Virus record (IMG/VR): IMGVR_UViG_3300017960_001054
Span: 62,001-126,000 of that record
Reading direction: 5' to 3' (one strand)
Length of the DNA stretch: 64,000 nt
Source: a virus
Positions within the stretch are counted from its first letter, which is position 1. Every line of letters begins with the position of its first letter. The notes under the pieces were generated by a model. That model was not told where the DNA came from. It worked only from the letters and a program-made list of their open reading frames with translations, and searched no databases. Of this stretch, positions 1-64,000 are shown in pieces. The translations under genes were made by a program, and so were the position numbers.

Positions 1-297
1 CACGGGATCTACGAAGCGACGGACTGGCGCAAGAGCCATGGCTACACGGGCCACTCTTCCTCCTATTGGGCGAGCGGCGGCACGATTCGAGGCCGGGGAT
101 GGTTCATGTTCCTTCAGGACGTGATCATGGGGCAGGCGTACATGTGTCGCTCGACGGGTTCGTGGTCCACGCCGCCGAACAAGTGCGACTCGGTTGCGGC
201 CTATCCCGAGTTTTCCAGTGTCGTCAACGATGAGCACATCGTGTTCGATCCCCACTATCAGAGGATCAGGTACATCATCGAGGGCGACATCAAGTGA
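1..297 (+). CDS. PARP-like ADP-ribosyltransferase, C-terminal part (5' end outside window)
   Basis: The frame is open from base 1, so only the last 98 residues are seen. They follow the second half of the PARP catalytic domain (NAD-dependent ADP-ribosylation of protein or nucleic acid). GIYEATDWRKSHGY matches the PARP segment G-x-Y-x-S-x-x-Y, giving the tyrosine of the H-Y-E triad at Y15 here. MFLQDVIMG matches the M-L-L-x-x-V-A-L-G strand, and PPNKCDSV matches the P-x-G-x-S-V loop. NDEHIVFD followed by QRIRYIIE matches the NEYIVYD...RYLI end, with the catalytic Glu at E78 (232-234). The triad histidine would lie upstream. Phage ARTs such as T4 Alt or ModA belong to the other (R-S-E) branch, so this type is unusual. 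Its 3' end is overlapped on the opposite strand by the endonuclease gene. Family assignment is by motif order only. Confidence 0.72.
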   Translation, partial: HGIYEATDWRKSHGYTGHSSSYWASGGTIRGRGWFMFLQDVIMGQAYMCRSTGSWSTPPNKCDSVAAYPEFSSVVNDEHIVFDPHYQRIRYIIEGDIK

Positions 298-1523
298 TGC
301 GCACGCACTCTGGCAGCCCAGCCAAGAAACTCTGCCAGGCTGAGGGTGTTCTTGGCGCGATTGCACGACGCACAGGATGGTACGACGTTATCGGGAACGT
401 ATCCTCGTGTGTTGTCTATGCGGTCGACTCCCAAAGCTGGGTTGTCTCCACAGTAGGCACAAGGAGAACGAAACAGAGCCACGCAAAAAGCGCTGTCGAG
501 AGCGAATTCGTAGCCACGGTTGCTTGCGCTCCACTTGCATTTTCTGAGTCGCTTTCGCTCCGCAGGCGTGGGTGCAGAGGTCGAGGGCGAGACAACGGGG
601 CTCCAGTCATTCAATGGTACAATTCGAGATATCCACTGAAGGAATTCTTTGACCGACTTGGTTCCTTTTGCGAGATTGCAGGTTTTGCAGCAGGGTACGA
701 TGTTGTTTTTGACGTAGCCCAGACGATTGTCCAATCGGTCGATTCCGTTGCAGCGGTAGAAACCGTAGAGCGACGTTCTGCTCACAATTCGAGGTTTCGC
801 CCCGCAGTAGTGGCACGTTTGTTTGAACAGGGTCTCAGCTTCAATGAGCGAGATCTCGAATGGCAGGTTCCGTTTGCGTGCGTTTTTGAGGTAACCGTAG
901 AATACATTGTTGCGGACGGAGACTCCGAAAGGTTTGCGGGCAGTTTCATCGCGGAGGCAGCCACAACTGCGCGTTGTTCCTTTGTACAAGGTCGAAGACC
1001 CCACCAAAGTCTCTCTGCCGCAGTCGCACCGACAACGATAGGCCCAACCAGGGCCGGATTTGGGCCGGATTTTCTCAAGAACAGTGAGTCGCCCAAATCG
1101 GGTGCCGGACGGGATCGTCGGCGATCGAACACAGCCACAGCTTTTGACCGATCCCGAGCGAAGGCTCCCTGGGAGCACGACGGTTTCATTCCCACAGTCG
1201 CATCGGCAACGAAACGCCGTCTGGTGTTTTCCCGAAGCCGAGGTTTGGGTGACGGGCTTCAGAACTATGAGGTTTGCAAATCTTTTGCCAACGAGATCTG
1301 CTTTGCGGCTACAGCCGCAGCTTCGGGTTCGGGGAAGGTTGCCTCGTGTAACCCAGTGCTCTTTGCCACAATCGCACCTGCACAAACACTGGGCAGGAAA
1401 CGAACCTTTCTTTCCTTGAAACTCAGCAATGACTACGAGGTTTCCGTGACGTTGCCCAACCAATGTTCCCGGTCGGTCCTTCGGCAGTTGGCGCCCTCGG
1501 GTCTTTGCAACGCTGGGTTTCAT
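258..1523 (-). CDS. HNH homing-type endonuclease with three Cys4 modules and two HNH domains
   Basis: The 421-residue protein has three N-terminal zinc modules of the type G-x-R-x-x-x-L-x-V...CRCDCG...SCGC (about residues 20-70, 75-130 and 135-190). Two complete HNH nuclease domains follow (about 240-300 and 345-400). Each HNH has a CxxC knuckle, a G-[IV]-D-R-[IL]-D-N-x-x-G-Y core, then N-x-V-P-x-C-x-x-C-N-x-A-K. I chose ATG 1523 (MKPSVAK) because a TATAAT box lies just upstream; ATG 1565 would add 14 residues. The gene faces against all its neighbours. Its last 13 codons read antisense through the end of the PARP-like gene. It is likely a selfish free-standing homing endonuclease inserted between two phage genes. 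Two full HNH domains in one chain are uncommon and look like an internal duplication. Confidence 0.85.
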   Translation of the reverse strand: MKPSVAKTRGRQLPKDRPGTLVGQRHGNLVVIAEFQGKKGSFPAQCLCRCDCGKEHWVTRGNLPRTRSCGCSRKADLVGKRFANLIVLKPVTQTSASGKHQTAFRCRCDCGNETVVLPGSLRSGSVKSCGCVRSPTIPSGTRFGRLTVLEKIRPKSGPGWAYRCRCDCGRETLVGSSTLYKGTTRSCGCLRDETARKPFGVSVRNNVFYGYLKNARKRNLPFEISLIEAETLFKQTCHYCGAKPRIVSRTSLYGFYRCNGIDRLDNRLGYVKNNIVPCCKTCNLAKGTKSVKEFLQWISRIVPLNDWSPVVSPSTSAPTPAERKRLRKCKWSASNRGYEFALDSAFCVALFRSPCAYCGDNPALGVDRIDNTRGYVPDNVVPSCASCNRAKNTLSLAEFLGWAARVRAHHLMSPSMMYLIL

Positions 1524-1645
1524 TCCGTTGTTGCAGATTATACCAGGGGAGACACTGATGAGCATTTTCCGGGTAGGCGGCGAAGCACGTGTGAACGAAG
1601 GGCGGAACGAATCGCCGGGGTGACGGGCGAGGAGATCAAGTGATG
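289..1645. repeat. 11-bp direct repeat flanking the HNH insert
   Basis: ATCAAGTGATG occurs at 289-299, across the stop of the PARP-like gene, and again at 1635-1645, across the start of the next + strand gene. The inverted endonuclease gene lies between the copies. This could be a target duplication or a gene-conversion scar, or chance similarity of two IK-stop-ATG junctions. Confidence 0.4.
1537..1542 (-). promoter_or_regulatory. Candidate -10 box for the HNH gene
   Basis: The minus strand reads TATAAT, a perfect sigma70 -10 hexamer, about 14 bases before ATG 1523. No clear -35 is seen. It would give the inverted endonuclease gene its own host-type promoter. Confidence 0.35.
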
Positions 1646-1852
1646 TATCTCGACAAGAAAACGAGCGACAAGGATCAGATGAAGAACCCGGCTCCCTTTG
1701 GGCCGGGCTTCTCGGAGGATCAGATCAAGGAGGCGGCGACGATGGAAGTGTGGGCAACGGGTTTCTCTGATCCTGGTCCCGATTACTGCGAGTTTCGGCT
1801 GTTCGATGCCGATGGCAAGCGTATTGCGACCCGGCGAGTAGACGGGTACTAG
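1640..1852 (+). CDS. Small hypothetical protein
   Basis: About 70 residues, starting at ATG 1643 or at the in-frame GTG three bases earlier. The GAGGAG at 1629-1634 is a plausible ribosome site. I recognise no family. The product is hydrophilic, with no membrane segment and no cysteine pair. Its C-terminal half (MEVWATGFSDPGPDY... EFRLFDADGKRIATRRVDGY) looks like a small beta-rich fold. Before the HNH gene inserted, it probably followed the PARP-like gene directly, because the TGATG junction at 297 is repeated at its start. Confidence 0.55.
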   Translation: MMYLDKKTSDKDQMKNPAPFGPGFSEDQIKEAATMEVWATGFSDPGPDYCEFRLFDADGKRIATRRVDGY

Positions 1853-1923
1853 AAGGTTTGATTTTTGGCGTATTATCCTCACAGACAACAACCAACTTGG
1901 GCCACGATCCAAGGAGAAAGAAA

Positions 1924-2733
1924 ATGACAAACGCAACCTCCACGAAGGAAGCAGTCAAGGACAGCGGAAACTGGCGCGATGCAGTGGTCGATATCGTCGG
2001 CTACTACACGTCCAACAACTTGTGCTTTTCGTCAGGCGAGATCGCCGCGGAGTTGAGAACGCATCGGACGGATCTCAGGTTTTCGGTCCTCAATCTGGGC
2101 GAGTACGTGCGCGACCTGTTCTACAACGGTGCGATCAACTACACCGACGATGACGGCGACAGTCAGCAGGCTGTCCAGGCATCAAGGACAACCTCGGGAA
2201 CCGGCCGCACTCCGGCTGGGAGGCTCGTATTCGTGTACGGCCCAGAGGCGGCCGAAGCGAACGCTCACGACTTCGAGGTTGACATTCCCAATCCTGGGGC
2301 TCCGGCAACCGCTGCCGCCAGCCCGATCAAGCCGAAGGGCGGCTACCCGACCGCTGTCGATGGCGACGATGATGAGGATGACGACGGCACGGCCATGACG
2401 GCCAGCGACAAGCTGGGGTCAGGCGAGTTTCAGGCGACGGTGCATGTGGACAAGCGCCTGTGCATCACACGGCCGATCTTCGACAAATTCATTCAGGCGT
2501 CGGGCAAGACGCTTCGTGGCGGCGACTCGGTGTACATCGTGCTGAGCGACGATGAAGCTCGTATCACTATCGATGACCCGAACGATGATGACGCTGTGAC
2601 CTACGATCTCAGCAAGGAGAGGGGTCGGGTGCTGTTCCGCCGCAAGAGCAATGAGTTTGCTCCCGGCGATCACTACAAGGTCACAGTGGCGGCAGCGGCT
2701 TTGGTCGTTGATCTCAGCGCTCCGCTCGACTAG
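1924..2733 (+). CDS. Hypothetical protein with acidic linker
   Basis: 269 residues. ATG 1924 is preferred over the upstream in-frame start at 1858 because it follows AAGGAGA at 1911-1917. Residues about 10-75 (GNWRDAVVDIVGYY... GEIAAELRTHR) look helical and could be a winged-helix-like domain. A low-complexity stretch follows, with an Asp/Glu run (DGDDDEDDDG, near residue 145). The C-terminal domain of about 100 residues is beta-rich and ends in hydrophobic VTVAAAALVVDLSAPLD. No function is assigned. Its only near neighbour downstream is the promoter motif at 2893. Confidence 0.6.
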   Translation: MTNATSTKEAVKDSGNWRDAVVDIVGYYTSNNLCFSSGEIAAELRTHRTDLRFSVLNLGEYVRDLFYNGAINYTDDDGDSQQAVQASRTTSGTGRTPAGRLVFVYGPEAAEANAHDFEVDIPNPGAPATAAASPIKPKGGYPTAVDGDDDEDDDGTAMTASDKLGSGEFQATVHVDKRLCITRPIFDKFIQASGKTLRGGDSVYIVLSDDEARITIDDPNDDDAVTYDLSKERGRVLFRRKSNEFAPGDHYKVTVAAAALVVDLSAPLD

Positions 2734-2892
2734 GCTGTCACGAAGGACCAGCGGGCGGTGTCCCTGGCAATGGAACACCTGACAAGCCGAACAACACCCG
2801 CAGCCGCGCCACGTGAAACGGGAGTCCTCGGCCCCTTGCCTTCCAGGGGGATTCCAGCGAGCCCGAGGAAGCGGGGGCGCGGGCTTTCAGGT

Positions 2893-2921
2893 GTAAACTC
2901 CTCGGCTGATTTCGCGTAGAG
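2893..2921 (+). promoter_or_regulatory. ECF-like promoter motif, copy A
   Basis: GTAAACT (2893-2899), 14 bases, then GCGTAGAG (2914-2921). It is one of five copies in this window with identical spacing. Read as an ECF sigma promoter it is AAC-N16-CGTA. The next ATG is at 2927, so a start point about 8 bases after CGTA would give a nearly leaderless message. It sits at the end of a 190-base intergenic stretch. Confidence 0.75.
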
Positions 2922-2926
2922 AGGTC

Positions 2927-3181
2927 ATGGGCAAACTATCTCCCATAGACCAAGCAACACAGCAGGAACGTCTGCGGTGTGCGGCTCAGATCTGCGAAGG
3001 CTGTCGTCAGCACGGCAAGCCGTTCTGGCGTGAAGGAGACGGCGGAGACAAGTACGCGCAACACCCACCCTACGAGGTATTCGTGTACGGGGATACGGGC
3101 TACCAAGTAACTTGTCTTGCTGAGAGGATCTGGGAGGTAGAGCTAGAGGAGGGAGAGAACGATGGCAGTCCTCAGTCGTGA
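2927..3181 (+). CDS. Hypothetical protein, 84 aa
   Basis: The gene begins five bases after promoter motif A, and no alternative start is near. If transcription starts where an ECF promoter would predict, the message is leaderless. A CEGCRQHGKPFW segment near residues 24-35 has a CxxC pair. The rest (HPPYEVFVYGDTGYQVTCL...) looks like a compact alpha/beta protein with an acidic C-terminus (VELEEGEND). I recognise no family. Its end overlaps the tiny basic ORF at 3162. Confidence 0.6.
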   Translation: MGKLSPIDQATQQERLRCAAQICEGCRQHGKPFWREGDGGDKYAQHPPYEVFVYGDTGYQVTCLAERIWEVELEEGENDGSPQS

Positions 3182-3233
3182 CAAGGCGCGTAAGGCAAGG
3201 GCACGAAAGCACGCGAAGCGTGTGTGGTGTTGA
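3162..3233 (+). CDS. Tiny basic peptide, 23 aa
   Basis: ATG 3162 follows GGAGGGAG and opens a frame MAVLSRDKARKARARKHAKR plus VWC. It overlaps the end of the gene before it and the GTG start of the gene after it. About half of its residues are Lys or Arg, so nucleic-acid binding or a leader-peptide role is possible. The good ribosome site and the overlaps on both sides are the only support for expression. Confidence 0.35.
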   Translation: MAVLSRDKARKARARKHAKRVWC

Positions 3234-3469
3234 CTCTCATGGATGAAGACCAACTGGTGGTGATCGATGAGAAGCCGTTTGTTGTCACCAAGAACGAAGA
3301 CGGCGATGACATCGCGATTCCGGTGGACGACAACTACGCTCTTGTTCGCATTCGTGAGGCAGAGAGCAACGCTGAAATTGCCAAGACAAAACGAACCAAA
3401 CACCGAGCAGACGCTCTGGTGTGGGTTGTGTTCTTTGCTGGTCTTTTCTCGTGGTGCGTACTGACGTGA
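3224..3469 (+). CDS. Small C-tail-anchored membrane protein
   Basis: About 81 residues, starting at GTG 3224 or, perhaps better, ATG 3239 (MDEDQLVVIDEKPF). The N-terminal part is acidic and soluble. The last 18 residues (ALVWVVFFAGLFSWCVLT) form one hydrophobic segment, so the protein should sit in a membrane with its N-terminus in the cytoplasm. A Lys/Arg-rich strip (AKTKRTKHR) just before the segment supports that topology. It lies directly upstream of the chaperonin gene. Function unknown. Confidence 0.6.
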   Translation: MVLTLMDEDQLVVIDEKPFVVTKNEDGDDIAIPVDDNYALVRIREAESNAEIAKTKRTKHRADALVWVVFFAGLFSWCVLT

Positions 3470-3497
3470 AGAATCCAGCCGCGGGTAGAGTAGCAGT

Positions 3498-5072
3498 GTG
3501 CGGCACGCTGCTCCCGTTCGTGTAGAACAGAGACGCGACAATCTCGTCAAGGGGGCGCTTCATCTCGCTCGCGCAGTGAAGGTCGCCTATGGCCCTCGCG
3601 GCGGCACGGTTCTGATCGCACGTCGGTCGCCGCACGATATCCTGACGACCCGCGATGGCATGACGATTGCCTGTGAAGTCATCCCTCCGCATCGGGTTGA
3701 GCGTCTCGGAGCTTCCGCTCTCCGACAAGCTGCGATTCGCGTCAACGAGGAAGTGGGGGACGGGACGAGCACGGCGATTCTGATCGCCGCCAGGCTCATC
3801 GAGATCGGACACAAGCACATTACGGCTGGGCACGATGCTGCCCTTTTCGTCCAGTCTCTTCGCCGCATGGCTTCTTGCACGCGTTCTCTCGATGCCTTGA
3901 AGATCGAAGTCACGGACAAGAAGATGCTGGAGCATCTGGCGCTGCACACGACGCGAGGCGACAAAGAGATCGCCTGGGCATTGGCTGAGGCTTCCATGCT
4001 CGTTGGGAAGACGGGGATGGTCGTGGTGGAGGATGGAAAGGGCGTCGAGGTAGAGATCGTTCCCAAGCAAGGGATGGAGCTAGACAAGGGCTGGGAGTCG
4101 TCTGACTTCTCCTCGGACGGACCATGGCAACAAGACGTGTGCCTCGTAGCCGTGGTCAATGGGACGGTGACGGAGTTTGGTGACATCGCTCCCATGATGG
4201 AGGCTGCTTCCCAGGTCGGTCCCGGCAACCTGCCTCTACTCGTCATCAGCCGCGGCATCTACGGTGAGGCGCTTCAAACGATGGTCACGAACCATCGCAA
4301 GGATGTGCTCCACTGCTGCGCAGTGCGATGCCCAGGGTACGGCCCGAAGCAACGGGCCTGGATGGACGACTTGGCTGCGCTGACCCAGGCGACGGTGGTC
4401 GAGCCGAAGATGAACATGAGGCTCAAGGACTTCGACTCCGGCTGGCTTGGCTCCGTTCAACAGGTGACGGCTACTGCCGACGACGCAACGCTCGTGTGTT
4501 TTGATGACGCCTACGAAAGCATCGAAAACCGAGTCAACGTTTTGCGCGGGGAACGTGAACGTTCGGAGTCGGCCCACGATCGCGAAAAGCTCACCGAACG
4601 TATCGCCAAACTCACGGATGGCTTCTGTCTGCTCCGGGTCGGAGGGGTCACGGAAGCTGCGGCGAAGGAGCGTCGAGGCCGCATCGAGGACGCGCTTCAC
4701 GCGGTGCGGGCAGCGCTCACAAGTGGGGTCGTGCCGGGTGCGGGAATGGCGTATTTGTGGCTAGCGGAGAAGGTGAAGGAAGGCAGCCCAGGTCTGGCCG
4801 CTCAGGCGCTCTACGAGGCTCTCAGAGAGCCTGTGAGGGCGTTGGCGCATAACACGGGGGGCGAACCCTCGGTGATTCTCCAGGGGCTCCAGGCGGCCCA
4901 GAAGCCCTGGTACGGATGGGATGCACAGACGCGCAAATACCGCGATTTGGCAGCCGAACCTGCATTGGTCGATCCTCTCGGGCTCGTGCGGGTGGTGGTG
5001 GAAGCGGCCGTGTCCGTGGCGTCAACTCTCTTGACGGCAGACGTGGCAATCACGAAGGTTGGTGACCCATGA
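3498..5072 (+). CDS. groL-like: GroEL-type chaperonin (group I Hsp60)
   Basis: The 524-residue protein aligns end to end with GroEL (about 548 aa). It keeps the ATP-binding VKVAYGPRGG loop, D53 in DGMTIA (GroEL D52), D88 in VGDGTSTA (GroEL D87), the GVVPGAG glycine loop, and D398 in IEDALHAVRA, the catalytic aspartate. The apical segment GEALQTMVTNHRK...DLAALTQATVV also aligns with GroEL. The GGM-rich C-terminal tail is missing. GTG 3498 gives the normal chaperonin N-terminus. It probably folds phage proteins in the cytoplasm; chaperonins are known from other giant phages such as phiEL. No GroES-like gene is visible here, so it may work without one or use the host's. Its stop overlaps the next start (ATGA). 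Confidence 0.93.
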   Translation: MRHAAPVRVEQRRDNLVKGALHLARAVKVAYGPRGGTVLIARRSPHDILTTRDGMTIACEVIPPHRVERLGASALRQAAIRVNEEVGDGTSTAILIAARLIEIGHKHITAGHDAALFVQSLRRMASCTRSLDALKIEVTDKKMLEHLALHTTRGDKEIAWALAEASMLVGKTGMVVVEDGKGVEVEIVPKQGMELDKGWESSDFSSDGPWQQDVCLVAVVNGTVTEFGDIAPMMEAASQVGPGNLPLLVISRGIYGEALQTMVTNHRKDVLHCCAVRCPGYGPKQRAWMDDLAALTQATVVEPKMNMRLKDFDSGWLGSVQQVTATADDATLVCFDDAYESIENRVNVLRGERERSESAHDREKLTERIAKLTDGFCLLRVGGVTEAAAKERRGRIEDALHAVRAALTSGVVPGAGMAYLWLAEKVKEGSPGLAAQALYEALREPVRALAHNTGGEPSVILQGLQAAQKPWYGWDAQTRKYRDLAAEPALVDPLGLVRVVVEAAVSVASTLLTADVAITKVGDP

Positions 5073-5890
5073 CCCTCGCGCGAACCAAGCTCGTACAGTA
5101 TCGCACGGCGAGCATCACACCCGACTTGACCGAGATCCTGCGCAAGCTGGAAACGCGCGCTGCCGAACACGGCAACTTGAAGATCCAGTTTTCCAGCACG
5201 AGCAAGAATTCGCATGGTTGGGATGTGCTGCGTGTGACTCCAGGCCCGACAGGATGCGCACCCGAATGGTCGATGGTTCCTGGCGGTCGAGAGGTCTATC
5301 TTCGCTGCGAATTTATCGAGGATGACGGTGAAGAAGAGACCCGTCGAAACCGTGAGCTAAACGTGCTCTGGGGGTTCGCTGTTCCTCTTGGGCTCACACC
5401 TTGGCTCCGGTATCCGCTTCCGGGCAAAGGCGATGACGTGTTTCACTATCTGGGGCCGTGGCAGATCCTTTACGACCATCTGCTCAGCGTTGGTCGTGGT
5501 GAGGAAGCGTGGCCTTCGGTGGCTTGCGCGGCTCAGGTTGATGTTGGCGCATGGACTGGGAATCACCCATTGGAGCGCTTTGTCCAGTCCCAGCTACATC
5601 GGATGGGCGTCAATTGTGGTCCCGTAGACGGCATCGTGGGACCGGTGACTTCGACGGCGATTCAACGTGTTGGCTTGCACGCGCGGCCCTTGACGGAAGT
5701 GGCCCAAAAGCTCCTCGCCATGCAGCGCCCGCAACCTCCCGAGACGGGTGAGGAGTGCGTGGGGCATATCATCGTACCTGGGAAGAATCTGTCTATAGTT
5801 TGCTCTGGTCAAGTGGCAGCGACACGGACAGCAACAGGCGCGGCTTTGGGGATTGAAGGCCCTGGCCGAGTCATCGTGGACATCCCATGA
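5069..5890 (+). CDS. Hypothetical protein with peptidoglycan-binding-like segment
   Basis: 273 residues, translationally coupled to the chaperonin gene by ATGA. The first 130 residues are unrecognised. Residues about 165-215 (LERFVQSQLHRMGVNCGPVD, then GIVGPVTSTAIQ) match the PF01471 peptidoglycan-binding pattern L-Q-x-x-L-x-x-x-G-x-x-x-G-x-V-D-G-x-x-G-P-x-T-x-x-A-I. The short tail (GHIIVPGKNLSIVCSGQVAA) is beta-rich. No signal peptide or catalytic domain is seen, so it is not an obvious endolysin. It could be a virion or wall-binding protein that is a client of the chaperonin upstream; that link is inference. Confidence 0.6.
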   Translation: MTLARTKLVQYRTASITPDLTEILRKLETRAAEHGNLKIQFSSTSKNSHGWDVLRVTPGPTGCAPEWSMVPGGREVYLRCEFIEDDGEEETRRNRELNVLWGFAVPLGLTPWLRYPLPGKGDDVFHYLGPWQILYDHLLSVGRGEEAWPSVACAAQVDVGAWTGNHPLERFVQSQLHRMGVNCGPVDGIVGPVTSTAIQRVGLHARPLTEVAQKLLAMQRPQPPETGEECVGHIIVPGKNLSIVCSGQVAATRTATGAALGIEGPGRVIVDIP

Positions 5891-6483
5891 CCAGATCAGC
5901 GGCATGGTTTCAGAAGGAGCCGATGCAGGTCTCTCAAAAGGAGATTCGCACGGCTCTGGAGAAAGCCTCAAACACAGTCTCTCGGAAGTTTCAGAAGCTA
6001 CTCTTGAGCCAGGCACCGGCTATTGTCAAGCAGATTCAAAAGCTGGCAGCCCGGCACAAGATCGATCCGCTCTACGTGGGGTTCACGTTCGTTCGGCCAA
6101 CGCGCTATTGGCCCTCCATGACGCCGAAGCAGAAGGAGGCGCTGGAGATCGCACAGGCGATTTTGACGGAATCGAATTCGATTCCTTCGTTCGGGCGAAT
6201 GGAGATTCCGCCGATCGAGATGGAGGCAGCGACGGACGCTGCCATGAGGGGCGTCGCTGATTGGGTGCTCAAGACGCTCATCCCCCATCTGCGCAAGGAC
6301 TACTACAAGATCATAGATGGGGTGGCAAAGCCTCTCATACGCATGTTGCGCTCCGACCCCTCGATGACGCCGCTCGTTGATGCGGGCTCCCAGGTAGCAG
6401 GCCACTTCCGTGAGCGAGTCGAGAGTGGGCGTGAAATGTCGCCGCTGCGGTTTCTCATGCTACAAGTGCTGTCTGCGATTTGA
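5887..6483 (+). CDS. Hypothetical helical protein
   Basis: 198 residues, overlapping the upstream stop by ATGA, so it is in the same operon as the chaperonin. The sequence is strongly helical and Lys/Arg-rich near the start (KEIRTALEKASNTVSRKFQK), with no cysteine and no clear transmembrane segment. A middle segment reads MTPKQKEALEIAQAILTESN. I recognise no family. It is followed by a 48-base gap holding a small GCCGC/GCGGC inverted repeat before the SNF2 gene. Confidence 0.55.
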   Translation: MTRSAAWFQKEPMQVSQKEIRTALEKASNTVSRKFQKLLLSQAPAIVKQIQKLAARHKIDPLYVGFTFVRPTRYWPSMTPKQKEALEIAQAILTESNSIPSFGRMEIPPIEMEAATDAAMRGVADWVLKTLIPHLRKDYYKIIDGVAKPLIRMLRSDPSMTPLVDAGSQVAGHFRERVESGREMSPLRFLMLQVLSAI

Positions 6484-6531
6484 CCCACCTATAGCTGACA
6501 GCGAGCCGCCTAGCGGCGTAGGGTGTTTCTA

Positions 6532-8184
6532 ATGGCGCTGGACCAGACGACCAAGGATGCCTACATGCGCCTGCGGCCTCTGCGTGAGCGGACGGATCTC
6601 AAGCTGCGCAAGCTGAAGATGCTCAAGGACACCTTTACGGGGTTCGATGAGCAAGAGCATCCGCTCGACATTCGCTACTACCAAGTCCAAGGCATCTTGC
6701 ATCTGGTCACGATGCTCCGGTTTGTGCTTGGCGATGATTGCGGTTTGGGCAAGTCGATCATGGCAATCGCGGGTCTTTGCTTTCTGTGGGAGAAAGATCC
6801 TGATCGCAAGGTCATTGTCGTCACCAACAAGACTCCCGTGGGTCAGTGGTGCAACGAGTTTGCGAAATTCTGCAAGCCAGGATCCATCAAGGTCATCCGT
6901 AACGACGGCAAGCCGAAGGAAAGGTTGGAAGCATACCGGGAGTGGGAGAGGAGCGAAGGCCCAACCGTCATGGTCATGGGCTACGCCACGTGTCGGGTTG
7001 ACTTCTCGCACATTCAGGAGTGGAAGGATTACATCGTAGTCTTCGATGAGGCGCAGGCATTCAAGTCACCGAAGACGCAGATCCATCAGGTGTGCAAACA
7101 CTTGTCTGCGCAAGCGGTGCGGTGCTGGTGCCTGACGGCTACTCTCATACGAAACAACCTCTCCGAAGGCTACGGTATCTACACGGTGCTTCTCGCTGGC
7201 ACCGGGATTCAACTGTTCCCTGGCTCACTCACGGCGTTTCTGCACGAATACTACGTGATGCGGCTCCAGAAGGTCGGCAAGAAGGGACGCCAGATTCCGC
7301 TTCCTGTCTACCTCAAACGCGGCTCCGTAGAGAAGTTTCGTCTGCTCATCGATCCGTTCTATCTGGGGCGTCCAAAGCACGAGGTTGCGAAAGAGCTACC
7401 TCCGTTGACTATCCGCATCGAGAAGGTCGGTCTTTCGGCGGCCCAGACCACGAAGTACAACGAAGCGCTTGCTGGATTGCTGGAGATCGATGCGACTGGT
7501 GAGGTCAAGGAGACGACGGTTCTCACGGCTCTCATCTACTGCCAGGAGATCGTTGACCACCCCGATCTGATCGACTGCGAAGGAGATAGCAAGAAGCTAG
7601 AGCGCTTGCTCGACATCCTGACGACCGGAGCGTTCGCGGACGAGAATGTGATTGTCTACTCGCGTTTCGAGAAGATGGCGACGGTACTGGCGAAGGCTCT
7701 GACGAAAGCCAAGGTCCCCTACGTTCGGATTACGGGTAAGGAGATCAAGAAGCTCACGTACAAGGGCAAGAAGGTCAGCGAACGAGATCGCGCGATGGGG
7801 AAATTCAACGACCCCGAGGATGAGACGCGCGTCTGTCTGATCACCGACGCGGGCTCGGAGGCGATCAATCTCCAGTCGGCCAAGCTCATCATCTTCTACG
7901 ACACGCCTTGGTCTGGCGGAAATTATATTCAGACAATTGGTCGGATGATCCGCATCGGTTCGTTGCACGACCGTGTGTACGCGATGCACTTGGTTGCGGA
8001 GGGTACTATTGACGAGAAAGTGCTGGGCGTCCTCAAGCGGAAGATGAAGCTGATCGAAGCCGTCATGGGGAAACGTATCAAGGGCGAGGACGACAGCGAT
8101 ATCGAGGTCGATAGCCGGAACGACATCACCGAGTTGTTCCGCATCATGGCGAAGGACGCGCGGAAGAAACTCAAGGCGTCGTGA
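6532..8184 (+). CDS. SNF2-family DNA-dependent ATPase / helicase
   Basis: About 550 residues. ATG 6532 is chosen over the GTG at 6523. It shows the SNF2/SWI2 motif series: DDCGLGKSIMAI (Walker A, about residues 67-78), DEAQAFKS (motif II, about 173), LTATLIRN (motif III), VIVYSRFEKM (motif IV), EAINLQSAKLIIFYD (motif V) and YIQTIGRMIRIGS (motif VI). Both RecA lobes are therefore present, as expected for ATP-driven translocation on duplex DNA. In phages such proteins may remodel or repair DNA or strip bound proteins. Motif II is DEAQ rather than DEAH. Its stop overlaps the GTG of the next gene, placing it in the replication operon. Confidence 0.92.
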   Translation: MALDQTTKDAYMRLRPLRERTDLKLRKLKMLKDTFTGFDEQEHPLDIRYYQVQGILHLVTMLRFVLGDDCGLGKSIMAIAGLCFLWEKDPDRKVIVVTNKTPVGQWCNEFAKFCKPGSIKVIRNDGKPKERLEAYREWERSEGPTVMVMGYATCRVDFSHIQEWKDYIVVFDEAQAFKSPKTQIHQVCKHLSAQAVRCWCLTATLIRNNLSEGYGIYTVLLAGTGIQLFPGSLTAFLHEYYVMRLQKVGKKGRQIPLPVYLKRGSVEKFRLLIDPFYLGRPKHEVAKELPPLTIRIEKVGLSAAQTTKYNEALAGLLEIDATGEVKETTVLTALIYCQEIVDHPDLIDCEGDSKKLERLLDILTTGAFADENVIVYSRFEKMATVLAKALTKAKVPYVRITGKEIKKLTYKGKKVSERDRAMGKFNDPEDETRVCLITDAGSEAINLQSAKLIIFYDTPWSGGNYIQTIGRMIRIGSLHDRVYAMHLVAEGTIDEKVLGVLKRKMKLIEAVMGKRIKGEDDSDIEVDSRNDITELFRIMAKDARKKLKAS

Positions 8185-9134
8185 AGGTTCGCAACACAGG
8201 TAGTCGGCCTGTGAAGGTCAAATTCGGCGGGGATCCTGTCACGGTTGTGGAGATCGGCCCCAACCAGATGACCGAGATCCCTGACGTGCATTGGGATGAG
8301 CTACGCACGAGAAAACCGTACTCGGGGCATCTGGAGACCGGAAGGCTCGTTGAAGAAGGTTCGGGGCCAGACATCATTCCTGGCGATGGCGATACCGACT
8401 GTCCGTTTTGCCATGGACGTGGGTTTGTCTCTGCGGACGGACGACGGGGGAAGCGATGCGATTGCGTGTACAAGCGTGACGTGTTGGCAAATGTGCGTCG
8501 TGTCTGGCCTGGCTACGATCTGATGAAAGCGGCTGTGCTCAAGAAGCCGTCTGTGCTCAGGAAGTACGTCAAGGAAAGTGCCTGGATCACTGGCGACACG
8601 GACAGCTACCGTGCTCATTTGCGTCATGTTGTCACGCGACAGGGGCCGAATTGGTTTGGCCGTGTGCGCACCGATTCAGAGATGATGTCTGGCTGGTTCG
8701 CGCAAGCCAAGGCCAAGGCTATCGAGATCTATGACATCGACGTGATCGAGACGGAGGCACGCGACCTGGACTTGCAGGACTTGGCTGAGCCGCCTGAGCT
8801 ACTGATCATGGTCCTCGGCGCCAAGAGAGCGAGGAACGTGGCTACGCCCGAGGTTCTGGAGGAGACGATCTCCATCCGAGAGATTCTGGACAAGCCCACG
8901 TGGATCATAGATCAGCCGACCTACAGCCTCGAAGATGAGGCGCACAGGTGCAACTCTCCCGAAGTGCTCGGGATGCTCGAAAGGTTCAAGCGGGTTCACC
9001 TGGAGCCCCTCAAGAGCATGAAGGGCATTCGGCGTCGTGACGGGAACGGCGACGCGGCAACAGGAGCCGCGCCAAGGGTGACGCGTCCGGCAAAGGGCAG
9101 CACGAGTCGGATCGTAGAGGAGAAAAAGGAGTGA
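8181..9134 (+). CDS. Probable degenerate DnaC-type helicase loader
   Basis: 317 residues from GTG 8181 (GTGA overlap). It has a zinc finger CPFCHGRGF...CDC (about residues 73-95) like those of DnaC/DnaI-type loaders. It then has a fold resembling their AAA+ core: WITGDTDSYRAHLRHV where the P-loop should be, a RTDSEMMSGWF strand-helix, PELLIMVLG in the Walker B position, and IREILDKPTWII in the sensor region. The GKT/S of Walker A and the Walker B acidic pair are absent, so ATP binding is doubtful. It lies immediately upstream of the DnaB-like gene and overlaps it, which fits a loader. The N-terminal 65 residues are a separate small beta-rich region. Function rests on order of motifs plus context. 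Confidence 0.55.
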   Translation: MKVRNTGSRPVKVKFGGDPVTVVEIGPNQMTEIPDVHWDELRTRKPYSGHLETGRLVEEGSGPDIIPGDGDTDCPFCHGRGFVSADGRRGKRCDCVYKRDVLANVRRVWPGYDLMKAAVLKKPSVLRKYVKESAWITGDTDSYRAHLRHVVTRQGPNWFGRVRTDSEMMSGWFAQAKAKAIEIYDIDVIETEARDLDLQDLAEPPELLIMVLGAKRARNVATPEVLEETISIREILDKPTWIIDQPTYSLEDEAHRCNSPEVLGMLERFKRVHLEPLKSMKGIRRRDGNGDAATGAAPRVTRPAKGSTSRIVEEKKE

Positions 9135-10675
9135 AGATTCTCCTCCGGTCGTGTTTCCTGGTTTCCCCGTCCGATGACGAGGAGTTGTTCCAGCGAAACT
9201 ACCTCGCGCTCCTGGCTTCCGATCTGGGATTCGAAACTCCAGAGGATGATCTGCTGTGGATGTTCATCAAGGACTTCTTCCAGCAGCACATGCATGTGCC
9301 GTCATTGGCAACGATTCGAGCCCACTTCGAACGCATCAAAGAGATGGAAGTGGTCGACCGGGTGGAGACGGTTGCCAATTTCAACCCGCTCACACGCGGT
9401 GACTTCGTTCGCCATCTGGAGGAGAAGGCAGAGGACCGTCGTAGTCGTCTGATTCTCGAATACGCCAAGACGATGGTGAAGATTGTCGAGACCGGGATAG
9501 AGGTCCGCGACGGGAAGAACAAGACGTTTCTCAAGGGTGCTGTCGATGCCTGCCGCTATTTCTCGGACCTGAGTCATGGAATCCTCGCACCTACGCTTGG
9601 CGCGAGGATGTCTGGTGATCTGCTGGCCGACACGGTGGGTTTCAAGGAGCACTACGAGCGCGTGGAAGCCGACCCGGAGTATGGCATCGGGCTGTTCTCT
9701 GGGCTGGAGCAGATGGACAAGGTTATCGCCGGGGCAAAGAAGGGCGAGCTTTGGATCCACGCTGGCTTCACGGGCGCAATGAAAAGCTCACTTGCCTTGC
9801 ATTGGGCCTACGTCCAAGCGATCTACTTCAAGCACACGGTCTTCTACTGCTCGCTGGAGATGCCTCTCATCCAGTGCCGCAACATTGTCCACACGATGCA
9901 CTCGTTTCACGAGAAATTCCGTGAGGACCGCATCCGTCTGGGCATTCAGGCTCCGAGCAAGAAGCAGACCGATGGCACCGTGTTCCACTACGATCGGGGG
10001 CTCGACTACGAGAAGATCAAGAACGGCAAGCTGTCTCCGAATGAGAAAGTGTTTCTGATGGAGGTGGTCGAGCCGGACCTGGAGGATGCCTCCAACGTGT
10101 ACGGAGACATCCACCTAGAAGGAGCCGACCCAGACAAGATCGACTACACCATCGTTGATCTGCGCACGAAGGCAGAGATTCAGTACGCGAAGCAGCCGTT
10201 CGATCTCATATTCATCGACCACATGGGGTTGATGGCTCCCCGGAAGCGGATGGGATCAACGACGGAGAATCTCAATGAGGTCGTTCGCGATGTCAAGAAG
10301 ATGGCTCTCGGTTTCAACCGCGGGATGGGCATTCCCATTGTTGCCTTGTGGCAGATTAGCCGACAAGGATGGCGAGAGGCAGCGAAGGCCGAGGGCAAGT
10401 ACAATCTTACAACTTTAGCCTACGCGAACGAAACCGAGAGGAGCGCTGATGTTGTGACCGCTTCGTGGATTGATGATGAGTTGAAGGCGCAGGGTCGGTT
10501 CTACATGCAGTGTCTCAAGAGCCGTGACACGGCACCGTTCGAACGATTTCCTGTGCGTGTGGAGTTTCACTGTCGTCGCTTGCTCACGGATCACGAAGGC
10601 ATCGAGGACAGTGAGGAGGCCAAGCAGAAGCGCAACGAGGAAGTGGCCAACGAGCTAGACGAGTTGTTCGCATGA
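9131..10675 (+). CDS. dnaB-like: Replicative DNA helicase, DnaB-like
   Basis: 514 residues from GTG 9131. The C-terminal RecA-like domain has an atypical Walker A (AGFTGAMKSS, about residue 213; Met replaces the usual Gly before Lys). It also has FYCSLEMP (motif H1a), FDLIFIDHMGLM (Walker B), and PIVALWQISRQ (motif H3, usually QLSR). The N-terminal 190 residues are helical and carry the less conserved DnaB N-domain or linker. The enzyme should unwind DNA as a hexamer at the phage fork, loaded by the protein encoded just upstream. Its last codons overlap the methyltransferase start (ATGA). Confidence 0.9.
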   Translation: MKILLRSCFLVSPSDDEELFQRNYLALLASDLGFETPEDDLLWMFIKDFFQQHMHVPSLATIRAHFERIKEMEVVDRVETVANFNPLTRGDFVRHLEEKAEDRRSRLILEYAKTMVKIVETGIEVRDGKNKTFLKGAVDACRYFSDLSHGILAPTLGARMSGDLLADTVGFKEHYERVEADPEYGIGLFSGLEQMDKVIAGAKKGELWIHAGFTGAMKSSLALHWAYVQAIYFKHTVFYCSLEMPLIQCRNIVHTMHSFHEKFREDRIRLGIQAPSKKQTDGTVFHYDRGLDYEKIKNGKLSPNEKVFLMEVVEPDLEDASNVYGDIHLEGADPDKIDYTIVDLRTKAEIQYAKQPFDLIFIDHMGLMAPRKRMGSTTENLNEVVRDVKKMALGFNRGMGIPIVALWQISRQGWREAAKAEGKYNLTTLAYANETERSADVVTASWIDDELKAQGRFYMQCLKSRDTAPFERFPVRVEFHCRRLLTDHEGIEDSEEAKQKRNEEVANELDELFA

Positions 10676-11160
10676 CCGACACACTACGAATCAACCTCTG
10701 GCATGGCGATTGCCGGGAGAGAATCAAGACCCTCGAATCTGATTCGGTGGATCTTGTCTTGACCGATCCCCCTTACGACTTGACATCGGGTTCGGGGAAG
10801 GGCGGTTTCATGGGCAAAACTTGGGACGCGACCGGGATTGCTTTCGATCCTGATGTTTGGCGTGAGGTCTTTCGCGTTCTCAAGCCAGGTTGTTGGGCCA
10901 AGGTGTTCTCGGCGACGCGGACGTTTCATCGCGTCTGCGTCGCGATGGAAGAAGCCGGATTCGAAGGCGTGAAGGACAACTTGGAGGCGTGGACCTACGG
11001 ATCTGGCTTCCCAAAGAGCCTCAACATCAGTAAAGCCTTGGCCAAGGCCAAGGAAGATCCCCGCATCACACCTGAGTTGATCGAGAAGTGGAAGGGGTAT
11101 GGAACAGCGTTGAAGCCTGCACACGAGATCATTGTTTGTGGAATGAAACCGACTGCTTAG
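10672..11160 (+). CDS. DNA methyltransferase N-terminal piece (motif IV, DPPY)
   Basis: 162 residues. It aligns with the front part of a common phage beta-class adenine methyltransferase: LWHGDCRERI start, VDLVLTDPPYDL (catalytic motif IV), FMGKTWD, REVFRVLKPG, YGSGFPKSLN, then GYGTALKPAHEIIVCG. In intact relatives the chain continues here into the target-recognition part and ends with an F-x-G-x-G motif. Here it stops at KPTA, 40 bases before an HNH gene. It has the catalytic tetrad but no AdoMet-binding motif I, so alone it should be inactive. The missing parts appear at 13727 and 14308. It is either a split enzyme assembled from subunits or a decayed gene. Confidence 0.8.
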   Translation: MTDTLRINLWHGDCRERIKTLESDSVDLVLTDPPYDLTSGSGKGGFMGKTWDATGIAFDPDVWREVFRVLKPGCWAKVFSATRTFHRVCVAMEEAGFEGVKDNLEAWTYGSGFPKSLNISKALAKAKEDPRITPELIEKWKGYGTALKPAHEIIVCGMKPTA

Positions 11161-11200
11161 GTGGGTTTACCGTGGGAGGCTTCCGTGCTACAACATTCCC

Positions 11201-11830
11201 ATGCCAAAGGAGCGTCGGATTTGTGAGGGTTGTCGTCAGGCTTTCTGGGTCTATCCAGCGCAAATACGCAAAGGTGGGGGGAAGTTTTGCTCACGTGAGT
11301 GTAGTAAGAAAGGGGAACAACGGACGTGCCCGGTTTGCAGAAAGAGTTTCTATGCTCAACGATCACGGATTAAGCGTGGCGAAGCACGCTATTGTTCTCG
11401 GGAATGTGGTAACCCGGCGCGAGGTAAGAAAGGATCGGACAATCCAAACTGGAAAGGTGGCCGGTTCAAACGAAGCGATGGTTACATCGCAGTGTGGGTG
11501 GGAGACGGAAAGTATCGGTTGGAACATGATCTCATCATGGAAAGCCATGTCGGTCGGAGGCTTCGGCGTGGCGAAAATGTCCACCATGAAAGTGAGATTC
11601 GTGACGACAATCGGTTGGAGAACCTGGAGCTTACTGACTGGTCAAGCCACATCCGAGACCACCATGCTCAAAAACCAGATCTCACTAAATGGGAGATGGT
11701 TGTGTGTATGAATTGTCGCAAGCCCTTCGCCAAGCGCTCATGTCAAGTTCGGAAAACAGCGCACCACTATTGCACAAGAGTTTGTTATCTCGATGCTTGT
11801 GCGAAAGGGTCTCGGCCGGGAGGCAGGTAG
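11201..11830 (+). CDS. HNH homing endonuclease
   Basis: 209 residues. Two N-terminal and one C-terminal small zinc knuckles (CEGCRQAFWV...CSREC; CPVCRKSFYA...CSREC; CMNCRKPFAKR...CTRVC) surround an HNH_3-type core, EHDLIMESHVGRRL followed by VHHESEIRDDNRLENLEL. A short KGSDNPNWKGGR segment of the NUMOD type precedes the core. The gene sits directly after the truncated methyltransferase, so it may have broken that gene. It overlaps the next gene by one base (TAGTG). Codon use is more AT-rich than in the flanking helicase gene, consistent with separate origin. Confidence 0.85.
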   Translation: MPKERRICEGCRQAFWVYPAQIRKGGGKFCSRECSKKGEQRTCPVCRKSFYAQRSRIKRGEARYCSRECGNPARGKKGSDNPNWKGGRFKRSDGYIAVWVGDGKYRLEHDLIMESHVGRRLRRGENVHHESEIRDDNRLENLELTDWSSHIRDHHAQKPDLTKWEMVVCMNCRKPFAKRSCQVRKTAHHYCTRVCYLDACAKGSRPGGR

Positions 11831-12093
11831 TGACGATTCTCAAAGCAGACGGCACTGCGTACCGTGAGCCGGGAGAACCGTGCGATCATGGCATCACGTT
11901 CGATGAGGAAGAGGCGGAACGGATACTTGGAAACTGGGAGCCGCGCGACAGTACTGATTTCGTCATGGGCAATCCGGCCGCTGCGGAGGTTCGCAGACGA
12001 TGGCCACGTCTGAATGGCCGGTGCCCTCTGGGCTGTGGTTACGTGGGCATCTACTACGCGAGTCCCGAGCACTACACCCTGGGAGACTGGTGA
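11830..12093 (+). CDS. Hypothetical protein, 87 aa
   Basis: GTG 11830 shares a base with the stop of the HNH gene, and the stop overlaps the GTG of the MT-A70 gene. The protein reads MTILKADGTAYREPGEPCDH... and later CPLGCGYVGIYY, so it has Cys and His residues that could bind a metal. A DEEEAERIL helix lies in the middle. I recognise no family. Position between two DNA-modifying genes suggests an accessory role, without proof. Confidence 0.5.
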   Translation: MTILKADGTAYREPGEPCDHGITFDEEEAERILGNWEPRDSTDFVMGNPAAAEVRRRWPRLNGRCPLGCGYVGIYYASPEHYTLGDW

Positions 12094-12755
12094 CGTTCTA
12101 TCCCATAGTTGATGACCAGGGTGCCATTGCCGAGACGCAGATCTACACGATCTGTTTGGCGGACTGTCCATGGTTCTACTATGGCTCGGAAACGAAAGAT
12201 GCTGCGGCTGGGAAGCACTACGGGCTCATGTCGCAAGAGGAGCTAGCTGCGCTTCCCGTGCGTGAGCTACTGGCCCAAGATGCCGCCTTGTTCTTGTGGG
12301 CGACCTGTCCTCGGCTCGACTACGCAATTGACCTGATTCGTGCGTGGGGTTTTCACTACCGTGGTGTCGCGTGGGTGTGGGCCAAGACACGCAAGGACGG
12401 AACGCTCATCCACGGGCAAGGTGTGCCTCCAACGTTCACAAAACCGACGACCGAGATGGTCCTGGCGGCGAGCACGAAGCCTCGGGGGCGTCCGTTCAAG
12501 ATCCAGACGAGCAAGATGGCGCAGTTGGTCGGGGCTCCCATGGAGGGAGAGGTCGTTCCTGCGCCACGTGAGCAACACAGCGTCAAGCCCACGAAGTTTC
12601 ATAGGCTGATCGAGGAGCTAGCCGGCCCAGAACCGAGCAAGATCGAGCTTTTCTGTCGGGGGCGTCCAGAGCCGGGGTGGCACGGATGGGGTAACGAGTG
12701 TAAACCAGCGGAGCCCGTGTCCTTCCATGACTTCGTGCGTGGGGAGTTGAGGTAA
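12090..12755 (+). CDS. MT-A70 family adenine-N6 methyltransferase
   Basis: 221 residues from GTG 12090; the longer open frame upstream overlaps the previous gene and is not needed. The catalytic motif is DCPWFYYG, a variant of D-P-P-W in which the second residue is Cys. Other family signatures are KHYGLMSQEELAALPV, ALFLWATCPRLDYAIDLI, GFHYRGVAWVWAK, and EQHSVKPTKFHRLIEEL...KIELFCRGRPEPGWHGWGNE at the C-terminus. It should methylate adenine in phage DNA, probably to avoid host restriction. It lies between pieces of another methyltransferase. Confidence 0.88.
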   Translation: MTFYPIVDDQGAIAETQIYTICLADCPWFYYGSETKDAAAGKHYGLMSQEELAALPVRELLAQDAALFLWATCPRLDYAIDLIRAWGFHYRGVAWVWAKTRKDGTLIHGQGVPPTFTKPTTEMVLAASTKPRGRPFKIQTSKMAQLVGAPMEGEVVPAPREQHSVKPTKFHRLIEELAGPEPSKIELFCRGRPEPGWHGWGNECKPAEPVSFHDFVRGELR

Positions 12756-12764
12756 GGAGACAAC

Positions 12765-13730
12765 ATGTCTGAAATCGGTAGACGACGGTTCTTGCAGTTT
12801 CTCGGGTTGGGAGGCGCTACGGCAGCGACGCTCACGACCCCGATCCCTGTGTTTGGGAGCGATGATGGGCCGAAGCTGTGGACGCCAGACCAGAAGATCG
12901 TGGGCGGGCATCTCGTGCTCGTGCCGCCGAAGGACTGGAGCACTCAGAGATGGAAGCATCCGAGTGGGGGCCGGATCGAGCTTTCGACAGACGATCCCGA
13001 GAGTGGCGAGGCGATCGTGGGACAGGTTGGGCGAGCTTGGCCTACGGTAAGAGACAGGATCTACTGGGATTCGCGTAGAGAGCCGCTCATAACCGTGGGT
13101 CCGCAGCCGCTTCGGCTCAGCCTCGAACCCTCGACAACTCAGACCGTGGGGCAAGGTGTACAGGACAGGCCCCATACGCCTCATGCTGAGCACGCAATCG
13201 CGGTTCCGTTGTCCGAGAAGCACACGTCTGAGGAAGCGCATGCGGCGTTCTACAAAGGTGCGCAGGAGCTACGAAAGCGGTTCAAGGCAGAGTCCTTGAA
13301 GATTCTGGAGCGGGTGCCTGTTTCTTTGCGGCAAGATGCTCAGATCGTCACACTCGTGAACAACGCGGTCTACGCCGACGCGCTGTATGCTCCCGCGCTG
13401 TATGAGCAACAGGTTGCTGATCACGTACAACAACCGGGGTTCACGCTGCGTGCTGAGTGGTCGCAGTATGTGGTTGTGGGCGAAGTCGAGAGAAACGGCT
13501 GGCAAGTCTACAGCGAGACGGGTGAGTATCCCATCGAGATCCCGAGCGATCTCGACATGGAATTCTTGCTTCACATGGACAAGATGATGCTAACTAGCGT
13601 CACGTACAACATCAGCAACAACGATAGCTGGACGGTCGTCACCACTCCGGGCGGCAAGTGGACTATTCCTGGCGTCGAGCCGCAGACGCTCGGTAAGCCT
13701 ATCAAGAGACCGAAGATCCTCAAGCCGTGA
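12765..13730 (+). CDS. Hypothetical protein with a Tat-like signal peptide
   Basis: 321 residues; AAGGAG precedes ATG 12765. The N-terminus MSEIGRRRFLQFLGLGG fits the twin-arginine pattern (R-R-x-F-L-K/Q at residues 6-11), followed by a moderately hydrophobic stretch to about residue 30. That predicts export of a folded protein by the host Tat system, or an anchored protein if it is not cleaved. The body is not recognised; it includes a helical central part (EEAHAAFYKGAQELRKRFKA) and a beta-rich C-terminal third. It overlaps the following methyltransferase fragment by GTGA, an odd partner for an exported protein. Confidence 0.6.
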   Translation: MSEIGRRRFLQFLGLGGATAATLTTPIPVFGSDDGPKLWTPDQKIVGGHLVLVPPKDWSTQRWKHPSGGRIELSTDDPESGEAIVGQVGRAWPTVRDRIYWDSRREPLITVGPQPLRLSLEPSTTQTVGQGVQDRPHTPHAEHAIAVPLSEKHTSEEAHAAFYKGAQELRKRFKAESLKILERVPVSLRQDAQIVTLVNNAVYADALYAPALYEQQVADHVQQPGFTLRAEWSQYVVVGEVERNGWQVYSETGEYPIEIPSDLDMEFLLHMDKMMLTSVTYNISNNDSWTVVTTPGGKWTIPGVEPQTLGKPIKRPKILKP

Positions 13731-14311
13731 AAGTAGTCACGCTAGCACGCAAGCCGTTTCCTGCGTCGGCGGCCGAGTGTGCCGTCGAGTGGGGAACAGC
13801 GAGTGTGAACATCGGGGCGAGTCGTGTGGGCGGTAAGCCGAGAACAACACACAAACATGGGAACAGGCGGACGCGGAATCGAGGTCCCACGATGAAAGAG
13901 GGCTTCAAGGTCGGAGACTATGCGTCTCCGGGGCGTCGTTACCCCGCCAACCTCATCCTCCAGCACCGGTCTTCTTGCGAGATCGTGGGGGAGCGCGAGG
14001 TTGCGAGTGGGGTTGCTGTACGGGAGCGGAGCGGCGGCAAGACGATCTTCTCCGAGACAGCCAAGCCTCCCATGGAGAACATGACTTACGGGGAGGGAGG
14101 CAAGGAGTCGATCCCAGATTGGCGATGCGCTGAGAGTTGTCCTGTTTCCGATCTCGATGCGCAGAGCGGAATCTCTACGAGCAAGGGACACGTCCGGCAC
14201 AATGCGGGATCGTGGAAGGTCCGCAAGGTGGGCAATGTGGTCGCAGCGGTCGAGACTCCGCACACGGACACGGGTGGCGCATCGAGGTTTTTCAAACAGG
14301 TGAAGCCGTGA
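13727..14311 (+). CDS. Methyltransferase middle (target-recognition-like) piece, copy 1
   Basis: 194 residues from GTG 13727 (GTGA overlap). It corresponds to the central part of the same methyltransferase family as the piece at 10672. LARKPFPASAAECAVEWGTA followed by SVNIG matches the family's ARKPL-x-G-T-V-A-x-N-V-L-x-x-G-T-G-A-L-N-I-D-G. GRRYPANLILQH matches GRWPANLI, and GGASRFFKQV matches the ARFF segment. Cysteine-containing segments (SSCEIVG, CAESCPVSD) lie between. There is no catalytic or AdoMet motif. It begins almost exactly where the 10672 protein stops, and is a paralogue of the first 190 residues of the next protein. Confidence 0.7.
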   Translation: MKVVTLARKPFPASAAECAVEWGTASVNIGASRVGGKPRTTHKHGNRRTRNRGPTMKEGFKVGDYASPGRRYPANLILQHRSSCEIVGEREVASGVAVRERSGGKTIFSETAKPPMENMTYGEGGKESIPDWRCAESCPVSDLDAQSGISTSKGHVRHNAGSWKVRKVGNVVAAVETPHTDTGGASRFFKQVKP

Positions 14312-15771
14312 AGGTGATTACCCTCGCCCGAGCGCCGTTGCGCGGGGCGGTTGCTCAGTCTTGCATCGAGTGGAGCACGGGAGCGATCAACATCGACGGA
14401 ACACGCATTGCTGGACCAACATGGACGCGAAGCACGGAGTCGTTGGAGGACATTCGTGGCGGAAGGTACGGGTCTGCGTCGAAGGATCGCATCCCGGTTC
14501 CGCCACAAGCGATGCCGTCTGGGGGACGGTGGCCGTCCAACATGGTGCTCCAACACAAGCCGAGTTGCCGCCAGACGGGAACGACCACGGCTCCCGGCTA
14601 CATGATCAACCGCTGGACGGACGGAGCTAAGCCCTTCGGAGGCGGAGCCGGTCATCCTTACGAGGGTGAGAAGCAGCCAGATGAGAGCGTGACCGTGTGG
14701 GAGTGTGAAGAGGGGTGTGGGGTGGCGGGAGTTGATCAACAAGGTGGTCTTCTTACGAGCGGAAAACCTGTAGGCGCTCGTCATACGGGAGGGACTTTGT
14801 TGGCGGGCGGGGGTAACGAATACATGCTGACCGGCTACGGAGACACCGGAACTGCGTCTCGTTTCTTCAAGCAGGTACAGGAGACAGACATGCATGAGTT
14901 ACCACAGGAGTTGATCGACTACCTGGAGACGATGATCACTCCGCCAGATGGTGAAGTTTTGATCGTGTCCGACATGTCTGCTGTCAACTGGTCCGAGTAC
15001 GAGGACAACCAGCTACACGGCCTTTTGATCGTCGGGAAGCGGGCGGACGAATTCTCAGGCAACGACTACATGGAGCAGATCTGGCGAGTGCTCCGTCCGG
15101 GTGCTCACGTCATGTTGATCGCATCCGATGAGGAGCCCACGGGACACACCGGGGCGTGTGCTCTGGAGGACAAGGGATTCGAGATCCGCGACTCTATCTT
15201 GCTCGTGCAAGAGCCCGGACGCATCCACTACGTTGCCAAGGCGGCAACGAAGGAGCGCAACGCGGGCATTGTTCCGTTTGAGCGCAAGGTCAAGGAGAAG
15301 CGCTTGTTCCCTAAGCCTGAGCATATGGATGATATCGAGCTGGAGTTTGCAGAGGTCAAGACGGAGGAAGAGATCGCCGCGTGGGTTGAGGAAGGTGCTT
15401 CGCGAATGGAGATCCCGAAGGACCATCGGCAGTGGTTTGACGAGCGCGAGGTCGAGATCGTCAAGAAGAAACAGAATGACCATCCAACCATAAAGGCCAA
15501 GGATCTCCTCCGTCGTTTGCTTGGCGACTTGCCGGAAGGTTCACTTGTGGTCGATCCGTTCATGGGCTCGGGCTCGACGGGCATCGCGTGTGTCGAGGCC
15601 GGGATGGCCTTCACGGGGATCGAGCTTGAGATGGAAAGCCTCCAAATTGCCGATGCTCGTGTCCGGCATTGGGATTCTGCCGAGCTACGTCCTTGGGCCG
15701 CAGAGGTAGTTAGCGAGGCAGAACAGCCAAAGCGCAAAAAGCGCAGTTTCTTGCAGTTGCGCGAAAAGTAA
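14308..15771 (+). CDS. Methyltransferase C-terminal piece (recognition-like domain plus motif I)
   Basis: 487 residues from GTG 14308. Residues 1-190 repeat the recognition-like region of the previous gene (LARAPLRGAVAQSC, GAINIDGTRI, GGRWPSNMVLQH, ASRFFKQV). Residues about 200-330 look like a decayed methyltransferase front half: IWRVLRPGAHVMLIA and FEIRDSILLV are kept, but the DPPY position is lost (LLIVGKRAD). The C-terminus has HPTIKAKDLLRRLL and VVDPFMGSGSTGIACVEAG (AdoMet motif I). With the DPPY piece at 10672 this would make up a full set of motifs across separate genes. The residues after 460 are basic (KRKKRSFLQLREK). Confidence 0.75.
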   Translation: MKVITLARAPLRGAVAQSCIEWSTGAINIDGTRIAGPTWTRSTESLEDIRGGRYGSASKDRIPVPPQAMPSGGRWPSNMVLQHKPSCRQTGTTTAPGYMINRWTDGAKPFGGGAGHPYEGEKQPDESVTVWECEEGCGVAGVDQQGGLLTSGKPVGARHTGGTLLAGGGNEYMLTGYGDTGTASRFFKQVQETDMHELPQELIDYLETMITPPDGEVLIVSDMSAVNWSEYEDNQLHGLLIVGKRADEFSGNDYMEQIWRVLRPGAHVMLIASDEEPTGHTGACALEDKGFEIRDSILLVQEPGRIHYVAKAATKERNAGIVPFERKVKEKRLFPKPEHMDDIELEFAEVKTEEEIAAWVEEGASRMEIPKDHRQWFDEREVEIVKKKQNDHPTIKAKDLLRRLLGDLPEGSLVVDPFMGSGSTGIACVEAGMAFTGIELEMESLQIADARVRHWDSAELRPWAAEVVSEAEQPKRKKRSFLQLREK

Positions 15772-15796
15772 ACTTCCGCCCGGATTCGGCGTAGAG
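15768..15796 (+). promoter_or_regulatory. ECF-like promoter motif, copy B
   Basis: GTAAACT (15768-15774), 14 bases, GCGTAGAG (15789-15796). It starts at the stop codon of the methyltransferase piece and drives the zinc-ribbon gene at 15816. AAGGAG lies between the box and the ATG. Confidence 0.78.
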
Positions 15797-15815
15797 ATGG
15801 TAAGGAGACAAGTCT

Positions 15816-16007
15816 ATGAATTTCCTGACCATCGAGCTTCCCATCCCCGAGGCTCCCGAACCGGCCGAGGTTTGTGAGGTTTGTGGCGGCCCTGGTGTTT
15901 CGCTGGGCTCTCTGGGGTCGCGGGAGTATTTTCGTTGCCGTCACTGTGGCAATCAGTGGTCGGCCGGGGAAGAGGATCACAGCTACGAAGTTAGCTTCAA
16001 GGTGTAG
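15816..16007 (+). CDS. Small zinc-ribbon protein
   Basis: 63 residues behind promoter motif B and an AAGGAG ribosome site. CEVCGG (about residues 20-25) and CRHCGNQW (about 42-49) form a four-cysteine zinc ribbon. The N-terminal FLTIELPIPEAPEPAE and C-terminal DHSYEVSFKV flank it as beta-strands. It is too small to be an enzyme; a nucleic-acid or protein adaptor role is likely. Having its own copy of the conserved promoter suggests it is made in a regulated burst. Confidence 0.7.
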   Translation: MNFLTIELPIPEAPEPAEVCEVCGGPGVSLGSLGSREYFRCRHCGNQWSAGEEDHSYEVSFKV

Positions 16008-16016
16008 ACTCCTGGT

Positions 16017-16334
16017 ATGAAGACCAAAGCGGACACCATCTTCACAATTCTCAACTTCGTTGTTGCTCTCGCTCTGACGGGAGTCGTGGCGAAGGTCGTG
16101 TTTGCTGACCTTCCGGTTTTGACCGAGTTGGCTCAGGCCAGGACTGAGTTGATACGGGTCGGGACTGAGCTACCAAAGTACGAGTACGCGATCGAGTCAA
16201 TTCCAGATCTGGAGTGGGGCACGAAGGCTCAGGAGATGGGTCAAGCAGGCTGGACGCTTGTCTTTGCTCGCCGTGCCTCCGACAGTGCGGGCGACTTTCT
16301 GTACGAGTGCATCTGGCAGCGTCAGGTTCGTTGA
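16017..16334 (+). CDS. Single-pass membrane protein
   Basis: 105 residues. Residues about 8-30 (IFTILNFVVALALTGVVAKV) form one transmembrane helix or uncleaved signal anchor. The C-terminal domain (KYEYAIESIPDLEW... MGQAGWTLVFARR... FLYECIWQR) resembles the short DUF4177-type pattern of Y-E-Y...L-N-x-x-G-x-x-G-W-E-L-V. Its stop overlaps the ATG of the SWIM-finger gene. Function unknown. Confidence 0.65.
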   Translation: MKTKADTIFTILNFVVALALTGVVAKVVFADLPVLTELAQARTELIRVGTELPKYEYAIESIPDLEWGTKAQEMGQAGWTLVFARRASDSAGDFLYECIWQRQVR

Positions 16335-16627
16335 TGGCAGAGATCATTCCCTTCGACGCTCTGATCAGCAAGGTCGATAGCGGCCGACTTCAGAGATCGT
16401 CGTGTCTCACGACGCGGATCGTTTATGCGGACGTGGAGAAGGGGATGTTTCGCGGCCTTGTTGATGCCTCCAAACCAGAGAATCCTCCCTACGAAGTCAA
16501 GATTGATGCCAAGGCTCGGGTATGTCGCTGTACCTGTGAGGACTTCAAACGGAAGGCGGCTCCCTGCAAGCATCTAGTGGCTTTCGCAAGGGTAGCGCGA
16601 GCGATGACGAACGGGATGAGTTTGTAA
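16334..16627 (+). CDS. SWIM zinc-finger protein
   Basis: 97 residues from ATG 16334 (TGATG overlap). Residues about 65-88 (RVCRCTCEDFKRKAAPCKHL) match the SWIM signature C-x-C-x(n)-C-x-H: C at CRC/CTC, then CKH. SWIM fingers bind DNA or protein partners and occur with SNF2 ATPases and transposases. The N-terminal 60 residues are an unrecognised small domain. The window has an SNF2 ATPase and a degenerate SNF2 lobe without such a finger, so it might act as a partner in trans; that is speculation. Confidence 0.75.
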   Translation: MAEIIPFDALISKVDSGRLQRSSCLTTRIVYADVEKGMFRGLVDASKPENPPYEVKIDAKARVCRCTCEDFKRKAAPCKHLVAFARVARAMTNGMSL

Positions 16628-16652
16628 ACTTCTTGCCGAATCTCGCGTAGAG
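16624..16652 (+). promoter_or_regulatory. ECF-like promoter motif, copy C
   Basis: GTAAACT (16624-16630), 14 bases, GCGTAGAG (16645-16652). It begins at the stop codon of the SWIM-finger gene and lies 19 bases before the ligase ATG at 16671. Confidence 0.78.
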
Positions 16653-16670
16653 AGAACACGGGACCAGACC

Positions 16671-17846
16671 ATGGCTATCAGAGACATCGAGGAATTGGTC
16701 GCTACGCTGGAGGCTGCCAGCGAAGCCTACTACAACGGCGACCCCATCATGAGCGACGCGGAATTCGACGCGCTCGAAGATGAGCTTCGTAGTCTCGCGC
16801 CGAAGCACAAGTACTTCAAGCGCGTCGGAGCGAAGGCTTCCAAGACAAAGTGGGCCAAGGTCAAGCACGACGCTCCGATGGGCTCGCTGCTCAAGGTCAA
16901 CACGGAGAAGGAGCTACACGCCTGGTACGACGCCTGCATCGGAGACCTGAAAGCCTACGCGAAGGGCTTGAAGGGTCAGGCGCGAAAGGACTTCTTGGCT
17001 CGGGTCGAGGAAGCCCAACTAGTCGTGAGTGAGAAGCTGGATGGCGCATCGGTCTCCCTCGTCTACAAGGACGGCAAGCTCATCCATGCATTGCTGCGAG
17101 GCGAGGGTGATGAGGGCGAGGACATTCTGTCCAATGTGATCAAGATGCTAGGTCTCCAGAAGGTTCAAAAGGGCTTCACGGGCTGGCAGCGTGGCGAGAT
17201 CATCTTGGGCAAGAAGCTGCACACCAAGCATCTGGGCGAGTACAAGAGTCGTCGCAACGCTGCTGTTGGCATCTCGCGCCGAGAGTCGGATGCGTCAGCC
17301 TGCAAGTATCTGACGGTCAGCCACTACCAGGCGATTCGCAAGGGCGGCAAGGCGATCAAAGACAAGATCACCGAGTTTCTCATGCTGAAGAAGCGCATGT
17401 GTGCCACGCCGTTCTTCAAGCTAGTAGACGGTCCCGATGGTGTCGTGGAGATCTACGAGGAGTACGTCGAGGGCGCTCGCGCAGCGCTCGACTACGACAT
17501 CGATGGGCTCGTTGTGGAATTCAATGACCCGGAGCTAATGGAGGTTCTGGGTGATTCGAGCGGTCGGCCCAAGGGAGCGAGGGCGTTCAAGTTTCCGCAT
17601 GTAAAGAAAATCACGCGGTTGAGAGATATTCGCTGGCAGGTTGGCTTGTCGGGTCGTGTGACGCCCGTGGCCGAGTTTGATCCGGTCGATCTAGCGGGAG
17701 CGACACTAGCCCGAGCCAGTCTTGCTACGGCTAGGCACGTTGCCAAGCTGAGACTTTTCCCAGGTTGTCGTGTTCTTGTGTCACGCAGGAACGAAGTTAT
17801 CCCGCGAATTGAAAAGAACGTGGACGAAGGTATCGATAATGAGTGA
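16671..17846 (+). CDS. ligA (5' part): NAD-dependent DNA ligase, N-terminal half (LigA-N)
   Basis: 391 residues. It holds the LigA domain Ia (YYNGDPIMSDAEFDALEDEL), the adenylation motif K122-L-D-G in SEKLDGASVSL, LLRGEGDEGED, the DYDIDGLVVEF motif IV and KGARAFKFPHVK motif V. The OB fold follows up to the RNEVIPRIEKN strand. It stops at that point, so the Cys4 zinc finger, helix-hairpin-helix and BRCT domains are missing from this chain. They are encoded at 18743. The nick-sealing adenylation core is complete, so self-adenylation is plausible; sealing may need the second half. Its stop overlaps the ATG of the endonuclease gene (ATGAGTGA). Confidence 0.92.
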   Translation: MAIRDIEELVATLEAASEAYYNGDPIMSDAEFDALEDELRSLAPKHKYFKRVGAKASKTKWAKVKHDAPMGSLLKVNTEKELHAWYDACIGDLKAYAKGLKGQARKDFLARVEEAQLVVSEKLDGASVSLVYKDGKLIHALLRGEGDEGEDILSNVIKMLGLQKVQKGFTGWQRGEIILGKKLHTKHLGEYKSRRNAAVGISRRESDASACKYLTVSHYQAIRKGGKAIKDKITEFLMLKKRMCATPFFKLVDGPDGVVEIYEEYVEGARAALDYDIDGLVVEFNDPELMEVLGDSSGRPKGARAFKFPHVKKITRLRDIRWQVGLSGRVTPVAEFDPVDLAGATLARASLATARHVAKLRLFPGCRVLVSRRNEVIPRIEKNVDEGIDNE

Positions 17847-18756
17847 GCGTAAGTGCCTACGATGCGGGTGCGCCATCGCCCATCTTCATTTCAATGCTAA
17901 GCGCTGTCCTCCGTGCGCGCGCGAGGTAGCTGAAGCAAAGGAACGCCAGCGTAAGAAAATTGTCTTGGCACCAGATGCCGTTACCTGTCCTGTGTGCAAG
18001 AGGCGAATGAATTGCATAACGGCAGGACATTTCCGCAAGCATGGCTATCCGACAGCACAAGTATTCAAAAGGACCTTTTCTCTAGACACTTTGAAAGCTC
18101 CTTCGCTCTGTCAAGATCACTCTCAGTACATGCGGAAAAATTCGCCCACAAAAGGTAAGACTCGTACTCTTTCGGAAAGACGGCGGATGCGTCAAAACCG
18201 CCGGGGGAAAGGGGTAGGTGTCTGCGGCAAGTATGAGCGAACGCCAGAAATCCGAGCCCGTATTTCAGCAGGAGTAACTAAGTATCTCTTATCAAGAGAG
18301 GGAGATTTTGCACGAGGGTGGTTTGTCTATTCGGAGAAACTGGACGATGCGGTCTACGTTCGCTCTTCTTGGGAAGAGCGTGTTGTGGCGGTGTTTGATC
18401 TTCATCCTTGTGTTGAGTGGTTTGAAACTGAGCCTTTCTCGATTCCATACTTCTTCGCGGGAGTTACAAGACGCTACGTGCCTGATTTTCTCCTTTGGCT
18501 GGAGGGAGGGATAAAGGAAGTGTGGGAAGTAAAGCCTGAGGAGTTTTTGAAGTTGGCCAAGAACCAGGCCAAGATTGCGGCTCTGAATGATTACACTCGT
18601 CAGAGGGGGTACAACGCAAGAGTTGTGAGGCTTGTGGATATAGAGGGGATGGAGATGCAGGTGGGTCTACGACCGTGGAGAGGTTGTGGCCAGCCTTGGG
18701 TGCGGCTTGACGATCCGAGTTATCGCCCAGGAGGAGAAGCAAATGCCAAACCATAG
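17839..18756 (+). CDS. Homing endonuclease, PD-(D/E)XK (TnsA-like) type, inserted in ligase
   Basis: 305 residues. The N-terminus has two zinc knuckles (CLRCGCAIAHL...CPPC) and a MucR/Ros-like finger, CPVCKRRMNCITAGHFRKHG. A NUMOD3-like helix follows (KGKTRTLSERRRMRQNRRG). The nuclease core has SSWEERVVAVFDLHP (active-site Glu), TRRYVPDFLLWLEGG (Asp), then VWEVKPEE (E-x-K), the pattern of PD-(D/E)XK endonucleases such as TnsA or the very-short-patch-like homing families. The gene lies exactly between the two halves of the ligase, overlapping both. It is more AT-rich than the ligase halves. There is no intein or intron sequence around it. Confidence 0.82.
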   Translation: MSERKCLRCGCAIAHLHFNAKRCPPCAREVAEAKERQRKKIVLAPDAVTCPVCKRRMNCITAGHFRKHGYPTAQVFKRTFSLDTLKAPSLCQDHSQYMRKNSPTKGKTRTLSERRRMRQNRRGKGVGVCGKYERTPEIRARISAGVTKYLLSREGDFARGWFVYSEKLDDAVYVRSSWEERVVAVFDLHPCVEWFETEPFSIPYFFAGVTRRYVPDFLLWLEGGIKEVWEVKPEEFLKLAKNQAKIAALNDYTRQRGYNARVVRLVDIEGMEMQVGLRPWRGCGQPWVRLDDPSYRPGGEANAKP

Positions 18757-19777
18757 CTATTTTAAGCCTCCGAAGCGCTGCCCCGTATGTCGGACGACAC
18801 TGGAGAGAGACGGCGCGTACCTCAAGTGCCCGAACGATCTCACGTGTCCGGCCCAGGTAGAGGGGAACATCAAGCGGTGGGTCACGAAGCTGGGAATCAA
18901 GGATCTGGGTGACTCGCTGATCAAGGCTTTGGTCGAGCACGGCAACATGAGGGAGCCTGCCGATCTGTACCATCTGCGGCCGAAGGTACTGGCTAACTTC
19001 CGCACGAGCGGCAAGAAGGTTGGCTTCTCGTCAGCGAACCGGATCGTGGACAACATCCAGGCAACGCGGGAGCTACCGCTGGCGCGGTTCGTGGGTTCGC
19101 TCGGAATCGACATGTGCTCGCGGTCTGTCTGTGAGACCATCTGCGAAGCGGGTTTCGACACGCTGGGCAAGATGGTGGACGCGACCGTGGCAGATCTCAT
19201 GACGGTCCCCAAGATGGGCAAGAGCAAGGCTGAGGCTTTTGTGGAGGGTCTTCAGGCCCGCAAGACATTCATCAACAACCTCCTCGACGCTGGTGTGCGC
19301 ATCAAGAAGCCGATCGTGGGCAAGATGACCGGCAAGAGCTTCTGTTTCACGCAGGTTCGCGACAAGGATCTGGAGCGCAAGATCGAGGCTCAGGGCGGCA
19401 TCGTGAAGGGCAACTTCAGCCGAAGCCTGTCCTACGTCGTGACGAGCAAGGCAGGGCTCACGAAGTCTGGAAGCAAGCTGGACAAGGCTCGGCAGCACGA
19501 TATTCCCATCATCGATGTGGATGAGCTTGAGGACATGCTAGGATCTACGCGGAGGTTTGGCGGCTTGCCGCTGCTTCCTGATTCTGTACCGTGGGGCACA
19601 ATCTACGGTCTGCCCTACGATTTGCCTGACGGTCGGCGGGTGTGGCTGTGCCGGGGCAAGTACAATCGTGTACGCTTCTACACAGACGACGGAGAACAGG
19701 TGGGCCCTGAGCAATCCAACGTGGTTCCTGCTGTGGCTTTTGCTATAGCGCAGGGATGGCGACAAGCTCATGGATGA
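18743..19777 (+). CDS. ligA (3' part): NAD-dependent DNA ligase, C-terminal half (LigA-C)
   Basis: 344 residues from ATG 18743, overlapping the endonuclease end and preceded by AGGAGAAG. It starts a few residues before the LigA zinc finger (CPVCRTTLERDG...CPNDLTCPAQ). The helix-hairpin-helix region follows (LGIDMCSRSVCETICEAGFD and DLMTVPKMGKSKAEAF), then a BRCT domain (MTGKSFCFTQVRDKDLERKI to about residue 265). The last 75 residues (RFGGLPLLPDSVPWGTIYGL...) are an extension not found in usual LigA. Joined to the N-half it would give a nearly normal ligase with no visible loss at the junction. No trans-splicing sequence is visible, so the two halves probably associate. Confidence 0.9.
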   Translation: MPNHSYFKPPKRCPVCRTTLERDGAYLKCPNDLTCPAQVEGNIKRWVTKLGIKDLGDSLIKALVEHGNMREPADLYHLRPKVLANFRTSGKKVGFSSANRIVDNIQATRELPLARFVGSLGIDMCSRSVCETICEAGFDTLGKMVDATVADLMTVPKMGKSKAEAFVEGLQARKTFINNLLDAGVRIKKPIVGKMTGKSFCFTQVRDKDLERKIEAQGGIVKGNFSRSLSYVVTSKAGLTKSGSKLDKARQHDIPIIDVDELEDMLGSTRRFGGLPLLPDSVPWGTIYGLPYDLPDGRRVWLCRGKYNRVRFYTDDGEQVGPEQSNVVPAVAFAIAQGWRQAHG

Positions 19778-20141
19778 TATATTCCCACAGGAGCGTTACG
19801 ATCGAGCACGGCAATTGGCTGAGGAGTTGTACGGATCTCCTCTTGCCGTGAGTCGTCATCGAGTCGTTTTTCGCGACGGCGATGAAGTCGTCAAGGTGCC
19901 GACGCGAGAAAGCGGCGTTGCTGCTTGCGACTGTGAGTTGACGCAGCAAGGTGAGCTTTTGGCGAAGACGCGACCTGATCGCGAGTTGTCAAAGGAAACT
20001 GGACTTCCCATCGTGAGGATGGAACATGTGGAACACGTGGGTTGGTCGGATGAGCTCGACTGGACCTGGAGCATCGACTGTGGGCAGGTGGGTCGGACCA
20101 AAGACGGCCGGTTAGTTGCCTATGATTGGGAACATTTCTAA
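19770..20141 (+). CDS. Small protein with kinase-like pattern
   Basis: 123 residues, ATG 19770 overlapping the ligase stop. RHRVVFRDGDEVVKVPTRES then CDCELTQQGELLAK resembles the front of a kinase N-lobe (strand, Lys in VVKV, then a helix with Glu). The C-terminal CGQVGRTKDGRLVAYDWEHF resembles short phage proteins that end in G-Q-x-G...D-G-R-x-V-x-x-D-Y. There is no HRD or DFG motif, so it is at most a pseudokinase-like fold. I give this as a guess; otherwise it is a hypothetical protein. Confidence 0.5.
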   Translation: MDDIFPQERYDRARQLAEELYGSPLAVSRHRVVFRDGDEVVKVPTRESGVAACDCELTQQGELLAKTRPDRELSKETGLPIVRMEHVEHVGWSDELDWTWSIDCGQVGRTKDGRLVAYDWEHF

Positions 20142-20151
20142 AGGCGGGAAG

Positions 20152-20406
20152 ATGCGTGAGGTTCTGAAGCAACGGCTGGCGGCTCTTTTGTGTGGTGCTT
20201 ACGAGGCAGGGAGAGTTTCTGCGGAAGTTGGTCTGTCGGAGCAAGAGGCGATGGGCGCGGAGCGCGATGCGGCGTGGCTCGATGCTTTTGCTCAAGAGCA
20301 TAGGGAGATCTACGAAGATCCGAACGAGGAGACAGAGCACGATTGGCCTGTTTGGGAGAAACAGGCAGAGCATGTTCTGCGGCTGCTGACGAACAACCCA
20401 GGCTGA
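20152..20406 (+). CDS. Hypothetical acidic protein, 84 aa
   Basis: ATG 20152 follows AAAGGCGGG, which is better placed than the ATG at 20116. The protein is helical: MREVLKQRLAALLCGAYEAG, then LSEQEAMGAERDAAWLDAF and an acidic tail. It contains a G-A-Y-E-A-G-R-V segment seen in many small phage proteins but no catalytic motif. No membrane segment. Function unknown. Confidence 0.55.
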   Translation: MREVLKQRLAALLCGAYEAGRVSAEVGLSEQEAMGAERDAAWLDAFAQEHREIYEDPNEETEHDWPVWEKQAEHVLRLLTNNPG

Positions 20407-20425
20407 AGTTGGCGTAGTATAGAGT

Positions 20426-21016
20426 ATGCCCACTCGGGGCCAGAGACGGGCTGCTCGGCTGCGCGAGCGAGCCGACATCGGCGTTCTTTTAGCCGAGTAC
20501 GGCTACGGCATCTTGCCTGACGATACGCGCGAGCAGCAGTATCGCTGCGATCTTCACGGGATAGACAACAAGCCTTCGGCCCGTTACTACCCACGAACCA
20601 ACAGCACCTATTGCTTCGCATGCGGGAAAGCCAGAGATCCGATCTCCTTGGTCATGGACAAGGAAGGACTCAGCTTTCGTGAGGCATGTGACAAGCTGGA
20701 GCAGAGGTTCAATCTTCCGCCGCTACCCTGGGAGGAAGAGGACACGGAAGAAGAGGCACCGAGTGTCGTTGGCGAGATCGATGAAATCGTCGCATCTGGC
20801 GTTTCCTTCGAGCGAGAGGCAAAACGGATGGATCGGTTTCTCGACAACATCGTTCACGATCGGTCTTTCGATATGCAGTTGACCCTAGGATTCGTGGAAG
20901 TCTACGATCGCATCATGTACGGGGTTCGCAAGCAAGAGTGGTCTGAGATGGAAGGGAAGGCTTCGCTTGCTCGCCTGCATCGCCGTCTTTTGGAGAAGCT
21001 CAGGGAAGTAACGTGA
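20426..21016 (+). CDS. Stand-alone primase CHC2 zinc-finger protein
   Basis: 196 residues. Residues about 15-90 match the DnaG zinc-binding domain (PF01807): ADIGVLLAEYG, YRCDLHGIDNKPSARYY (Cys-x2-His), STYCFACGKARDPISLVM (Cys-x2-Cys) and LSFREACDKLEQRF. In DnaG this domain recognises the template and precedes the TOPRIM polymerase domain, which is absent here. The remaining 100 residues are acidic then helical. It may supply template recognition to a primase polypeptide encoded elsewhere, or regulate priming. ATG 20426 has no good ribosome site. GGCGTAGTATAGAG just upstream resembles a degenerate copy of the promoter motif. Confidence 0.85.
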   Translation: MPTRGQRRAARLRERADIGVLLAEYGYGILPDDTREQQYRCDLHGIDNKPSARYYPRTNSTYCFACGKARDPISLVMDKEGLSFREACDKLEQRFNLPPLPWEEEDTEEEAPSVVGEIDEIVASGVSFEREAKRMDRFLDNIVHDRSFDMQLTLGFVEVYDRIMYGVRKQEWSEMEGKASLARLHRRLLEKLREVT

Positions 21017-21031
21017 TCGGTACAGTGAGAC

Positions 21032-21508
21032 GTGGCCGACCCTGCGGATGTGCCGCCGCGTCTTTCCAAAACGCGTCATGTGACTCTGGCCGATGCGATC
21101 TTCGGTGATCTTCGGCTCATGTTTCCTGTTCCCTTGGAAGATCCGTGGGGAGTCCTCGCGCCGTTGAAGGGCACGTCGTGGGAACCGCGCATACCTGTGG
21201 TGTCTGGGAACGTGTTGTCTCACGCGATGCACGGCCACACCAAGATGCTGCGAGAGAAGCTGGGTCGGCCTCCGCGCATAGCTGCGCAGCGCGTGCCAGA
21301 GGAAGAGGCGTGGTGCATTCTCGGCCAGAACGGTAGCTGTGCTATGGCCGGGGCTAATTGCCGTCCAGGCGGTAACGGGTCTCTGCCACAGTGCTACCTC
21401 CCACCCGAGTTGACGCCCGATCAAGCCTATGTGGCGTCTGCGGTCGCTCTTGCCTGGGATGAGGGTAGATACGTCATTGTGGTCGAGGGTGAGGGATTCG
21501 TTTTGTAG
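21032..21508 (+). CDS. Hypothetical protein, 158 aa
   Basis: GTG 21032 opens the frame, 16 bases after the primase-finger gene. The C-terminal half has four cysteines (CILGQNGSCAMAGANCRPGG then LPQCYLPPE) that could form a metal site. The end, TPDQAYVASAVALAWDEGRY followed by VIVVEGEGFVL, is alpha/beta. I recognise no family. It lies immediately upstream of the DNA polymerase gene in the same direction. Confidence 0.5.
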   Translation: MADPADVPPRLSKTRHVTLADAIFGDLRLMFPVPLEDPWGVLAPLKGTSWEPRIPVVSGNVLSHAMHGHTKMLREKLGRPPRIAAQRVPEEEAWCILGQNGSCAMAGANCRPGGNGSLPQCYLPPELTPDQAYVASAVALAWDEGRYVIVVEGEGFVL

Positions 21509-21529
21509 CGAGAGGGGGTAAAGGAGATC

Positions 21530-24500
21530 GTGGCTCAGTCGTTTCTCAAGCTAGCCCGAGAGAAGGCACGGCCAACCGTCGAGCGTCGTGAGTGGATGGA
21601 CGACGCGGTGATGGAATTGGTCACTGCCGAGATGCTTCCTGGTGTGATCGACAAGTGTATCGAGGCTGGCCTGTATGCTGCCGACCTGGAGACGACGGGG
21701 CTCGACGTTCGGGTTTTCGAGGGACGTACCAGGGACCAGATCGTTGGCGCGTGTCTGAGCCACGATGGCGTTCACGGCTACTATGCGCCGGTACGCCACA
21801 AGGGCGCAGGAGCCAAGCACAACATCCCCGTCAGCTTGTTTGAATCCGAGCTACGGCGGTTGTTCGCGTCGAAGGCGAAGCCGATCTTCCACAAGGGGAA
21901 ATTCGATCACGAGTTGCTCCAATTCAGTGGCGGAGAGGCCCTCGCTGAATTCGATGATCCGAATGGCTGGGAAGACTCGCTGATTCTGGCTTACCTGTAC
22001 AACAACAAGCTGGAGCGGATTGGCCTCAAGTACCTGGCGGACCAATTCTTCAACCCACATGTCGAGGAGGATCGCAAGCGACGCAAGAACGGCGAGAAGG
22101 TCCCGTCGTACATGATCGAGCTATGGGAGTTGTTCCCAGACGGCAAGGAAGGAGAGCACTACGATTTCTCCGAGCTAGACCCCGGATGGGAGCCCGTTGT
22201 CTGGTACGGCAGTGGTGATGCGCTTTTCACGTATCGGCTGTTCAAGCTGTTTCATCCCAAAGTGGTCAAGCCCGAAGAAGGCGTCAGCCAGCGCACCATC
22301 TACAACATCGAGAAGATGTGCTGCACGGCGACGCGGTGGATGGAGCGATGTCGAGTCCACACCAATCAGGACCGGGTTGCTGAGCTTATCCGGCTTGGGC
22401 AGAAGGAGTTGTTCGATTCGATCAAGGCCATCTACGACTTCTGCGAGGAAGCCTGCGGGCGAGACATCGCTCCGGCGTGGTGGCATGTCTTGGCGAAGGG
22501 AGTGCCCTTCGAGGGGGACAAGGAGGATCTTCCTCCGTTGTTCAACTCCGAGGATGCGAAGCAGGACTACAGGATTCAGATCGAGGAAGCCAAGAAGGTC
22601 GTAGAGCACAATCGCAAGCGTCCCACATGGGACCGGTCCGAAACATTGGCCGAGGTCGAGGAGAGACAGAACAAGAAGGTCACGAAGAGCCTGTCGGATG
22701 GAAAGACATATGAGTTTCCTTACCAGTGTGACGTGATGAGCGCGCGGCGGCTTGGGCCGTTGTTTGAGGAGATGGAGATTCCTGGCCTGAAGCGCACGGA
22801 GGAGTCCAAGCAGGTCATGACTTCGGCGGCCGAGTTGGATCGTTTGACCGACCTGCACGGGGAGACTTTCCCGTTCATGGCACGGATCAAGCGCTTTCGT
22901 GAGGTCCAAACAGCCTTGTCGCGTTTCCTGTTGCCGATGCGGGATAACGTATGTCCCGAGGACGGGACGCTCAAGATCGACTTTGAGGGATGGCGCACGG
23001 ACACGGGTCGGTTCTCTACACCATCGGACAAGAACCCGAAGCGCAACGGCGGCACGAGCTATATGATGCACGCGACGCCAGCGACGTATGATCCGAAGCG
23101 TCCTGAGTGCCTCCGTCGTTTACGTGAATGCATTACGGCTCGACCTGGCCGCATCTTGTGCTCAATCGACTACTCTGGCGAAGAGATCAGGATCATCACG
23201 AACCTCAGTCGTGAGCCCAAGTGGATCATCGAGCATTTCCGTTGCAGCGAATGTGGCAGGACGTTCGATCAAGGCGATGGGAAGAACACACCGGAGGCTC
23301 CTCCACACTTCTGTCCGCGCTGCGGTTCGGACAAGATTGGAGACATCCACACGCTGTCCACGATCGCGTTTTACGGAGAGGATTCGCAGAAGGACAAAAA
23401 GCAATTCAAGCAACTGAGGAAGCAGGCCAAAGCATGCAATTTTGCTTTATGTTACGGCGGTGCTGGGAGTGCCGTACAGCGCTCGACGGGTGTTGACGAG
23501 AACGAAGGTTGGCGCATCTATCGACAATTCACGGCGACGTATACCCAGCTTCAGAGTTGGATCAAGGGGCAGCACGAATTCGTCAAGCAGAATGGATACG
23601 TGCTCACGGCATTTGGGCGGCGTTGTCCACTTCCCGACATCCACATGCCGAAGAGGGATCCGAGGACGGGACGCGATAACGGATTCTTCATCTCCAAGGC
23701 AAAACGGAACGCAGTGAATGCGCCGATCCAGGGGTGTTTGAATTCGGATACGCGGATTCCTACGTCTCTTGGTCTTAGGCGCATCGCAGACCTACAAGAT
23801 CAGACTTTTCAGGTGTGGACAGGTACGGCTTGGCAAGACGCTAGAGCTTTCGCTTCGGGGAAAAAGCGACTTTGCATGACTGTGTTTGACTCTGGGCGTG
23901 TCTTGAAAACAAGCCCGGATCATCGATTTCGTGTCTGGACTGAAGAAGGGTTTGAGTGGGTGAGGCAGGAGGATTTGACGCCAGAGTGTTGGGTCGCCTG
24001 CAATGCGGAAGCTATCGAGTTGCCAGAACCAACCTACGAGTCACACAATTGGAAAGGATTTGGCATCCAGGGAAACAGCCCAGTGTTGTGGGAATTTCTG
24101 GGGATGGTTTATGGGGATGGTTCTCTTTACCACGATGGGTTGAAGGTCTATGTGGGCGAAGCTAACGAGAGTATCGCGACTGATTTTTTGGCGGAGGAGT
24201 ATGCACGAGCGTGGGTGAACAAGCTCAACGATGCCCTTGGTGTGGGAGCGACGTGTCGGAAAAAGAAACGCCCTGAGAATGAGAAGCATAAACGGCCCAC
24301 GTGGGAGATCTGCATCTACAACACGGCTTTTCGTAGGTTTTGTTGTGAGGTCTTGGGGGTAGAAGATCAGAACACGTGGACGAAGCGTTTTCCCTCAGCG
24401 GTTTGGAGCGAGTCAATCAGCAACAGAGCAGCTTTCCTGCGTGGATACTTCAGCGCGGACGGGGGCATGAGTCCATCAGGGGACGCAGCGTCGGTGAGGA

Positions 24501-25728
24501 GTGTATATCTAGCGCTTCTGCAAGATGCCCAAGCGTTGCTGCACTCTATCGGAATTCGGGCGTCCTATCGGTCGAGATGTCTGCGTGTGTTTCAAGCCGG
24601 CCAAACGTTCGATTTTGGAAAACCCCACCAGCTCACGAAAGCGCAGGCGATCGAGAACAGAGAGATCCCATGGATGGGGCAGTGGTATCGTCTGCCCACG
24701 GATCTCGTTTGCCAGATAGGCGCCTGCGTGCGGCAATCGTCTGTGTATAAGGCGCTCCCACGTGAGCAAAAATCGGCTGTGTTGAGGCTATGTGTTGGGT
24801 CTGGTAGCAAGCCTCAGTGCCTCAGGTATCTCAAAAGGTTGCCCCCTGACGAGGTCCCTGTTTCCATTTGGGAAGCGTTAAAGTACGACTATGAGACTCC
24901 GGTCGTGACGGAAGACTCCACCACGATGGTGGATATGTACGACATTGAGGTGTTTGACGATGAGCACGCTTTTGTAGCGGATGGGGTCGTAGTCCATAAC
25001 AGCGGGGCTGACATCCTGAAGCTGGCGATGTCTCTGATCTACAAGGAGTGCAAGAAACGCGACTGGCTGGAGAAGGTCTACATGGTCGCGTGCATGCATG
25101 ACGAGATCGTTTTCGAGATCGTGACGGACATCGTGGAGGAAGCGCTCAACGTCATCATGCCGTTGATGATTCGCAACTCGGCAATCCTCAAGTTGAAGTG
25201 GCCGATTCCGTTGATGCTCGACTGCGAGATGGGGTACGACTGGATGGTTCCCTGGAACCTTGTGGAGTACACTTCAGGTAAAGCGGAATGGCCGGAGGAG
25301 ATCAAGTCGTTCTTTCCCAAGGCCGTTGCCGGATCGGCAGCGGTTACGCCAGATGCCGGAGATCCAGATCCGATCGCTCCGGTTCAACTCACCAACCGTG
25401 CTGAATCTGCAAATGTTCGTCTGGGTGTCGTGGAGCCGCCTCCAGATTCAGTCCCAGATTCGGCCCCGCCAGACCCGGCCCCGCCAGATTCGGTCCCGGT
25501 CAGTGTTCCTGATTTCAAGGCAGGCGATGTCTACGTCCACAGACTACGAAAGCCATTGCGGCAGGGTACAGTAGAGAGTCTGGCAGAGGTTCTCTACAAG
25601 TGCCGAAACAGAGGTTCTCATCCCATCGAGATTCGTTCGTCAGATGGGGAACACGTGCTTTGGAAGAGTACGGACTTCACGATCAATCCCGTGCAGTTTG
25701 CCGTACTCGCCGACTATAAGGGTATCTG

Positions 25729-25729
<1 letters not shown>
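21530..25729 (+). CDS. polA-like: Family A DNA polymerase (Pol I-like) with intein
   Basis: 1399 residues from GTG 21530 (AAAGGAG upstream); 977 after removal of the 422-residue intein. The 3'-5' proofreading domain has DLETTGLD (D52, E54), [11 protein letters not shown] and [10 protein letters not shown]. Polymerase motifs are [10 protein letters not shown] (motif A, about 546), [12 protein letters not shown] (O-helix, motif B), NAPIQG just before the intein, and [10 protein letters not shown] (motif C) after it. A zinc ribbon (CSECGRTF...CPRCGSDK, about 571-600) is inserted between motif A and the DIHT segment, which standard Pol I lacks. After the palm come a Pro-rich linker (about 1300-1325) and a small C-terminal domain. 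This is the phage replicase; no 5'-nuclease domain is present. Confidence 0.95.
23735..25000 (+). mobile_element. LAGLIDADG intein in DNA polymerase
   Basis: 422 codons. It begins at Cys ([10 protein letters not shown]) after NAPIQG and ends VVVHN before Ser (SGADILKL). Block B is TSPDHRFRV. The final block is [17 protein letters not shown]. Two LAGLIDADG-like helices are visible ([11 protein letters not shown] and [11 protein letters not shown]), so the homing endonuclease may be active. Splicing residues C1, block-B His, penultimate His, terminal Asn and +1 Ser are all present. Confidence 0.95.
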
Positions 25730-26379
<650 letters not shown>

Positions 26380-26401
26380 TCCGATAGTGCTCCTTTAGAG
26401 G

Positions 26402-27229
26402 ATGTCTCGGCAACCGACAGACCTGTTGATGGATTGTGTCCAATCGCTGGAGGAGAAACTTCACGAACGAGTCGATCCGTCCAGCGTCACAGATCAGGTC
26501 TGTGGCATGTGTCGCAATCCTACGTGTAGGCGAGCCGGGTGGGCAGAGTCGCAGTGGCAACATCGGATGGATACGCAGGTAGAGCGGTTGCTCAACAACC
26601 CTCGGTTCTCAGATCTGGCGTTGCCTCGGCATCTGATGATCCACCAAGAGGAGTGGAAGGACTTGTCTCGCAAGGCGATGAAACTCGACATCGCTGCGCG
26701 GCGTGGCGACTGGACGCCAGTGACGGATGACGACTTGCCTTCCGATGGACGGTTGGAGGTTAGCTCTGAGGAGAGCGCCAACGCAGTCGATATCGCGCTG
26801 GAAGCCCTGGCCAAGAAGAAAGGCAAGACACGTCCGCAGGTTCCTCGGCTCGTAGGTGGTGTGGAAGACCCAACGACAGAGGGCACGCCGGAGCCTTCCA
26901 CGGGGCCACCAACGCAGGCTCAAAAGAAGGTCGAGAAGATGACGGAAGATCTCGGGCTTTCGGTTGAGCAAGACGAGCCCTTTGCCGAAGAACCAGTCCC
27001 TGATCCTGAGCCCAAGCCCAAGCCCAAGCCCAAGCCAGTAGCCAAGCCGAGACCGTCTCCACAACCGGTGCCAGGAAACACACCGGTTCCGCGCGAGGGC
27101 ATCATGGTCGATGGTGGTCCGCCGCCATCGTCACAACCTGCCGCAGATCCGTGGGCTCCGAAGAAGGAACGTGTCGTCAAGCCGCATTCGACGGTTCGAA
27201 TGGGCGTCAAGGATGAGAAGGATGAGTGA
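26402..27229 (+). CDS. Hypothetical protein with Lys-Pro linker
   Basis: 275 residues, ATG 26402 after TTTAGAGG. The N-terminal 100 residues are helical and contain CGMCRNPTC, a possible half zinc site. The second half is low complexity, with PEPKPKPKPKPVAKPRPSPQ (about 200-220) and a basic tail (KKERVVKPHSTVRMGVKDEK). The Pro-rich plan parallels the gene before it, but charge is opposite: Glu-Pro there, Lys-Pro here. The two tails could bind each other or act as spacers. No family recognised. Confidence 0.55.
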   Translation: MSRQPTDLLMDCVQSLEEKLHERVDPSSVTDQVCGMCRNPTCRRAGWAESQWQHRMDTQVERLLNNPRFSDLALPRHLMIHQEEWKDLSRKAMKLDIAARRGDWTPVTDDDLPSDGRLEVSSEESANAVDIALEALAKKKGKTRPQVPRLVGGVEDPTTEGTPEPSTGPPTQAQKKVEKMTEDLGLSVEQDEPFAEEPVPDPEPKPKPKPKPVAKPRPSPQPVPGNTPVPREGIMVDGGPPPSSQPAADPWAPKKERVVKPHSTVRMGVKDEKDE

Positions 27230-28331
27230 GGTCGATCCCAAGCTATGGGCTGCCATCGGCCGACTCTCGGCGTCTGTGAAAGATCTCGATCCTCGGATCG
27301 CCGCGTTGTTGGAGCAGCTAGAGCAGGGTGTCCACGAAGAACAAGTGCTTGCCGATCTGGTCAAGCTGGTTGCAGAAGATCCCGAGCTTGGTCGTCGCAT
27401 CGAGGAAGCTGCGCGTACCGAGTTTCAGCCGTTGCAAAACGAGACGGCCGAGGATATCGAAGAGTCTATTACAGCACTTCGCAACCTCAAGGACCGACAA
27501 CAAGCCCTACGGGATCTGAATTTCGAGGAAGAGGATTTGGTGTTCCATCCCGAGGGCACCGGCCTTCCGCAACTTCACCCTCTGGTGATGGGCTACATCA
27601 TCGAACGACTGCAATTCGATGATGACATTCCCGAGCTACGCACGGGGAGCTTGCCTGTGGGTGCTCCTCCGGCTGTTCCCGTCGAAAGTGCTGTCCGAGA
27701 TCCCGCAGTGTTGGGAGCCCAGCTTGAGAAGGCTTCTCAGGAGGTCCGAGAAGAGCTAGACGGTGCGCAACGCGAGAAGATGAAGGAACTAGAGGCCCTG
27801 GAGCCGGAGCTACAGGAAGCTGCGCTGGTCCCGCAGGGAAAGGAGAAATTCCTCGCGGTGGCCGAGGGCAGGGTCGGCGTGCCAGGATACCGAGCGGGAC
27901 ATAGGGCGGCTTTGCGGAAGGTCGAGCTAGACGACCAAGCCATCGTCCACATGACCGAGGATCTGCGGCAGAAGTACGCCCACAAGGCTCTCACGTCCAC
28001 CCAGGGACGCCGGAGCGCTGTCCCGGTCATCGGAGCCCTGGTCCAGAGGGAGCTAGTCCAGAAGGGCTACAAGGTCACGTTAGACGGCCCGGAGACGCTG
28101 CTGGAGGAGCCCATCGCGGAGGCTTCCTGGGCTCTTTCCATGGAAGCCGCGGTGGCGGAAACCCAAGGTCACTTCTCATTCATCGACAACGCCGCCAAGG
28201 TGCTTTCGATGCATCTCGATCGGACTCTGGCCGAGGAAGGTGTGTTGCAGATTTTGCTGCACATCGAGCCGATCAACGAGATCGCGAAACGCCGGGTGGG
28301 GTGGGAAGCGAAGGCCGTTGCTTGTCAGTGA
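27222..28331 (+). CDS. Hypothetical coiled-coil protein
   Basis: 369 residues from ATG 27222, overlapping the stop of the gene before it. Residues about 5-110 and 155-205 are rich in Leu/Glu/Lys heptads (LLEQLEQGVHEEQVLADLVK; REELDGAQREKMKELEALEP), predicting coiled coils. The middle FHPEGTGLPQLHPLVMGYII and the C-terminal 130 residues form more globular regions. No enzyme motif is seen. The stop overlaps the GTG of the next gene. A structural or scaffold role is possible but unproven. Confidence 0.55.
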   Translation: MSEVDPKLWAAIGRLSASVKDLDPRIAALLEQLEQGVHEEQVLADLVKLVAEDPELGRRIEEAARTEFQPLQNETAEDIEESITALRNLKDRQQALRDLNFEEEDLVFHPEGTGLPQLHPLVMGYIIERLQFDDDIPELRTGSLPVGAPPAVPVESAVRDPAVLGAQLEKASQEVREELDGAQREKMKELEALEPELQEAALVPQGKEKFLAVAEGRVGVPGYRAGHRAALRKVELDDQAIVHMTEDLRQKYAHKALTSTQGRRSAVPVIGALVQRELVQKGYKVTLDGPETLLEEPIAEASWALSMEAAVAETQGHFSFIDNAAKVLSMHLDRTLAEEGVLQILLHIEPINEIAKRRVGWEAKAVACQ

Positions 28332-28762
28332 GCGTCAAGGACAAGCGATTGTGGACTTTCATCGTTCGCGGTGGGGAGCAAATCGTGCTCCAGCCGAAGG
28401 GCAACATCCCCGAGGAACACGAGGGTGGCCGTTCCGTCATGCGTTTCGTGCTCACGGATGAGGATGCAGAGGCGACCGAGACGCTGCTCAAAAATCACGG
28501 CTGCGAGGTCGAGAAGTCCACGGTCCGGCAAACGGATGAGCAGGAGAAAGAGCGGCAGGAGCTAGCTGGGGTCATGCGCGATGAGATGGTGTTTCCGAGC
28601 ACCGCATGTCTCGCGTGTACGTTCTTCGATCCTCACATCGAGGGTAACTGTGGCGTGACTGGATGGGCGCCCGAGAGTGTCGAGTCGTTGCTGGAGCATC
28701 GCGACAAGGCAAAGACCGATCTGGCCGAGTGTCCTTTGGAGAAGTATCTGGAGGTCCAGTGA
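28328..28762 (+). CDS. Hypothetical protein, 144 aa
   Basis: GTG 28328 overlaps the previous stop, and the stop overlaps the methyltransferase start. N-terminal strands (DKRLWTFIVRGGEQIVLQPK) lead to a helix and then to CLACTFFDPHIEGNCGVTGW...CPLEKYL. The latter is a spaced set of four cysteines that may hold a metal or iron-sulfur cluster. No family recognised. It is coupled to a DNA methyltransferase gene and may act with it. Confidence 0.5.
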   Translation: MSVKDKRLWTFIVRGGEQIVLQPKGNIPEEHEGGRSVMRFVLTDEDAEATETLLKNHGCEVEKSTVRQTDEQEKERQELAGVMRDEMVFPSTACLACTFFDPHIEGNCGVTGWAPESVESLLEHRDKAKTDLAECPLEKYLEVQ

Positions 28763-29562
28763 GTCACGAGATCAAGCTCATGGACGCCATGGAGGGGCTG
28801 AAGTTGTTGGCCTCGGGCTCTGTGGACATGATCGTCACGGATCCTCCGTATGAGTCGCTCGAAAAGTGGAGGGCAATGGGCACGACCACTCGACTCAAGA
28901 AGTCCAAGCAGTCGAGCAACGAGTGGTTCCCGACCGTCCCCAACTCCTACTTCCCACCGTTTTTCGCTGAATGTCATCGAGTGCTTCGCTCGGGCACGGA
29001 CATGTACATCATGTGCGATGAGGAGACGGGCGACATTCTGAAGCCGATGTTGCGGGAGGTTGGTTTCGAGCTACGGAAATCGCTTGTCTGGCACAAGGTC
29101 GGCAAAGAGGTTGACCAGATCTGTCCTCATTGCAAGCGCGTTTGCGGTCAGGAGTTTTCGCCTGGTGTGCCGGGCATGGGCTATCCGTTCCGCAGCCAGT
29201 GGGAGATGATCTTGCTCGCGCGCAAGGGCAAGCGTCCAATGCCCAAGGACAAGAGCGTGCGCAACGTTCTTCCCGTTCCGTGGATCAAGCGTAAAGACGC
29301 ATTCCCCACCGAGAAACCAGTGGAGTTGTGCGAAGTTTTGATCAGGCAGTCGAGTGAAGAAGGAGAGCTAGTGCTCGACCCGTTCGCGGGCTCGGGGTCG
29401 GCTGGGGAGGCTGCCTACCGGCTCAAGCGAAACTTTCTCGGTTTCGATGTCGAGCAGAAAGCTCTCGACTACTTCAATGCACGCAAGCAGACGTGGAATG
29501 GTGTTGGTTCGGCGGTTTCCGCCGAGCCGTTGGTTTTCAAGTTTTTCGGGAGAAAGCCATGA
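28759..29562 (+). CDS. DNA methyltransferase (N6-adenine or N4-cytosine), intact
   Basis: 267 residues from GTG 28759. It has motif IV TDPPYESL (about residues 27-34) with KLMDAMEGLKLLASGSVDMI in front, FAECHRVLRSG, and KPVELCEVLI. VLDPFAGSGSAGEAA (AdoMet motif I) and FLGFDVEQKALDYF close the chain. The order IV then I is the beta class. A zinc finger CPHCKRVCG lies in the target-recognition region. All motifs are in one chain, unlike the fragmented enzyme at 10672-15771. It should protect phage DNA from restriction. ATGA overlap links it to the next gene. Confidence 0.9.
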   Translation: MSHEIKLMDAMEGLKLLASGSVDMIVTDPPYESLEKWRAMGTTTRLKKSKQSSNEWFPTVPNSYFPPFFAECHRVLRSGTDMYIMCDEETGDILKPMLREVGFELRKSLVWHKVGKEVDQICPHCKRVCGQEFSPGVPGMGYPFRSQWEMILLARKGKRPMPKDKSVRNVLPVPWIKRKDAFPTEKPVELCEVLIRQSSEEGELVLDPFAGSGSAGEAAYRLKRNFLGFDVEQKALDYFNARKQTWNGVGSAVSAEPLVFKFFGRKP

Positions 29563-29987
29563 GTTTGACGAGGAACCCAGCGGGAGCAATCGCAGGTCGC
29601 GGAGCTTCATGGACGCAGTGTAGCACGGTCGGGCCGTATGGTCGGTGCGTAGAACAAGAGGGACATGAAGGCAAATGCACAACCTTCATCAGTGGTCGTA
29701 CAGTGCCCGAATCTCCGTTGCCAGGCGCGTTGAAGGGTGTTGCCAATGCGCTCAGGGATGCGCAACTGGATTCGTACTACGAGCCGTTTCTCTTCGATGC
29801 GCTCAGCGATCTCATGCGTGCAATAGGACGGCCGGACGCTGCCAGTGCTGCTGATCGGTTGAAGGCCGACCCGAGCTACGACAGAGGCTACGAGGATGGT
29901 CGTGAGGCAGCCTACTATGAAGGCTACGATGAAGGATATGATGAAGGAGAGCAAAAAGGATATGATGAAGGAGAGCAAAACACGTAA
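29559..29987 (+). CDS. Hypothetical protein, duplicated family member 1
   Basis: 142 residues from ATG 29559. The segment LDSYYEPFLFDALSDLMRAI then PDAASAADRLKA is matched in the following gene, so the two are tandem paralogues. The N-terminus has CSTVGPYGRC and a CTTF segment. The C-terminus is a Gly-Tyr-Asp-Glu-Gly repeat (GYEDGREAAYYEGYDEGYDE) ending in two exact 8-residue copies. Function unknown; the repeats resemble acidic extensions found on small phage proteins. Confidence 0.6.
   Translation: MSLTRNPAGAIAGRGASWTQCSTVGPYGRCVEQEGHEGKCTTFISGRTVPESPLPGALKGVANALRDAQLDSYYEPFLFDALSDLMRAIGRPDAASAADRLKADPSYDRGYEDGREAAYYEGYDEGYDEGEQKGYDEGEQNT
29932..29979 (+). repeat. 24-bp perfect tandem duplication with a coding/start double role
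   Basis: Two identical 24-base units (29932-29955 and 29956-29979). In the upstream gene each encodes G-Y-D-E-G-E-Q-K. In another frame each carries an AAGG ribosome-site-like stretch followed by ATGATG, which is the start region of the downstream gene. Confidence 0.85.
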
Positions 29988-30288
29988 GGTTGCTCAGCCT
30001 ACTGCCCAGGCTACTGCTTTGGCATCGTTGGCATCGAAGGACGGACGCATTGCTAGGATGGTGAGAAAGCTAGCTAGTGCGACTAAGTATGCGGCTTGGG
30101 ATTCGTGCTACGAGCCGTTTCTCTATGACGCCCTGCAAGATCTCATGGAGGTTGCCGGATGCACGGAAGCAGCCAGCGCAGTGGACAGAATTAAGCAGCG
30201 ATACAATGCCGTCTACGAGAAGGGCTATAGAGCTGGGATAAGAGCTACAAGGACGTTGACTCAAACTTATGATTGCGTAGACGAATAA
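29962..30288 (+). CDS. Hypothetical protein, duplicated family member 2
   Basis: About 108 residues from ATGATG at 29962/29965, behind AAAAAGG, lying inside the repeat at the end of the previous gene. WDSCYEPFLYDALQDLMEVA followed by TEAASAVDRIK is clearly paralogous to the previous protein; the N-terminal part is Lys/Ala-rich and different. The tail YEKGYRAGIRATRTL resembles the start of the other copy's Gly-Tyr repeats. The last 22 bases overlap the end of a minus-strand gene. Function unknown. Confidence 0.6.
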   Translation: MMKESKTRKVAQPTAQATALASLASKDGRIARMVRKLASATKYAAWDSCYEPFLYDALQDLMEVAGCTEAASAVDRIKQRYNAVYEKGYRAGIRATRTLTQTYDCVDE

Positions 30289-30500
30289 GGAGTCCTTTCC
30301 TCACGGAGAAGCGTAGCGATCATCTCTTCCAGCTTCGCCAAATCCAGAGGATGTACATTTACCGGGGAAGGGACGCCTGAGCTAATCCACTCGCGGCGCT
30401 TCCACCGCTCGACCAAGCGAGCCGCCTCTTTCTCGTGCCAATCCACGCAACCAATGGAGCACGAAATATGGGCAGCGGCTAGTGGCGCCTCAGCCGCCAC
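30267..30500 (-). CDS. Hypothetical protein, 77 aa
   Basis: GTG at 30500 begins the last gene of the minus-strand operon, 20 bases after the gene before it. It contains DWHEKEAARLVERWKRREW, a helical basic segment, and a C-terminal helix DLAKLEEMIATLLREE. No cysteine pattern beyond CSIGC near the start, and no membrane segment. The 3' end converges on and overlaps the + strand gene by 22 bases. Reality is supported by spacing in the operon only. Confidence 0.45.
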   Translation of the reverse strand: MAAEAPLAAAHISCSIGCVDWHEKEAARLVERWKRREWISSGVPSPVNVHPLDLAKLEEMIATLLREERTPYSSTQS

Positions 30501-30520
30501 CTGATGTTCGCGAACCCCGC

Positions 30521-30859
30521 TCAGTCGGTGGTTTCGAGGCTTGGTCCCTCTTCCGAAGCCGTTTCGGAATTCTTGGGGACCACTAGCTTTCGGATAGCGT
30601 CGATGTCGGTCTCACCCGGAGGCGATTCCAGGCAGATCTGCCCGCCGCCTTCGCGGATAGCGCAGCAGATGTGACGGGTGGTGGCCAGGCCAATGCGGTT
30701 CGGTCCGCGGTAGTCAAAGACGACTTTTCCTCTCTCCTGAGATTCACCAATGATGACTTGGTAACTGTAGAGAGTGTTGCCGTCTGTTCGCAGAGCACCT
30801 GTGCCACTACGACCTTTCTTTCCGCGAAGCCATGCCTGGATGACCTTGGGATTGCGCAT
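30521..30859 (-). CDS. Conserved-type small phage protein
   Basis: 112 residues. The segment GKKGRSGTGALRTDGNTLYS followed by YQVIIGE resembles a widespread small phage protein pattern (S-x-T-G-x-L-R-T-D-G-x-x-L-Y-S-Y). The C-terminal part is acidic. No catalytic motif. A 150-base gap precedes it in the operon and holds GCGTAGAG on the minus strand (30914 to 30907), like the -10 half of the conserved promoter but with no matching -35. Confidence 0.6.
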   Translation of the reverse strand: MRNPKVIQAWLRGKKGRSGTGALRTDGNTLYSYQVIIGESQERGKVVFDYRGPNRIGLATTRHICCAIREGGGQICLESPPGETDIDAIRKLVVPKNSETASEEGPSLETTD

Positions 30860-31010
30860 TCTCTGTGACTCCTACTTGTCCGCTGTCGTGTGCGTCCGAC
30901 ACTTCTCTCTACGCCTGTTCGCAGCGGCGTGAACACGCAAGGAGACGCCATCTGAGCCCGTTTTCGTCGGACCCCCTATAGATGGGGCGGGGCAGATCTG
31001 CACGAGCGTG

Positions 31011-31607
31011 TCACGCGAGTAGGTCGCGCACACGGTCGAGGTCTGCGAGCGCGGTCTGCTCAGCACGACTGCCTGCGCCGCCTTGGTACAGGACGTAGGC
31101 AGGGTGGTAGATCGGCACCACAGGCACGGAGACGCCGGACTTCTCATCGACCCACTTGGCAGTCGTCATCTCACGCAGGGCCTTCATGGGCGCTCCTCGT
31201 TCGCCTGAGAGGAAGCCGCCAGCGAACCGGCCGAGAGCTACGAGCACTTTGGGCTGGATGACCGCGATCTGCACACGGAGATAGGGCGTGCAGGCTTGGA
31301 TCTCCCACTCCCAGGGATCACGGTTCTGGGGCGGTCTACATTTGAGGATGTTCGCGATGAACACGTCTTCGCGTTTGAGCCCGAGATGCAAGATCCATCG
31401 GTCGAGTAGCTGTCCCGCACGACCAACGAATGGACGCCCTAGCTCATCTTCTGTGCGGCCCGGCCCCTCGCCCACGAACATGAGCTGGGCTTCGGGGCTG
31501 CCTTCACCGAACACGATCGTGTTGCGAGTCTTGCCTAGCTCGCAGCGCTGGCAGTCTCCGATCTTGCGTTGGTGTAGGTAGGCCAGCTTGGTTGCGGCGT
31601 CGTTCAT
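31011..31607 (-). CDS. udg: Uracil-DNA glycosylase, family 4
   Basis: 198 residues. Family-4 motifs are clear: CQRCELGKTRN (first two cluster cysteines), FVGEGPGRTEDELGRPFVGR (uracil-binding motif A), NILKCRPPQNRDP, CTPYLRVQI (the other two cysteines), ALGRFA and IYHPAYVL (motif B). The four cysteines hold a 4Fe-4S cluster in this family. It removes uracil from DNA, starting base-excision repair in the cytoplasm. A phage carrying it presumably keeps normal thymine DNA. It follows the HARP/SNF2-like gene by 10 bases in one operon. Confidence 0.93.
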   Translation of the reverse strand: MNDAATKLAYLHQRKIGDCQRCELGKTRNTIVFGEGSPEAQLMFVGEGPGRTEDELGRPFVGRAGQLLDRWILHLGLKREDVFIANILKCRPPQNRDPWEWEIQACTPYLRVQIAVIQPKVLVALGRFAGGFLSGERGAPMKALREMTTAKWVDEKSGVSVPVVPIYHPAYVLYQGGAGSRAEQTALADLDRVRDLLA

Positions 31608-31617
31608 CGCAGCAACT

Positions 31618-32733
31618 CTACCTGATTACCGGTCGCTCGTAACAGATGCGATGCAGTCGGTTCAACGCTTCTGGATCTGTGTGGGTCCACGTCATCCGAT
31701 TCCATCGTCCTGCCTGACCACCGAAGCAACGCTTGTACTCTTTCCACGTGGCGAAGGTGGTTTTGGTCATGTGACCCACGCGAAGGATGTCCCAGAGCTT
31801 GGAGGGGTACTGGATGGGCGGATACCAGAGGAACCAAGTCGCGGCTGTGTGTCCGGCGAGCCCGTGGATCTTCTGTGACTGCTTTGTGGAGAAACTCGAC
31901 ACGAGATTCAAGTCGTCTAGTACGAGAGTCGTGTTCTCACAGGCGACTCTGGATTCGGGCCGCAGGTTGACAGCCTTGATCTCCCTGCCTTCGGGGTCTG
32001 TTCCGAGAACGAGGGGAGCGAGAGCGTTCGGAAGGCGGCCGATGGTCGTGAGGAGAATCTGTCCAGCTTCGGGCCACACCCAATCCTTCTTGCGCTTTAG
32101 CTCGATGAGCGTGAGATCCTCGCGCAGAGTTTCGTGACCCTTTCTCCAGCCGGCGATCTCTCTTGGATCGGTCACGAGGATCGTTCCGCGAGTCCCGTCC
32201 AAGGCGCACATGGTAGCTGGAATAATGTGGTCTGAGTTGGATGGGTTGACGATCGCTTGTGTTCGGATGGAGAGCCATCGCGCACAGTCGGCAATCGTTT
32301 CTCCGAGTTGCGCGTGGAGGGCTCGCTTCTCTGCTGCCAGGGCGATCTCCGAAGTGGTGTCGTTCCAAAGCTCCGACTCGATCTCAAGGCCAAGCTCTTG
32401 AGCACCTTCGATCAGCCGTTTTCGATCTTGAGGTTCCATGGAAACGGACCAGCGTTTAGACTTCGCATCCCACCACGCTCCAGGGAGCGCTCGCAGTTTG
32501 ACGAGCGCCTCTTCATCGTAGGGATGGATGACGTAGCCACTCTTGGTCAGAAGTTTCTTGTCGAGGTTCTGACCCTCGCGTTGAAGATGATCAGGAGCGC
32601 ATTCGGGGTGGTAGACGATCCACTGCCCCATGTCGTGGAGTCGATCGCTTTGAACGACCCAGCCTTCTTGGGGCGCGACCATCTTGGCGCACTTAGCGCA
32701 TTCCTGTGCCCATCGATTCGATCGTAGAGACAT
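31618..32733 (-). CDS. HARP-like domain fused to a degenerate SNF2 N-lobe
   Basis: 371 residues. An N-terminal zinc finger (CAKCAKMV...HPEC, residues 12-45) precedes a HARP-like segment (GYVIHPYDEEALVKLRALPG then WWDAKSKRWSV) like that of SMARCAL1 annealing helicases. The rest follows the first SNF2 lobe: ILVTDPREIAGWRKG, GQILLTTIGRLPN, VLDDLNLVSS in place of the DEAH box, FLWYPPIQYPSKLWDIL in place of T-G-T-P-I..ELW, and an end at YERPVIR where SNF2 lobe 1 ends with M-I-R-R. The P-loop and the Glu of motif II are lost and lobe 2 is absent, so it cannot be an ATPase. It may bind fork or bubble DNA. Confidence 0.6.
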   Translation of the reverse strand: MSLRSNRWAQECAKCAKMVAPQEGWVVQSDRLHDMGQWIVYHPECAPDHLQREGQNLDKKLLTKSGYVIHPYDEEALVKLRALPGAWWDAKSKRWSVSMEPQDRKRLIEGAQELGLEIESELWNDTTSEIALAAEKRALHAQLGETIADCARWLSIRTQAIVNPSNSDHIIPATMCALDGTRGTILVTDPREIAGWRKGHETLREDLTLIELKRKKDWVWPEAGQILLTTIGRLPNALAPLVLGTDPEGREIKAVNLRPESRVACENTTLVLDDLNLVSSFSTKQSQKIHGLAGHTAATWFLWYPPIQYPSKLWDILRVGHMTKTTFATWKEYKRCFGGQAGRWNRMTWTHTDPEALNRLHRICYERPVIR

Positions 32734-32743
32734 CTCTACGGAT

Positions 32744-32772
32744 ATCTACGCGAGATCACTTGAAAAGTATAA
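32744..32772 (-). promoter_or_regulatory. ECF-like promoter motif, divergent copy F (weak -35)
   Basis: On the minus strand: TTATACT (32772-32766), 14 bases, GCGTAGAT (32751-32744). The -10 half and the spacing match the other copies; the -35 half matches 5 of 7. It reads toward the operon starting at 32733. Confidence 0.6.
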
Positions 32773-32773
32773 A

Positions 32774-32802
32774 GTAAACTTCCGGGAAAAATCCGCGTAG
32801 AA
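32774..32802 (+). promoter_or_regulatory. ECF-like promoter motif, copy D
   Basis: GTAAACT (32774-32780), 14 bases, GCGTAGAA (32795-32802). It is back to back with copy F, one base apart, making a divergent promoter pair for the two gene groups. Confidence 0.78.
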
Positions 32803-32820
32803 GGGATGAGCAGGGACCTG

Positions 32821-33087
32821 ATGTCTGACTCACGAACCATCACGGAGATCTTCCAAGAAGTCAGCAGTGCCGCGGAGACGTTTCTCGCGGTGGTCGAGCG
32901 CGCGACCAAGGAGAGCTACGATCTGTACGGCCAAGCTGATGATGACGTGAGAGCCTATACGGATGCCCACGGCGACATCGAGGACGGCGACGCAGAGGGC
33001 GTCGATCTCATGTGGAGGCTTGAAGGCTCTGCATGGTCTTGCTTCGGAGCTAGAGAAGCAGGCACGGCATTCCATGCGGTTGGATGA
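32821..33087 (+). CDS. Hypothetical acidic protein, 88 aa
   Basis: ATG 32821 (MSDSRTITEIF) is preferred because ATG 32806 lies only four bases after the promoter's CGTA, whereas CAGGGA precedes 32821. The protein is helical and acidic (EIFQEVSSAAETFLAVVERA; DIEDGDAEGVDLMWRLEG). No cysteine pair except one Cys, no membrane segment, and no known family. It is the first gene of the + strand group driven by promoter D. Confidence 0.55.
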   Translation: MSDSRTITEIFQEVSSAAETFLAVVERATKESYDLYGQADDDVRAYTDAHGDIEDGDAEGVDLMWRLEGSAWSCFGAREAGTAFHAVG

Positions 33088-33163
33088 CACTCTGACCATC
33101 GAGAATTCCCAGAAGGCTGACGCGATCAAGGCTGTGAAGCATGACATACTGAGGACCCCATGA
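33074..33163 (+). CDS. Possible 29-aa peptide
   Basis: ATG 33074 opens MRLDDTLTIENSQKADAIKA and ends at 33163, overlapping both neighbours; its stop overlaps the ATG of the next gene. It fills the gap between two genes in a tightly packed operon. No ribosome site is obvious, so this may only couple translation. Confidence 0.3.
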   Translation: MRLDDTLTIENSQKADAIKAVKHDILRTP

Positions 33164-33471
33164 CAGTCGAGCGAGATATCGATGTGATTGTTGCTGGCCT
33201 TCCACTGCCTCCGGGCCGAAACCCAGAGCACGACCTTGCGCAGCTTGCCCGAGCCTTTCTGAGGAAGGCACAGAACGGTGAGCCGTGGATTGCCAACGGA
33301 GGCGCCACGTTTTCCAACGACATGGGAGCAACCAACGAAGCCTATGTGAATGCTCTTTGGGAGGCGCTTCCTGATTTTGTGGAGTGGGCTTTGGATGCAG
33401 CAGCTCAATATCGGACGATACAGCTTTGTGCTCCAGAGATGTGGGGGGAAGCGACGGAGAAACAGACATGA
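33160..33471 (+). CDS. Hypothetical protein, 103 aa
   Basis: ATG 33160 (ATGA with the peptide upstream); the stop overlaps the next ATG. Contains VERDIDVIVAGLPLPPGRNP and a helical C-terminal half (VNALWEALPDFVEWALDAAA). There is no recognisable motif. The middle (KAQNGEPWIANGGATFSNDM) suggests a small alpha/beta fold. Confidence 0.5.
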   Translation: MTVERDIDVIVAGLPLPPGRNPEHDLAQLARAFLRKAQNGEPWIANGGATFSNDMGATNEAYVNALWEALPDFVEWALDAAAQYRTIQLCAPEMWGEATEKQT

Positions 33472-33920
33472 CGACTACTGCATTCGACTCTGATACGGAG
33501 ATGTGGGACGAGCTTAGAGCCGACATGGCTGCGGCTGACGCTCAGGTTGGGCCAGATGCGGTCCAGTACAAACCTGGAGTCTACTTCGTTCGTTTCGTCC
33601 CCGAATACTCTCTGCTTCTCTACGGGCAGATTCTCGATTCAGTCGAGCACCTACGGGCGAACGGTGGTGATGAGGAAGACCTGGAGTACGAGAGGGAAGT
33701 GCGTTCGGATCCCGCCATGCGGCACTATCGGTTCACGAAGATGTACTCGGTCCATAACCCAGACGGATTGCTTGGTGATCAACACGTCTCGACGCTGACC
33801 AGTGTATTGACTCCAGAGGAATTTGAGCGAGCGAAGCGTCTGGGTTGGCCAACGAGTCCGCTGGAGTTTTTCAACAAGGTCTTGAGGGTTCGCATCCCCG
33901 CGGAAATCGGTCAAGCGTGA
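33468..33920 (+). CDS. Hypothetical protein, 150 aa
   Basis: ATG 33468 overlaps the previous stop. An acidic, helical N-terminus (DSDTEMWDELRADMAAADAQ) is followed by a beta-rich part (GVYFVRFVPEYSLLLYGQIL) and a domain with HYRFTKMYSVHNPDGLLGDQ. Ends LEFFNKVLRVRIPAEIG. No family recognised. Stop overlaps the GTG of the next gene. Confidence 0.5.
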   Translation: MTTTAFDSDTEMWDELRADMAAADAQVGPDAVQYKPGVYFVRFVPEYSLLLYGQILDSVEHLRANGGDEEDLEYEREVRSDPAMRHYRFTKMYSVHNPDGLLGDQHVSTLTSVLTPEEFERAKRLGWPTSPLEFFNKVLRVRIPAEIGQA

Positions 33921-34162
33921 AGCCGATCGCAGAGGAAGATCTCGACGCGATCGAGAAGACCATGACCGGTCGCATGAGATGGGCGTTGCTCAAGGCGGCC
34001 GATGGAGAGGAGTTGTGGGGATTGATCCATTCCGGGTACGCGCTGGAGCGGCGCAAGCTGGCTGAGTACGTTCACCGGGAAGGCAAGTACAACCTCTGGA
34101 AACCAACAGATCTTGGGTGGAGGATGGTGGAGAGGCTGAGACGAAAGCGAGCCGGTCGCTAG
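33917..34162 (+). CDS. Hypothetical helical protein, 81 aa
   Basis: GTG 33917 (GTGA overlap). The sequence is helical and Arg/Lys-rich at the end (LGWRMVERLRRKRAGR). The pattern LLKAADGEELWGLIHSGYAL, then LAEYVHREGKYNLWKPTDLG, could be a winged-helix-like DNA-binding unit. That is a guess from shape. It is the last of a run of overlapping small genes. Confidence 0.45.
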   Translation: MKPIAEEDLDAIEKTMTGRMRWALLKAADGEELWGLIHSGYALERRKLAEYVHREGKYNLWKPTDLGWRMVERLRRKRAGR

Positions 34163-34196
34163 CCTATACTTTTTGCACGTGCAGGAGGCCCTCCTT

Positions 34197-34433
34197 ATGG
34201 TCGCACGCGCAACGAATTCTGAGTACTATCCATCCCCGCCCGGAAAGGTTCTCGCGAGGGTGGGTTTGTACCGCAATGTCGCTGTCTACGCGATGATCAA
34301 CGCGGCCAGCAGCAGAGCGAACGCCAAGCGGCGCAACATGAGCACCGCTCCCTTCGGTCGCACAGGCACCGAGTTGACAGGGTACACAGGCACGCTCTCT
34401 GGCCCTGGCATCGTGCCCACGGTCATGGGCTAG
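34197..34433 (+). CDS. Hypothetical basic protein, 78 aa
   Basis: ATG 34197 follows AGGAGG with about nine bases between, better than the start at 34173. The protein is basic with a Gly/Thr-rich C-terminus (TELTGYTGTLSGPGIVPTVM). A CTATACT box lies at 34164-34170, a possible -10. It stands alone before a strong terminator, so it may form a single-gene transcript. Function unknown. Confidence 0.5.
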   Translation: MVARATNSEYYPSPPGKVLARVGLYRNVAVYAMINAASSRANAKRRNMSTAPFGRTGTELTGYTGTLSGPGIVPTVMG

Positions 34434-34474
34434 CTCAGATTCCGAGGCCAGACTTCTGGTCCCGCTAGAGTTGC

Positions 34475-34509
34475 GCGTCGCGCGGTTATTCATCGCGCGA
34501 CGCTTTTTT
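34475..34509 (+). terminator. Rho-independent terminator
   Basis: A perfect 10-bp stem (GCGTCGCGCG at 34475-34484, complement at 34494-34503) with a 9-base loop is followed by six T at 34504-34509. It ends transcription of the + strand small-gene group. Confidence 0.92.
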
Positions 34510-34602
34510 GTGCCCTGATCGGTAAGTGGCGGCGGCGGTGGGTATTCTGAAAGTAGAAAAAGCCGCCATGTTGGGGAATTTTTGTGCCGAGCGAAGAATC
34601 TC

Positions 34603-34623
34603 AAACTTCCTTTTGGGAAGTTT
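34603..34623. repeat. Inverted repeat before 34646 gene
   Basis: AAACTTCC, five bases TTTTG, GGAAGTTT: a perfect 8-bp inverted repeat in the 210-base gap after the terminator. It could be an operator or a small RNA hairpin; no T-run follows. Confidence 0.5.
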
Positions 34624-34645
34624 TGCGGCTTGGACCGGAGGTTAG

Positions 34646-35407
34646 ATGGCTAAAACGGCGCCGAAGAATTTTCGTACCGCCTTGGACGAGAAACTTGCGC
34701 GCGAGTTGCTGAATGTGGCTCCTCGGCCGTCTGCGGTACCCACCGACACGCCAGACGGTCCTTCTCCTGATCCATCCGATTCAGTCCCACGGGAGATTCT
34801 TCCCTTGGGAGAGCGTCTCCGGTGGGCTGTCGAGCACCTGGCCTCTGTCGTGAAGGAAGCCAATGCTCACCTGGAGGACAGTGAGCTTAGTCGGCATCTG
34901 GCCGAGGCTCTTTGTGCTCGCAAGAGCCGGCGAGGGTTTCCTTACATCCATGTGGATGACGCCGGACAGGTCATGCTGGAGGTTTCCTACGACGGAAAGC
35001 AACAGGTTCGGAGCAGCAAGAAGAAACGCAAATACAAGCGTGAGCTACCTTTGCTTGAGGATTTGCGCAAGGAGGCTGGGCAGCTTGGGATCTCGGTTTC
35101 CCATCTAGGCCAGAAGCGGCGAGCAATCTACGACTACCTGCAAGAGATCAAGTCCAGGCACGCTTCGAAGCCTTCTGAAGAGGAAACCGAGGCGCAGATG
35201 GCGGCAGGGCACGATGAGGTAACGGTCACAGAGCCCAAGGACGGCCCCAAGCCACCGAAGAAGAGACGCCAGATCAAGCTCGTGACGCCCGGAACGCAGC
35301 CGGCGGAGCCCAAGGAGCCGGAAGCGAAACCGTCGCCGAACCTCACAAGGCTCTTGGAGCAGGGTGCCGATCTGGACATCGAGGATATCCTCAGCGACGA
35401 GACGTAG
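34646..35407 (+). CDS. Hypothetical protein with SAP/HeH-like segment
   Basis: 253 residues, ATG 34646 after GGAGG. A Pro-rich region (residues 25-50) separates an N-terminal peptide from a helical domain. Residues about 130-170 (KRELPLLEDLRKEAGQLGIS then VSHLGQKRRAIYDYL) resemble a SAP or HeH helix-extension-helix DNA-binding motif (L-R-x-x-A-x-x-L-G-I...K-x-x-I...Y-L). A basic KKKRKYK patch precedes it. The C-terminal part is low complexity and ends in acidic GADLDIEDILSDE. It may bind phage DNA. Confidence 0.5.
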   Translation: MAKTAPKNFRTALDEKLARELLNVAPRPSAVPTDTPDGPSPDPSDSVPREILPLGERLRWAVEHLASVVKEANAHLEDSELSRHLAEALCARKSRRGFPYIHVDDAGQVMLEVSYDGKQQVRSSKKKRKYKRELPLLEDLRKEAGQLGISVSHLGQKRRAIYDYLQEIKSRHASKPSEEETEAQMAAGHDEVTVTEPKDGPKPPKKRRQIKLVTPGTQPAEPKEPEAKPSPNLTRLLEQGADLDIEDILSDET

Positions 35408-35436
35408 CACTGGCGCGGTTGGCGCTGGTGCTCTGT

Positions 35437-35443
35437 CTATAGA
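35437..35443 (+). promoter_or_regulatory. CTATAGA box, possible -10
   Basis: One of several intergenic CTATA-type boxes (others at 6489, 34164 and 38834). It lies 19 bases before ATG 35462, after a G-U-containing hairpin at 35407-35432. No common -35 was found. Confidence 0.3.
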
Positions 35444-35461
35444 GGCAACGTAGGTAGGCCG

Positions 35462-35848
35462 ATGGCATCGCACCCAGATCTGGGAGAGCGCATCTTTCCT
35501 CCGTTGGATTCGGAGAATTTCTGGATCAACAACAACGGTGTGAACACGCTCAAAGGCGTCCCAGACGATCCAGACAACCTTCCTCGTTTGCCGGACAAGT
35601 ACATCGTTGATGCGTTCTCTCGGACGCAGCAAGCCCACGATGACTATCAGAAGTTGAAGCCTTCTCTCTTGCCAGAGGAGCAAGAGCGGATAGAGGCCCT
35701 TCTAACTGAGAATCCGTTGCTGACGGAAGTGATCCCTGCCGTGGGTGAGGGAGACGCGGTGCAGTCCCGATTCAATCAGATTCCCGTGTACCAGGCGGGT
35801 CGGTTTCGTGGCGCAGGCTATCGGCACAACAGGTTGAAGAACACCTGA
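35462..35848 (+). CDS. Hypothetical protein, 128 aa
   Basis: ATG 35462. Hydrophilic, Pro- and Asp-rich (FPPLDSENFWINNNGVNTLK; DDPDNLPRLPDKYIVDAFSR), with a helical middle (LLPEEQERIEALLTENPLLT). The C-terminus is Arg/Gly/Tyr-rich (YQAGRFRGAGYRHNRLKN). No family recognised. A short gap and AGGAGG lead to the next membrane-protein gene. Could be a virion component but nothing proves it. Confidence 0.5.
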   Translation: MASHPDLGERIFPPLDSENFWINNNGVNTLKGVPDDPDNLPRLPDKYIVDAFSRTQQAHDDYQKLKPSLLPEEQERIEALLTENPLLTEVIPAVGEGDAVQSRFNQIPVYQAGRFRGAGYRHNRLKNT

Positions 35849-35857
35849 GGAGGAACG

Positions 35858-36160
35858 ATGGCTGCATCCCCGAACGACAAACCGGCTCTCCAGAGCAAGA
35901 AATTCATCGGCTTCCTGTTGGTCGAGGTTGGGTTCTTCGTGCTCATGGGCATGATGGTCTACCTTCAGGAGATCGACACGCTGGCCGAGAATACAGCGTT
36001 CATTACGGTAGCCATCTGTGCGTCGTTCTTGGCAGTGGGTTTCATTCTCGGGCAGGCCAGTCTGGATCGGTTCGTTCGTGTTGCAGAGATCACCACGGGT
36101 CGTAAGGCTCCGGCTTCGCCTGCGCCCGACCCCGAGCCTGAAGATGACGAGGAAGCATGA
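35858..36160 (+). CDS. Two-TM membrane protein (holin candidate)
   Basis: 100 residues, AGGAGG upstream. Two hydrophobic segments, about 17-41 (FIGFLLVEVGFFVLMGMMVY) and 48-70 (FITVAICASFLAVGFILGQA), are joined by an acidic loop (EIDTLAEN). An acidic, Pro-rich tail (APDPEPEDDEE) follows. Size and topology fit a class II/III holin. An outer-membrane-type lipoprotein gene two genes downstream is consistent with a lysis group, but no endolysin was identified nearby. Other small membrane roles are possible. ATGA overlap with the next gene. Confidence 0.5.
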   Translation: MAASPNDKPALQSKKFIGFLLVEVGFFVLMGMMVYLQEIDTLAENTAFITVAICASFLAVGFILGQASLDRFVRVAEITTGRKAPASPAPDPEPEDDEEA

Positions 36161-36609
36161 TCAACGAACGTCAGTTAGTCGAGCAGATCCGTAAGCTCCG
36201 TAAGCCCGCGACACGGGACGCTGGGCTTGCCTCTCTTCTCGATATGTTGGCAGACATCATGGCTCGGAGTGGGTGGCGTTCGCAGGCTGAGAGGGTTCGC
36301 CGCATCGGACAAGACATTCACGACGTAGCTGGCTTCGAGGAGCAAGACATCTCTGGCCTGGGCCATGGTTCTAGGCCGAAGCCAAGAGTCGGGAGTGTAG
36401 CCAATCAATTCTTGCAGCGAGAGGCTGGCGAAGGCGATCTTTCCAAGACTGTGCCCGCCGCCCTCAAGTGGATTGATCGGCTGCAAAGGCATGCCCAGAA
36501 AGCCAAGCGTGAGTTGGCGCGTGGCGAGCCTGGCAGAGAGATGAATTGGTTTGTGGGCTTTCTGAAGGGTTATCGCGATACGGAGTGGTACGACCACTTC
36601 TTTGGATGA
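36157..36609 (+). CDS. Hypothetical helical protein, 150 aa
   Basis: ATG 36157 overlaps the holin candidate's stop. Basic and helical (QLVEQIRKLRKPATRDAGLA; MLADIMARSGWRSQAERVRR), with a Trp/Tyr/Phe-rich end (MNWFVGFLKGYRDTEWYDHF). No cysteines, no membrane segment and no catalytic pattern of a muramidase or amidase. Located between the holin candidate and a lipoprotein. Confidence 0.5.
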   Translation: MINERQLVEQIRKLRKPATRDAGLASLLDMLADIMARSGWRSQAERVRRIGQDIHDVAGFEEQDISGLGHGSRPKPRVGSVANQFLQREAGEGDLSKTVPAALKWIDRLQRHAQKAKRELARGEPGREMNWFVGFLKGYRDTEWYDHFFG

Positions 36610-36621
36610 GAAGGAGATGCG

Positions 36622-37059
36622 ATGAAGAAGCTGTTTGTGCTGTTGGCAATCGCGGTCGCTCTGCCCGCGTGCAAGAAACCGATTGCGTCGATTCGCAATC
36701 CCGATGTGTACGCGAACGAGATCGACTTCAACAACATGGTGCAGGACCAAGCGGTTGCGCACCTACGCTACTGGATCGAGGTCAACTGCTCCTGCAACGA
36801 TGTGCCCGAATGGACTGGCGATCACGCTGAGCAGTGTGAGAAGACGGCCAAGCACATCGCCGTGGTCGAGGCCCGGCAGGAATATCACTCGCATCTCATG
36901 GAATTTAACGGGTCGCTACGGGAGGACAGGCCCCCAAAGGAGCCCCCAGAGGTCCCAGAAAGCACCACATTGTGTCCTGAGAAGGTTGCGCCCGAGCCTG
37001 AAAAAGAGCCTGAGAAGCCCACTGAGGAGACTCCAGAGGGCTCGGAAGGAGGTAGCTGA
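36622..37059 (+). CDS. Phage lipoprotein (spanin candidate)
   Basis: 145 residues. MKKLFVLLAIAVALPAC is a textbook lipoprotein signal, with lipidation at Cys17. The mature part is helical, with a few cysteines (CSCNDVPEW...CEKTAK), then a Pro/Glu-rich tail (EPEKEPEKPTEETPEG). An outer-membrane lipoprotein near a holin-like gene suggests an outer spanin, though it is longer than Rz1-type proteins and no inner spanin is visible. Alternatively it is a superinfection-exclusion lipoprotein. GAAGGAG precedes ATG 36622; the stop overlaps the next ATG (TGATG). Confidence 0.6.
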   Translation: MKKLFVLLAIAVALPACKKPIASIRNPDVYANEIDFNNMVQDQAVAHLRYWIEVNCSCNDVPEWTGDHAEQCEKTAKHIAVVEARQEYHSHLMEFNGSLREDRPPKEPPEVPESTTLCPEKVAPEPEKEPEKPTEETPEGSEGGS

Positions 37060-37454
37060 TGTCAGTCGAAAAGTACGCCAAGAAGCTGGCCGGGATGCTT
37101 CCAGCCCTGGGAGACAAGGGCGTGGAGGCGGTGGCCGCGGAGCTAGACAAACAAGCCGAGAATGCTGACGAGTCGTGGAAGAAATCGCTGCTCAATCTGG
37201 CGGCGGATTCTCTCGATCAGCATGGTCCCGAGGGCGTGAGGATGGCGTCAAAGGCCATCGAGGATCTGTTCGCCCATAAGCAGGCGGGAACCAAACTTTC
37301 GGATCTCACGGATGACTTGGAAACCGCGAGCAACTTGCTTGCCGCGCTTCAGAACGCGGAGGCTGATCGCAAGACGGCGGCTCGGAGTTTTCTCAAAGCG
37401 CTCGGGCAAACGCTCGGGCAGATTACCAAGGGGTTCATCAAGGGCCTGTTGTAA
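37059..37454 (+). CDS. Hypothetical helical protein, 131 aa
   Basis: ATG 37059 shares a base with the upstream stop. The protein is almost wholly helical and Ala/Leu/Lys-rich (YAKKLAGMLPALGDKGVEAV; LNLAADSLDQHGPEGVRMAS), ending in an amphipathic QTLGQITKGFIKGLL. That tail could touch membranes. No cysteine, no signal peptide. Function unknown. Confidence 0.5.
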   Translation: MSVEKYAKKLAGMLPALGDKGVEAVAAELDKQAENADESWKKSLLNLAADSLDQHGPEGVRMASKAIEDLFAHKQAGTKLSDLTDDLETASNLLAALQNAEADRKTAARSFLKALGQTLGQITKGFIKGLL

Positions 37455-37466
37455 GGAGGAAAGACG

Positions 37467-37832
37467 ATGGCAAGCACCTTCCGTCCGCCCATGTATCGGG
37501 CCAAGAAGGGGAGGAAACTTCCCAAGTCGGCATACGAGGAACAGCCGGAGACCACAGTCGAAAAGCCAGCCGAGAAGCCAGCCGAGAAGCCAGCCGAGAA
37601 AAGCGCAAAGAAGCCTGGGGCGAAGGCTGAGAAGAAACCAGCCAAAAAGCCAGCCGAGAAGGCAGACAAGCCCAAGGCCAAGCGAAAGGTCAAGTGGGCG
37701 GCTGACTACACCAAGGAAGATCTCTACTGGATCGCCAAGAAGCTGGAGATTGACAAGATCAAGTCCCGCACTCCCAAGAGCGAGATGATCAAGATCCTTC
37801 GACGGCATCCGGGCGCAGAAGAGAAGAAGTAG
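37467..37832 (+). CDS. KPA-repeat basic protein with Rho-N/SAP-like end
   Basis: 121 residues behind AAGGAGG. Residues about 33-70 are Lys-Pro-Ala-Glu repeats (VEKPAEKPAEKPAEK and KKPAKKPAEK), like histone-H1-type tails of bacterial nucleoid proteins. Residues about 78-115 (DYTKEDLYWIAKKLEIDKIK, then TPKSEMIKILRRH) match a Rho-N/SAP/HeH helical pair. A DNA-compacting or DNA-coating role is likely. Such Lys/Pro/Ala tails are frequent in high-GC bacteria, including myxobacteria, which fits the host guess. Confidence 0.6.
   Translation: MASTFRPPMYRAKKGRKLPKSAYEEQPETTVEKPAEKPAEKPAEKSAKKPGAKAEKKPAKKPAEKADKPKAKRKVKWAADYTKEDLYWIAKKLEIDKIKSRTPKSEMIKILRRHPGAEEKK
37561..37665 (+). repeat. Lys-Pro-Ala-Glu coding repeat
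   Basis: Imperfect 12-base units (AAGCCAGCCGAG) repeated within the basic protein gene; the first three copies are nearly identical. Confidence 0.7.
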
Positions 37833-37842
37833 CGTTTGTGCT

Positions 37843-38271
37843 GTGCGCTCGCGGCTGACGGTAGCGAAGTACTTTCCTGATCGGCTGTACGGGTTTCTTC
37901 GCCAGGCCGATGGGTCTGAGGCGTTTTTCCATCTAGGGGACTTCAGTGTCGGAGCCGTGGACGAGCCTCCGCCGGTAATAGGGGAGGAAGTCGAGGCGGA
38001 GATAGAAGCTCGTGACGGCGAACGAGCCCCCAAGGCTGTGAAAGTCTCCAGGTTGCTCCCTCCAAAGCTGATTCAGGGCAAGGTGGACACCTTCAGTGAG
38101 CAAAAGGGGTGGGGTTTTGCCCTGTCAAACGAAGGCAAGTCCTACTACCTCCATCGCAGCGAAGTGCTGGGGGGGAAGCTTCCGATGGCGGGACAGCGGG
38201 TACGGTTCTATGGAGGGTTCAAGAACGGTCGCCTGCGGGCCTGCTACGTCACGATCGAGGACAGACGATGA
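37843..38271 (+). CDS. Tandem cold-shock-domain protein
   Basis: 142 residues from GTG 37843. Two cold-shock-like OB folds are visible. The first (about 8-65) has YGFLRQADGSEAFFHLGDF and IGEEVEAEIEARDGERAPKA. The second (about 75-138) has GKVDTFSEQKGWGFALS, SYYLHRSEV and GQRVRFYGGFKNGRLRACYV. The second keeps RNP1-like K-G-W-G-F and RNP2-like Y-Y-L-H, so it should bind single-stranded RNA or DNA. The first is more diverged. It probably acts as an RNA chaperone or ssDNA-binding protein. The stop overlaps the next ATG. Confidence 0.8.
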   Translation: MRSRLTVAKYFPDRLYGFLRQADGSEAFFHLGDFSVGAVDEPPPVIGEEVEAEIEARDGERAPKAVKVSRLLPPKLIQGKVDTFSEQKGWGFALSNEGKSYYLHRSEVLGGKLPMAGQRVRFYGGFKNGRLRACYVTIEDRR

Positions 38272-38828
38272 GCGACGATACCAACATCTTCGGAGGCAAG
38301 AACAAGAACGCTCTTTACACGCCGCTCAGCGAGGATGAGCAAGAAGTCCTTGAACGGTTGGCTACTGCGGGGTTTTACAAGATCGTTGTCAAGGATTGGG
38401 GCTACATCGACAGGCCGAAGGTACGGTACGGAGATGCCCGGCTCGAATTCACGTGGAAGCTGCGGTTCGCGAAACCGGAACCGCCCGGTGTGCCTCTCCA
38501 CTACCTCGATCTGGAGCTTTGGACCCACTCCGGCATCTTCTTGCTCGCGAATCGCCTGACGACGCAGATCAACGGACAGCCGATGATTGCTGCTCGGGGC
38601 CTGGAGTACGACCTTGTCTGGGATATTCAACTTAAGCAGATCGATCCCGAGATCGTGAAGGCGATCAAGCCGGGGGCGGTAGGGCTCACGAGTCGATTGG
38701 GGAACATGCGTCTTTCGCAGGCTCAGAAGCAGCAACTTCACAATCTGCGCACGGGAGAGGCCAAGGTTCGGCAGATGGATGCAGTTGCAGCCGCCGCAGC
38801 GGCCAGGAAAGCCTCTGAAGGGCGGTAA
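38268..38828 (+). CDS. Hypothetical protein, 186 aa
   Basis: ATG 38268 (ATGA overlap). Central part is beta-rich (VRYGDARLEFTWKLRFAKPE; LHYLDLELWTHSGIFLLANR), the C-terminal third helical with an Ala-rich run (AVAAAAAARKASEG). No enzyme motif or cysteine pair. It is coupled to the cold-shock protein. A structural role is possible but unproven. Confidence 0.5.
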   Translation: MSDDTNIFGGKNKNALYTPLSEDEQEVLERLATAGFYKIVVKDWGYIDRPKVRYGDARLEFTWKLRFAKPEPPGVPLHYLDLELWTHSGIFLLANRLTTQINGQPMIAARGLEYDLVWDIQLKQIDPEIVKAIKPGAVGLTSRLGNMRLSQAQKQQLHNLRTGEAKVRQMDAVAAAAAARKASEGR

Positions 38829-38859
38829 GACCCCTATATATCGGCACAGGTGAGAGAGT

Positions 38860-39096
38860 ATGCCTCCCTCTGCCAAACGGCTCGCAGAACGCTTCTTGCA
38901 GCGCAGCGCGGGCCTTGCCACCGATGAGCCCAATGGAAGGTTCGCTTCCATGGCTTGGGTGGCGGGCGTGAGGGCCGGGAAGCTCACTCGCGGTTGTGGG
39001 CTGATGCCCAATCCCCCCGAGGCTCGTCCCGAGGATTTCTACGAGGGCTACACGTGGGGATACATCAATGCTCCGAAGATTCGGGAGGTTGACTAA
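38860..39096 (+). CDS. Small protein with N-terminal RFLxRSA motif
   Basis: 78 residues, ATG 38860, 20 bases after a CTATATA box (38834-38840). The N-terminus (AKRLAERFLQRSAGLA) is an amphipathic helix like those in the next gene and in the 44671 gene. The rest (MPNPPEARPEDFYEGYTWGY) is unrecognised. The stop shares bases with the next ATG. The shared helix may be a targeting or assembly signal. Confidence 0.5.
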   Translation: MPPSAKRLAERFLQRSAGLATDEPNGRFASMAWVAGVRAGKLTRGCGLMPNPPEARPEDFYEGYTWGYINAPKIREVD

Positions 39097-39626
39097 TGGA
39101 CCTTCGCTCCATGGCTCGTAAGGTAGCTTCGCGCTATCGGACTTCAGCTCTCATCAACAAGACAGTGAATGTTCCCGAGGTAGGCGATCAGGTTATTGAT
39201 GTGTCTTTTGACCCTGAATTTGGAGTCGCCGATATCACCTTCAACTCGGCAAGAAAGATTGCTGTCCACATCGATTGGAATTGGGGACCCAAGACATCTG
39301 ATGAAGTCTCGCCTGCGCCTCCCAAAACAGCCCAGATGACTCTGGGTATGATTGTTGCGGTCACGCCGACTGGAGTCATGCTCGGGGCTCATGACCGGAT
39401 GGATCGCAGGTTTCTCGATCCGCGCCGATGGTTGCCTGTAGTTCGGAAAGCAGTGGGTCGTGAGGTTCCGTTCTTGCTTTACAAGCTGCGGAACGTACCC
39501 ATCGAGTTGGCTGAACGCTATGCCGATGTTGGAACACCAGCGTCCACGTTTCCCAACGGTCGCGTCGCCTGGCAGACGGCGAAGCGATATGCCGAGCCCA
39601 AGCCGTTTGCGGACTCCGAGGAGTAG
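39096..39626 (+). CDS. Hypothetical protein with ARKVASRY motif
   Basis: 176 residues from ATG 39096. The first residues (MDLRSMARKVASRYRTSAL) form a basic amphipathic helix similar to that of the previous protein. The body has beta-strands (DQVIDVSFDPEFGVADITFN) and a helical part (FLDPRRWLPVVRKAVGREVP). No known family. It lies immediately before the UvrD-like helicase gene, which has its own GAGGAG ribosome site. Confidence 0.5.
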   Translation: MDLRSMARKVASRYRTSALINKTVNVPEVGDQVIDVSFDPEFGVADITFNSARKIAVHIDWNWGPKTSDEVSPAPPKTAQMTLGMIVAVTPTGVMLGAHDRMDRRFLDPRRWLPVVRKAVGREVPFLLYKLRNVPIELAERYADVGTPASTFPNGRVAWQTAKRYAEPKPFADSEE

Positions 39627-39628
39627 GC

Positions 39629-42600
39629 ATGCCCAAGCTAGATCGAGGCTACACGCTGGGCGAGTTTCCGATCCCACTGGAGCGCGATTACGTTCTCGGT
39701 CGCTTTGGAGATCGTACGGCAGCCAAGGATGATGACGATGAAGCTGTATCCGCCCAGCGACTTGCGGATCTCCTGATTCTCTATACTGGCTATCGTATCC
39801 TCGGGCTAGCTCTGGAAGCTGAGCAACTACAGGAGACGAAAGCAAAGGACCACTTCAGAAAAGGAACACAGCTAGCAAGACGGTTCTTCAAGCAGTTTGC
39901 TCAGGGGTTTGACAACTACCTGGAGTCTCCTTCCGAAACGCTCCGTCTCAAGACGAAATTCAAGATGGCGGTTCGGAACAAGAGCTTTCTCAAGGGAGCC
40001 CCGGCTCGCGTCCGATACCTAGACATCCTTCTACCGCGCATGAGCGCTCGGATGCCGCTTCTGCGAAGCACGTTTGCTGGTCGCGCTTCCCTTGCGATCA
40101 TGCGAATGGCACGGCTCGATCTCAAAGCGGAAGATCTGGCGACACGTGCCATCAATCTCAAGAATCTGGCCGCTATTCCGCCGGTCTCGGGACTCCAGAT
40201 GGGCCGCAAGTGGCTCATGGAGGCGGCCCGCATTGCAGGCGTCGAGCCTTCTGAGATGGAAGACACCGTCGCCGATGCGGCGGTAGCTCGTGATCTTTCG
40301 GTACGGATCCGAGAGATCGACAACGAGCTTGCAGGATCGCGCAAAGGTACGAAGAAAGCGAAGGAGTTGGAGGCGGAGAGAGCTACGCTTCAAGAGACGC
40401 TCGATCTCGCCGTTGCATCTTCCTCCGATCCGCAGACCACGAAGGCAGCCGCAGTAGTCGAGCAGACGGAGCGCCTTGCTGGGAATGCCACTCCGCAAGG
40501 GCAGAAGGTCCAGTTGTCTCCCGATCAGGAGGCAGCGATGGTCGCTCGGGGGAAGGTTGTCGTGGCTGCTGGCGCGGGGAGCGGAAAATGCGTTCGAACA
40601 GATACTCTGATACAGACCAATGGGGGATTGATTGAGATTGGTTCTTTGTGCGAGGGCATGGATAAGGATTCCGATCAGTTTTGTGTCAAGCGCATCCATG
40701 GTCCTAAAGGCCCTGAGGACACATCTCATGTCTACTACAACGGCTTCAGCGCCACTCTTATCTTACGAACGAGTGCGGGCTTTGAGTTAGAGGCGACACC
40801 AAATCATCGTGTTTTCGCAATTCGAGATGGCGCGATTGTCTGGGTTCGTTTGGACGAGCTAACGGTAGACGACTATGTGGCGATTGATCGTCGCCCTGGT
40901 TTGTTTGCATCGGACCCGTTCGTAAGAAAGGATGTAGAATTTCAGAGAGGGGGATTCCAAGGCACGCAAGGCGGTGGAGAGAACATTCCTGCGATGCTTA
41001 CGCCTCAGGTGGCTCGTCTTTTGGGTTATCTGATTTCAGAGGGCTATGTGCGGCAAGATCAGTGGTCGTTTAGTTTCTCTACTTCTGATCCAGAGCAGGC
41101 AGAGCTGTATCGAGATTCCATGCGGGATCTCTTTGACTGGCAAGAGCATTTCGATGAGGGACGCTCAGAGACCCAAGAGGTTCAGGTTGTCTGTGAGGTT
41201 TGTCGTAGGGAGATTGTGGAAACTTTGATGGCCTTTGGTCTGAGGCGGGTAGGGGCGCATGAAAAGGAAATTCCGTTTGGTATTCTGAGGTCTCCCAAGC
41301 CGATCGTGCGAGATTTTTTGAGGGCCTTGTGGGACGGAGATGGCGGAGTCGAGAACAACGTCTTATCCTATTGCACAGTAAGCGACAAGCTAGCGAGACA
41401 ACTTCATGTTCTGATGTTGTCCTTTGGTGTTGTTGGCCGACTTCGGCCGAAGAAGACATCATCAGGCCATGCCTGGGTTCTTACTGTTTCTGGCGAGGCT
41501 GTGCCTGTCTTTGTCGAGGAAATTGGTTTCAACCTGACCCATAAGCAAGAAGCAGCCCTTGCTCTCGCAGACCGAGAATCGAACACGAATGTTGATGTTG
41601 TCCCTACTGTAGCGCAGAAATGCGATGCTGTGTTTCAAGCCTACAAAAGCGCGACTGGAATGGCCTTGGTTGATCATCCGTCTTATGGCGCCTTCAAAGA
41701 TTATCGAAAGGGACGCAGACGGCCATCTCACGATGCTCTATTGCGTTTCTTGCATGTGTATTCTCTCCCCGAAGATCCCAACTGGCAAAGTCTTCATGGC
41801 TTGGTAAGAGAATGGTTCTACGATCCCGTTATTGCTATTGAGGACTCTGTTTCCTATACGGCTGACTTTGTTGTTCCCCAAAGCCAGGCTTTCAGCGGTG
41901 GCGGTTTCATCAATCACAACACGCGCGTGCTCGCGGCCAAAGTCGCCTACCACATGGAACAGGGACTTGGGCCACAGAACATCATCGCATGTTCGTTCAC
42001 TCGCAAGTCCGCGGCTGAGCTAAAGGAGCGCATCAAGAAGTACGGCGGCGACCTGACGGGCAACGTCACAGCCGAGGCTGGCTTTGGGACTACGCACTAC
42101 GTTGCTGGCGTCCTGGTTCTCGGCCAGTACGGCGGTAACAGACAACGGCCAGACGGGAAGTCGATCGAGGGATGGGTGCAGAACGACTTACTGCGTCTCG
42201 CGGTCGAGCAAGTCAAGATGAGCCCCGAGGGCGAACCGCCGCCGTTCGATCCCGAAGAGTCCTTCTTCCCCAAGATGCTTCCCGAGCGGGAGAAGGATCT
42301 GGCCACTCCCGAGCCGCCCGAGGGTGCGCCTCCGCCAGTGGATGTTGGCGATCCCTTTGAGATGGCTATACGCGATGCGTTGACCTACCACGAACGCATC
42401 CCTCGACGGCAGTTGCGGAATACGGGTTGGCTCGATTGGACCATCAACTTTCTGGAGGACATCCTTCGCCGCGGGGCAGATCCCACACGGCTCTCGCCCA
42501 AACAACGTGCTTCGGTGGAAAAGGCTCTCAATCGAGCCAAGGTAGAGTACGAGTTTCCAACGAGGACCGCGGGCTTCGACAAGTCTGCCGTCAACACCCA

Positions 42601-44674
42601 GAAGCAGATCAAGAAGCTGCGCGAGAAGTATCCGATTTGGTCAAATCGCCCGGCGAACATGTGGTTCAACATCGGAGCCACTGACCGGGATTTCCAAGAC
42701 GGTGAGGCTCCCATTGCGCTTGGCCAACTCGGTCTCTACGTCAGCAACAACAAGGGCAGGCTCATTGCGCCGGGGAAAGCATACGGTACTGCACAAGCTG
42801 CACCGAAAGATCTGGCTGAAGATTTCGAGCAGGAGATGGAGGGTGAGCCCCAGGTAAACACCCGAACACTGGCAGCCGTGTATGGCGGCTACGAGTGGCT
42901 CAAGAACAACGAGGAGGAATTCAAGGGCGCGTTGGACATGGACGACGTGCTCATCTCCGCGAGTCGCTTGCTCATTGAGGATCCTCGTGCGTTGGCCCAG
43001 CTACAAGACCGAATCAAGTGTCTTTTAATCGACGAAGCACAAGACCTGAACGCTGCGCAGCATCTCTTGTTCGGCCTGATTGCTGGCTATGTCGATCCTG
43101 CTACGCAAGCGCCTCGCAAAGACGGGCAGATGACGGCGGATACGTTTGCCTTCATAGGCGACGACCGCCAGGCGATTTACGCCTTTCGCGGAGCGTTGCC
43201 CGATCTCTTCATCGAGAAGTCAGATCTGGTCGAAGGCGGCGAAGGGTTCAACACCAAGACGTTGGATCTGAATTACCGATCTGGTTCGGCCATTGTCGAG
43301 GCTGCCAACAACCTCATCAAGCACAACGAGAAGCAGATCCCGATGGTCTGCAAGGCCAACGTAGAGCGCAAAGGCACAGGTGCCATCCAGCAGGTGACTC
43401 TGAAGACGCTAGAGGATTGTGCTGTCTACGCGGCAGAGCAGATCAAGGCGGCTACACAAGAGCTAGAGGATGTGAAGGACCCCGTCACCCAAGCGGCGAG
43501 CCCGTCAGACTTCGGTGTTGCGGTGCGCACGAACAAGGAAGCGTACCAGTACGGCATCGAGATGATCAAACGAGGGATTCCGTTCAAGTCGAAGTACAAC
43601 TTCTTCAAGGGTCCCGCAGTCAAGGCTCTGCTCAACCTGATGACGCTTGCCTCGACTGGCAAGAAGGATGTGCGGCGCATCAACCGGGCCGTGGTCGAGG
43701 GAGTCCGCGCACCTGATTGGGGACTTAGCGAAAAGACTCTCAAGACGCGTCTCACCGAGAAGGCAGGACGCGGGGCGGACTGGTTTGATTGGCTCAGCAA
43801 GGGCGGTTGGAAGGAGATCTATCGAGATCGCGAGATGCAGGAACGGCTGCACAAGTATGTGGGATTCTTGAAGGAGGTCTTTGATCTCAAGGAGACCGAC
43901 AGCGACGGGGTTCTCAACTTCCTGACCAACTATCCCGGTCCCGAGGGCAACTTGATCGATGCGTTGGTCGAGAGAGTCAAGCAGTCGAAAGACGACATGG
44001 AGGACTTCGGGAAGCAGTACGAGGACACATCCGAGGAGAACCTACGCGAGTACGCCTCGGCTCCAATCCAGGTGCTTTTTGAGATCACCAAGACCTATCC
44101 CAAGCTGGACGATGCCGTTGCGTATCTCAACGAGCTTTACGAGATGAACGAGCGGCTTTCGAGCACGGACGATCCGACTCGTAAGGACTACAAGGAAGAT
44201 CTCGAAGCCGTGCAGATTGACACGGTGCATGGCTGGAAGGGTCTGGAGTGCAAGAATCTCTTTGTTCCGATGTGGGAGGGTCGCAGAGGCGGTTTCCCAC
44301 ACGGCAAAGCCGAGGACATGACTTCGGAGCGTCGCCTGGCCTACGTCGCCATCACGCGCGGTGAGGATAGCGTCACTATCCTGCGTCCCGAGTTTGATGG
44401 CGCTGTCGATCGTGAGGGTCGGCCGATTCCCACTCGCCAGTCTCGTTTCGTGACCGAGGCGTGCATTCAGGACGTGCCGGCCTATGGGGAGTCGGTTGTC
44501 GTGGAAGATCCCGAGGAGCAGGGGCGGACGGCGCAGGAGAAGGAAGCGAAATTCCGTTTCACGGATGACGAGCTAGACGCCTACCTCAACGACGATCTCG
44601 AATACCTAGAGGGCCTGAGATCCGATGAAGAACCCGAGCGCCGGCTTGAGGCCGAATGGAAGTTTCTGCCATGA
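39629..44674 (+). CDS. UvrD/PcrA-like SF1 helicase with intein
   Basis: 1681 residues; 1237 after loss of the 444-residue intein. A 300-residue helical extension of unknown role precedes the helicase core. Motif I is VVAAGAGSGK followed, after the intein, by T (residues 311-320 and 765). Others are CLLIDEAQDL (II), FIGDDRQAIYAFRGA (III), DLNYRS (IV), IDTVHGWKGLE (V) and RLAYVAITRGED (VI). These define a 3'-5' SF1A helicase acting in replication, repair or recombination. Without splicing the P-loop is broken, so activity depends on the intein. The C-terminal 100 residues are acidic. ATGA overlap with the next gene. Confidence 0.94.
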   Translation: MPKLDRGYTLGEFPIPLERDYVLGRFGDRTAAKDDDDEAVSAQRLADLLILYTGYRILGLALEAEQLQETKAKDHFRKGTQLARRFFKQFAQGFDNYLESPSETLRLKTKFKMAVRNKSFLKGAPARVRYLDILLPRMSARMPLLRSTFAGRASLAIMRMARLDLKAEDLATRAINLKNLAAIPPVSGLQMGRKWLMEAARIAGVEPSEMEDTVADAAVARDLSVRIREIDNELAGSRKGTKKAKELEAERATLQETLDLAVASSSDPQTTKAAAVVEQTERLAGNATPQGQKVQLSPDQEAAMVARGKVVVAAGAGSGKCVRTDTLIQTNGGLIEIGSLCEGMDKDSDQFCVKRIHGPKGPEDTSHVYYNGFSATLILRTSAGFELEATPNHRVFAIRDGAIVWVRLDELTVDDYVAIDRRPGLFASDPFVRKDVEFQRGGFQGTQGGGENIPAMLTPQVARLLGYLISEGYVRQDQWSFSFSTSDPEQAELYRDSMRDLFDWQEHFDEGRSETQEVQVVCEVCRREIVETLMAFGLRRVGAHEKEIPFGILRSPKPIVRDFLRALWDGDGGVENNVLSYCTVSDKLARQLHVLMLSFGVVGRLRPKKTSSGHAWVLTVSGEAVPVFVEEIGFNLTHKQEAALALADRESNTNVDVVPTVAQKCDAVFQAYKSATGMALVDHPSYGAFKDYRKGRRRPSHDALLRFLHVYSLPEDPNWQSLHGLVREWFYDPVIAIEDSVSYTADFVVPQSQAFSGGGFINHNTRVLAAKVAYHMEQGLGPQNIIACSFTRKSAAELKERIKKYGGDLTGNVTAEAGFGTTHYVAGVLVLGQYGGNRQRPDGKSIEGWVQNDLLRLAVEQVKMSPEGEPPPFDPEESFFPKMLPEREKDLATPEPPEGAPPPVDVGDPFEMAIRDALTYHERIPRRQLRNTGWLDWTINFLEDILRRGADPTRLSPKQRASVEKALNRAKVEYEFPTRTAGFDKSAVNTQKQIKKLREKYPIWSNRPANMWFNIGATDRDFQDGEAPIALGQLGLYVSNNKGRLIAPGKAYGTAQAAPKDLAEDFEQEMEGEPQVNTRTLAAVYGGYEWLKNNEEEFKGALDMDDVLISASRLLIEDPRALAQLQDRIKCLLIDEAQDLNAAQHLLFGLIAGYVDPATQAPRKDGQMTADTFAFIGDDRQAIYAFRGALPDLFIEKSDLVEGGEGFNTKTLDLNYRSGSAIVEAANNLIKHNEKQIPMVCKANVERKGTGAIQQVTLKTLEDCAVYAAEQIKAATQELEDVKDPVTQAASPSDFGVAVRTNKEAYQYGIEMIKRGIPFKSKYNFFKGPAVKALLNLMTLASTGKKDVRRINRAVVEGVRAPDWGLSEKTLKTRLTEKAGRGADWFDWLSKGGWKEIYRDREMQERLHKYVGFLKEVFDLKETDSDGVLNFLTNYPGPEGNLIDALVERVKQSKDDMEDFGKQYEDTSEENLREYASAPIQVLFEITKTYPKLDDAVAYLNELYEMNERLSSTDDPTRKDYKEDLEAVQIDTVHGWKGLECKNLFVPMWEGRRGGFPHGKAEDMTSERRLAYVAITRGEDSVTILRPEFDGAVDREGRPIPTRQSRFVTEACIQDVPAYGESVVVEDPEEQGRTAQEKEAKFRFTDDELDAYLNDDLEYLEGLRSDEEPERRLEAEWKFLP
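40589..41920 (+). mobile_element. LAGLIDADG intein in the helicase P-loop
   Basis: 444 codons from Cys (CVRTDTLIQT) after GAGSGK to GGGFINHN before Thr (TRVLAAK). Block B is TPNHRVFAI. LAGLIDADG-like motifs are LLGYLISEGYV and FLRALWDGDGGV. C1, block-B His, penultimate His, terminal Asn and +1 Thr are all present. The DNA is visibly more AT-rich than the helicase exteins. Confidence 0.95.
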
Positions 44675-45501
44675 CGACACACGAGGCAGCAGGCGGCACC
44701 TACGTCGAGATCTCTCGTGAGGAGTTTGAGGATTGGCTCAACAAGACGGGCTACAAGTGGGAGCGTGATCGATCCAAGGCCGGAATCTATGTCGTCAAGT
44801 TGTCGCCCAACGTAGGTATCCACATCTCATCTTCCATCGGCTCCAGAGACACGGGGCTCGCGAGGGGACGAGCCTCGGTCAAGATGAAGCTGGTCAGCCT
44901 CATCACGGGCTACACGCTCAACAAGAAGGTTCAAGGCCGCGATCACTTCAAGCGTACCAAAGGATGGCGACAGACCTGGAAGAAGGGTCTGGACGACTTC
45001 AAGGGCGCCTACATGAAGGCGAAGGACTGGTACGACAAGCTGGCGACCATCGAGAGCCGGGACGAGTACAAGGACGAGTGGCTCGGGAAGATCGAGGAGA
45101 TCGGCGGCTGGGAAACCGATCGGATGCTCAAGGACTTCCACGACAAGCTGGAGAAGGGGAGCGTTCTTTCAGACAAGCAAGAAGCGGCGATTGAGCGCAC
45201 CAAAGGACGGGGTGCTGGGCCTGGGAGAGCACCCCAAGAAGCGCCAAATGAGGAGTTGCTTGCCAAGCTGCGGGAGCTTTGGAAGCGAGCCAAGGCAGCC
45301 GCCGATCGCGGGGATCGGGACGGTGAGTGGACGATGGGCTTCGCCCAGAACATGGGCGAGAAGTTGAAGAAGGGGTGGCGTCTCACGCCCAATGAGAAAC
45401 GGAAAATCGATGAGAAGCTCAAGAGGTATCGCGTCGCCTCGATGCTCGCGGAAGGTGCGATCCAACGCGTAGCTTCTCAGTTTCTCGCTAGGAGCCTGTA
45501 G
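44671..45501 (+). CDS. Hypothetical protein with C-terminal RVASQFLARS motif
   Basis: 276 residues from ATG 44671 (ATGA). The first 100 residues are alpha/beta (YVEISREEFEDWLNKTGYKW). The rest is very rich in Lys/Glu/Trp helices (RTKGWRQTWKKGLDDFKGAY) and ends AEGAIQRVASQFLARSL, a helix resembling the N-termini at 38860 and 39096. No catalytic motif. It stands between the helicase and the fibre-like genes and overlaps the next GTG by one base. Confidence 0.5.
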   Translation: MTTHEAAGGTYVEISREEFEDWLNKTGYKWERDRSKAGIYVVKLSPNVGIHISSSIGSRDTGLARGRASVKMKLVSLITGYTLNKKVQGRDHFKRTKGWRQTWKKGLDDFKGAYMKAKDWYDKLATIESRDEYKDEWLGKIEEIGGWETDRMLKDFHDKLEKGSVLSDKQEAAIERTKGRGAGPGRAPQEAPNEELLAKLRELWKRAKAAADRGDRDGEWTMGFAQNMGEKLKKGWRLTPNEKRKIDEKLKRYRVASMLAEGAIQRVASQFLARSL

Positions 45502-47849
45502 TGGGAGTCACGACTAGCAGCAACTACCGAGCACTGCTTGAGATCATTGACCTGAGCATCGCCTTGGGCAATGGGAACCTGACGGGCGGCAACCATGTCG
45601 TGTTCACGTCGGGCGACGAGATGCGCGGTGAGGATCTCATGGGTCCTGGCGCTGCCGGTGCTCTGTTCCTACGGGGAGGCGATTCGCTGGGAGCGGGAGG
45701 CGATGGCGGCGATGTTGCCGTGCGCTTTGGCTCTCCCGATACCACCGGAAACGTAGGCACGATCTACATTGGTGACACGGCTCTGTTGCCTCCGGGTATT
45801 CCGGCTGCCGAGATTCCGGGCTCGGTCCTCATTGGTGGGGATACGAGAGTAGCCGATCCGGGTGGCTTGATCTGGGTCATGGCCGCTGGAGGCAATCCGA
45901 TGGGGTTGCCTATTGCAGCTCAGGCAGGATCGGTCTGGTGCGAAGCAGGAGGAAGTGTAGGTGCGCTTCCGGGTGGCCTTTTCTATGCCAGGGGAGGAAC
46001 AACACCTGTTGGAGCCCCCGTTTCCGGTCTTGGGGGAGTTGAGAATGCTGCCTATCTCCTTGGTGGAGATGCTGATAACGATGACGATGCGGGCCAAGTC
46101 AACGTACAAGGAGGAGAAAGCAAAGGAACGGCAGGTGATGGGGGTCAGGTCACTGTAGAGGGGGGTCCTATTTTTGTGGGCGGCAACGTAGGTGGTGTTG
46201 GGGGTCCTGTTTATGTACAAGGTGGGGTCAATCTTTCAGGAAGTGGCCAGCCAGGTGGTTTGGTTGATGTAGCAGGTGGGAATCCTGGCGGAAAGGTCAC
46301 GATTCAAGGAGGTCCTTCTTCTGTAGCGGTGAGTGGTGGAGATGTGGTTCTTACGCCTGGCGGCGGTGTTGGTGCGGTTGGTGTAGTTCAGACGACTGAT
46401 GCAACGTCTGGGCATCAGATGGAGGGCTACTGCACGGTTGGGTCTCTCGCGTCTCCAATAGGGGTGGAAAAGCTACGGGTTGTTGGGGATGCGAGAGTCG
46501 AAGGTAAGCTCACAGTTACGGGGCTGATTGATCCGACAGGACTTGTTGTTTCGGAGCAGATCGCCAAGCCGTTTGATCCGACGGGGACGATTTACGGTGT
46601 TTATTGGGTTCAACGGGGAACGCCATGCTTGCCCTACTTCACGGACGATCAAGGCAATGATCACAACTTGCTTGGCGGTGGTGGTGTAGGCACCTACGAT
46701 TCTTACCTTGATCAAGGCGCTGGTGCGGATGCAGATCCGATCTTCACGGACATGCCGCCTATCCAGGCGAAGATCGCAGGGCTTCCCGTACTCTCTGTTG
46801 GCTACCCAGCCACCAATACGCTTCATTTTCTCCCTGGCACGAACCTGTCACTCGTTACTCCTTTCATCGGTGCATACGCTCTGCCCAACACTGAGATTCG
46901 GGGGACTGCGCCCATCGGGCCACTTGGAACAGTGGCCAATGATGCTGCTGTGGTGACGGTTTCCAATGTCGGCTTTCCGGGAGCTACTTTTGAGGATGTT
47001 CGTACGTTTAAAGACGTATGTTTCAGTCATGCGTCCTTTGCGATTGCTCCGACTTTCTTCTTCACGAATTCTCCCTACTGCGAGTTTGACAACGTATCGA
47101 CGCTGATTCCGGCAAATGCAAGTCCCACGGTCGGGATCTGGTATCAGACATTTCCCGGCAAGTTTGAGAGGCTAAGGATCAACAAGACGATCCTCGGGGG
47201 ACAGTCTTTCGAGATGGACGGGGGCACACTGGATGTCATCGTAGAAACCGGCAATCAGATCGCAAACAGTGCCTTTATTGGAACCGGAAACCTTCGCTTC
47301 TTTTTGAAAGGAAGCGGGAATTACATCAGCACTTCGCAAGGTCCCACCCTCGATATCGAGATCGGAGACGGGACTGTGGGAGTCCCTCCCAAATTCAGCG
47401 GAGCCGAGACATTCACGTTTGGTGCGGGCACCCATTCGTGGAATTGGTCGGGAGGGCCCGTACCGCCTGGCACGACCGGATACCAACTCTGTCCTGGAGG
47501 GGGCATGTTGGTTGGCGATCCGCCCCCTCCCGATCCCGGCGGCGGGGGAACACAGCTTCAAGCGGGCCGAACCGTGAGAGGTATCGTTCGCGGAATTCAC
47601 GTTCAGATCGGAGCGAATGTCAGCAACGCGAATTTCAACGTGTGGATCCTCGAAGGCGGTGTCCTGAAGTATCAAGAGGGTCCGGCCCCGTTCCCCTTCT
47701 CTCTTCTTGGATGTGTGGGACTGGGGACATATCTCTCCACGACATTCGCCGAATTGACGGGCACGTTTCCCCTCGCCGTCTGGATCGTTCCAGCCGCGCT
47801 GAGTCAGGGGGACTGGGATCACATCAACGTCTCCTTCTTCGTCAGGTAG
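45501..47849 (+). CDS. Glycine-rich fibre-like structural protein
   Basis: 782 residues from GTG 45501. The N-terminal SSNYRALLEIIDLSIALGNG is shared with the 48713 protein. A cap module (ALGNGNLTGGNHVVFTSGDE then GEDLMG) opens about 250 residues of Gly-rich repeats with GGD and GGxV units, likely a parallel beta or polyglycine fold. A linker module (GKLTVTGLIDPTG, near residue 335) recurs in the 57478 protein. The rest is a beta-rich C-terminal domain that may bind a receptor. These are features of phage tail fibres or baseplate-linked adhesins; no enzyme motif is visible. Confidence 0.7.
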   Translation: MGVTTSSNYRALLEIIDLSIALGNGNLTGGNHVVFTSGDEMRGEDLMGPGAAGALFLRGGDSLGAGGDGGDVAVRFGSPDTTGNVGTIYIGDTALLPPGIPAAEIPGSVLIGGDTRVADPGGLIWVMAAGGNPMGLPIAAQAGSVWCEAGGSVGALPGGLFYARGGTTPVGAPVSGLGGVENAAYLLGGDADNDDDAGQVNVQGGESKGTAGDGGQVTVEGGPIFVGGNVGGVGGPVYVQGGVNLSGSGQPGGLVDVAGGNPGGKVTIQGGPSSVAVSGGDVVLTPGGGVGAVGVVQTTDATSGHQMEGYCTVGSLASPIGVEKLRVVGDARVEGKLTVTGLIDPTGLVVSEQIAKPFDPTGTIYGVYWVQRGTPCLPYFTDDQGNDHNLLGGGGVGTYDSYLDQGAGADADPIFTDMPPIQAKIAGLPVLSVGYPATNTLHFLPGTNLSLVTPFIGAYALPNTEIRGTAPIGPLGTVANDAAVVTVSNVGFPGATFEDVRTFKDVCFSHASFAIAPTFFFTNSPYCEFDNVSTLIPANASPTVGIWYQTFPGKFERLRINKTILGGQSFEMDGGTLDVIVETGNQIANSAFIGTGNLRFFLKGSGNYISTSQGPTLDIEIGDGTVGVPPKFSGAETFTFGAGTHSWNWSGGPVPPGTTGYQLCPGGGMLVGDPPPPDPGGGGTQLQAGRTVRGIVRGIHVQIGANVSNANFNVWILEGGVLKYQEGPAPFPFSLLGCVGLGTYLSTTFAELTGTFPLAVWIVPAALSQGDWDHINVSFFVR

Positions 47850-47856
47850 GAAGATC

Positions 47857-48612
47857 ATGCGCGAAGCCAACACGACAACGCCCAACTTCGTCGGTACTCC
47901 GGCAGGATGGCGGCGCGTGGGATTCACGGACCAAGACGGGATTGTACAAGTGGCGATGGTCAAGATGGAGGCGGACTGGGATGTCGAGGTTCACATCGAG
48001 GAAGAAAATTGGACGTGGTACTGCGTCGGGGTGAGCCCCGATAAGCAGCAAGTCGTTGCCGAAAGGTGGCTCGTCAACCATGCGCCTCGGAGACTTGAGT
48101 ATGGCGATCTGGCGGAGCAGCAGGCTGCGATGGATGGACAAGATGCCACGACGCTTGATCATGCTGGTCTTGTGACCGCTCTCAAGTCTGCGCTTACCAG
48201 TGGAGACAGCCCACCGCAGGTTCCACCGCGGACGTTCGATCTCACGCCGGTAAACGATACTCACACGATCGAGCAGGTCGGTCCGGGTCTGTTCCAGCGA
48301 GGGGATCTGTGCTTCTCGAATCGGAACGAGTACCGAGCGTGGTGGTTTGATCTCGGGGGGCGACGCGAGGCCATGCGCACGATGTCGGTAGTGGGCCACA
48401 TCCGGCACGTCTACAAGAATGGCAATCGAGAGATCTTCTTCCTGTTTGAGATTGATGACGACTATCTGTTGGAGCACGTCCGTCCGTGGGAAGGGACGCT
48501 CCAGAGGCGTCACGTCCGGGTTCCGAAGACAACGGTGACGGCGACAGAGCCGCCAGACATCATCGAGGAGTTGGATCCTCAGCTTGTCTTTGACCCGGAT
48601 GCCTTCGCCTGA
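47857..48612 (+). CDS. Hypothetical protein between fibre genes
   Basis: 251 residues from ATG 47857, 7 bases after the upstream stop. It has no Gly repeats. It reads as a mixed alpha/beta protein with Trp-rich segments (PAGWRRVGFTDQDGIVQVAM; EENWTWYCVG; RNEYRAWWFDLGGRR) and a short acidic tail. It could be a baseplate, fibre-attachment or fibre-chaperone protein by position. No family recognised. Confidence 0.55.
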   Translation: MREANTTTPNFVGTPAGWRRVGFTDQDGIVQVAMVKMEADWDVEVHIEEENWTWYCVGVSPDKQQVVAERWLVNHAPRRLEYGDLAEQQAAMDGQDATTLDHAGLVTALKSALTSGDSPPQVPPRTFDLTPVNDTHTIEQVGPGLFQRGDLCFSNRNEYRAWWFDLGGRREAMRTMSVVGHIRHVYKNGNREIFFLFEIDDDYLLEHVRPWEGTLQRRHVRVPKTTVTATEPPDIIEELDPQLVFDPDAFA

Positions 48613-48712
48613 GTGACATTTGGGGCGCATAGCCCGCGCGGATAGGGCCGGAGGCTCGTTTTTCTGGCTGTAGGGCAGCCGTAAACGAGGGGCCTTCGCC
48701 TCCCTTCCAAAC

Positions 48713-49177
48713 GTGCTTTCTACTTCCTCAAACTTCAGAGCCCTCCTCGATCTCATCGGGGCCGCGGCAACCGTCGTTCATGCGGGTGTCGGGTCTCCTG
48801 AGGGTTCGGAGATTGGGAACATTGGGGACATTTACGCGCGGTTGGACGGAGGCCCTGGAAACTCCCTTTACCTCAAGGTCGCAGGAAACGGTCTGAACAC
48901 GGGGTGGGTCCCAGGCGGCCCGGCGTTGGAGGCAGATCTGACTGCTCAGACGACGCCGCCAACCAGCACGTTCACGTTGGGAGCCAAGGCTTTTCACAAT
49001 CCTTCTATTCAAGTCGTAATGGAAGTTTACCTGAATGGTCAGCAGCAGGTTCGGGGAGCCGGTGCTGACTACACGGTGTCAGAGAGCGGGGGTCCAGGCA
49101 CGGGGTACGACACCATTTCGTTCACGTTTACACCCCGAGCAGGAGACCGTCTGCTCGTTTTTTACCTGCCTCTGTAG
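48713..49177 (+). CDS. Short fibre-like protein
   Basis: 154 residues from GTG 48713; a 100-base gap with a weak GGGCC/GGCTC hairpin plus T-run precedes it. The N-terminus SSNFRALLDLIG repeats that of the 45501 protein. GNIGDIYARLDGGPGNSLYL followed by TGWV is a common phage-fibre module (G-D-x-Y-x-R...L-Y-x-K...G-W). The C-terminal VYLNGQQQVRGAGADYTV resembles a fibre module also seen at the end of the 49196 protein (VYVNGALQRNGVGAEVDF). A small connector or short fibre is likely. Confidence 0.65.
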   Translation: MLSTSSNFRALLDLIGAAATVVHAGVGSPEGSEIGNIGDIYARLDGGPGNSLYLKVAGNGLNTGWVPGGPALEADLTAQTTPPTSTFTLGAKAFHNPSIQVVMEVYLNGQQQVRGAGADYTVSESGGPGTGYDTISFTFTPRAGDRLLVFYLPL

Positions 49178-49195
49178 GCAAGGAGCACACAGGCC

Positions 49196-52100
49196 ATGTC
49201 GCGCACACAACTCAATCCAGATGCCGTCGATACTCTACTCCAGACAGAGTTTGACGACACGAAGACGACCGGCTCCGGCATGGAGTCGACTCCCACGAAC
49301 CTCATCGACAACATCAACAACGCGATCACGATGTTGCGTGAGTTTTCGGGGTCGTCGGAGTGGTATACGAAACCGGCGGACAATACCGAGACCTTCCAGA
49401 CGACCAAGGCCAATGCGCGTCAGGTCTTCGCGTTCCGCACCTACGTCCTCACGGATGTGACGGTAACGGCGGCTCAGAATTATGAGGTTCTGAACGTCGC
49501 TGGGGGCGAAGCTCCGACTGTGACGGCATCTGTGGGTGCAGTCACAACTGAGGGCGCGGTCGTGGCCTACTATTCAGGTTTTCCAGGCCATAGTTTGGTT
49601 GAGGTTACGGGGCCGGATGCTCTGAATCCCGTAAACCTGTGCTTGCTCGTTGATGCCGCGACCGGCGATGCGATCCAGTCGAGTAACGGTTTTGAGATCA
49701 AGGCGCTCCTTCAATATGAGATCAATGTAGATGGTGACCCGTTCAATGATACGGATAAGCGTGTCCAGCTTTCGTTCGTGGAGAGAAATGCAGGCGGAAC
49801 CGATCTCATCGCTACCCTTGCTGCGGACATCGCGACAAAGACCATCAATTACTCCTATCCGCGACGACTCCAATATCAGAATCTCCCCGAGTCTGTGTTC
49901 CTGACTGGATTCTTCGCGGACAACGTCGCTGCGGTTGACGTGACTCTGACCAACGCGGCAACCAATCAGTCTGGCGATGTCACTTACACGACCAAGGACA
50001 TCAATTGGGTCATTCCGGCCAACGAGGATCACTTCCAGTTTGAGGATGGGACCAACGTCATCGCCAAATTCGAGCGCGACGGAGCAGGCAATGGCGATGT
50101 GACTCTCGGTAGCTCTGGTGCAAGCTCCGACATCACGATTGCTGGTTCACTCCTCGACATCGACGTATCCAGTACGGTTGACATCAAGAACGGTCTTGCG
50201 GTCGATACAGACGCAGCGGGCACGACGATCAACATCGGCGTCACTCCGAACCAGATCGATGTTGCCGGAAACCTGACGCTTGACGCGAGTGCAGGAGCGA
50301 TCACGACCAACGCGACAGATGCGGCCAACACGATCAAGACGACTTCCAGCGGCAGTGTGATCGTTGACGGCATCAGTGGCGTCGAGATCAACTCGACTTC
50401 TGGTTCAATCCAGATTGGCAACGACGCGGACGCTCAGAACATCCTCATCGGAACCGGAGGAGCCGCACGAACGATCTCGATCGGAAACGAGACTGGCGCA
50501 ACGGCTCTGGATCTCGATGCTGGTACGGGTGGTGTGACGATCGATGCCGAGGGTGCTGGGGTCATCCAAATTGGTAATCAGGCCGATACTGGAACAATCA
50601 GCATCGGAACGGGTGTCGCGGCTCGCACGATCACAATCGGAAACGCGACAGGTGCAACCGTTGTAGATCTTGACGCGGGAACCGGCGGGTTCACGCTTGA
50701 TTCGACGGTGGATGGCACCACTGCGATGATGACGTGGACGACTACGGGCGGTGCAGATGGCGATTCGGTTGAGATCTTCGTGGGTGAGACAGATCCTTCG
50801 GCTGGTGGTGGTGTTGTTGCGCCCGTCGGTTCGATGTTGTGGCGTGACTCGGGCGGAACGGGGACGACAGGTGAAGCATGGCTCAAGACAGGAGCCGGGA
50901 ACACAGATTGGGAACAGATCCAAACCGGTGGTGGTGACACGACTCTCCAGGTTGCCTACGAGAATGGCAACACGATCACGACAAACGGTGGAGAAGGGAA
51001 CATCACCTTCGACGGAACCGAGGATTTCATTGTTGGTGGCTCTGTAACTGTTGCTTTTGATACGACAGATGCGATCACCTTTGATGCGGATGCCAATTCT
51101 AACTTCACTGTCGATGACGCGGATCTGACTCTTTCGACCACTACAGGTGGTGTGGTTGATGTCGATGGTGAGGATGGGATTACGATCGATTCTAATGCCG
51201 GAGCCATTGGAATTGGTACGGAGGACGACACGGGGGACATCAACATTGGAACCGGAGCGGCTGCGCGTTCGATCACGGTGGGTAACACGACCGGCACAAC
51301 AGGAATCGACTACATCGCCGGAACCGGTGGTCACGATTTCACCACGGGCATCGCGGTGGACTCGGGCGGCGGCGTCGCGGACACCATCTACATAGGTCTC
51401 GGCGGGACGGTGAACGGTGAGACCGGCGTGGCGAACACCATCCAGCCAGGGACGGGTGGTAATCTTGAGGTTCGGGGAGGTGCGGGAGCGAGCAATTCGG
51501 GCTACGTTTCGCTTGCTACACAGGACGGCGGAACGGATAGTGATGCGGGTACGGTTTACATCTCACCGGGGGACGGAGTGGGCACGGGAGATGGTGGCGA
51601 TGTTTCGCTGAACTGTGGTGACGCGGATACTTCGGGGAACGGCGGAAGTTTCAGCGGGACGGCTGGAACAAGTGGGTCTTCTTCGGGGGCAGCCGGTACT
51701 GTTTCATTTACTGGTGGTACGGCTGGAGCCGCAACGGTAGCTGGTGGGGCTGTCACGTTCCAAGGCGGAACAGGCAATACGACTGGAGTCGGCGGGGCAG
51801 CGACACTCCAGGGTGGTATTCCGGGCACTACAGGAGTTGGTGGTGCGGCGAACGTCTACGGTCGCGATGGCGGATCGTCAGGCGGTGCTGGCGGCGGGGT
51901 CAACGTCGCGTCGGGTAGCGGTCAGGCTGGAAATACGGCGGGCGGAGAGGTCGACATCACGACCGGAGCGGGTTTCGGGACCGGCAGCGGAGGCGTTCTC
52001 GACGTCAATACCGGGACTTCGGGTTCGGGTGCGACGGGAGACGGTGGAGACATCGACATCGACACTGCCTCGTCCTCGGCTACAAACGGAGACGCCGGGA

Positions 52101-55100
52101 ACATTCTCATCAATACAGGTGACGGTACGGGGTCAGGAGACGGTGGCGATCTGGTCATCGGCCTGGGCGACGCAGTGGCGACCGGCAACGGCGGTTACTT
52201 GAGCGCGAGCGCGGGAGCCAGTGGTTCCGGCAGCGGGATTGCCGGTTACGTCACGTTCACGGGTGGCACAGCGGGCTACAGCGGATGTGCCGGAGGGGAT
52301 GTAACGTATCAGGGCGGCACGGGGAACGGGAGCGGTGCGGGCGGACCCGCCACGCTGCGGGGTGGTACGGCAGGGACGACGGGAGTTGGCGGAGCTGCGA
52401 ACGTCACCGGTCGCGATGGCGGCAGCACGAGCGGCAACGGTGGCGGCGTGAACATCGCCTCGGGATCCGCCACGAGCGGCATGGGCGGAGAGATCGACAT
52501 GACCGCGGGCTCCGGGACCGTCGTCGGTGGCGACATTGACCTGAACGCGGGAAGCGGAGCGGGGACGGGAGGAACGGACGGCGGCATCGTCTGGGCGACG
52601 GGTGGACCAGGCGGTCTGGGGGCCATCGGCGACCCTCCAACGGCGGCCGGAACGGCCGGTAGCCTGCGATTCGCGGGCGGGACCGGCGGTGCGGGGACGG
52701 CCAGCAGCACTGGAGGCAGCGATGCCTCCGATGCGGGTGCCGGTGGTCCGGTCTTCATCAACGGTGGTTTTGGTGGCGCAGGAGCCAGCGGCACCGACGA
52801 CGATGCCGATGCGGGCCCCGGCGGCGACGTGAACATCATGGGTGGTGCGGGCGGTTTCGGTGCGGGGACGGGTCAGAACGCCGACGGCGGCGGGGTCATC
52901 CTCACGGGGGGTTCGGCCAGCACGGGCGGTGCGGGCTTCGGTGCCGCGGGATACGTCCAACTGCGGACTCCTACGGGTCCCGCCACCACGATCACGCAGG
53001 GCGCCGTCGTCGTGGAATTCAACAACCAAGGAACCGGGACCGGCGGCGGCCAGGCGATGTCCCTGTACACGGGCACGGCCACGCCTACTCACAGCGCGGA
53101 CACGGGATCTCTGTTCCTCCTCGATGACAACAGCACCGGAAAGGCGTTTCTCAACGACTCCTCCGGCGGCTCAGGGACCGACTGGGTGGAGGTGTGTCTC
53201 TGCGACTCGGTCACGCTCGACCTGGCGGTCGATAACCAGGGTACCGACGCCGTCACGCAGACGCAGAATCTCACTTGGAACATTGCCGACGCTGGGTCTA
53301 TCAGTTGGATAACTGCGGACACCTCGTACATCTACATCGGCGGCCCGACGAACGGCCAGACCACCCTGGCGAAATTCACGTCTGCGCCCGACAACGATTC
53401 GGTGATTCTCGGGAACGCGGCCACGGGCACGTCGGTGGCGCTCAGCGCCGGCTCTGGCAACATGGACGTCGCCGTCGCGTCGGGCAACCTGTCGATGGGC
53501 GCCACGTCGGGGAACGTCGCGCTCACCACCACGACAGCAGGAACGATCGATGTCGATGGTGCTGGGACTGTCTCCATCAACTCCTCTGGCGGCAACCTGA
53601 ACATCGGCGACGACGATGATACCGGTGACATCAACATCGGGACCAACGCGAGCGGGGCGCGGGACATCGACGTCGGCAGCTCCAACGCGGGCACGACCTT
53701 CACGGTCACGGCGGGGACGAGCACGTGCGCCTCTCAACAGAACGCGAACTCGTTCGGCCAGAGCACGACGCAGAGAGACGGCGCCAGCAACCCCGGCGTG
53801 TTCACCAGCGTCGCCTCGTACCAGTCGTTCGAGAACGCCACGGCCGGGAACCTCGCGATCAACTACAACACCGGCTACACGACGAACTCCGGCACGAACA
53901 CCTATCAGGTCTTCGTGGTCCAGGGGAACAACACGACCGACACCATCACGGACATCACCAACAACGGTGCGGCGTCGAACCCGACGATGACCACGACGGG
54001 CAGCGCCACCTACAGCGCGGGCAAAGTCCTCCTGGTCACGTCGGGAGCCCTTGAAGACAACCAGGGGCTCTACGAGGTCGTGTCGCACGTCGGGACCACG
54101 CTGACCCTCGCCGCCTCCCCCACGGCTGGCGCCGAGTGGGTGCATCAGCAGGTCACGTCCGAGAGCAGCATCACGGCCTCCGTCACCGACGTGACGGTCT
54201 CGGTCCTGCGCGCGAACTCCTCGGGCCAGATGCAGATCGCCGAGAGTGTCAGCGACACTAGCGCCATCACCTGGCAGGATCTTGGTTCCGCCGCGGCAGT
54301 CGCACTTGAGGCGGCGTGGGCTAACGCCACGGGCGCGGGCACCGTCCTGGCCAACAGCTTCACTGGTGAGATTTCCGACGGCGACACCTATCTGGTCCAG
54401 ACCGAAACCGGGAACCACGCTCTGCTCTCTTTGGCGGCAGTAAACGGCGCAGATGTGGTTACCGTCGGCACGAGCAACAGCGCCAACCAGACCAGCGTCA
54501 ATGCCGGAACGGGCGGCCTGGACTGCGTCGCGTCTGGCACGAAGGCCGGAACGGTCTCAACCCAGCTTCGGGTGACGAACACGGACACGGACAACGGGTC
54601 GGAGGCCGAGATCAACATTCTCGCGTACGAAAACGCGTCAACGGCCAACGCGGTGGAGGCGACCATCAACGTCGAGGCGACGAGCGACTCGGCTAACGGC
54701 GTGAACACGGTCAACATACAGAACACGGCCGATGGTACCGTGAACATCGCCGCGAGTGCCAACGACAACACTGTGAACCTCAACACGGGGGCGGCGGCGA
54801 AGACCACCGCTGTCGGGTCCACGAACACCACGTCAGCGACGACGATCGAGGCCGGCAGCGGGGCCGGGAGTTTCACGGTCGCGGGCGCCAACCTGACGCT
54901 CTCGACCACGACTGCTGGAGATGCCGAACTCATCGCGGCGGACACGGTGCAGATCACGGCCGGGGATGAGGCGGCGGCGGTGGGCAATCCGGTGAACATC
55001 AACGCGGGCGACGGCGGGGGCGACGGCAACGACGGCGGCAGCGTCGTCCTGGAGCCGGGGCAGCCAGGCGGTGGTGCTGGGGAAGTGGGTGTCGTCAAGG

Positions 55101-56827
55101 CGACAACCGACACGGCGAGCGAGGGGTTCCCGATCATCCAGATTGAGAACAACACCGGAGGGGCCGCCAACGTGGCCGAGATCTTCACGGGCGTGAACGA
55201 CCCGGATGCTTCGAATTATGATGCTCCGGCCGGATCCATCTTTTTGCGTGATACGGGTGCGACCGGCGAAGTGTGGGTTAACACTTCTGTCGGTTCGGGA
55301 ACGGACTGGTCGAAACTCGATACCTCCGGTGTTTCGTCAGCAACCCGGCAAGACGTATATGACAACCAGGGAGTGACCGTAGTCTCGATTACTGCGAATG
55401 CTACCTTGGATCTTGTTGGTGCCGGTACTGAGTGGCTCATTCGAGACGAGGATGATGCGACGTTGTTCTCGATTCTCGAAAACTCGGACACGAGTGCGAC
55501 GACAATCACGTTCGGAGCGCAGGTTGATGTCTTTGATTGCGATGCGGCTTTCGTCGACATGGACGGTACGACGTTTAATGCCAACTACTCCAGCACAGTT
55601 GACATCGACGCGGGGGCGGCCGTTTCAATCAACTCCACGGGAGGAGCACTCAACCTAGGCGACGCGGCGGACGCTCAGAACATCAACGTTGGTACTGGTG
55701 CGGCGCAGCGAATAATCACGATCGGAAACGAGACGGACGCCACGGCGATCGATATGGACGCTGGTATAGGTGGTGTGGCGATCGATGCTCAGGGTGCTGG
55801 TGGGATCGATATTGGTGTCCAGAACGACACTGGAACCATCAACATCGGCACCAATGCGGGTGCGAGAACCATCAACATTGGAAGCACGAGCAGCACCACG
55901 CTCGTAATGAACGCTTCGGGTGCTGTCACCATCGATTCGGCGGCAGCGGGTGTTTCGGTTGATGGGGCGGGAGCGTCCAACTTCTCTACTTCGGCGGGGG
56001 CCCTGACCTTCGATGCGGAGGCGGGAGCAGTGACAATCGATGCCGGCGGCGGCGCCCTGACGATTCAGGATACCAGCGTTGGAGACAACGTTGTTGTCAC
56101 GACGGTCAACACGGCTACGGCCATACAGACCGGCGCCATCGCCCTGACCACCGGTAACAACACGAACGGAACCTCAGGAGACGTTGGCGATCTCATCTTC
56201 ACGGGTGGCGACTCCACGTCTGGACAGGCAGGACGGATCGTGGTCGTTCCGGGCGACGGCGCGACGGATGGGTACTTCTGGATTGATTCGGATCTGCCGA
56301 CCACGACGGCGCTCCAGGTTCTCGACAACAGCGATGAGGTTGGTGGCTTCGGTGAGTCGATCAGCTTCTTTGTGCGGGACCGAACGCCAGAAGGGGCCAT
56401 CTCCGCGAACCAGGGCAGCGTTTGCTACGTTCGTGATTCTCAGGACAGCGACAACGGCAAGCTGTTCATCAAGGAGACGGGAGCAGGCACCAACACCCTC
56501 TGGTCCCGAGTCCTCACGACTTCGGATAATCCCGTTACCTACAGCAAGACTGTGGGAGTCACAACCGGGGCTATTAGTGCCAACACGAACGTGTCGGGCA
56601 CCACCACTCCGGTCAACCTGGACGCCACGCTGGGCGATTACTCCGGCGTGACGTTCACTACGAAGGTCAACGTGTATGTCAACGGCGCTCTCCAGCGCAA
56701 TGGGGTGGGTGCGGAGGTGGATTTCGACTGCTACCCCGGCACAGACCAGACCACAGGAGACCTCAAGTTTGAGAACGGTCTCCGCAGTGGAGACACCATC
56801 ATAATGGAGATCTTCGCAGCCCTGTAG
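49196..56827 (+). CDS. Giant glycine-rich repetitive fibre protein (2543 aa)
   Basis: ATG 49196. After a 250-residue N-domain come repeated units of the type I-x-I-G-T-G-A-A-A-R-T-I-T-I-G-N-x-T-G-A-T-x-x-D-x-D-A-G-T-G-G (around 410-520, 690-730, 1475-1500 and 2165-2240). A long Gly-rich block follows the first two (about 740-1280) made of GGxVxxxGG repeats, with a duplicated segment (TTGVGGAAN...GRDGGS). Four GS[ILMV]-x-x-R-D...W modules mark fibre joints. The C-terminus (VYVNGALQRNGVGAEVDF) resembles the 48713 protein. It is probably a long trimeric tail fibre or surface filament. Codons become markedly GC-ending between about 51.9 and 55.2 kb. Confidence 0.75.
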   Translation: MSRTQLNPDAVDTLLQTEFDDTKTTGSGMESTPTNLIDNINNAITMLREFSGSSEWYTKPADNTETFQTTKANARQVFAFRTYVLTDVTVTAAQNYEVLNVAGGEAPTVTASVGAVTTEGAVVAYYSGFPGHSLVEVTGPDALNPVNLCLLVDAATGDAIQSSNGFEIKALLQYEINVDGDPFNDTDKRVQLSFVERNAGGTDLIATLAADIATKTINYSYPRRLQYQNLPESVFLTGFFADNVAAVDVTLTNAATNQSGDVTYTTKDINWVIPANEDHFQFEDGTNVIAKFERDGAGNGDVTLGSSGASSDITIAGSLLDIDVSSTVDIKNGLAVDTDAAGTTINIGVTPNQIDVAGNLTLDASAGAITTNATDAANTIKTTSSGSVIVDGISGVEINSTSGSIQIGNDADAQNILIGTGGAARTISIGNETGATALDLDAGTGGVTIDAEGAGVIQIGNQADTGTISIGTGVAARTITIGNATGATVVDLDAGTGGFTLDSTVDGTTAMMTWTTTGGADGDSVEIFVGETDPSAGGGVVAPVGSMLWRDSGGTGTTGEAWLKTGAGNTDWEQIQTGGGDTTLQVAYENGNTITTNGGEGNITFDGTEDFIVGGSVTVAFDTTDAITFDADANSNFTVDDADLTLSTTTGGVVDVDGEDGITIDSNAGAIGIGTEDDTGDINIGTGAAARSITVGNTTGTTGIDYIAGTGGHDFTTGIAVDSGGGVADTIYIGLGGTVNGETGVANTIQPGTGGNLEVRGGAGASNSGYVSLATQDGGTDSDAGTVYISPGDGVGTGDGGDVSLNCGDADTSGNGGSFSGTAGTSGSSSGAAGTVSFTGGTAGAATVAGGAVTFQGGTGNTTGVGGAATLQGGIPGTTGVGGAANVYGRDGGSSGGAGGGVNVASGSGQAGNTAGGEVDITTGAGFGTGSGGVLDVNTGTSGSGATGDGGDIDIDTASSSATNGDAGNILINTGDGTGSGDGGDLVIGLGDAVATGNGGYLSASAGASGSGSGIAGYVTFTGGTAGYSGCAGGDVTYQGGTGNGSGAGGPATLRGGTAGTTGVGGAANVTGRDGGSTSGNGGGVNIASGSATSGMGGEIDMTAGSGTVVGGDIDLNAGSGAGTGGTDGGIVWATGGPGGLGAIGDPPTAAGTAGSLRFAGGTGGAGTASSTGGSDASDAGAGGPVFINGGFGGAGASGTDDDADAGPGGDVNIMGGAGGFGAGTGQNADGGGVILTGGSASTGGAGFGAAGYVQLRTPTGPATTITQGAVVVEFNNQGTGTGGGQAMSLYTGTATPTHSADTGSLFLLDDNSTGKAFLNDSSGGSGTDWVEVCLCDSVTLDLAVDNQGTDAVTQTQNLTWNIADAGSISWITADTSYIYIGGPTNGQTTLAKFTSAPDNDSVILGNAATGTSVALSAGSGNMDVAVASGNLSMGATSGNVALTTTTAGTIDVDGAGTVSINSSGGNLNIGDDDDTGDINIGTNASGARDIDVGSSNAGTTFTVTAGTSTCASQQNANSFGQSTTQRDGASNPGVFTSVASYQSFENATAGNLAINYNTGYTTNSGTNTYQVFVVQGNNTTDTITDITNNGAASNPTMTTTGSATYSAGKVLLVTSGALEDNQGLYEVVSHVGTTLTLAASPTAGAEWVHQQVTSESSITASVTDVTVSVLRANSSGQMQIAESVSDTSAITWQDLGSAAAVALEAAWANATGAGTVLANSFTGEISDGDTYLVQTETGNHALLSLAAVNGADVVTVGTSNSANQTSVNAGTGGLDCVASGTKAGTVSTQLRVTNTDTDNGSEAEINILAYENASTANAVEATINVEATSDSANGVNTVNIQNTADGTVNIAASANDNTVNLNTGAAAKTTAVGSTNTTSATTIEAGSGAGSFTVAGANLTLSTTTAGDAELIAADTVQITAGDEAAAVGNPVNINAGDGGGDGNDGGSVVLEPGQPGGGAGEVGVVKATTDTASEGFPIIQIENNTGGAANVAEIFTGVNDPDASNYDAPAGSIFLRDTGATGEVWVNTSVGSGTDWSKLDTSGVSSATRQDVYDNQGVTVVSITANATLDLVGAGTEWLIRDEDDATLFSILENSDTSATTITFGAQVDVFDCDAAFVDMDGTTFNANYSSTVDIDAGAAVSINSTGGALNLGDAADAQNINVGTGAAQRIITIGNETDATAIDMDAGIGGVAIDAQGAGGIDIGVQNDTGTINIGTNAGARTINIGSTSSTTLVMNASGAVTIDSAAAGVSVDGAGASNFSTSAGALTFDAEAGAVTIDAGGGALTIQDTSVGDNVVVTTVNTATAIQTGAIALTTGNNTNGTSGDVGDLIFTGGDSTSGQAGRIVVVPGDGATDGYFWIDSDLPTTTALQVLDNSDEVGGFGESISFFVRDRTPEGAISANQGSVCYVRDSQDSDNGKLFIKETGAGTNTLWSRVLTTSDNPVTYSKTVGVTTGAISANTNVSGTTTPVNLDATLGDYSGVTFTTKVNVYVNGALQRNGVGAEVDFDCYPGTDQTTGDLKFENGLRSGDTIIMEIFAAL

Positions 56828-56840
56828 GCCACTAACCGGA

Positions 56841-56873
56841 AAGGGCACGAGGTACGTGCCTCGTGCCCTTTTC
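56841..56873 (+). terminator. Rho-independent terminator
   Basis: A perfect 12-bp stem (AAGGGCACGAGG, 56841-56852; complement 56859-56870) with a 6-base loop, then TTC after four T. It follows the giant fibre gene. Confidence 0.85.
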
Positions 56874-56904
56874 TAAACCCAAACCCATATCAGATCAGAC
56901 CCAA

Positions 56905-57471
56905 ATGCCAACAGAACAGCAAGCCATCGAAACGGTCGTTCCCATTGATACCCTCCGAGAGCAACTCCAACAGGCGCAACACGCCGTTGCGGCGATGGAG
57001 GAATGTCTAGCCCTTGTAGCGGATCGAAAGACCGACTACCAAAAGGACATTTCTAAGTTTGAGGGGATGGTCGATGCGTTCAACCTCACCGTCAAGAAGA
57101 TCGATGAGCACATCGTCGGCGTCAAACAGCTAGAGACCGCGGGTCAGTTGACGACCGAGCAGTATCGCATCGCGATCAACTGGATCTCCGAGGTTCACGG
57201 CATCCCGAATAGCTTGGTCGAATCTGCCAAGCGCAGTGTTCTTCAAGCCGAAGGAGCCGTGACCGGTTGCACGGGAGCGATCGAAGCACTCACTGAGCGC
57301 GTCAACGAAGAGAAGGCACGAGCCCGGCAGATCGAACGAGCGATTCGCGTTGCTGAGACTGTGCTTCGCCAGGCCGAGGAATCCAAGGAAGTCGAGGCAG
57401 AGGGTACGTCCACTCCGCCTCCAGAGGAACCCGAACAGGCAAAGGAGATCACTCTTTTGCCACAGGACTGA
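56905..57471 (+). CDS. Coiled-coil protein
   Basis: 188 residues from ATG 56905; the upstream in-frame GTG lies inside the terminator and is rejected. No good ribosome site is visible. It is helical throughout, with heptads (LREQLQQAQHAVAAMEECLA; LTERVNEEKARARQIERAIR) and an acidic end. It lies between two large fibre genes, so it may be a fibre trimerisation, chaperone or attachment protein. No specific family. Confidence 0.6.
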   Translation: MPTEQQAIETVVPIDTLREQLQQAQHAVAAMEECLALVADRKTDYQKDISKFEGMVDAFNLTVKKIDEHIVGVKQLETAGQLTTEQYRIAINWISEVHGIPNSLVESAKRSVLQAEGAVTGCTGAIEALTERVNEEKARARQIERAIRVAETVLRQAEESKEVEAEGTSTPPPEEPEQAKEITLLPQD

Positions 57472-57477
57472 GTAGCC

Positions 57478-60400
57478 ATGTCCACGACCGACAAGATCCG
57501 TCCCGGTGTAGATGCGAACATAGTCGAGGCCAACGTTGTTCGCGGGCACGATGCGATCCTGACTGGAAACGTACCCGAGGACATTCAGATAGCTGCGTCT
57601 CGTAACGACGGTGATGATGTTGTCGGGATCGTCACCATCTGGAATCGTACTGACTCCACCACGGAACAGGTGTTTGATCTTCGGTCGGGGCTCACCTTTG
57701 GTACGGCCGAACGTGCCCAGATGTTCGTGGGAGCGATCGATCCCACGGGGACTCTGACGGCCACGGCAGGCAGCCTGTACCTCTCCACGACGCCCGCCAA
57801 GCTCTACCAGAACCAAGACGGGGCGACTGATTGGAAGGTCATCTCGGACGATCTAGGCGGCGAGACGCTGGAGGAGACGCTCGTTCTGGGCAACACCACG
57901 GGCGACAACGCCATCATCGTCAGCGATCAGCCTTCCGCTGGCATCCAGGGTGAGGACAAGTCTGGCGGTACAGGCGGAGGCGATCTCAAGCTGCGGGGTG
58001 GTAGCGAATCTGGGCTCGCTGGCAACGGTGGCGATGTTCAAGTTTCGACGGGAACGACGGCGGCCGGTAACAGCGGATCGATCATAGGGACGACGGCAGT
58101 CGTCACGACAGGCGGCGCGAGTGGTTTGATCGAGTGGGTAACCGGTGCTGTAACGGGCGGCGGCAACTCTGGAAGCAACACGCTCAAATCGGGCGATGTG
58201 GATACAGGAGCGTCGGGAGCGATCACGGTTGGTAGTGGCGATTCCTCTGGGTCGAATGGAGTAAGCGGCGATCTGACGTTTGAAGCGGGTCGTACTCAGT
58301 CGGACGGGCAAGGTGGCGGGATCTACGTTTATGGCGGCTCTACGACTCCTCCGCCTGTGCCTCCGATTCCAACCTTCACGGCCGGAAGGGGTGGGCCGGT
58401 CATCATCGAGGCTGGTGAGTCCTCGGGGACGGTAGACGGACCACAAGTCAGCATTGTTGGAGGCGCGGGAGGATCGGGCGGAGGAGATGGCGGCAACGTG
58501 ATTTTGTCCGGTGGTCCTGGCGGCGGCGGCGGTTCTGAGGGAGAGATCATTGGGCTGTCCAATCTCAGGGCCGACAACATCAAGCGCGGCACCGCGGTTC
58601 CCAACGGCGTTGAGAACGGCAACGAAGGAGATATCTATCAGCGCACGGCCGGAGGCTTCGGTGAGCTTTACCTGAACACGAATGGGACGAACAACGGATG
58701 GATCAAACTTGGAGCATCAGGGGACTTCTTTAACTCGCTGGTCAAGACTCAATGGGGATCGGTCCATGCCTCGATGGCAACCAATTTCATCAACGCGGAC
58801 GGTTTCTTTGATGTCGCTACGTTTAGCTCGGCCGGAGCCGTAGTAGATCGAGAGACTGATGAAGGCGGCCCGAATCTGAGATGGGTCGTTGGCAATGGAG
58901 ATGATGCGGGTATTCACATTATTGCTGGAGGGGGCGCGGGGGCTCTCCAGAGACAACAGAAATTCATCATCGGGTTCAAGTTTAGCGTCGATAGTCTCGA
59001 TGCGGGATACATCAGTTTTCTGGGTGTTTCTAGTGCAGATTTGCCCACGATGCTCACGAACAGTCCTCTCGGGGATTGGATTGGGCTTCAGAAGATCGAC
59101 GGGGTGCCTTCGACTTTCCGCTTCGCTACGCGCGGAAACGTGGGGGAGTATATTGCTGATCCGCTCGTCACCTTCGCTCTGGATGAGGTTCACTACTTCA
59201 TCATCGATACGACGGTTTCGGATGCGATCACATTCTTGCTGCTCGATAGCGCCTTGAATCTGGTCCGAACCGCAACAATCAGTCCGGTAAGTGACAACAC
59301 TTCGCCGTCTCTTACCGATGTCCTACGTCCAGTCTGCGGCATCAAAGGAACGAACGCGGTTCTCAAGACATTCGATTTCTATCACTTCACGGCAGTCGTC
59401 CAGGGCGACCTGAATCTCGGTGGCGGCGGCGGTGGCGGAAGCATTCCGACGTTGGAGACAGTTCTCGGGTCAGGAGATTTTACTGGCTCTAACTACATTC
59501 GTTTGACGGACTGGGATGCCACGTGGGGCGGCATCATTCAGGGCGAGGCAGATCCTCCGCTCAACGTGCCCGATGGTGGCCGAGTCACCATCGCAGGAGG
59601 AGCGACGACAGATCTGCTCGGGACCGGCGGTGATCTCTATCTCTTCTCCGGGAACCCGGCCATTGCCTCTGCGAACAAGTCGGGGGCGGCCAGTCTGAAT
59701 TCCGGCAGCGTTCTCGATGCAACGAACACGGGCGGAACAGGCGATGTCATCGTTAGCTCTGGAATCACGACTGGTTCAGGGATAAGCGGCGATCTGTGGT
59801 TACTGACAGGAACCACGGTCACAGGCGCTACGGGTGATATTAAAATTCTGAGTGGCTTGTCTGGGGGAGGGAATACTGGAAATGTCGAAATCTTGACTGG
59901 AAACGCCGCATTAGCGGCAGGAAACATTACCCTCACGGGGGGAAATAGCACCGCTGGTGCGGGTGGAGGCATTGCATTTCAAGGTGGCGATGGGGGCGGT
60001 GCTGCTGGGAGCGGTGGCGACATTATCATGGCCACGGGATTGCCCGATCCTGGCTTCAATCTGAATGGTGGCAACATTGGGTTGCTCTGTACACAAGGCG
60101 CAGGCGCGGGCGACGGCGGATCGCTTGCCTTTGCGGCTGGGTTGGGTGGTCCTGGCGGTGGTGATGGCGGATCTATAGGACTCACAGCCGGACCAGGAAC
60201 AGCCGGAGTTTCTGCTGGCGGCAACATTGTGCTCACCCCTGGCTCGGGTTTCGGCGGTGGCGCTGATGGTGCGGTGATCGTCAACGGCAAGCTGACAGTC
60301 ACGGGGTTGATCGATCCGACCGGCATGGTCTTGGTCAACCAAGCCACGATTCCTGGCGGGACACCAGCGGCCGGAAGCAGCACGCTCTGGGTTCGCTTGT

Positions 60401-62445
60401 CAGACAATTCGCTGATGCTGACGGACTCCGGGGGGAGCGATCACCCCGTCAGTGGTTCTGCGATCGAGACCAAGGATGAGGGCGGAACGCTCACGACTCT
60501 GACGCAATCTCTCGACTTCGTGGGTGCTGGCGTGACGGCATCGGCGGTTGGTAATGCTGTCACGGTCACGATCCCCGGAGGGGGAGGCGCGGCTGATCTC
60601 GGCACGGTTCTCGGGAACGGCAACACGACCAACGTTCACGACATTGAGTTTACGAACGGTGACCAGATCGTTGGAGAGGACAACCCAACCGGCAACGGAG
60701 GCGACCTTTCGCTCCTCACAGGCAACTCAACCAATGCAGGTTCCCGCAGCGGGAACATCGAGTTGAACATCAATGCTCCGGGTGCCGGAGGAGCAGCGGG
60801 CGACTTCATTCTCAAAGGCCAGCCTGGCGGTGACAACACCACTGGAAATGCGGGAGCGGGATCGGACTTTTCTGTCGAAACGGGACCAGGCGGTGTGGTC
60901 ACGGTTTCTGGCGACGGCGGTCGTGGTGGCAACGCTGACTTCATTCTCGGAGATGGTGACGACGGAGCCGGTGGTGGAGATGGCGGTGAAGGTGGCAACA
61001 CACGATTCCAATTGGGAATAGGCGGCGCTGGGGCTTCGGCCGGAGACGGCGGTGACTTTGAAGTCTCTGCTGGCGATGGCGGAGTGGGCACGGTAGCCAG
61101 TGGGGCAGGTGGGGCGGTTCGTTTCATAAGCGGAACGGGTCCTGGTAGCTCGGCAATTGATGCGGGGAATGCTGGGCCGTTTGAGATCTTCACGGGCAGT
61201 GGCGGAACGACCACGAATGCGGGGTCAGATGGAGGAGACGGAGGACCCTGGAATGTTCAGCTTGGTGATGGCGGAGGAGCCGCGGGAGTCGGTGGTGGCG
61301 GGGATGGTGGTTACTTCGGCATTCAGACGGGCGCAGGAGGCTCTACGGACTCTGGGGTGGCCGGTTCTGGCGGGCTGTGCTCCATCAACCTCGGTGAAGG
61401 GGCCGACTCTACAACGGGCACAGGGGGCCTAGGAGGCTTGTTTGATCTTCGGGCGGGGGATGGTGGAAATGCGATCTCGGCGGGGCCTGGTGGCGCAGCG
61501 GGCGGCATGGCGGTCACCCTCGGGGATGGTGGTCAAGGTGTTGGCGGAGGCAGCGCAGGAGGAGCGGCAGGGGACTTCGTAGTCACGGCCGGCGATGGTG
61601 GGGTTGGGACTGGTGGAGCAGCAGGAACCGCAGGCGGAATCATCTCTCTCACGGCAGGGGATGGTGGTACAGGTGGTCCCGATGGGGCAGGAGGATCTGT
61701 TTTCGTTATTGGTGGTGCGGGCGGAGGTAGTGGCGCTCATGGAGATGTCACTGTAGCAACAGCACCACCAAACCCACCCTTGTTCGGTGGGGTCGGTGGC
61801 GAAATTCAACTTCTCACGTCCAACTTCGCTGCTGGTGGTAACGGGTCTTATGCACGACTGCGAAGCGGGGGTGCTCTTAATGGAGGACCGATCGAAATCC
61901 ATGGCGGAACCTCGTCGGTGGGAAACGGAGGGGATGCAACTCTAGAGGCAGGAGCTACAACGCTTGTAGGGGCTTCTGCTGGCGGCGATGCACATGTGAT
62001 TGCAGGTGATGCCTCAGACCCAGCCGGTACTGGCGGCAACATCTTCTTGACCCCCGGCCCAGCCACAGGCGGCGGTACGCCAGGGACGGTCGTGTTAGAC
62101 GGTCTCGTAGAGAACGGCAGTGGACCGGGCACTACCCCGACCATTGGGCATCAGCGGAGCAACGCAGCTTCCGCGGGAGCCGTGCCTGGGTTCCCTGGCA
62201 TGATCGATCCGACGACCCTTCCACCTGGAAGCTATCCTACATCCTTCATTGTGCCGTTCAACGTGCCTTTTGCCACGGCACCGTCAAACATCCAGATCAC
62301 GCTCACTTCGTTTGGTCTACCAGCGCCCCCTGCCGCGGGGACTGTGGCCATCGTTCACAGTGTCTTGCCCGGATCGTTTGAGATCGGGTTTGACGCTGCT
62401 AGCCCGCAGCCCGCGATGGGTTTCTACTGGGAGGCGTGGCTCTAG
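57478..62445 (+). CDS. Giant glycine-rich fibre protein with LamG-like insert (1655 aa)
   Basis: ATG 57478. Three cap modules (VLGNTTGDNAI; VLGSGDFTGSNYI; VLGNGNTTNVHDI, each followed by GE-x-x...GGDL-x-L) divide the protein into three Gly-rich blocks of GGDGG-type repeats. A beta-sandwich-like domain sits between blocks 1 and 2 (about residues 420-650), with NGWIKLG before it and segments such as GFKFSVDSLDAGYISFLG and VHYFIIDTTV that resemble LamG/concanavalin-type folds. A GKLTVTGLIDPTG linker is shared with the 45501 protein. The C-terminal 90 residues are non-repetitive and may be the tip. Likely an adhesin. Confidence 0.72.
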   Translation: MSTTDKIRPGVDANIVEANVVRGHDAILTGNVPEDIQIAASRNDGDDVVGIVTIWNRTDSTTEQVFDLRSGLTFGTAERAQMFVGAIDPTGTLTATAGSLYLSTTPAKLYQNQDGATDWKVISDDLGGETLEETLVLGNTTGDNAIIVSDQPSAGIQGEDKSGGTGGGDLKLRGGSESGLAGNGGDVQVSTGTTAAGNSGSIIGTTAVVTTGGASGLIEWVTGAVTGGGNSGSNTLKSGDVDTGASGAITVGSGDSSGSNGVSGDLTFEAGRTQSDGQGGGIYVYGGSTTPPPVPPIPTFTAGRGGPVIIEAGESSGTVDGPQVSIVGGAGGSGGGDGGNVILSGGPGGGGGSEGEIIGLSNLRADNIKRGTAVPNGVENGNEGDIYQRTAGGFGELYLNTNGTNNGWIKLGASGDFFNSLVKTQWGSVHASMATNFINADGFFDVATFSSAGAVVDRETDEGGPNLRWVVGNGDDAGIHIIAGGGAGALQRQQKFIIGFKFSVDSLDAGYISFLGVSSADLPTMLTNSPLGDWIGLQKIDGVPSTFRFATRGNVGEYIADPLVTFALDEVHYFIIDTTVSDAITFLLLDSALNLVRTATISPVSDNTSPSLTDVLRPVCGIKGTNAVLKTFDFYHFTAVVQGDLNLGGGGGGGSIPTLETVLGSGDFTGSNYIRLTDWDATWGGIIQGEADPPLNVPDGGRVTIAGGATTDLLGTGGDLYLFSGNPAIASANKSGAASLNSGSVLDATNTGGTGDVIVSSGITTGSGISGDLWLLTGTTVTGATGDIKILSGLSGGGNTGNVEILTGNAALAAGNITLTGGNSTAGAGGGIAFQGGDGGGAAGSGGDIIMATGLPDPGFNLNGGNIGLLCTQGAGAGDGGSLAFAAGLGGPGGGDGGSIGLTAGPGTAGVSAGGNIVLTPGSGFGGGADGAVIVNGKLTVTGLIDPTGMVLVNQATIPGGTPAAGSSTLWVRLSDNSLMLTDSGGSDHPVSGSAIETKDEGGTLTTLTQSLDFVGAGVTASAVGNAVTVTIPGGGGAADLGTVLGNGNTTNVHDIEFTNGDQIVGEDNPTGNGGDLSLLTGNSTNAGSRSGNIELNINAPGAGGAAGDFILKGQPGGDNTTGNAGAGSDFSVETGPGGVVTVSGDGGRGGNADFILGDGDDGAGGGDGGEGGNTRFQLGIGGAGASAGDGGDFEVSAGDGGVGTVASGAGGAVRFISGTGPGSSAIDAGNAGPFEIFTGSGGTTTNAGSDGGDGGPWNVQLGDGGGAAGVGGGGDGGYFGIQTGAGGSTDSGVAGSGGLCSINLGEGADSTTGTGGLGGLFDLRAGDGGNAISAGPGGAAGGMAVTLGDGGQGVGGGSAGGAAGDFVVTAGDGGVGTGGAAGTAGGIISLTAGDGGTGGPDGAGGSVFVIGGAGGGSGAHGDVTVATAPPNPPLFGGVGGEIQLLTSNFAAGGNGSYARLRSGGALNGGPIEIHGGTSSVGNGGDATLEAGATTLVGASAGGDAHVIAGDASDPAGTGGNIFLTPGPATGGGTPGTVVLDGLVENGSGPGTTPTIGHQRSNAASAGAVPGFPGMIDPTTLPPGSYPTSFIVPFNVPFATAPSNIQITLTSFGLPAPPAAGTVAIVHSVLPGSFEIGFDAASPQPAMGFYWEAWL

Positions 62446-63227
62446 TCTCTGAAGCAGTATCCAACGAGCGGAATTGATGAGTTTTGGATCTGCTCGGGGT
62501 ACTGGTCCGGCTGGTTTGCAGACGGCATGCAGTGCATGTCTGGAGGACACAGGTCGTTTTGGACATCGCAATGCTCAGTGCAGCAGAGATTTGCGTTGCA
62601 TACCCCGTCTGGAAAACCACCTGAGGCTAAACTAGCTCCCGTCTTGCAGCCCGAGTTTCCTTGCGTTGGATCGCCAAATTCGCCCCCAGGATCGTCGCCC
62701 GTGTAGATCTGGCACAGCCATTGGTAGCTGTCGTAGTCAGGATCCCAGCCCATGTAGGTGCAGGTTAGGGCATTGCCGCAAGGCGGCGTACCAGCATCTT
62801 CCCACAAGGGATGACAAGGCTGGTCAGGGCCAAGCGGGCCAGCACTTGTTGAGTCGGTCGTGTCTCCTGTAGTCGGGTCCTCTGTTCCTGTAGTCGGGTC
62901 CTCTGTCGGCGTATCGGAGCCGGTCTCGGTCGGCGCGTCCGTGTTGCTGTCGGACGTGTCGGTGGTCTCATCCTCGGTCGTGCCGCCTTCGGTTGTGGCC
63001 GGGTCCTCGGTGGTTTCCTCGCCGGAGCTATCTCCATCGTCAGCGCCATGTGTGGTGTCATCCCCGGTGGCGCTTGAGGAATCTTCATCTCCCGACGACG
63101 CCTCATCTTCGGTTCCGCTTTCGAGGCCGGAGTCTGTCATGTCATCGCTGGGATAGAATTCGCCGCGACAACCGATGGTGGTTGCAAGGGCGAGAAGGGT
63201 GATGCGGAGGCCGCATTTCATGGTCAT
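62442..63227 (-). CDS. Myxobacterial-type Cys-rich lipoprotein
   Basis: 261 residues, ATG 63227 after AAGGAG. The signal (MKCGLRITLLALATTIGC) ends in a lipobox. About 110 residues of nearly pure Ser/Thr/Asp/Glu/Gly follow, then a Cys-rich domain (CHPLWEDAG, CGNALTC, CNANLCC, CDVQNDLCPPDMHC). That plan is typical of Nannocystineae-type lipoproteins, so the gene is probably host-derived. It is expressed from its own copy of the phage promoter motif, against the direction of the fibre genes, and its 3' end overlaps the fibre stop. On the host surface it could alter receptors or block superinfection; in the virion it is unlikely. Confidence 0.8.
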   Translation of the reverse strand: MTMKCGLRITLLALATTIGCRGEFYPSDDMTDSGLESGTEDEASSGDEDSSSATGDDTTHGADDGDSSGEETTEDPATTEGGTTEDETTDTSDSNTDAPTETGSDTPTEDPTTGTEDPTTGDTTDSTSAGPLGPDQPCHPLWEDAGTPPCGNALTCTYMGWDPDYDSYQWLCQIYTGDDPGGEFGDPTQGNSGCKTGASLASGGFPDGVCNANLCCTEHCDVQNDLCPPDMHCMPSANQPDQYPEQIQNSSIPLVGYCFRD

Positions 63228-63241
63228 TTTCTCCTTAGCCC

Positions 63242-63270
63242 TTCTACGCAGGATTCAGCCAATAGTTTAC
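63242..63270 (-). promoter_or_regulatory. ECF-like promoter motif, copy E
   Basis: On the minus strand GTAAACT (63270-63264), 14 bases, GCGTAGAA (63249-63242). It drives the lipoprotein gene, whose ATG is 15 bases on, with AAGGAG between. Confidence 0.78.
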
Positions 63271-63403
63271 ATTTCGCTCGAATTTACACGTTCCGAGACA
63301 GATTTGGAAGGTTTGTGGCGACGTTGGCGCGTGTAGGTCTGGCCGGGCCTAATTTTCCTATGGGCTAGCCCTCAGTGAGCCTTCGCGGGCTTTCGGAGAG
63401 CCT

Positions 63404-64000
63404 ATGGCCCAGACTCCATTTCGCCAGCCCGGCAAAGACCTTGAGGTAACGGATGGGAACGTCATCACTGGCGCCGATGACTCCCAGGGTGGGGACCTTA
63501 CTCTTGAAGGCGGGACATCCTCTAGCGGGAACAACGACGCGGGCGATGTCGTCATCCGGCCCGGCCTTCCAAATGGCTCGGGTGCTCGCGGCATCGTCAA
63601 TGTCACGAACAATGGGGGTGCTGATACAGATCCAATTCTTCAACTGACTTCCGAGACGGGAGCAAATGTTGAGGATAGTCGCTTTTTCGTAGGGACACGA
63701 GATCCCCACACAAACGTAACTGGCAACCCTGGTGATGTCTACATCACACACAACGGCACCAGTAGTACGGTCAGCGTAAACACCGGGGCCGGGGACGCTA
63801 ACACGACTTGGACAGATCTGGCGGGTGGAGGGACTGGCGGAGCAGATCCGGGCATAGAGGGGGTTCTTTGGGAAGACATCCAGTTTTACCTCGACGCTGG
63901 GGACCGTAACTCATATCCCGGTTCCGGCTCGACCATAACGGATCTGATCGCTAGCAAGAGTTGCACGCTGTATTTCGTGACTATCACGGATAGTCACATC
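63404..64000 (+). CDS. Fibre-like protein, N-terminal part (runs off window)
   Basis: ATG 63404 follows GGAGAG; the frame is open to base 64000, giving at least 199 residues. It has the cap segment DGNVITGADDSQGGDLTLEG and then a fibre joint module (GNPGDVYITHNGTSSTVSVN...TTWTDLAGG). FYLDAGDRNSYPGSGSTITD follows, the usual opening of a LamG/concanavalin-like domain in phage fibres (L-D-A-G-x-x-x-S-Y-P-G-S-G). It continues the family of the genes at 45501, 49196 and 57478. The 3' part is not visible. Confidence 0.75.
   Translation, partial: MAQTPFRQPGKDLEVTDGNVITGADDSQGGDLTLEGGTSSSGNNDAGDVVIRPGLPNGSGARGIVNVTNNGGADTDPILQLTSETGANVEDSRFFVGTRDPHTNVTGNPGDVYITHNGTSSTVSVNTGAGDANTTWTDLAGGGTGGADPGIEGVLWEDIQFYLDAGDRNSYPGSGSTITDLIASKSCTLYFVTITDSHI

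What the first reader, a model, noticed from the sequence alone, without database searches (positions are those of the whole stretch)
2893..63270. Five exact copies of a phage-specific ECF-like promoter
GTAAACT-N14-GCGTAGA occurs at 2893, 15768, 16624, 32774 and, on the minus strand, 63270. Spacing is 14 each time, an A is fixed at spacer position 10, and each lies just before a start codon. Expressed as AAC-N16-CGTA it matches the layout of ECF (group IV) sigma promoters such as Bacillus SigW (TGAAAC-N16-CGTA). Either the phage brings its own sigma factor or it uses a host stress sigma. I know of no described phage class that uses this promoter type.
Basis: partly seen in the sequence, partly recalled or inferred. 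Interest (0 to 1): 0.82.

Follow-up and report, generated by a model that had tools for sequence, protein, structure and literature searches.

The report
Huge phage's own sigma-factor promoter code
A very large bacterial virus carries about forty copies of one two-part "start here" signal in front of its genes, and most likely makes its own switch protein that directs the host's transcription machine to those signals.

Summary
GTAAACT-N14-GCGTAGA occurs 5 times exactly in the window (0 in 100 shuffles); a sixth site lies at 32745-32772 (-). The window belongs to a tailed phage also held as a 497,194-bp contig (99.998% identical). That contig has 19 exact copies and 41 strong sites by weight matrix; 40 of 41 lie outside called genes and 28 of 41 end within 25 nt of a same-strand gene start (random 7%, opposite orientation 0 of 41). 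Layout: GTAWAC-N16-CGTAGA, an ECF-like -35/-10 pair. At 294 kb of that contig, outside the window's record, lies a divergent two-domain (region 2 + region 4) sigma-factor gene with relatives in other huge phages. In a 618-kb relative a different dyad (GTAAAAA-N12-CATGNA) precedes 5 of the 9 orthologues of genes carrying this motif (p=1.6e-7; one of the five is weak). Same genes, changed boxes: best read as a phage-encoded sigma with a drifting recognition code, acting on host RNA polymerase. Which factor reads the motif is inferred, not shown. Salmonella phage 7-11 (sigma gp47, GTAAtg-16-aCTA) is a known parallel, so the kind is not unprecedented; sigma family, scale and box turnover extend it.

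The parts
2893..2920 (+). promoter site (GTAAACT-N14-GCGTAGA) before an 84-aa ORF starting at 2927
   Evidence: exact match, 0 in 100 shuffles; matrix score 37.3 bits; ORF has no Pfam match
15768..15795 (+). promoter site before a 63-aa ORF starting at 15816; overlaps the last 4 bases of the upstream DNA-methylase gene
   Evidence: (33.0 bits)
16624..16651 (+). promoter site before the NAD-dependent DNA ligase adenylation/OB gene starting at 16671
   Evidence: 41.8 bits; ligase by Pfam/PHROGs; orthologues in the 618-kb and 188-kb contigs carry their own phage's dyad
16671..17846 (+). NAD-dependent DNA ligase, adenylation and OB domains (promoter target)
   Evidence: PF01653 E=9.3e-31, PF03120 E=9.6e-20
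   Evidence: 2 mismatches; 33.7 bits in the full-genome matrix; start codon at +11
32774..32801 (+). promoter site, back to back with the minus-strand site, before a 93- or 88-aa ORF (start 32806 or 32821)
   Evidence: 38.0 bits
63243..63270 (-). promoter site before a 261-aa ORF (start 63227 on -) whose N-terminus reads by eye like a lipoprotein signal
   Evidence: 37.0 bits; no Pfam match for the ORF

Best explanation
The motif is the promoter of an apparently non-structural (probably middle-type) gene class of a ~0.5-Mb tailed phage. Box 1 (GTAWAC) is a -35 element, box 2 (CGTAGA) a -10 element, 16 bp apart. Transcription would start about 6-9 nt beyond box 2, so many of these messages should be leaderless or have leaders of under about 15 nt. 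The boxes are read by a phage-encoded, divergent ECF-like sigma factor (G001:293800-294927, 375 aa: N-terminal part of unknown nature, then region 2 at about 182-270 and region 4 at about 287-364) bound to host core RNA polymerase. Region 4 would read GTAWAC and region 2 CGTAGA. Orthologous sigmas in related huge phages control an overlapping gene set through different boxes, so sigma and boxes drift together. Shown: the sites, their placement and orientation, the sigma homology and predicted fold, and, against one relative, the shared gene set with changed boxes. Inferred: which sigma reads which motif, timing, start points and host core use.
For: Sites: 41 strong sites (22 bits or more; best reversed-sequence control 11.4) in 497 kb. 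40 of 41 overlap called genes by 4 bases or fewer, although only 11.4% of the genome is intergenic by the same gene calls; 28 of 41 have a same-strand called gene start within 25 nt (random placements 7.2%; opposite orientation 0 of 41). 37 of 41 have a start codon of an ORF of 30 aa or more within 45 nt (no control for this count). Sigma: phmmer to a solved sigma-H, E=4e-4; family profile of 9 sequences to the same chain, E=3.5e-9 across regions 2-4. Sigma70_r2 matches, all below cut-off, in 6 of 9 members, E 6e-5 to 0.025; phiEco32 gp36, shown by experiment to be a sigma (PMC8948821, passages), scores E=0.002 on the same model. AlphaFold2: two confident blocks, about 190-260 and 291-360 (block means 81-93), joined by a low-confidence linker. 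Of the 50 VIA-align rows listed, all but two (a UPF0122 protein and EsrB) are sigma chains, T4 gp55 or the sigma-position chain of initiation complexes: region 4 on CnrH (Z 8.2), SigD, SigR, SigW; region 2 on SigK, RpoE, sigma-E (Z 6.9-7.4). Shared gene set: of 226 reciprocal orthologue pairs between G001 and the 618-kb G013, 9 carry this motif, 6 carry G013's GTAAAAA..CATGNA, 5 carry both (p=1.6e-7); 0 of 9 coincide with either of G013's two other classes. Restricted to 67 pairs with 30 bp or more of upstream space in both: 8, 5, 5, p=5.8e-6. In LR745208: 2 of 2, p=0.002, 0.010 restricted. No RNA polymerase domain PF04998 in any of the 3 huge phages searched. Precedent: phage 7-11.
Against: No transcript start, binding or expression datum exists. 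The phage has other candidates: a second region-2-like paralogue (G1_56, 280 aa) and a conserved tandem region-4 protein (G1_569). One of the five shared orthologue sites scores only 15.4 bits, inside the control range (15.3-17.5), and 4 of the 9 G001 genes lack the G013 motif. The LR745208 dyad also precedes orthologues of 2 of 5 genes behind another G001 class (CTAT..GTAG; p=0.019), so in that phage the correspondence is not specific. Against the 188-kb contig the overlap is 2 of 3, p=0.19, and 0.36 when restricted. In all 22 class-by-class comparisons were made, uncorrected. Two contigs with sigma relatives do not fit neatly: the 143-kb one shows no such dyad and the 312-kb one an unlike CCCCC..TTTGATAATA. 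Foldseek E-values are weak (0.09 and up); pTM of the whole model is 0.32 and Z near 7-8 can arise in helical proteins. No sigma-70-like early class was found in G001 (5 of 290 regions against 2 reversed), so how the sigma is first made is open.
Confidence: 0.7

Rival explanations
1. A host ECF (stress) sigma factor reads the motif; the phage has adapted its promoters to it, and its own sigma serves something else.
For: The layout is that of ECF promoters (recalled consensus); no sigma gene lies in the window or its 141-kb record; the host is unknown.
Against: The extended consensus GTAWACTYYN6AATYYCGCGTAGA, present 7 times in G001, has 1 match in a collection of one genome for each of 84,980 bacterial and archaeal species, about what chance gives (my estimate about 1). 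The 497-kb contig carries its own sigma gene. Orthologous genes in the relative G013 carry different boxes. A host outside the collection, or with a looser consensus, is not excluded.
Confidence: 0.12
2. The motif is a phage promoter, but it is read by another phage factor: the paralogue G1_56 or the tandem region-4 protein G1_569, possibly together with host sigma.
For: G1_569 has two region-4-like domains (PF04545 E=7.4e-13), is 53-66% identical in LR745208 and G013 and sits beside a gene with weak KOW/antiterminator matches. G1_56 has a region-2-like stretch 35% identical to G1_366 over 81 residues.
Against: G1_56 hits only members of the G1_366 family in the other phages; G1_569 lacks a recognisable region 2 and is not found in the 188-kb contig that carries GATCAT..GAGTAGA (a fragment, so weak). 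Of the five candidate proteins compared, only G1_366 (and, through it, G1_56) has a match in all of G001, G013, LR745208 and the 188-kb contig.
Confidence: 0.13
3. Not a promoter: an operator or other binding site that happens to lie before genes.
For: No transcription data; the motif is long and strict.
Against: Two unlike, non-palindromic boxes at fixed spacing, facing the gene (0 of 41 with a gene start within 25 nt in the opposite orientation), at the distance a promoter needs; changed boxes before orthologous genes in the relative.
Confidence: 0.05

Closest known systems
Salmonella phage 7-11 sigma factor SaPh711_gp47 and its late promoters (GTAAtg-(16)-aCTA)
   Same: Phage-encoded sigma with regions 2 and 4; bipartite promoter with a GTAA box and the same 16-bp gap (here GTAAAC-(16)-CGTA); promoter locations but not sequences conserved with the related phage phiEco32 (PMC8948821, passages).
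   Different: 8 promoters there against about 41 predicted here; late genes there, apparently non-structural genes here; 90-kb genome against about 0.5 Mb; no detectable sequence relation between the sigmas in a profile comparison (hhalign E=0.24).
Escherichia phage phiEco32 sigma gp36 (tAATGTAtA promoters)
   Same: Phage-encoded sigma directing host RNA polymerase to middle and late genes (PMC8948821, passages); called an ECF sigma factor in a GenBank note.
   Different: Single-element promoter and no recognisable region 4 (PMC8948821, passages); hhalign with the family profile E=0.14.
Sigma factors of group 2 jumbo phages (PMC7824862, passages)
   Same: Huge phages without their own RNA polymerase encode sigma factors.
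   Different: Those are described as a minimal single-HTH type and a type close to RpoD; this one is an ECF-like region 2 + region 4 protein with an extra N-terminal part. The tandem region-4 protein G1_569 may be nearer to their minimal type.
Bacterial ECF (group IV) sigma promoters such as Bacillus SigW (consensus recalled)
   Same: AAC-N16-CGTA layout; predicted fold of regions 2 and 4.
   Different: Phage gene; longer consensus; third base of the AAC box is A in only 31 of 44 sites (T in 10). No anti-sigma factor was looked for.

Membership tests
Sigma-70 superfamily, ECF-like (region 2 + region 4 only): protein G1_366 | Region 2 sequence and fold | tested here: met
   Family profile to sigma-H 3mzy E=3.5e-9; PF04542 E=0.023 alone, below its cut-off; VIA-align to SigK, RpoE, sigma-E Z 6.9-7.4
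Sigma-70 superfamily, ECF-like (region 2 + region 4 only): protein G1_366 | Region 4 helix-turn-helix after a short linker | tested here: met
   Residues 287-364 on CnrH Z 8.2, SigD, SigR, SigW; one of nine members, L168, hits PF08281 at E=2.8e-4, below cut-off
Sigma-70 superfamily, ECF-like (region 2 + region 4 only): protein G1_366 | No region 1.1 or region 3 | tested here: inconclusive
   No Pfam match to other sigma regions, but about 180 N-terminal residues of unknown nature, in part (about 40-80) modelled with fair confidence
Sigma-70 superfamily, ECF-like (region 2 + region 4 only): protein G1_366 | Binds core RNA polymerase and initiates at the motif | not testable with these tools
   -
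ECF-type promoter class | Two conserved boxes, AAC and CGT, 16-17 bp apart, facing a gene | tested here: met
   WAC-N16-CGT in 44 sites: A 31 (T 10), A 44, C 44; C 44, G 44, T 43 of 44; 0 of 41 with a gene start within 25 nt in the opposite orientation
ECF-type promoter class | Transcription start 5-10 nt beyond the -10 box | not testable with these tools
   no transcript data
phiEco32/7-11 phage sigma factors | Sequence homology to gp36 or gp47 beyond the sigma fold | tested here: not met
   hhalign E=0.24 and 0.14, probability under 1%

The most novel reading that the evidence does not exclude
A family of huge phages carries one orthologous ECF-like sigma whose promoter code has been rewritten in each lineage while many of the genes it controls stay the same: GTAWAC..CGTAGA in the window's phage, GTAAAAA..CATGNA in the 618-kb phage, CTAAAA..GCCGATAGG in LR745208, GGATCAT..GAGTAGA in the 188-kb contig. 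Each would be a self-contained, orthogonal sigma-promoter set of dozens of sites.
Probability: 0.5. Interest if true: 0.75.

Novelty: new variant of a known kind. Interest (0 to 1): 0.62.

Why it matters
The best-studied jumbo-phage transcription is that of phages that bring their own RNA polymerase, although most jumbo phages are said to lack one (PMC13282480, passages). Here the genome sequence alone exposes a promoter class of about 41 sites, its likely sigma factor, and an overlapping gene set with different boxes in a relative. That makes sigma-promoter co-evolution directly testable by swapping orthologous sigmas, offers candidate orthogonal sigma-promoter pairs, and gives a way to read expression classes of uncultured huge phages.

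Tried and rejected
Sigma domains in the 141-kb record: none at E up to 10; found only in the 497-kb contig. The motif in LR745208: 0 matches of a slightly relaxed pattern with up to 1 mismatch; this first looked like 'no motif, no sigma', but a BLAST of called genes then found a sigma relative there (W1_145) and another dyad, so that argument was dropped. Single exact matches in 8 of the 12 viral records examined were taken as chance; the other records were not examined. Sites at 18.7, 18.3 and 14.6 bits were dropped before the 41-site counts; two of these three lie inside genes. The one strong site inside a called gene (264113, 34.7 bits) has an ATG at +10 opening 128 aa in the listing, so my gene call may start too early. 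The orthologue test used a slightly looser site set: 47 hits, 42 intergenic, 38 genes. In the sigma alignment, loci L164/L165 (same protein) and L172/L173 (identical to L171) were left out as duplicates. The RNA polymerase test used the one domain PF04998.

Sigma-70-like early promoters as a class: 5 of 290 regions in G001 against 2 in reversed sequence, no class seen. A sigma-28-like element before the sigma gene of G001 (AAAAGTT-N12-CCGATA; the only upstream region with 1 mismatch or fewer, 0 reversed) was seen by eye first and tested afterwards, so it is only a lead. The sigma gene W1_145 of LR745208 has a TTGACA-N16-TATATT element within 70 nt upstream, 11 of 12 matches, a score reached by 2 of 308 regions; this fits early expression by host sigma-70 but is one case.

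Foldseek alone was not conclusive. What is said about print rests on searches in an open-access library; none of the listings or passages seen describes this motif or this sigma family in huge phages, but subscription papers and preprints were not searched.

Full report
WHAT IS THERE. A sixth site, with two changes in the first box (TTATACT), lies on the minus strand at 32745-32772, back to back with the plus-strand site at 32774. The window is bases 62001-126000 of a 141,560-bp viral record with six exact copies and none in the reversed-pattern control; two more sites there have one mismatch at the same spacing.

THE PHAGE. A scan of viral contigs listed the motif many times in a 497,194-bp contig, IMGVR_UViG_3300017971_000185 (G001). 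The window's record is 99.998% identical to it over its whole length. G001 holds 19 exact copies, 0 in the reversed control. Three further contigs with 9, 4 and 3 copies carry site sequences also present in G001 and are probably pieces of the same phage; the other eight of the twelve records examined have one match each, which I take as chance. The genome has a terminase large subunit (phrog_2, E=6.6e-26) and a UvsX-like recombinase, family A DNA polymerase, DnaB-like helicase, split NAD ligase, a chaperonin and a PARP-like protein: a huge tailed phage.

PLACEMENT. A weight matrix grown from the 19 exact copies gives 44 sites above every reversed-sequence control (best control 11.4 bits); 41 score 22 bits or more. 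Consensus: tGTAWACTtYY-n5-aAWYYCGCGTAGArrgg. Of the 41, 40 overlap called genes by 4 bases or fewer although only 11.4% of the genome is intergenic by the same calls, 28 have a same-strand called gene start within 25 nt against 7.2% for random intergenic placements, and 0 have one in the opposite orientation. In a listing of all sites, 37 of 41 have a start codon of an ORF of 30 aa or more within 45 nt, many at +9 to +11 or +15 to +21 (no control). By 25-kb bins the class is rare where long genes lie (1 site at 75-125 kb, 0 at 400-475 kb) and commonest where genes are short (10 sites at 225-275 kb). Targets include NAD ligase, a PARP-like protein, an FHA protein and a divergent pair with weak AAA and clear VWA matches.

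THE SIGMA FACTOR. The 141-kb record has no sigma domain. G001 has G1_366 (293800-294927, 375 aa). Relatives were found in a 618-kb contig (G013), in 188-, 143- and 312-kb contigs and smaller ones, and in LR745208. Evidence that it is a sigma factor: phmmer to sigma-H 3mzy E=4e-4; the nine-member profile to the same chain E=3.5e-9 from region 2 to region 4; PF04542 matches, all below the cut-off, in 6 of 9 members, comparable with the E=0.002 of phiEco32 gp36; a model with two confident blocks, about 190-260 and 291-360, and a low-confidence linker, whose listed structural matches are, in 48 of 50 rows, sigma chains, T4 gp55 or the sigma-position chain of initiation complexes. Foldseek itself gave weak E-values (0.09 and up); its ten best rows are all chain F of bacterial RNA polymerase complexes. 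None of G001, G013 and LR745208 has a PF04998 RNA-polymerase domain, so the sigma should work with host core enzyme; this is inference.

ONE GENE SET, CHANGED BOXES. Counting spaced word pairs upstream of genes shows that the large phages have their own dominant dyads: LR745208 CTAAAA-N15-CCGATAGG (60 hits, 55 intergenic); the 188-kb contig GGATCAT-N14-GAGTAGA (73 hits, 53 intergenic); G013 three classes: TTGAC..TATCACATCGG..CATAGT (82 hits, 76 at 400-475 kb), GTAAAAA-N12-CATGNA (30 hits, 22 intergenic, spread over the genome), and CGGTTTTC..CTATnG (28 hits, 25 intergenic). Among 226 reciprocal orthologue pairs of G001 and G013, 9 carry the window's motif, 6 carry GTAAAAA..CATGNA and 5 carry both (p=1.6e-7); 0 of the 9 coincide with either other class. 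Among the 67 pairs with at least 30 bp of upstream space in both genomes the figures are 8, 5 and 5 (p=5.8e-6); one of the five, G013 gene 417, scores 15.4 bits, within its control range of 15.3-17.5. Against LR745208 the overlap is 2 of 2 (p=0.002; 0.010 restricted), but that dyad also precedes orthologues of 2 of 5 genes behind another G001 class (p=0.019). Against the 188-kb contig it is 2 of 3 (p=0.19; 0.36 restricted), and that contig against G013 is 3 of 3 (p=0.032; 0.12 restricted). Twenty-two comparisons were made, uncorrected. So the first comparison is strong, the second suggestive, the last two weak; the ligase gene and the AAA gene carry their own phage's dyad in three phages. Same genes with changed boxes is what a co-evolving phage-borne reader predicts.

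WHY NOT A HOST SIGMA. A 28-base extended pattern present 7 times in G001 occurs once in a collection holding one genome for each of 84,980 bacterial and archaeal species, close to my estimate of chance (about 1). A host not in that set, or with a looser consensus, is not excluded.

WHAT IS STILL OPEN. Which of G1_366, its paralogue G1_56 and the tandem region-4 protein G1_569 reads the motif; when it acts; how the sigma is first expressed (a sigma-70-like element precedes the LR745208 gene, a sigma-28-like one the G001 gene). Two sigma-bearing contigs do not show a matching dyad.

AGAINST WHAT IS KNOWN. The nearest case is Salmonella phage 7-11: sigma gp47, eight promoters GTAAtg-(16)-aCTA, starts 6-9 bp from the element, and promoter locations but not sequences conserved with phiEco32 (PMC8948821, passages; earlier promoter prediction in PMC4331800, passages). 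In the same notation the motif here is GTAAAC-(16)-CGTA. The sigmas are not detectably related in a profile comparison. Jumbo phages without RNA polymerase are known to carry sigma factors (PMC7824862 and PMC13282480, passages), and a huge phage with its own sigma-70 has been reported (PMC7162821, passages). I therefore file this as a new variant of a known kind: a phage-encoded ECF-like sigma with its own promoter code, here at the scale of about forty predicted promoters and with signs of code turnover between relatives.

Noticed in passing
LR745208.1 (L139-L163), e.g. record position 12951: The 485-kb phage carries 60 hits (55 intergenic) of a very long dyad, CGATTTCnCTAAAA..CCGATAGGG, close to the sigma-28 (FliA) consensus as I recall it: 26 upstream regions match TAAA-N14..16-GCCGATAA with 1 mismatch or fewer, 0 in reversed sequence.
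   Followed up: partly
618-kb contig G013, 400-475 kb (L128-L131): 82 hits (74 intergenic; some are one place read on both strands) of TTGAC..TATCACATCGG..CATAGT, 76 of them at 400-475 kb, often 8-9 nt before a start codon: an early-type promoter class with a conserved spacer that may be an operator.
   Followed up: partly
G001, e.g. 122351, 306381, 432843, 450948: A second promoter-like class, CGnTAGnnnGnCTAT (26 of 26 intergenic), resembling G013's CGGTTTTC..CTATnG; possibly late promoters.
   Followed up: partly
G001:432228-432839 (L101): A 203-aa protein with two sigma region-4-like domains next to a gene with weak KOW/antiterminator matches, 53-66% identical in LR745208 and G013; looks like a conserved transcription factor.
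   Followed up: partly
window 16671-19777: NAD-dependent DNA ligase is split into two genes (adenylation/OB, then zinc finger/HhH/BRCT) with an ORF at 17770-18756 carrying a TnsA-like endonuclease domain between them.
   Followed up: partly
window 21530-25729: Family A DNA polymerase with an intein-like stretch holding a LAGLIDADG homing endonuclease.
   Followed up: no
L010:900-2597 (just before and into the window): A phage protein with a PARP catalytic domain and a weak WGR match, itself behind a one-mismatch copy of the motif; its orthologue in the 618-kb phage carries that phage's dyad.
   Followed up: partly
G001:293750-293800, upstream of the sigma gene: AAAAGTT-N12-CCGATA, the only upstream region in G001 with 1 mismatch or fewer to TAAAGTT-N11..14-CCGATA; resembles the LR745208 dyad (noticed by eye first).
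   Followed up: partly
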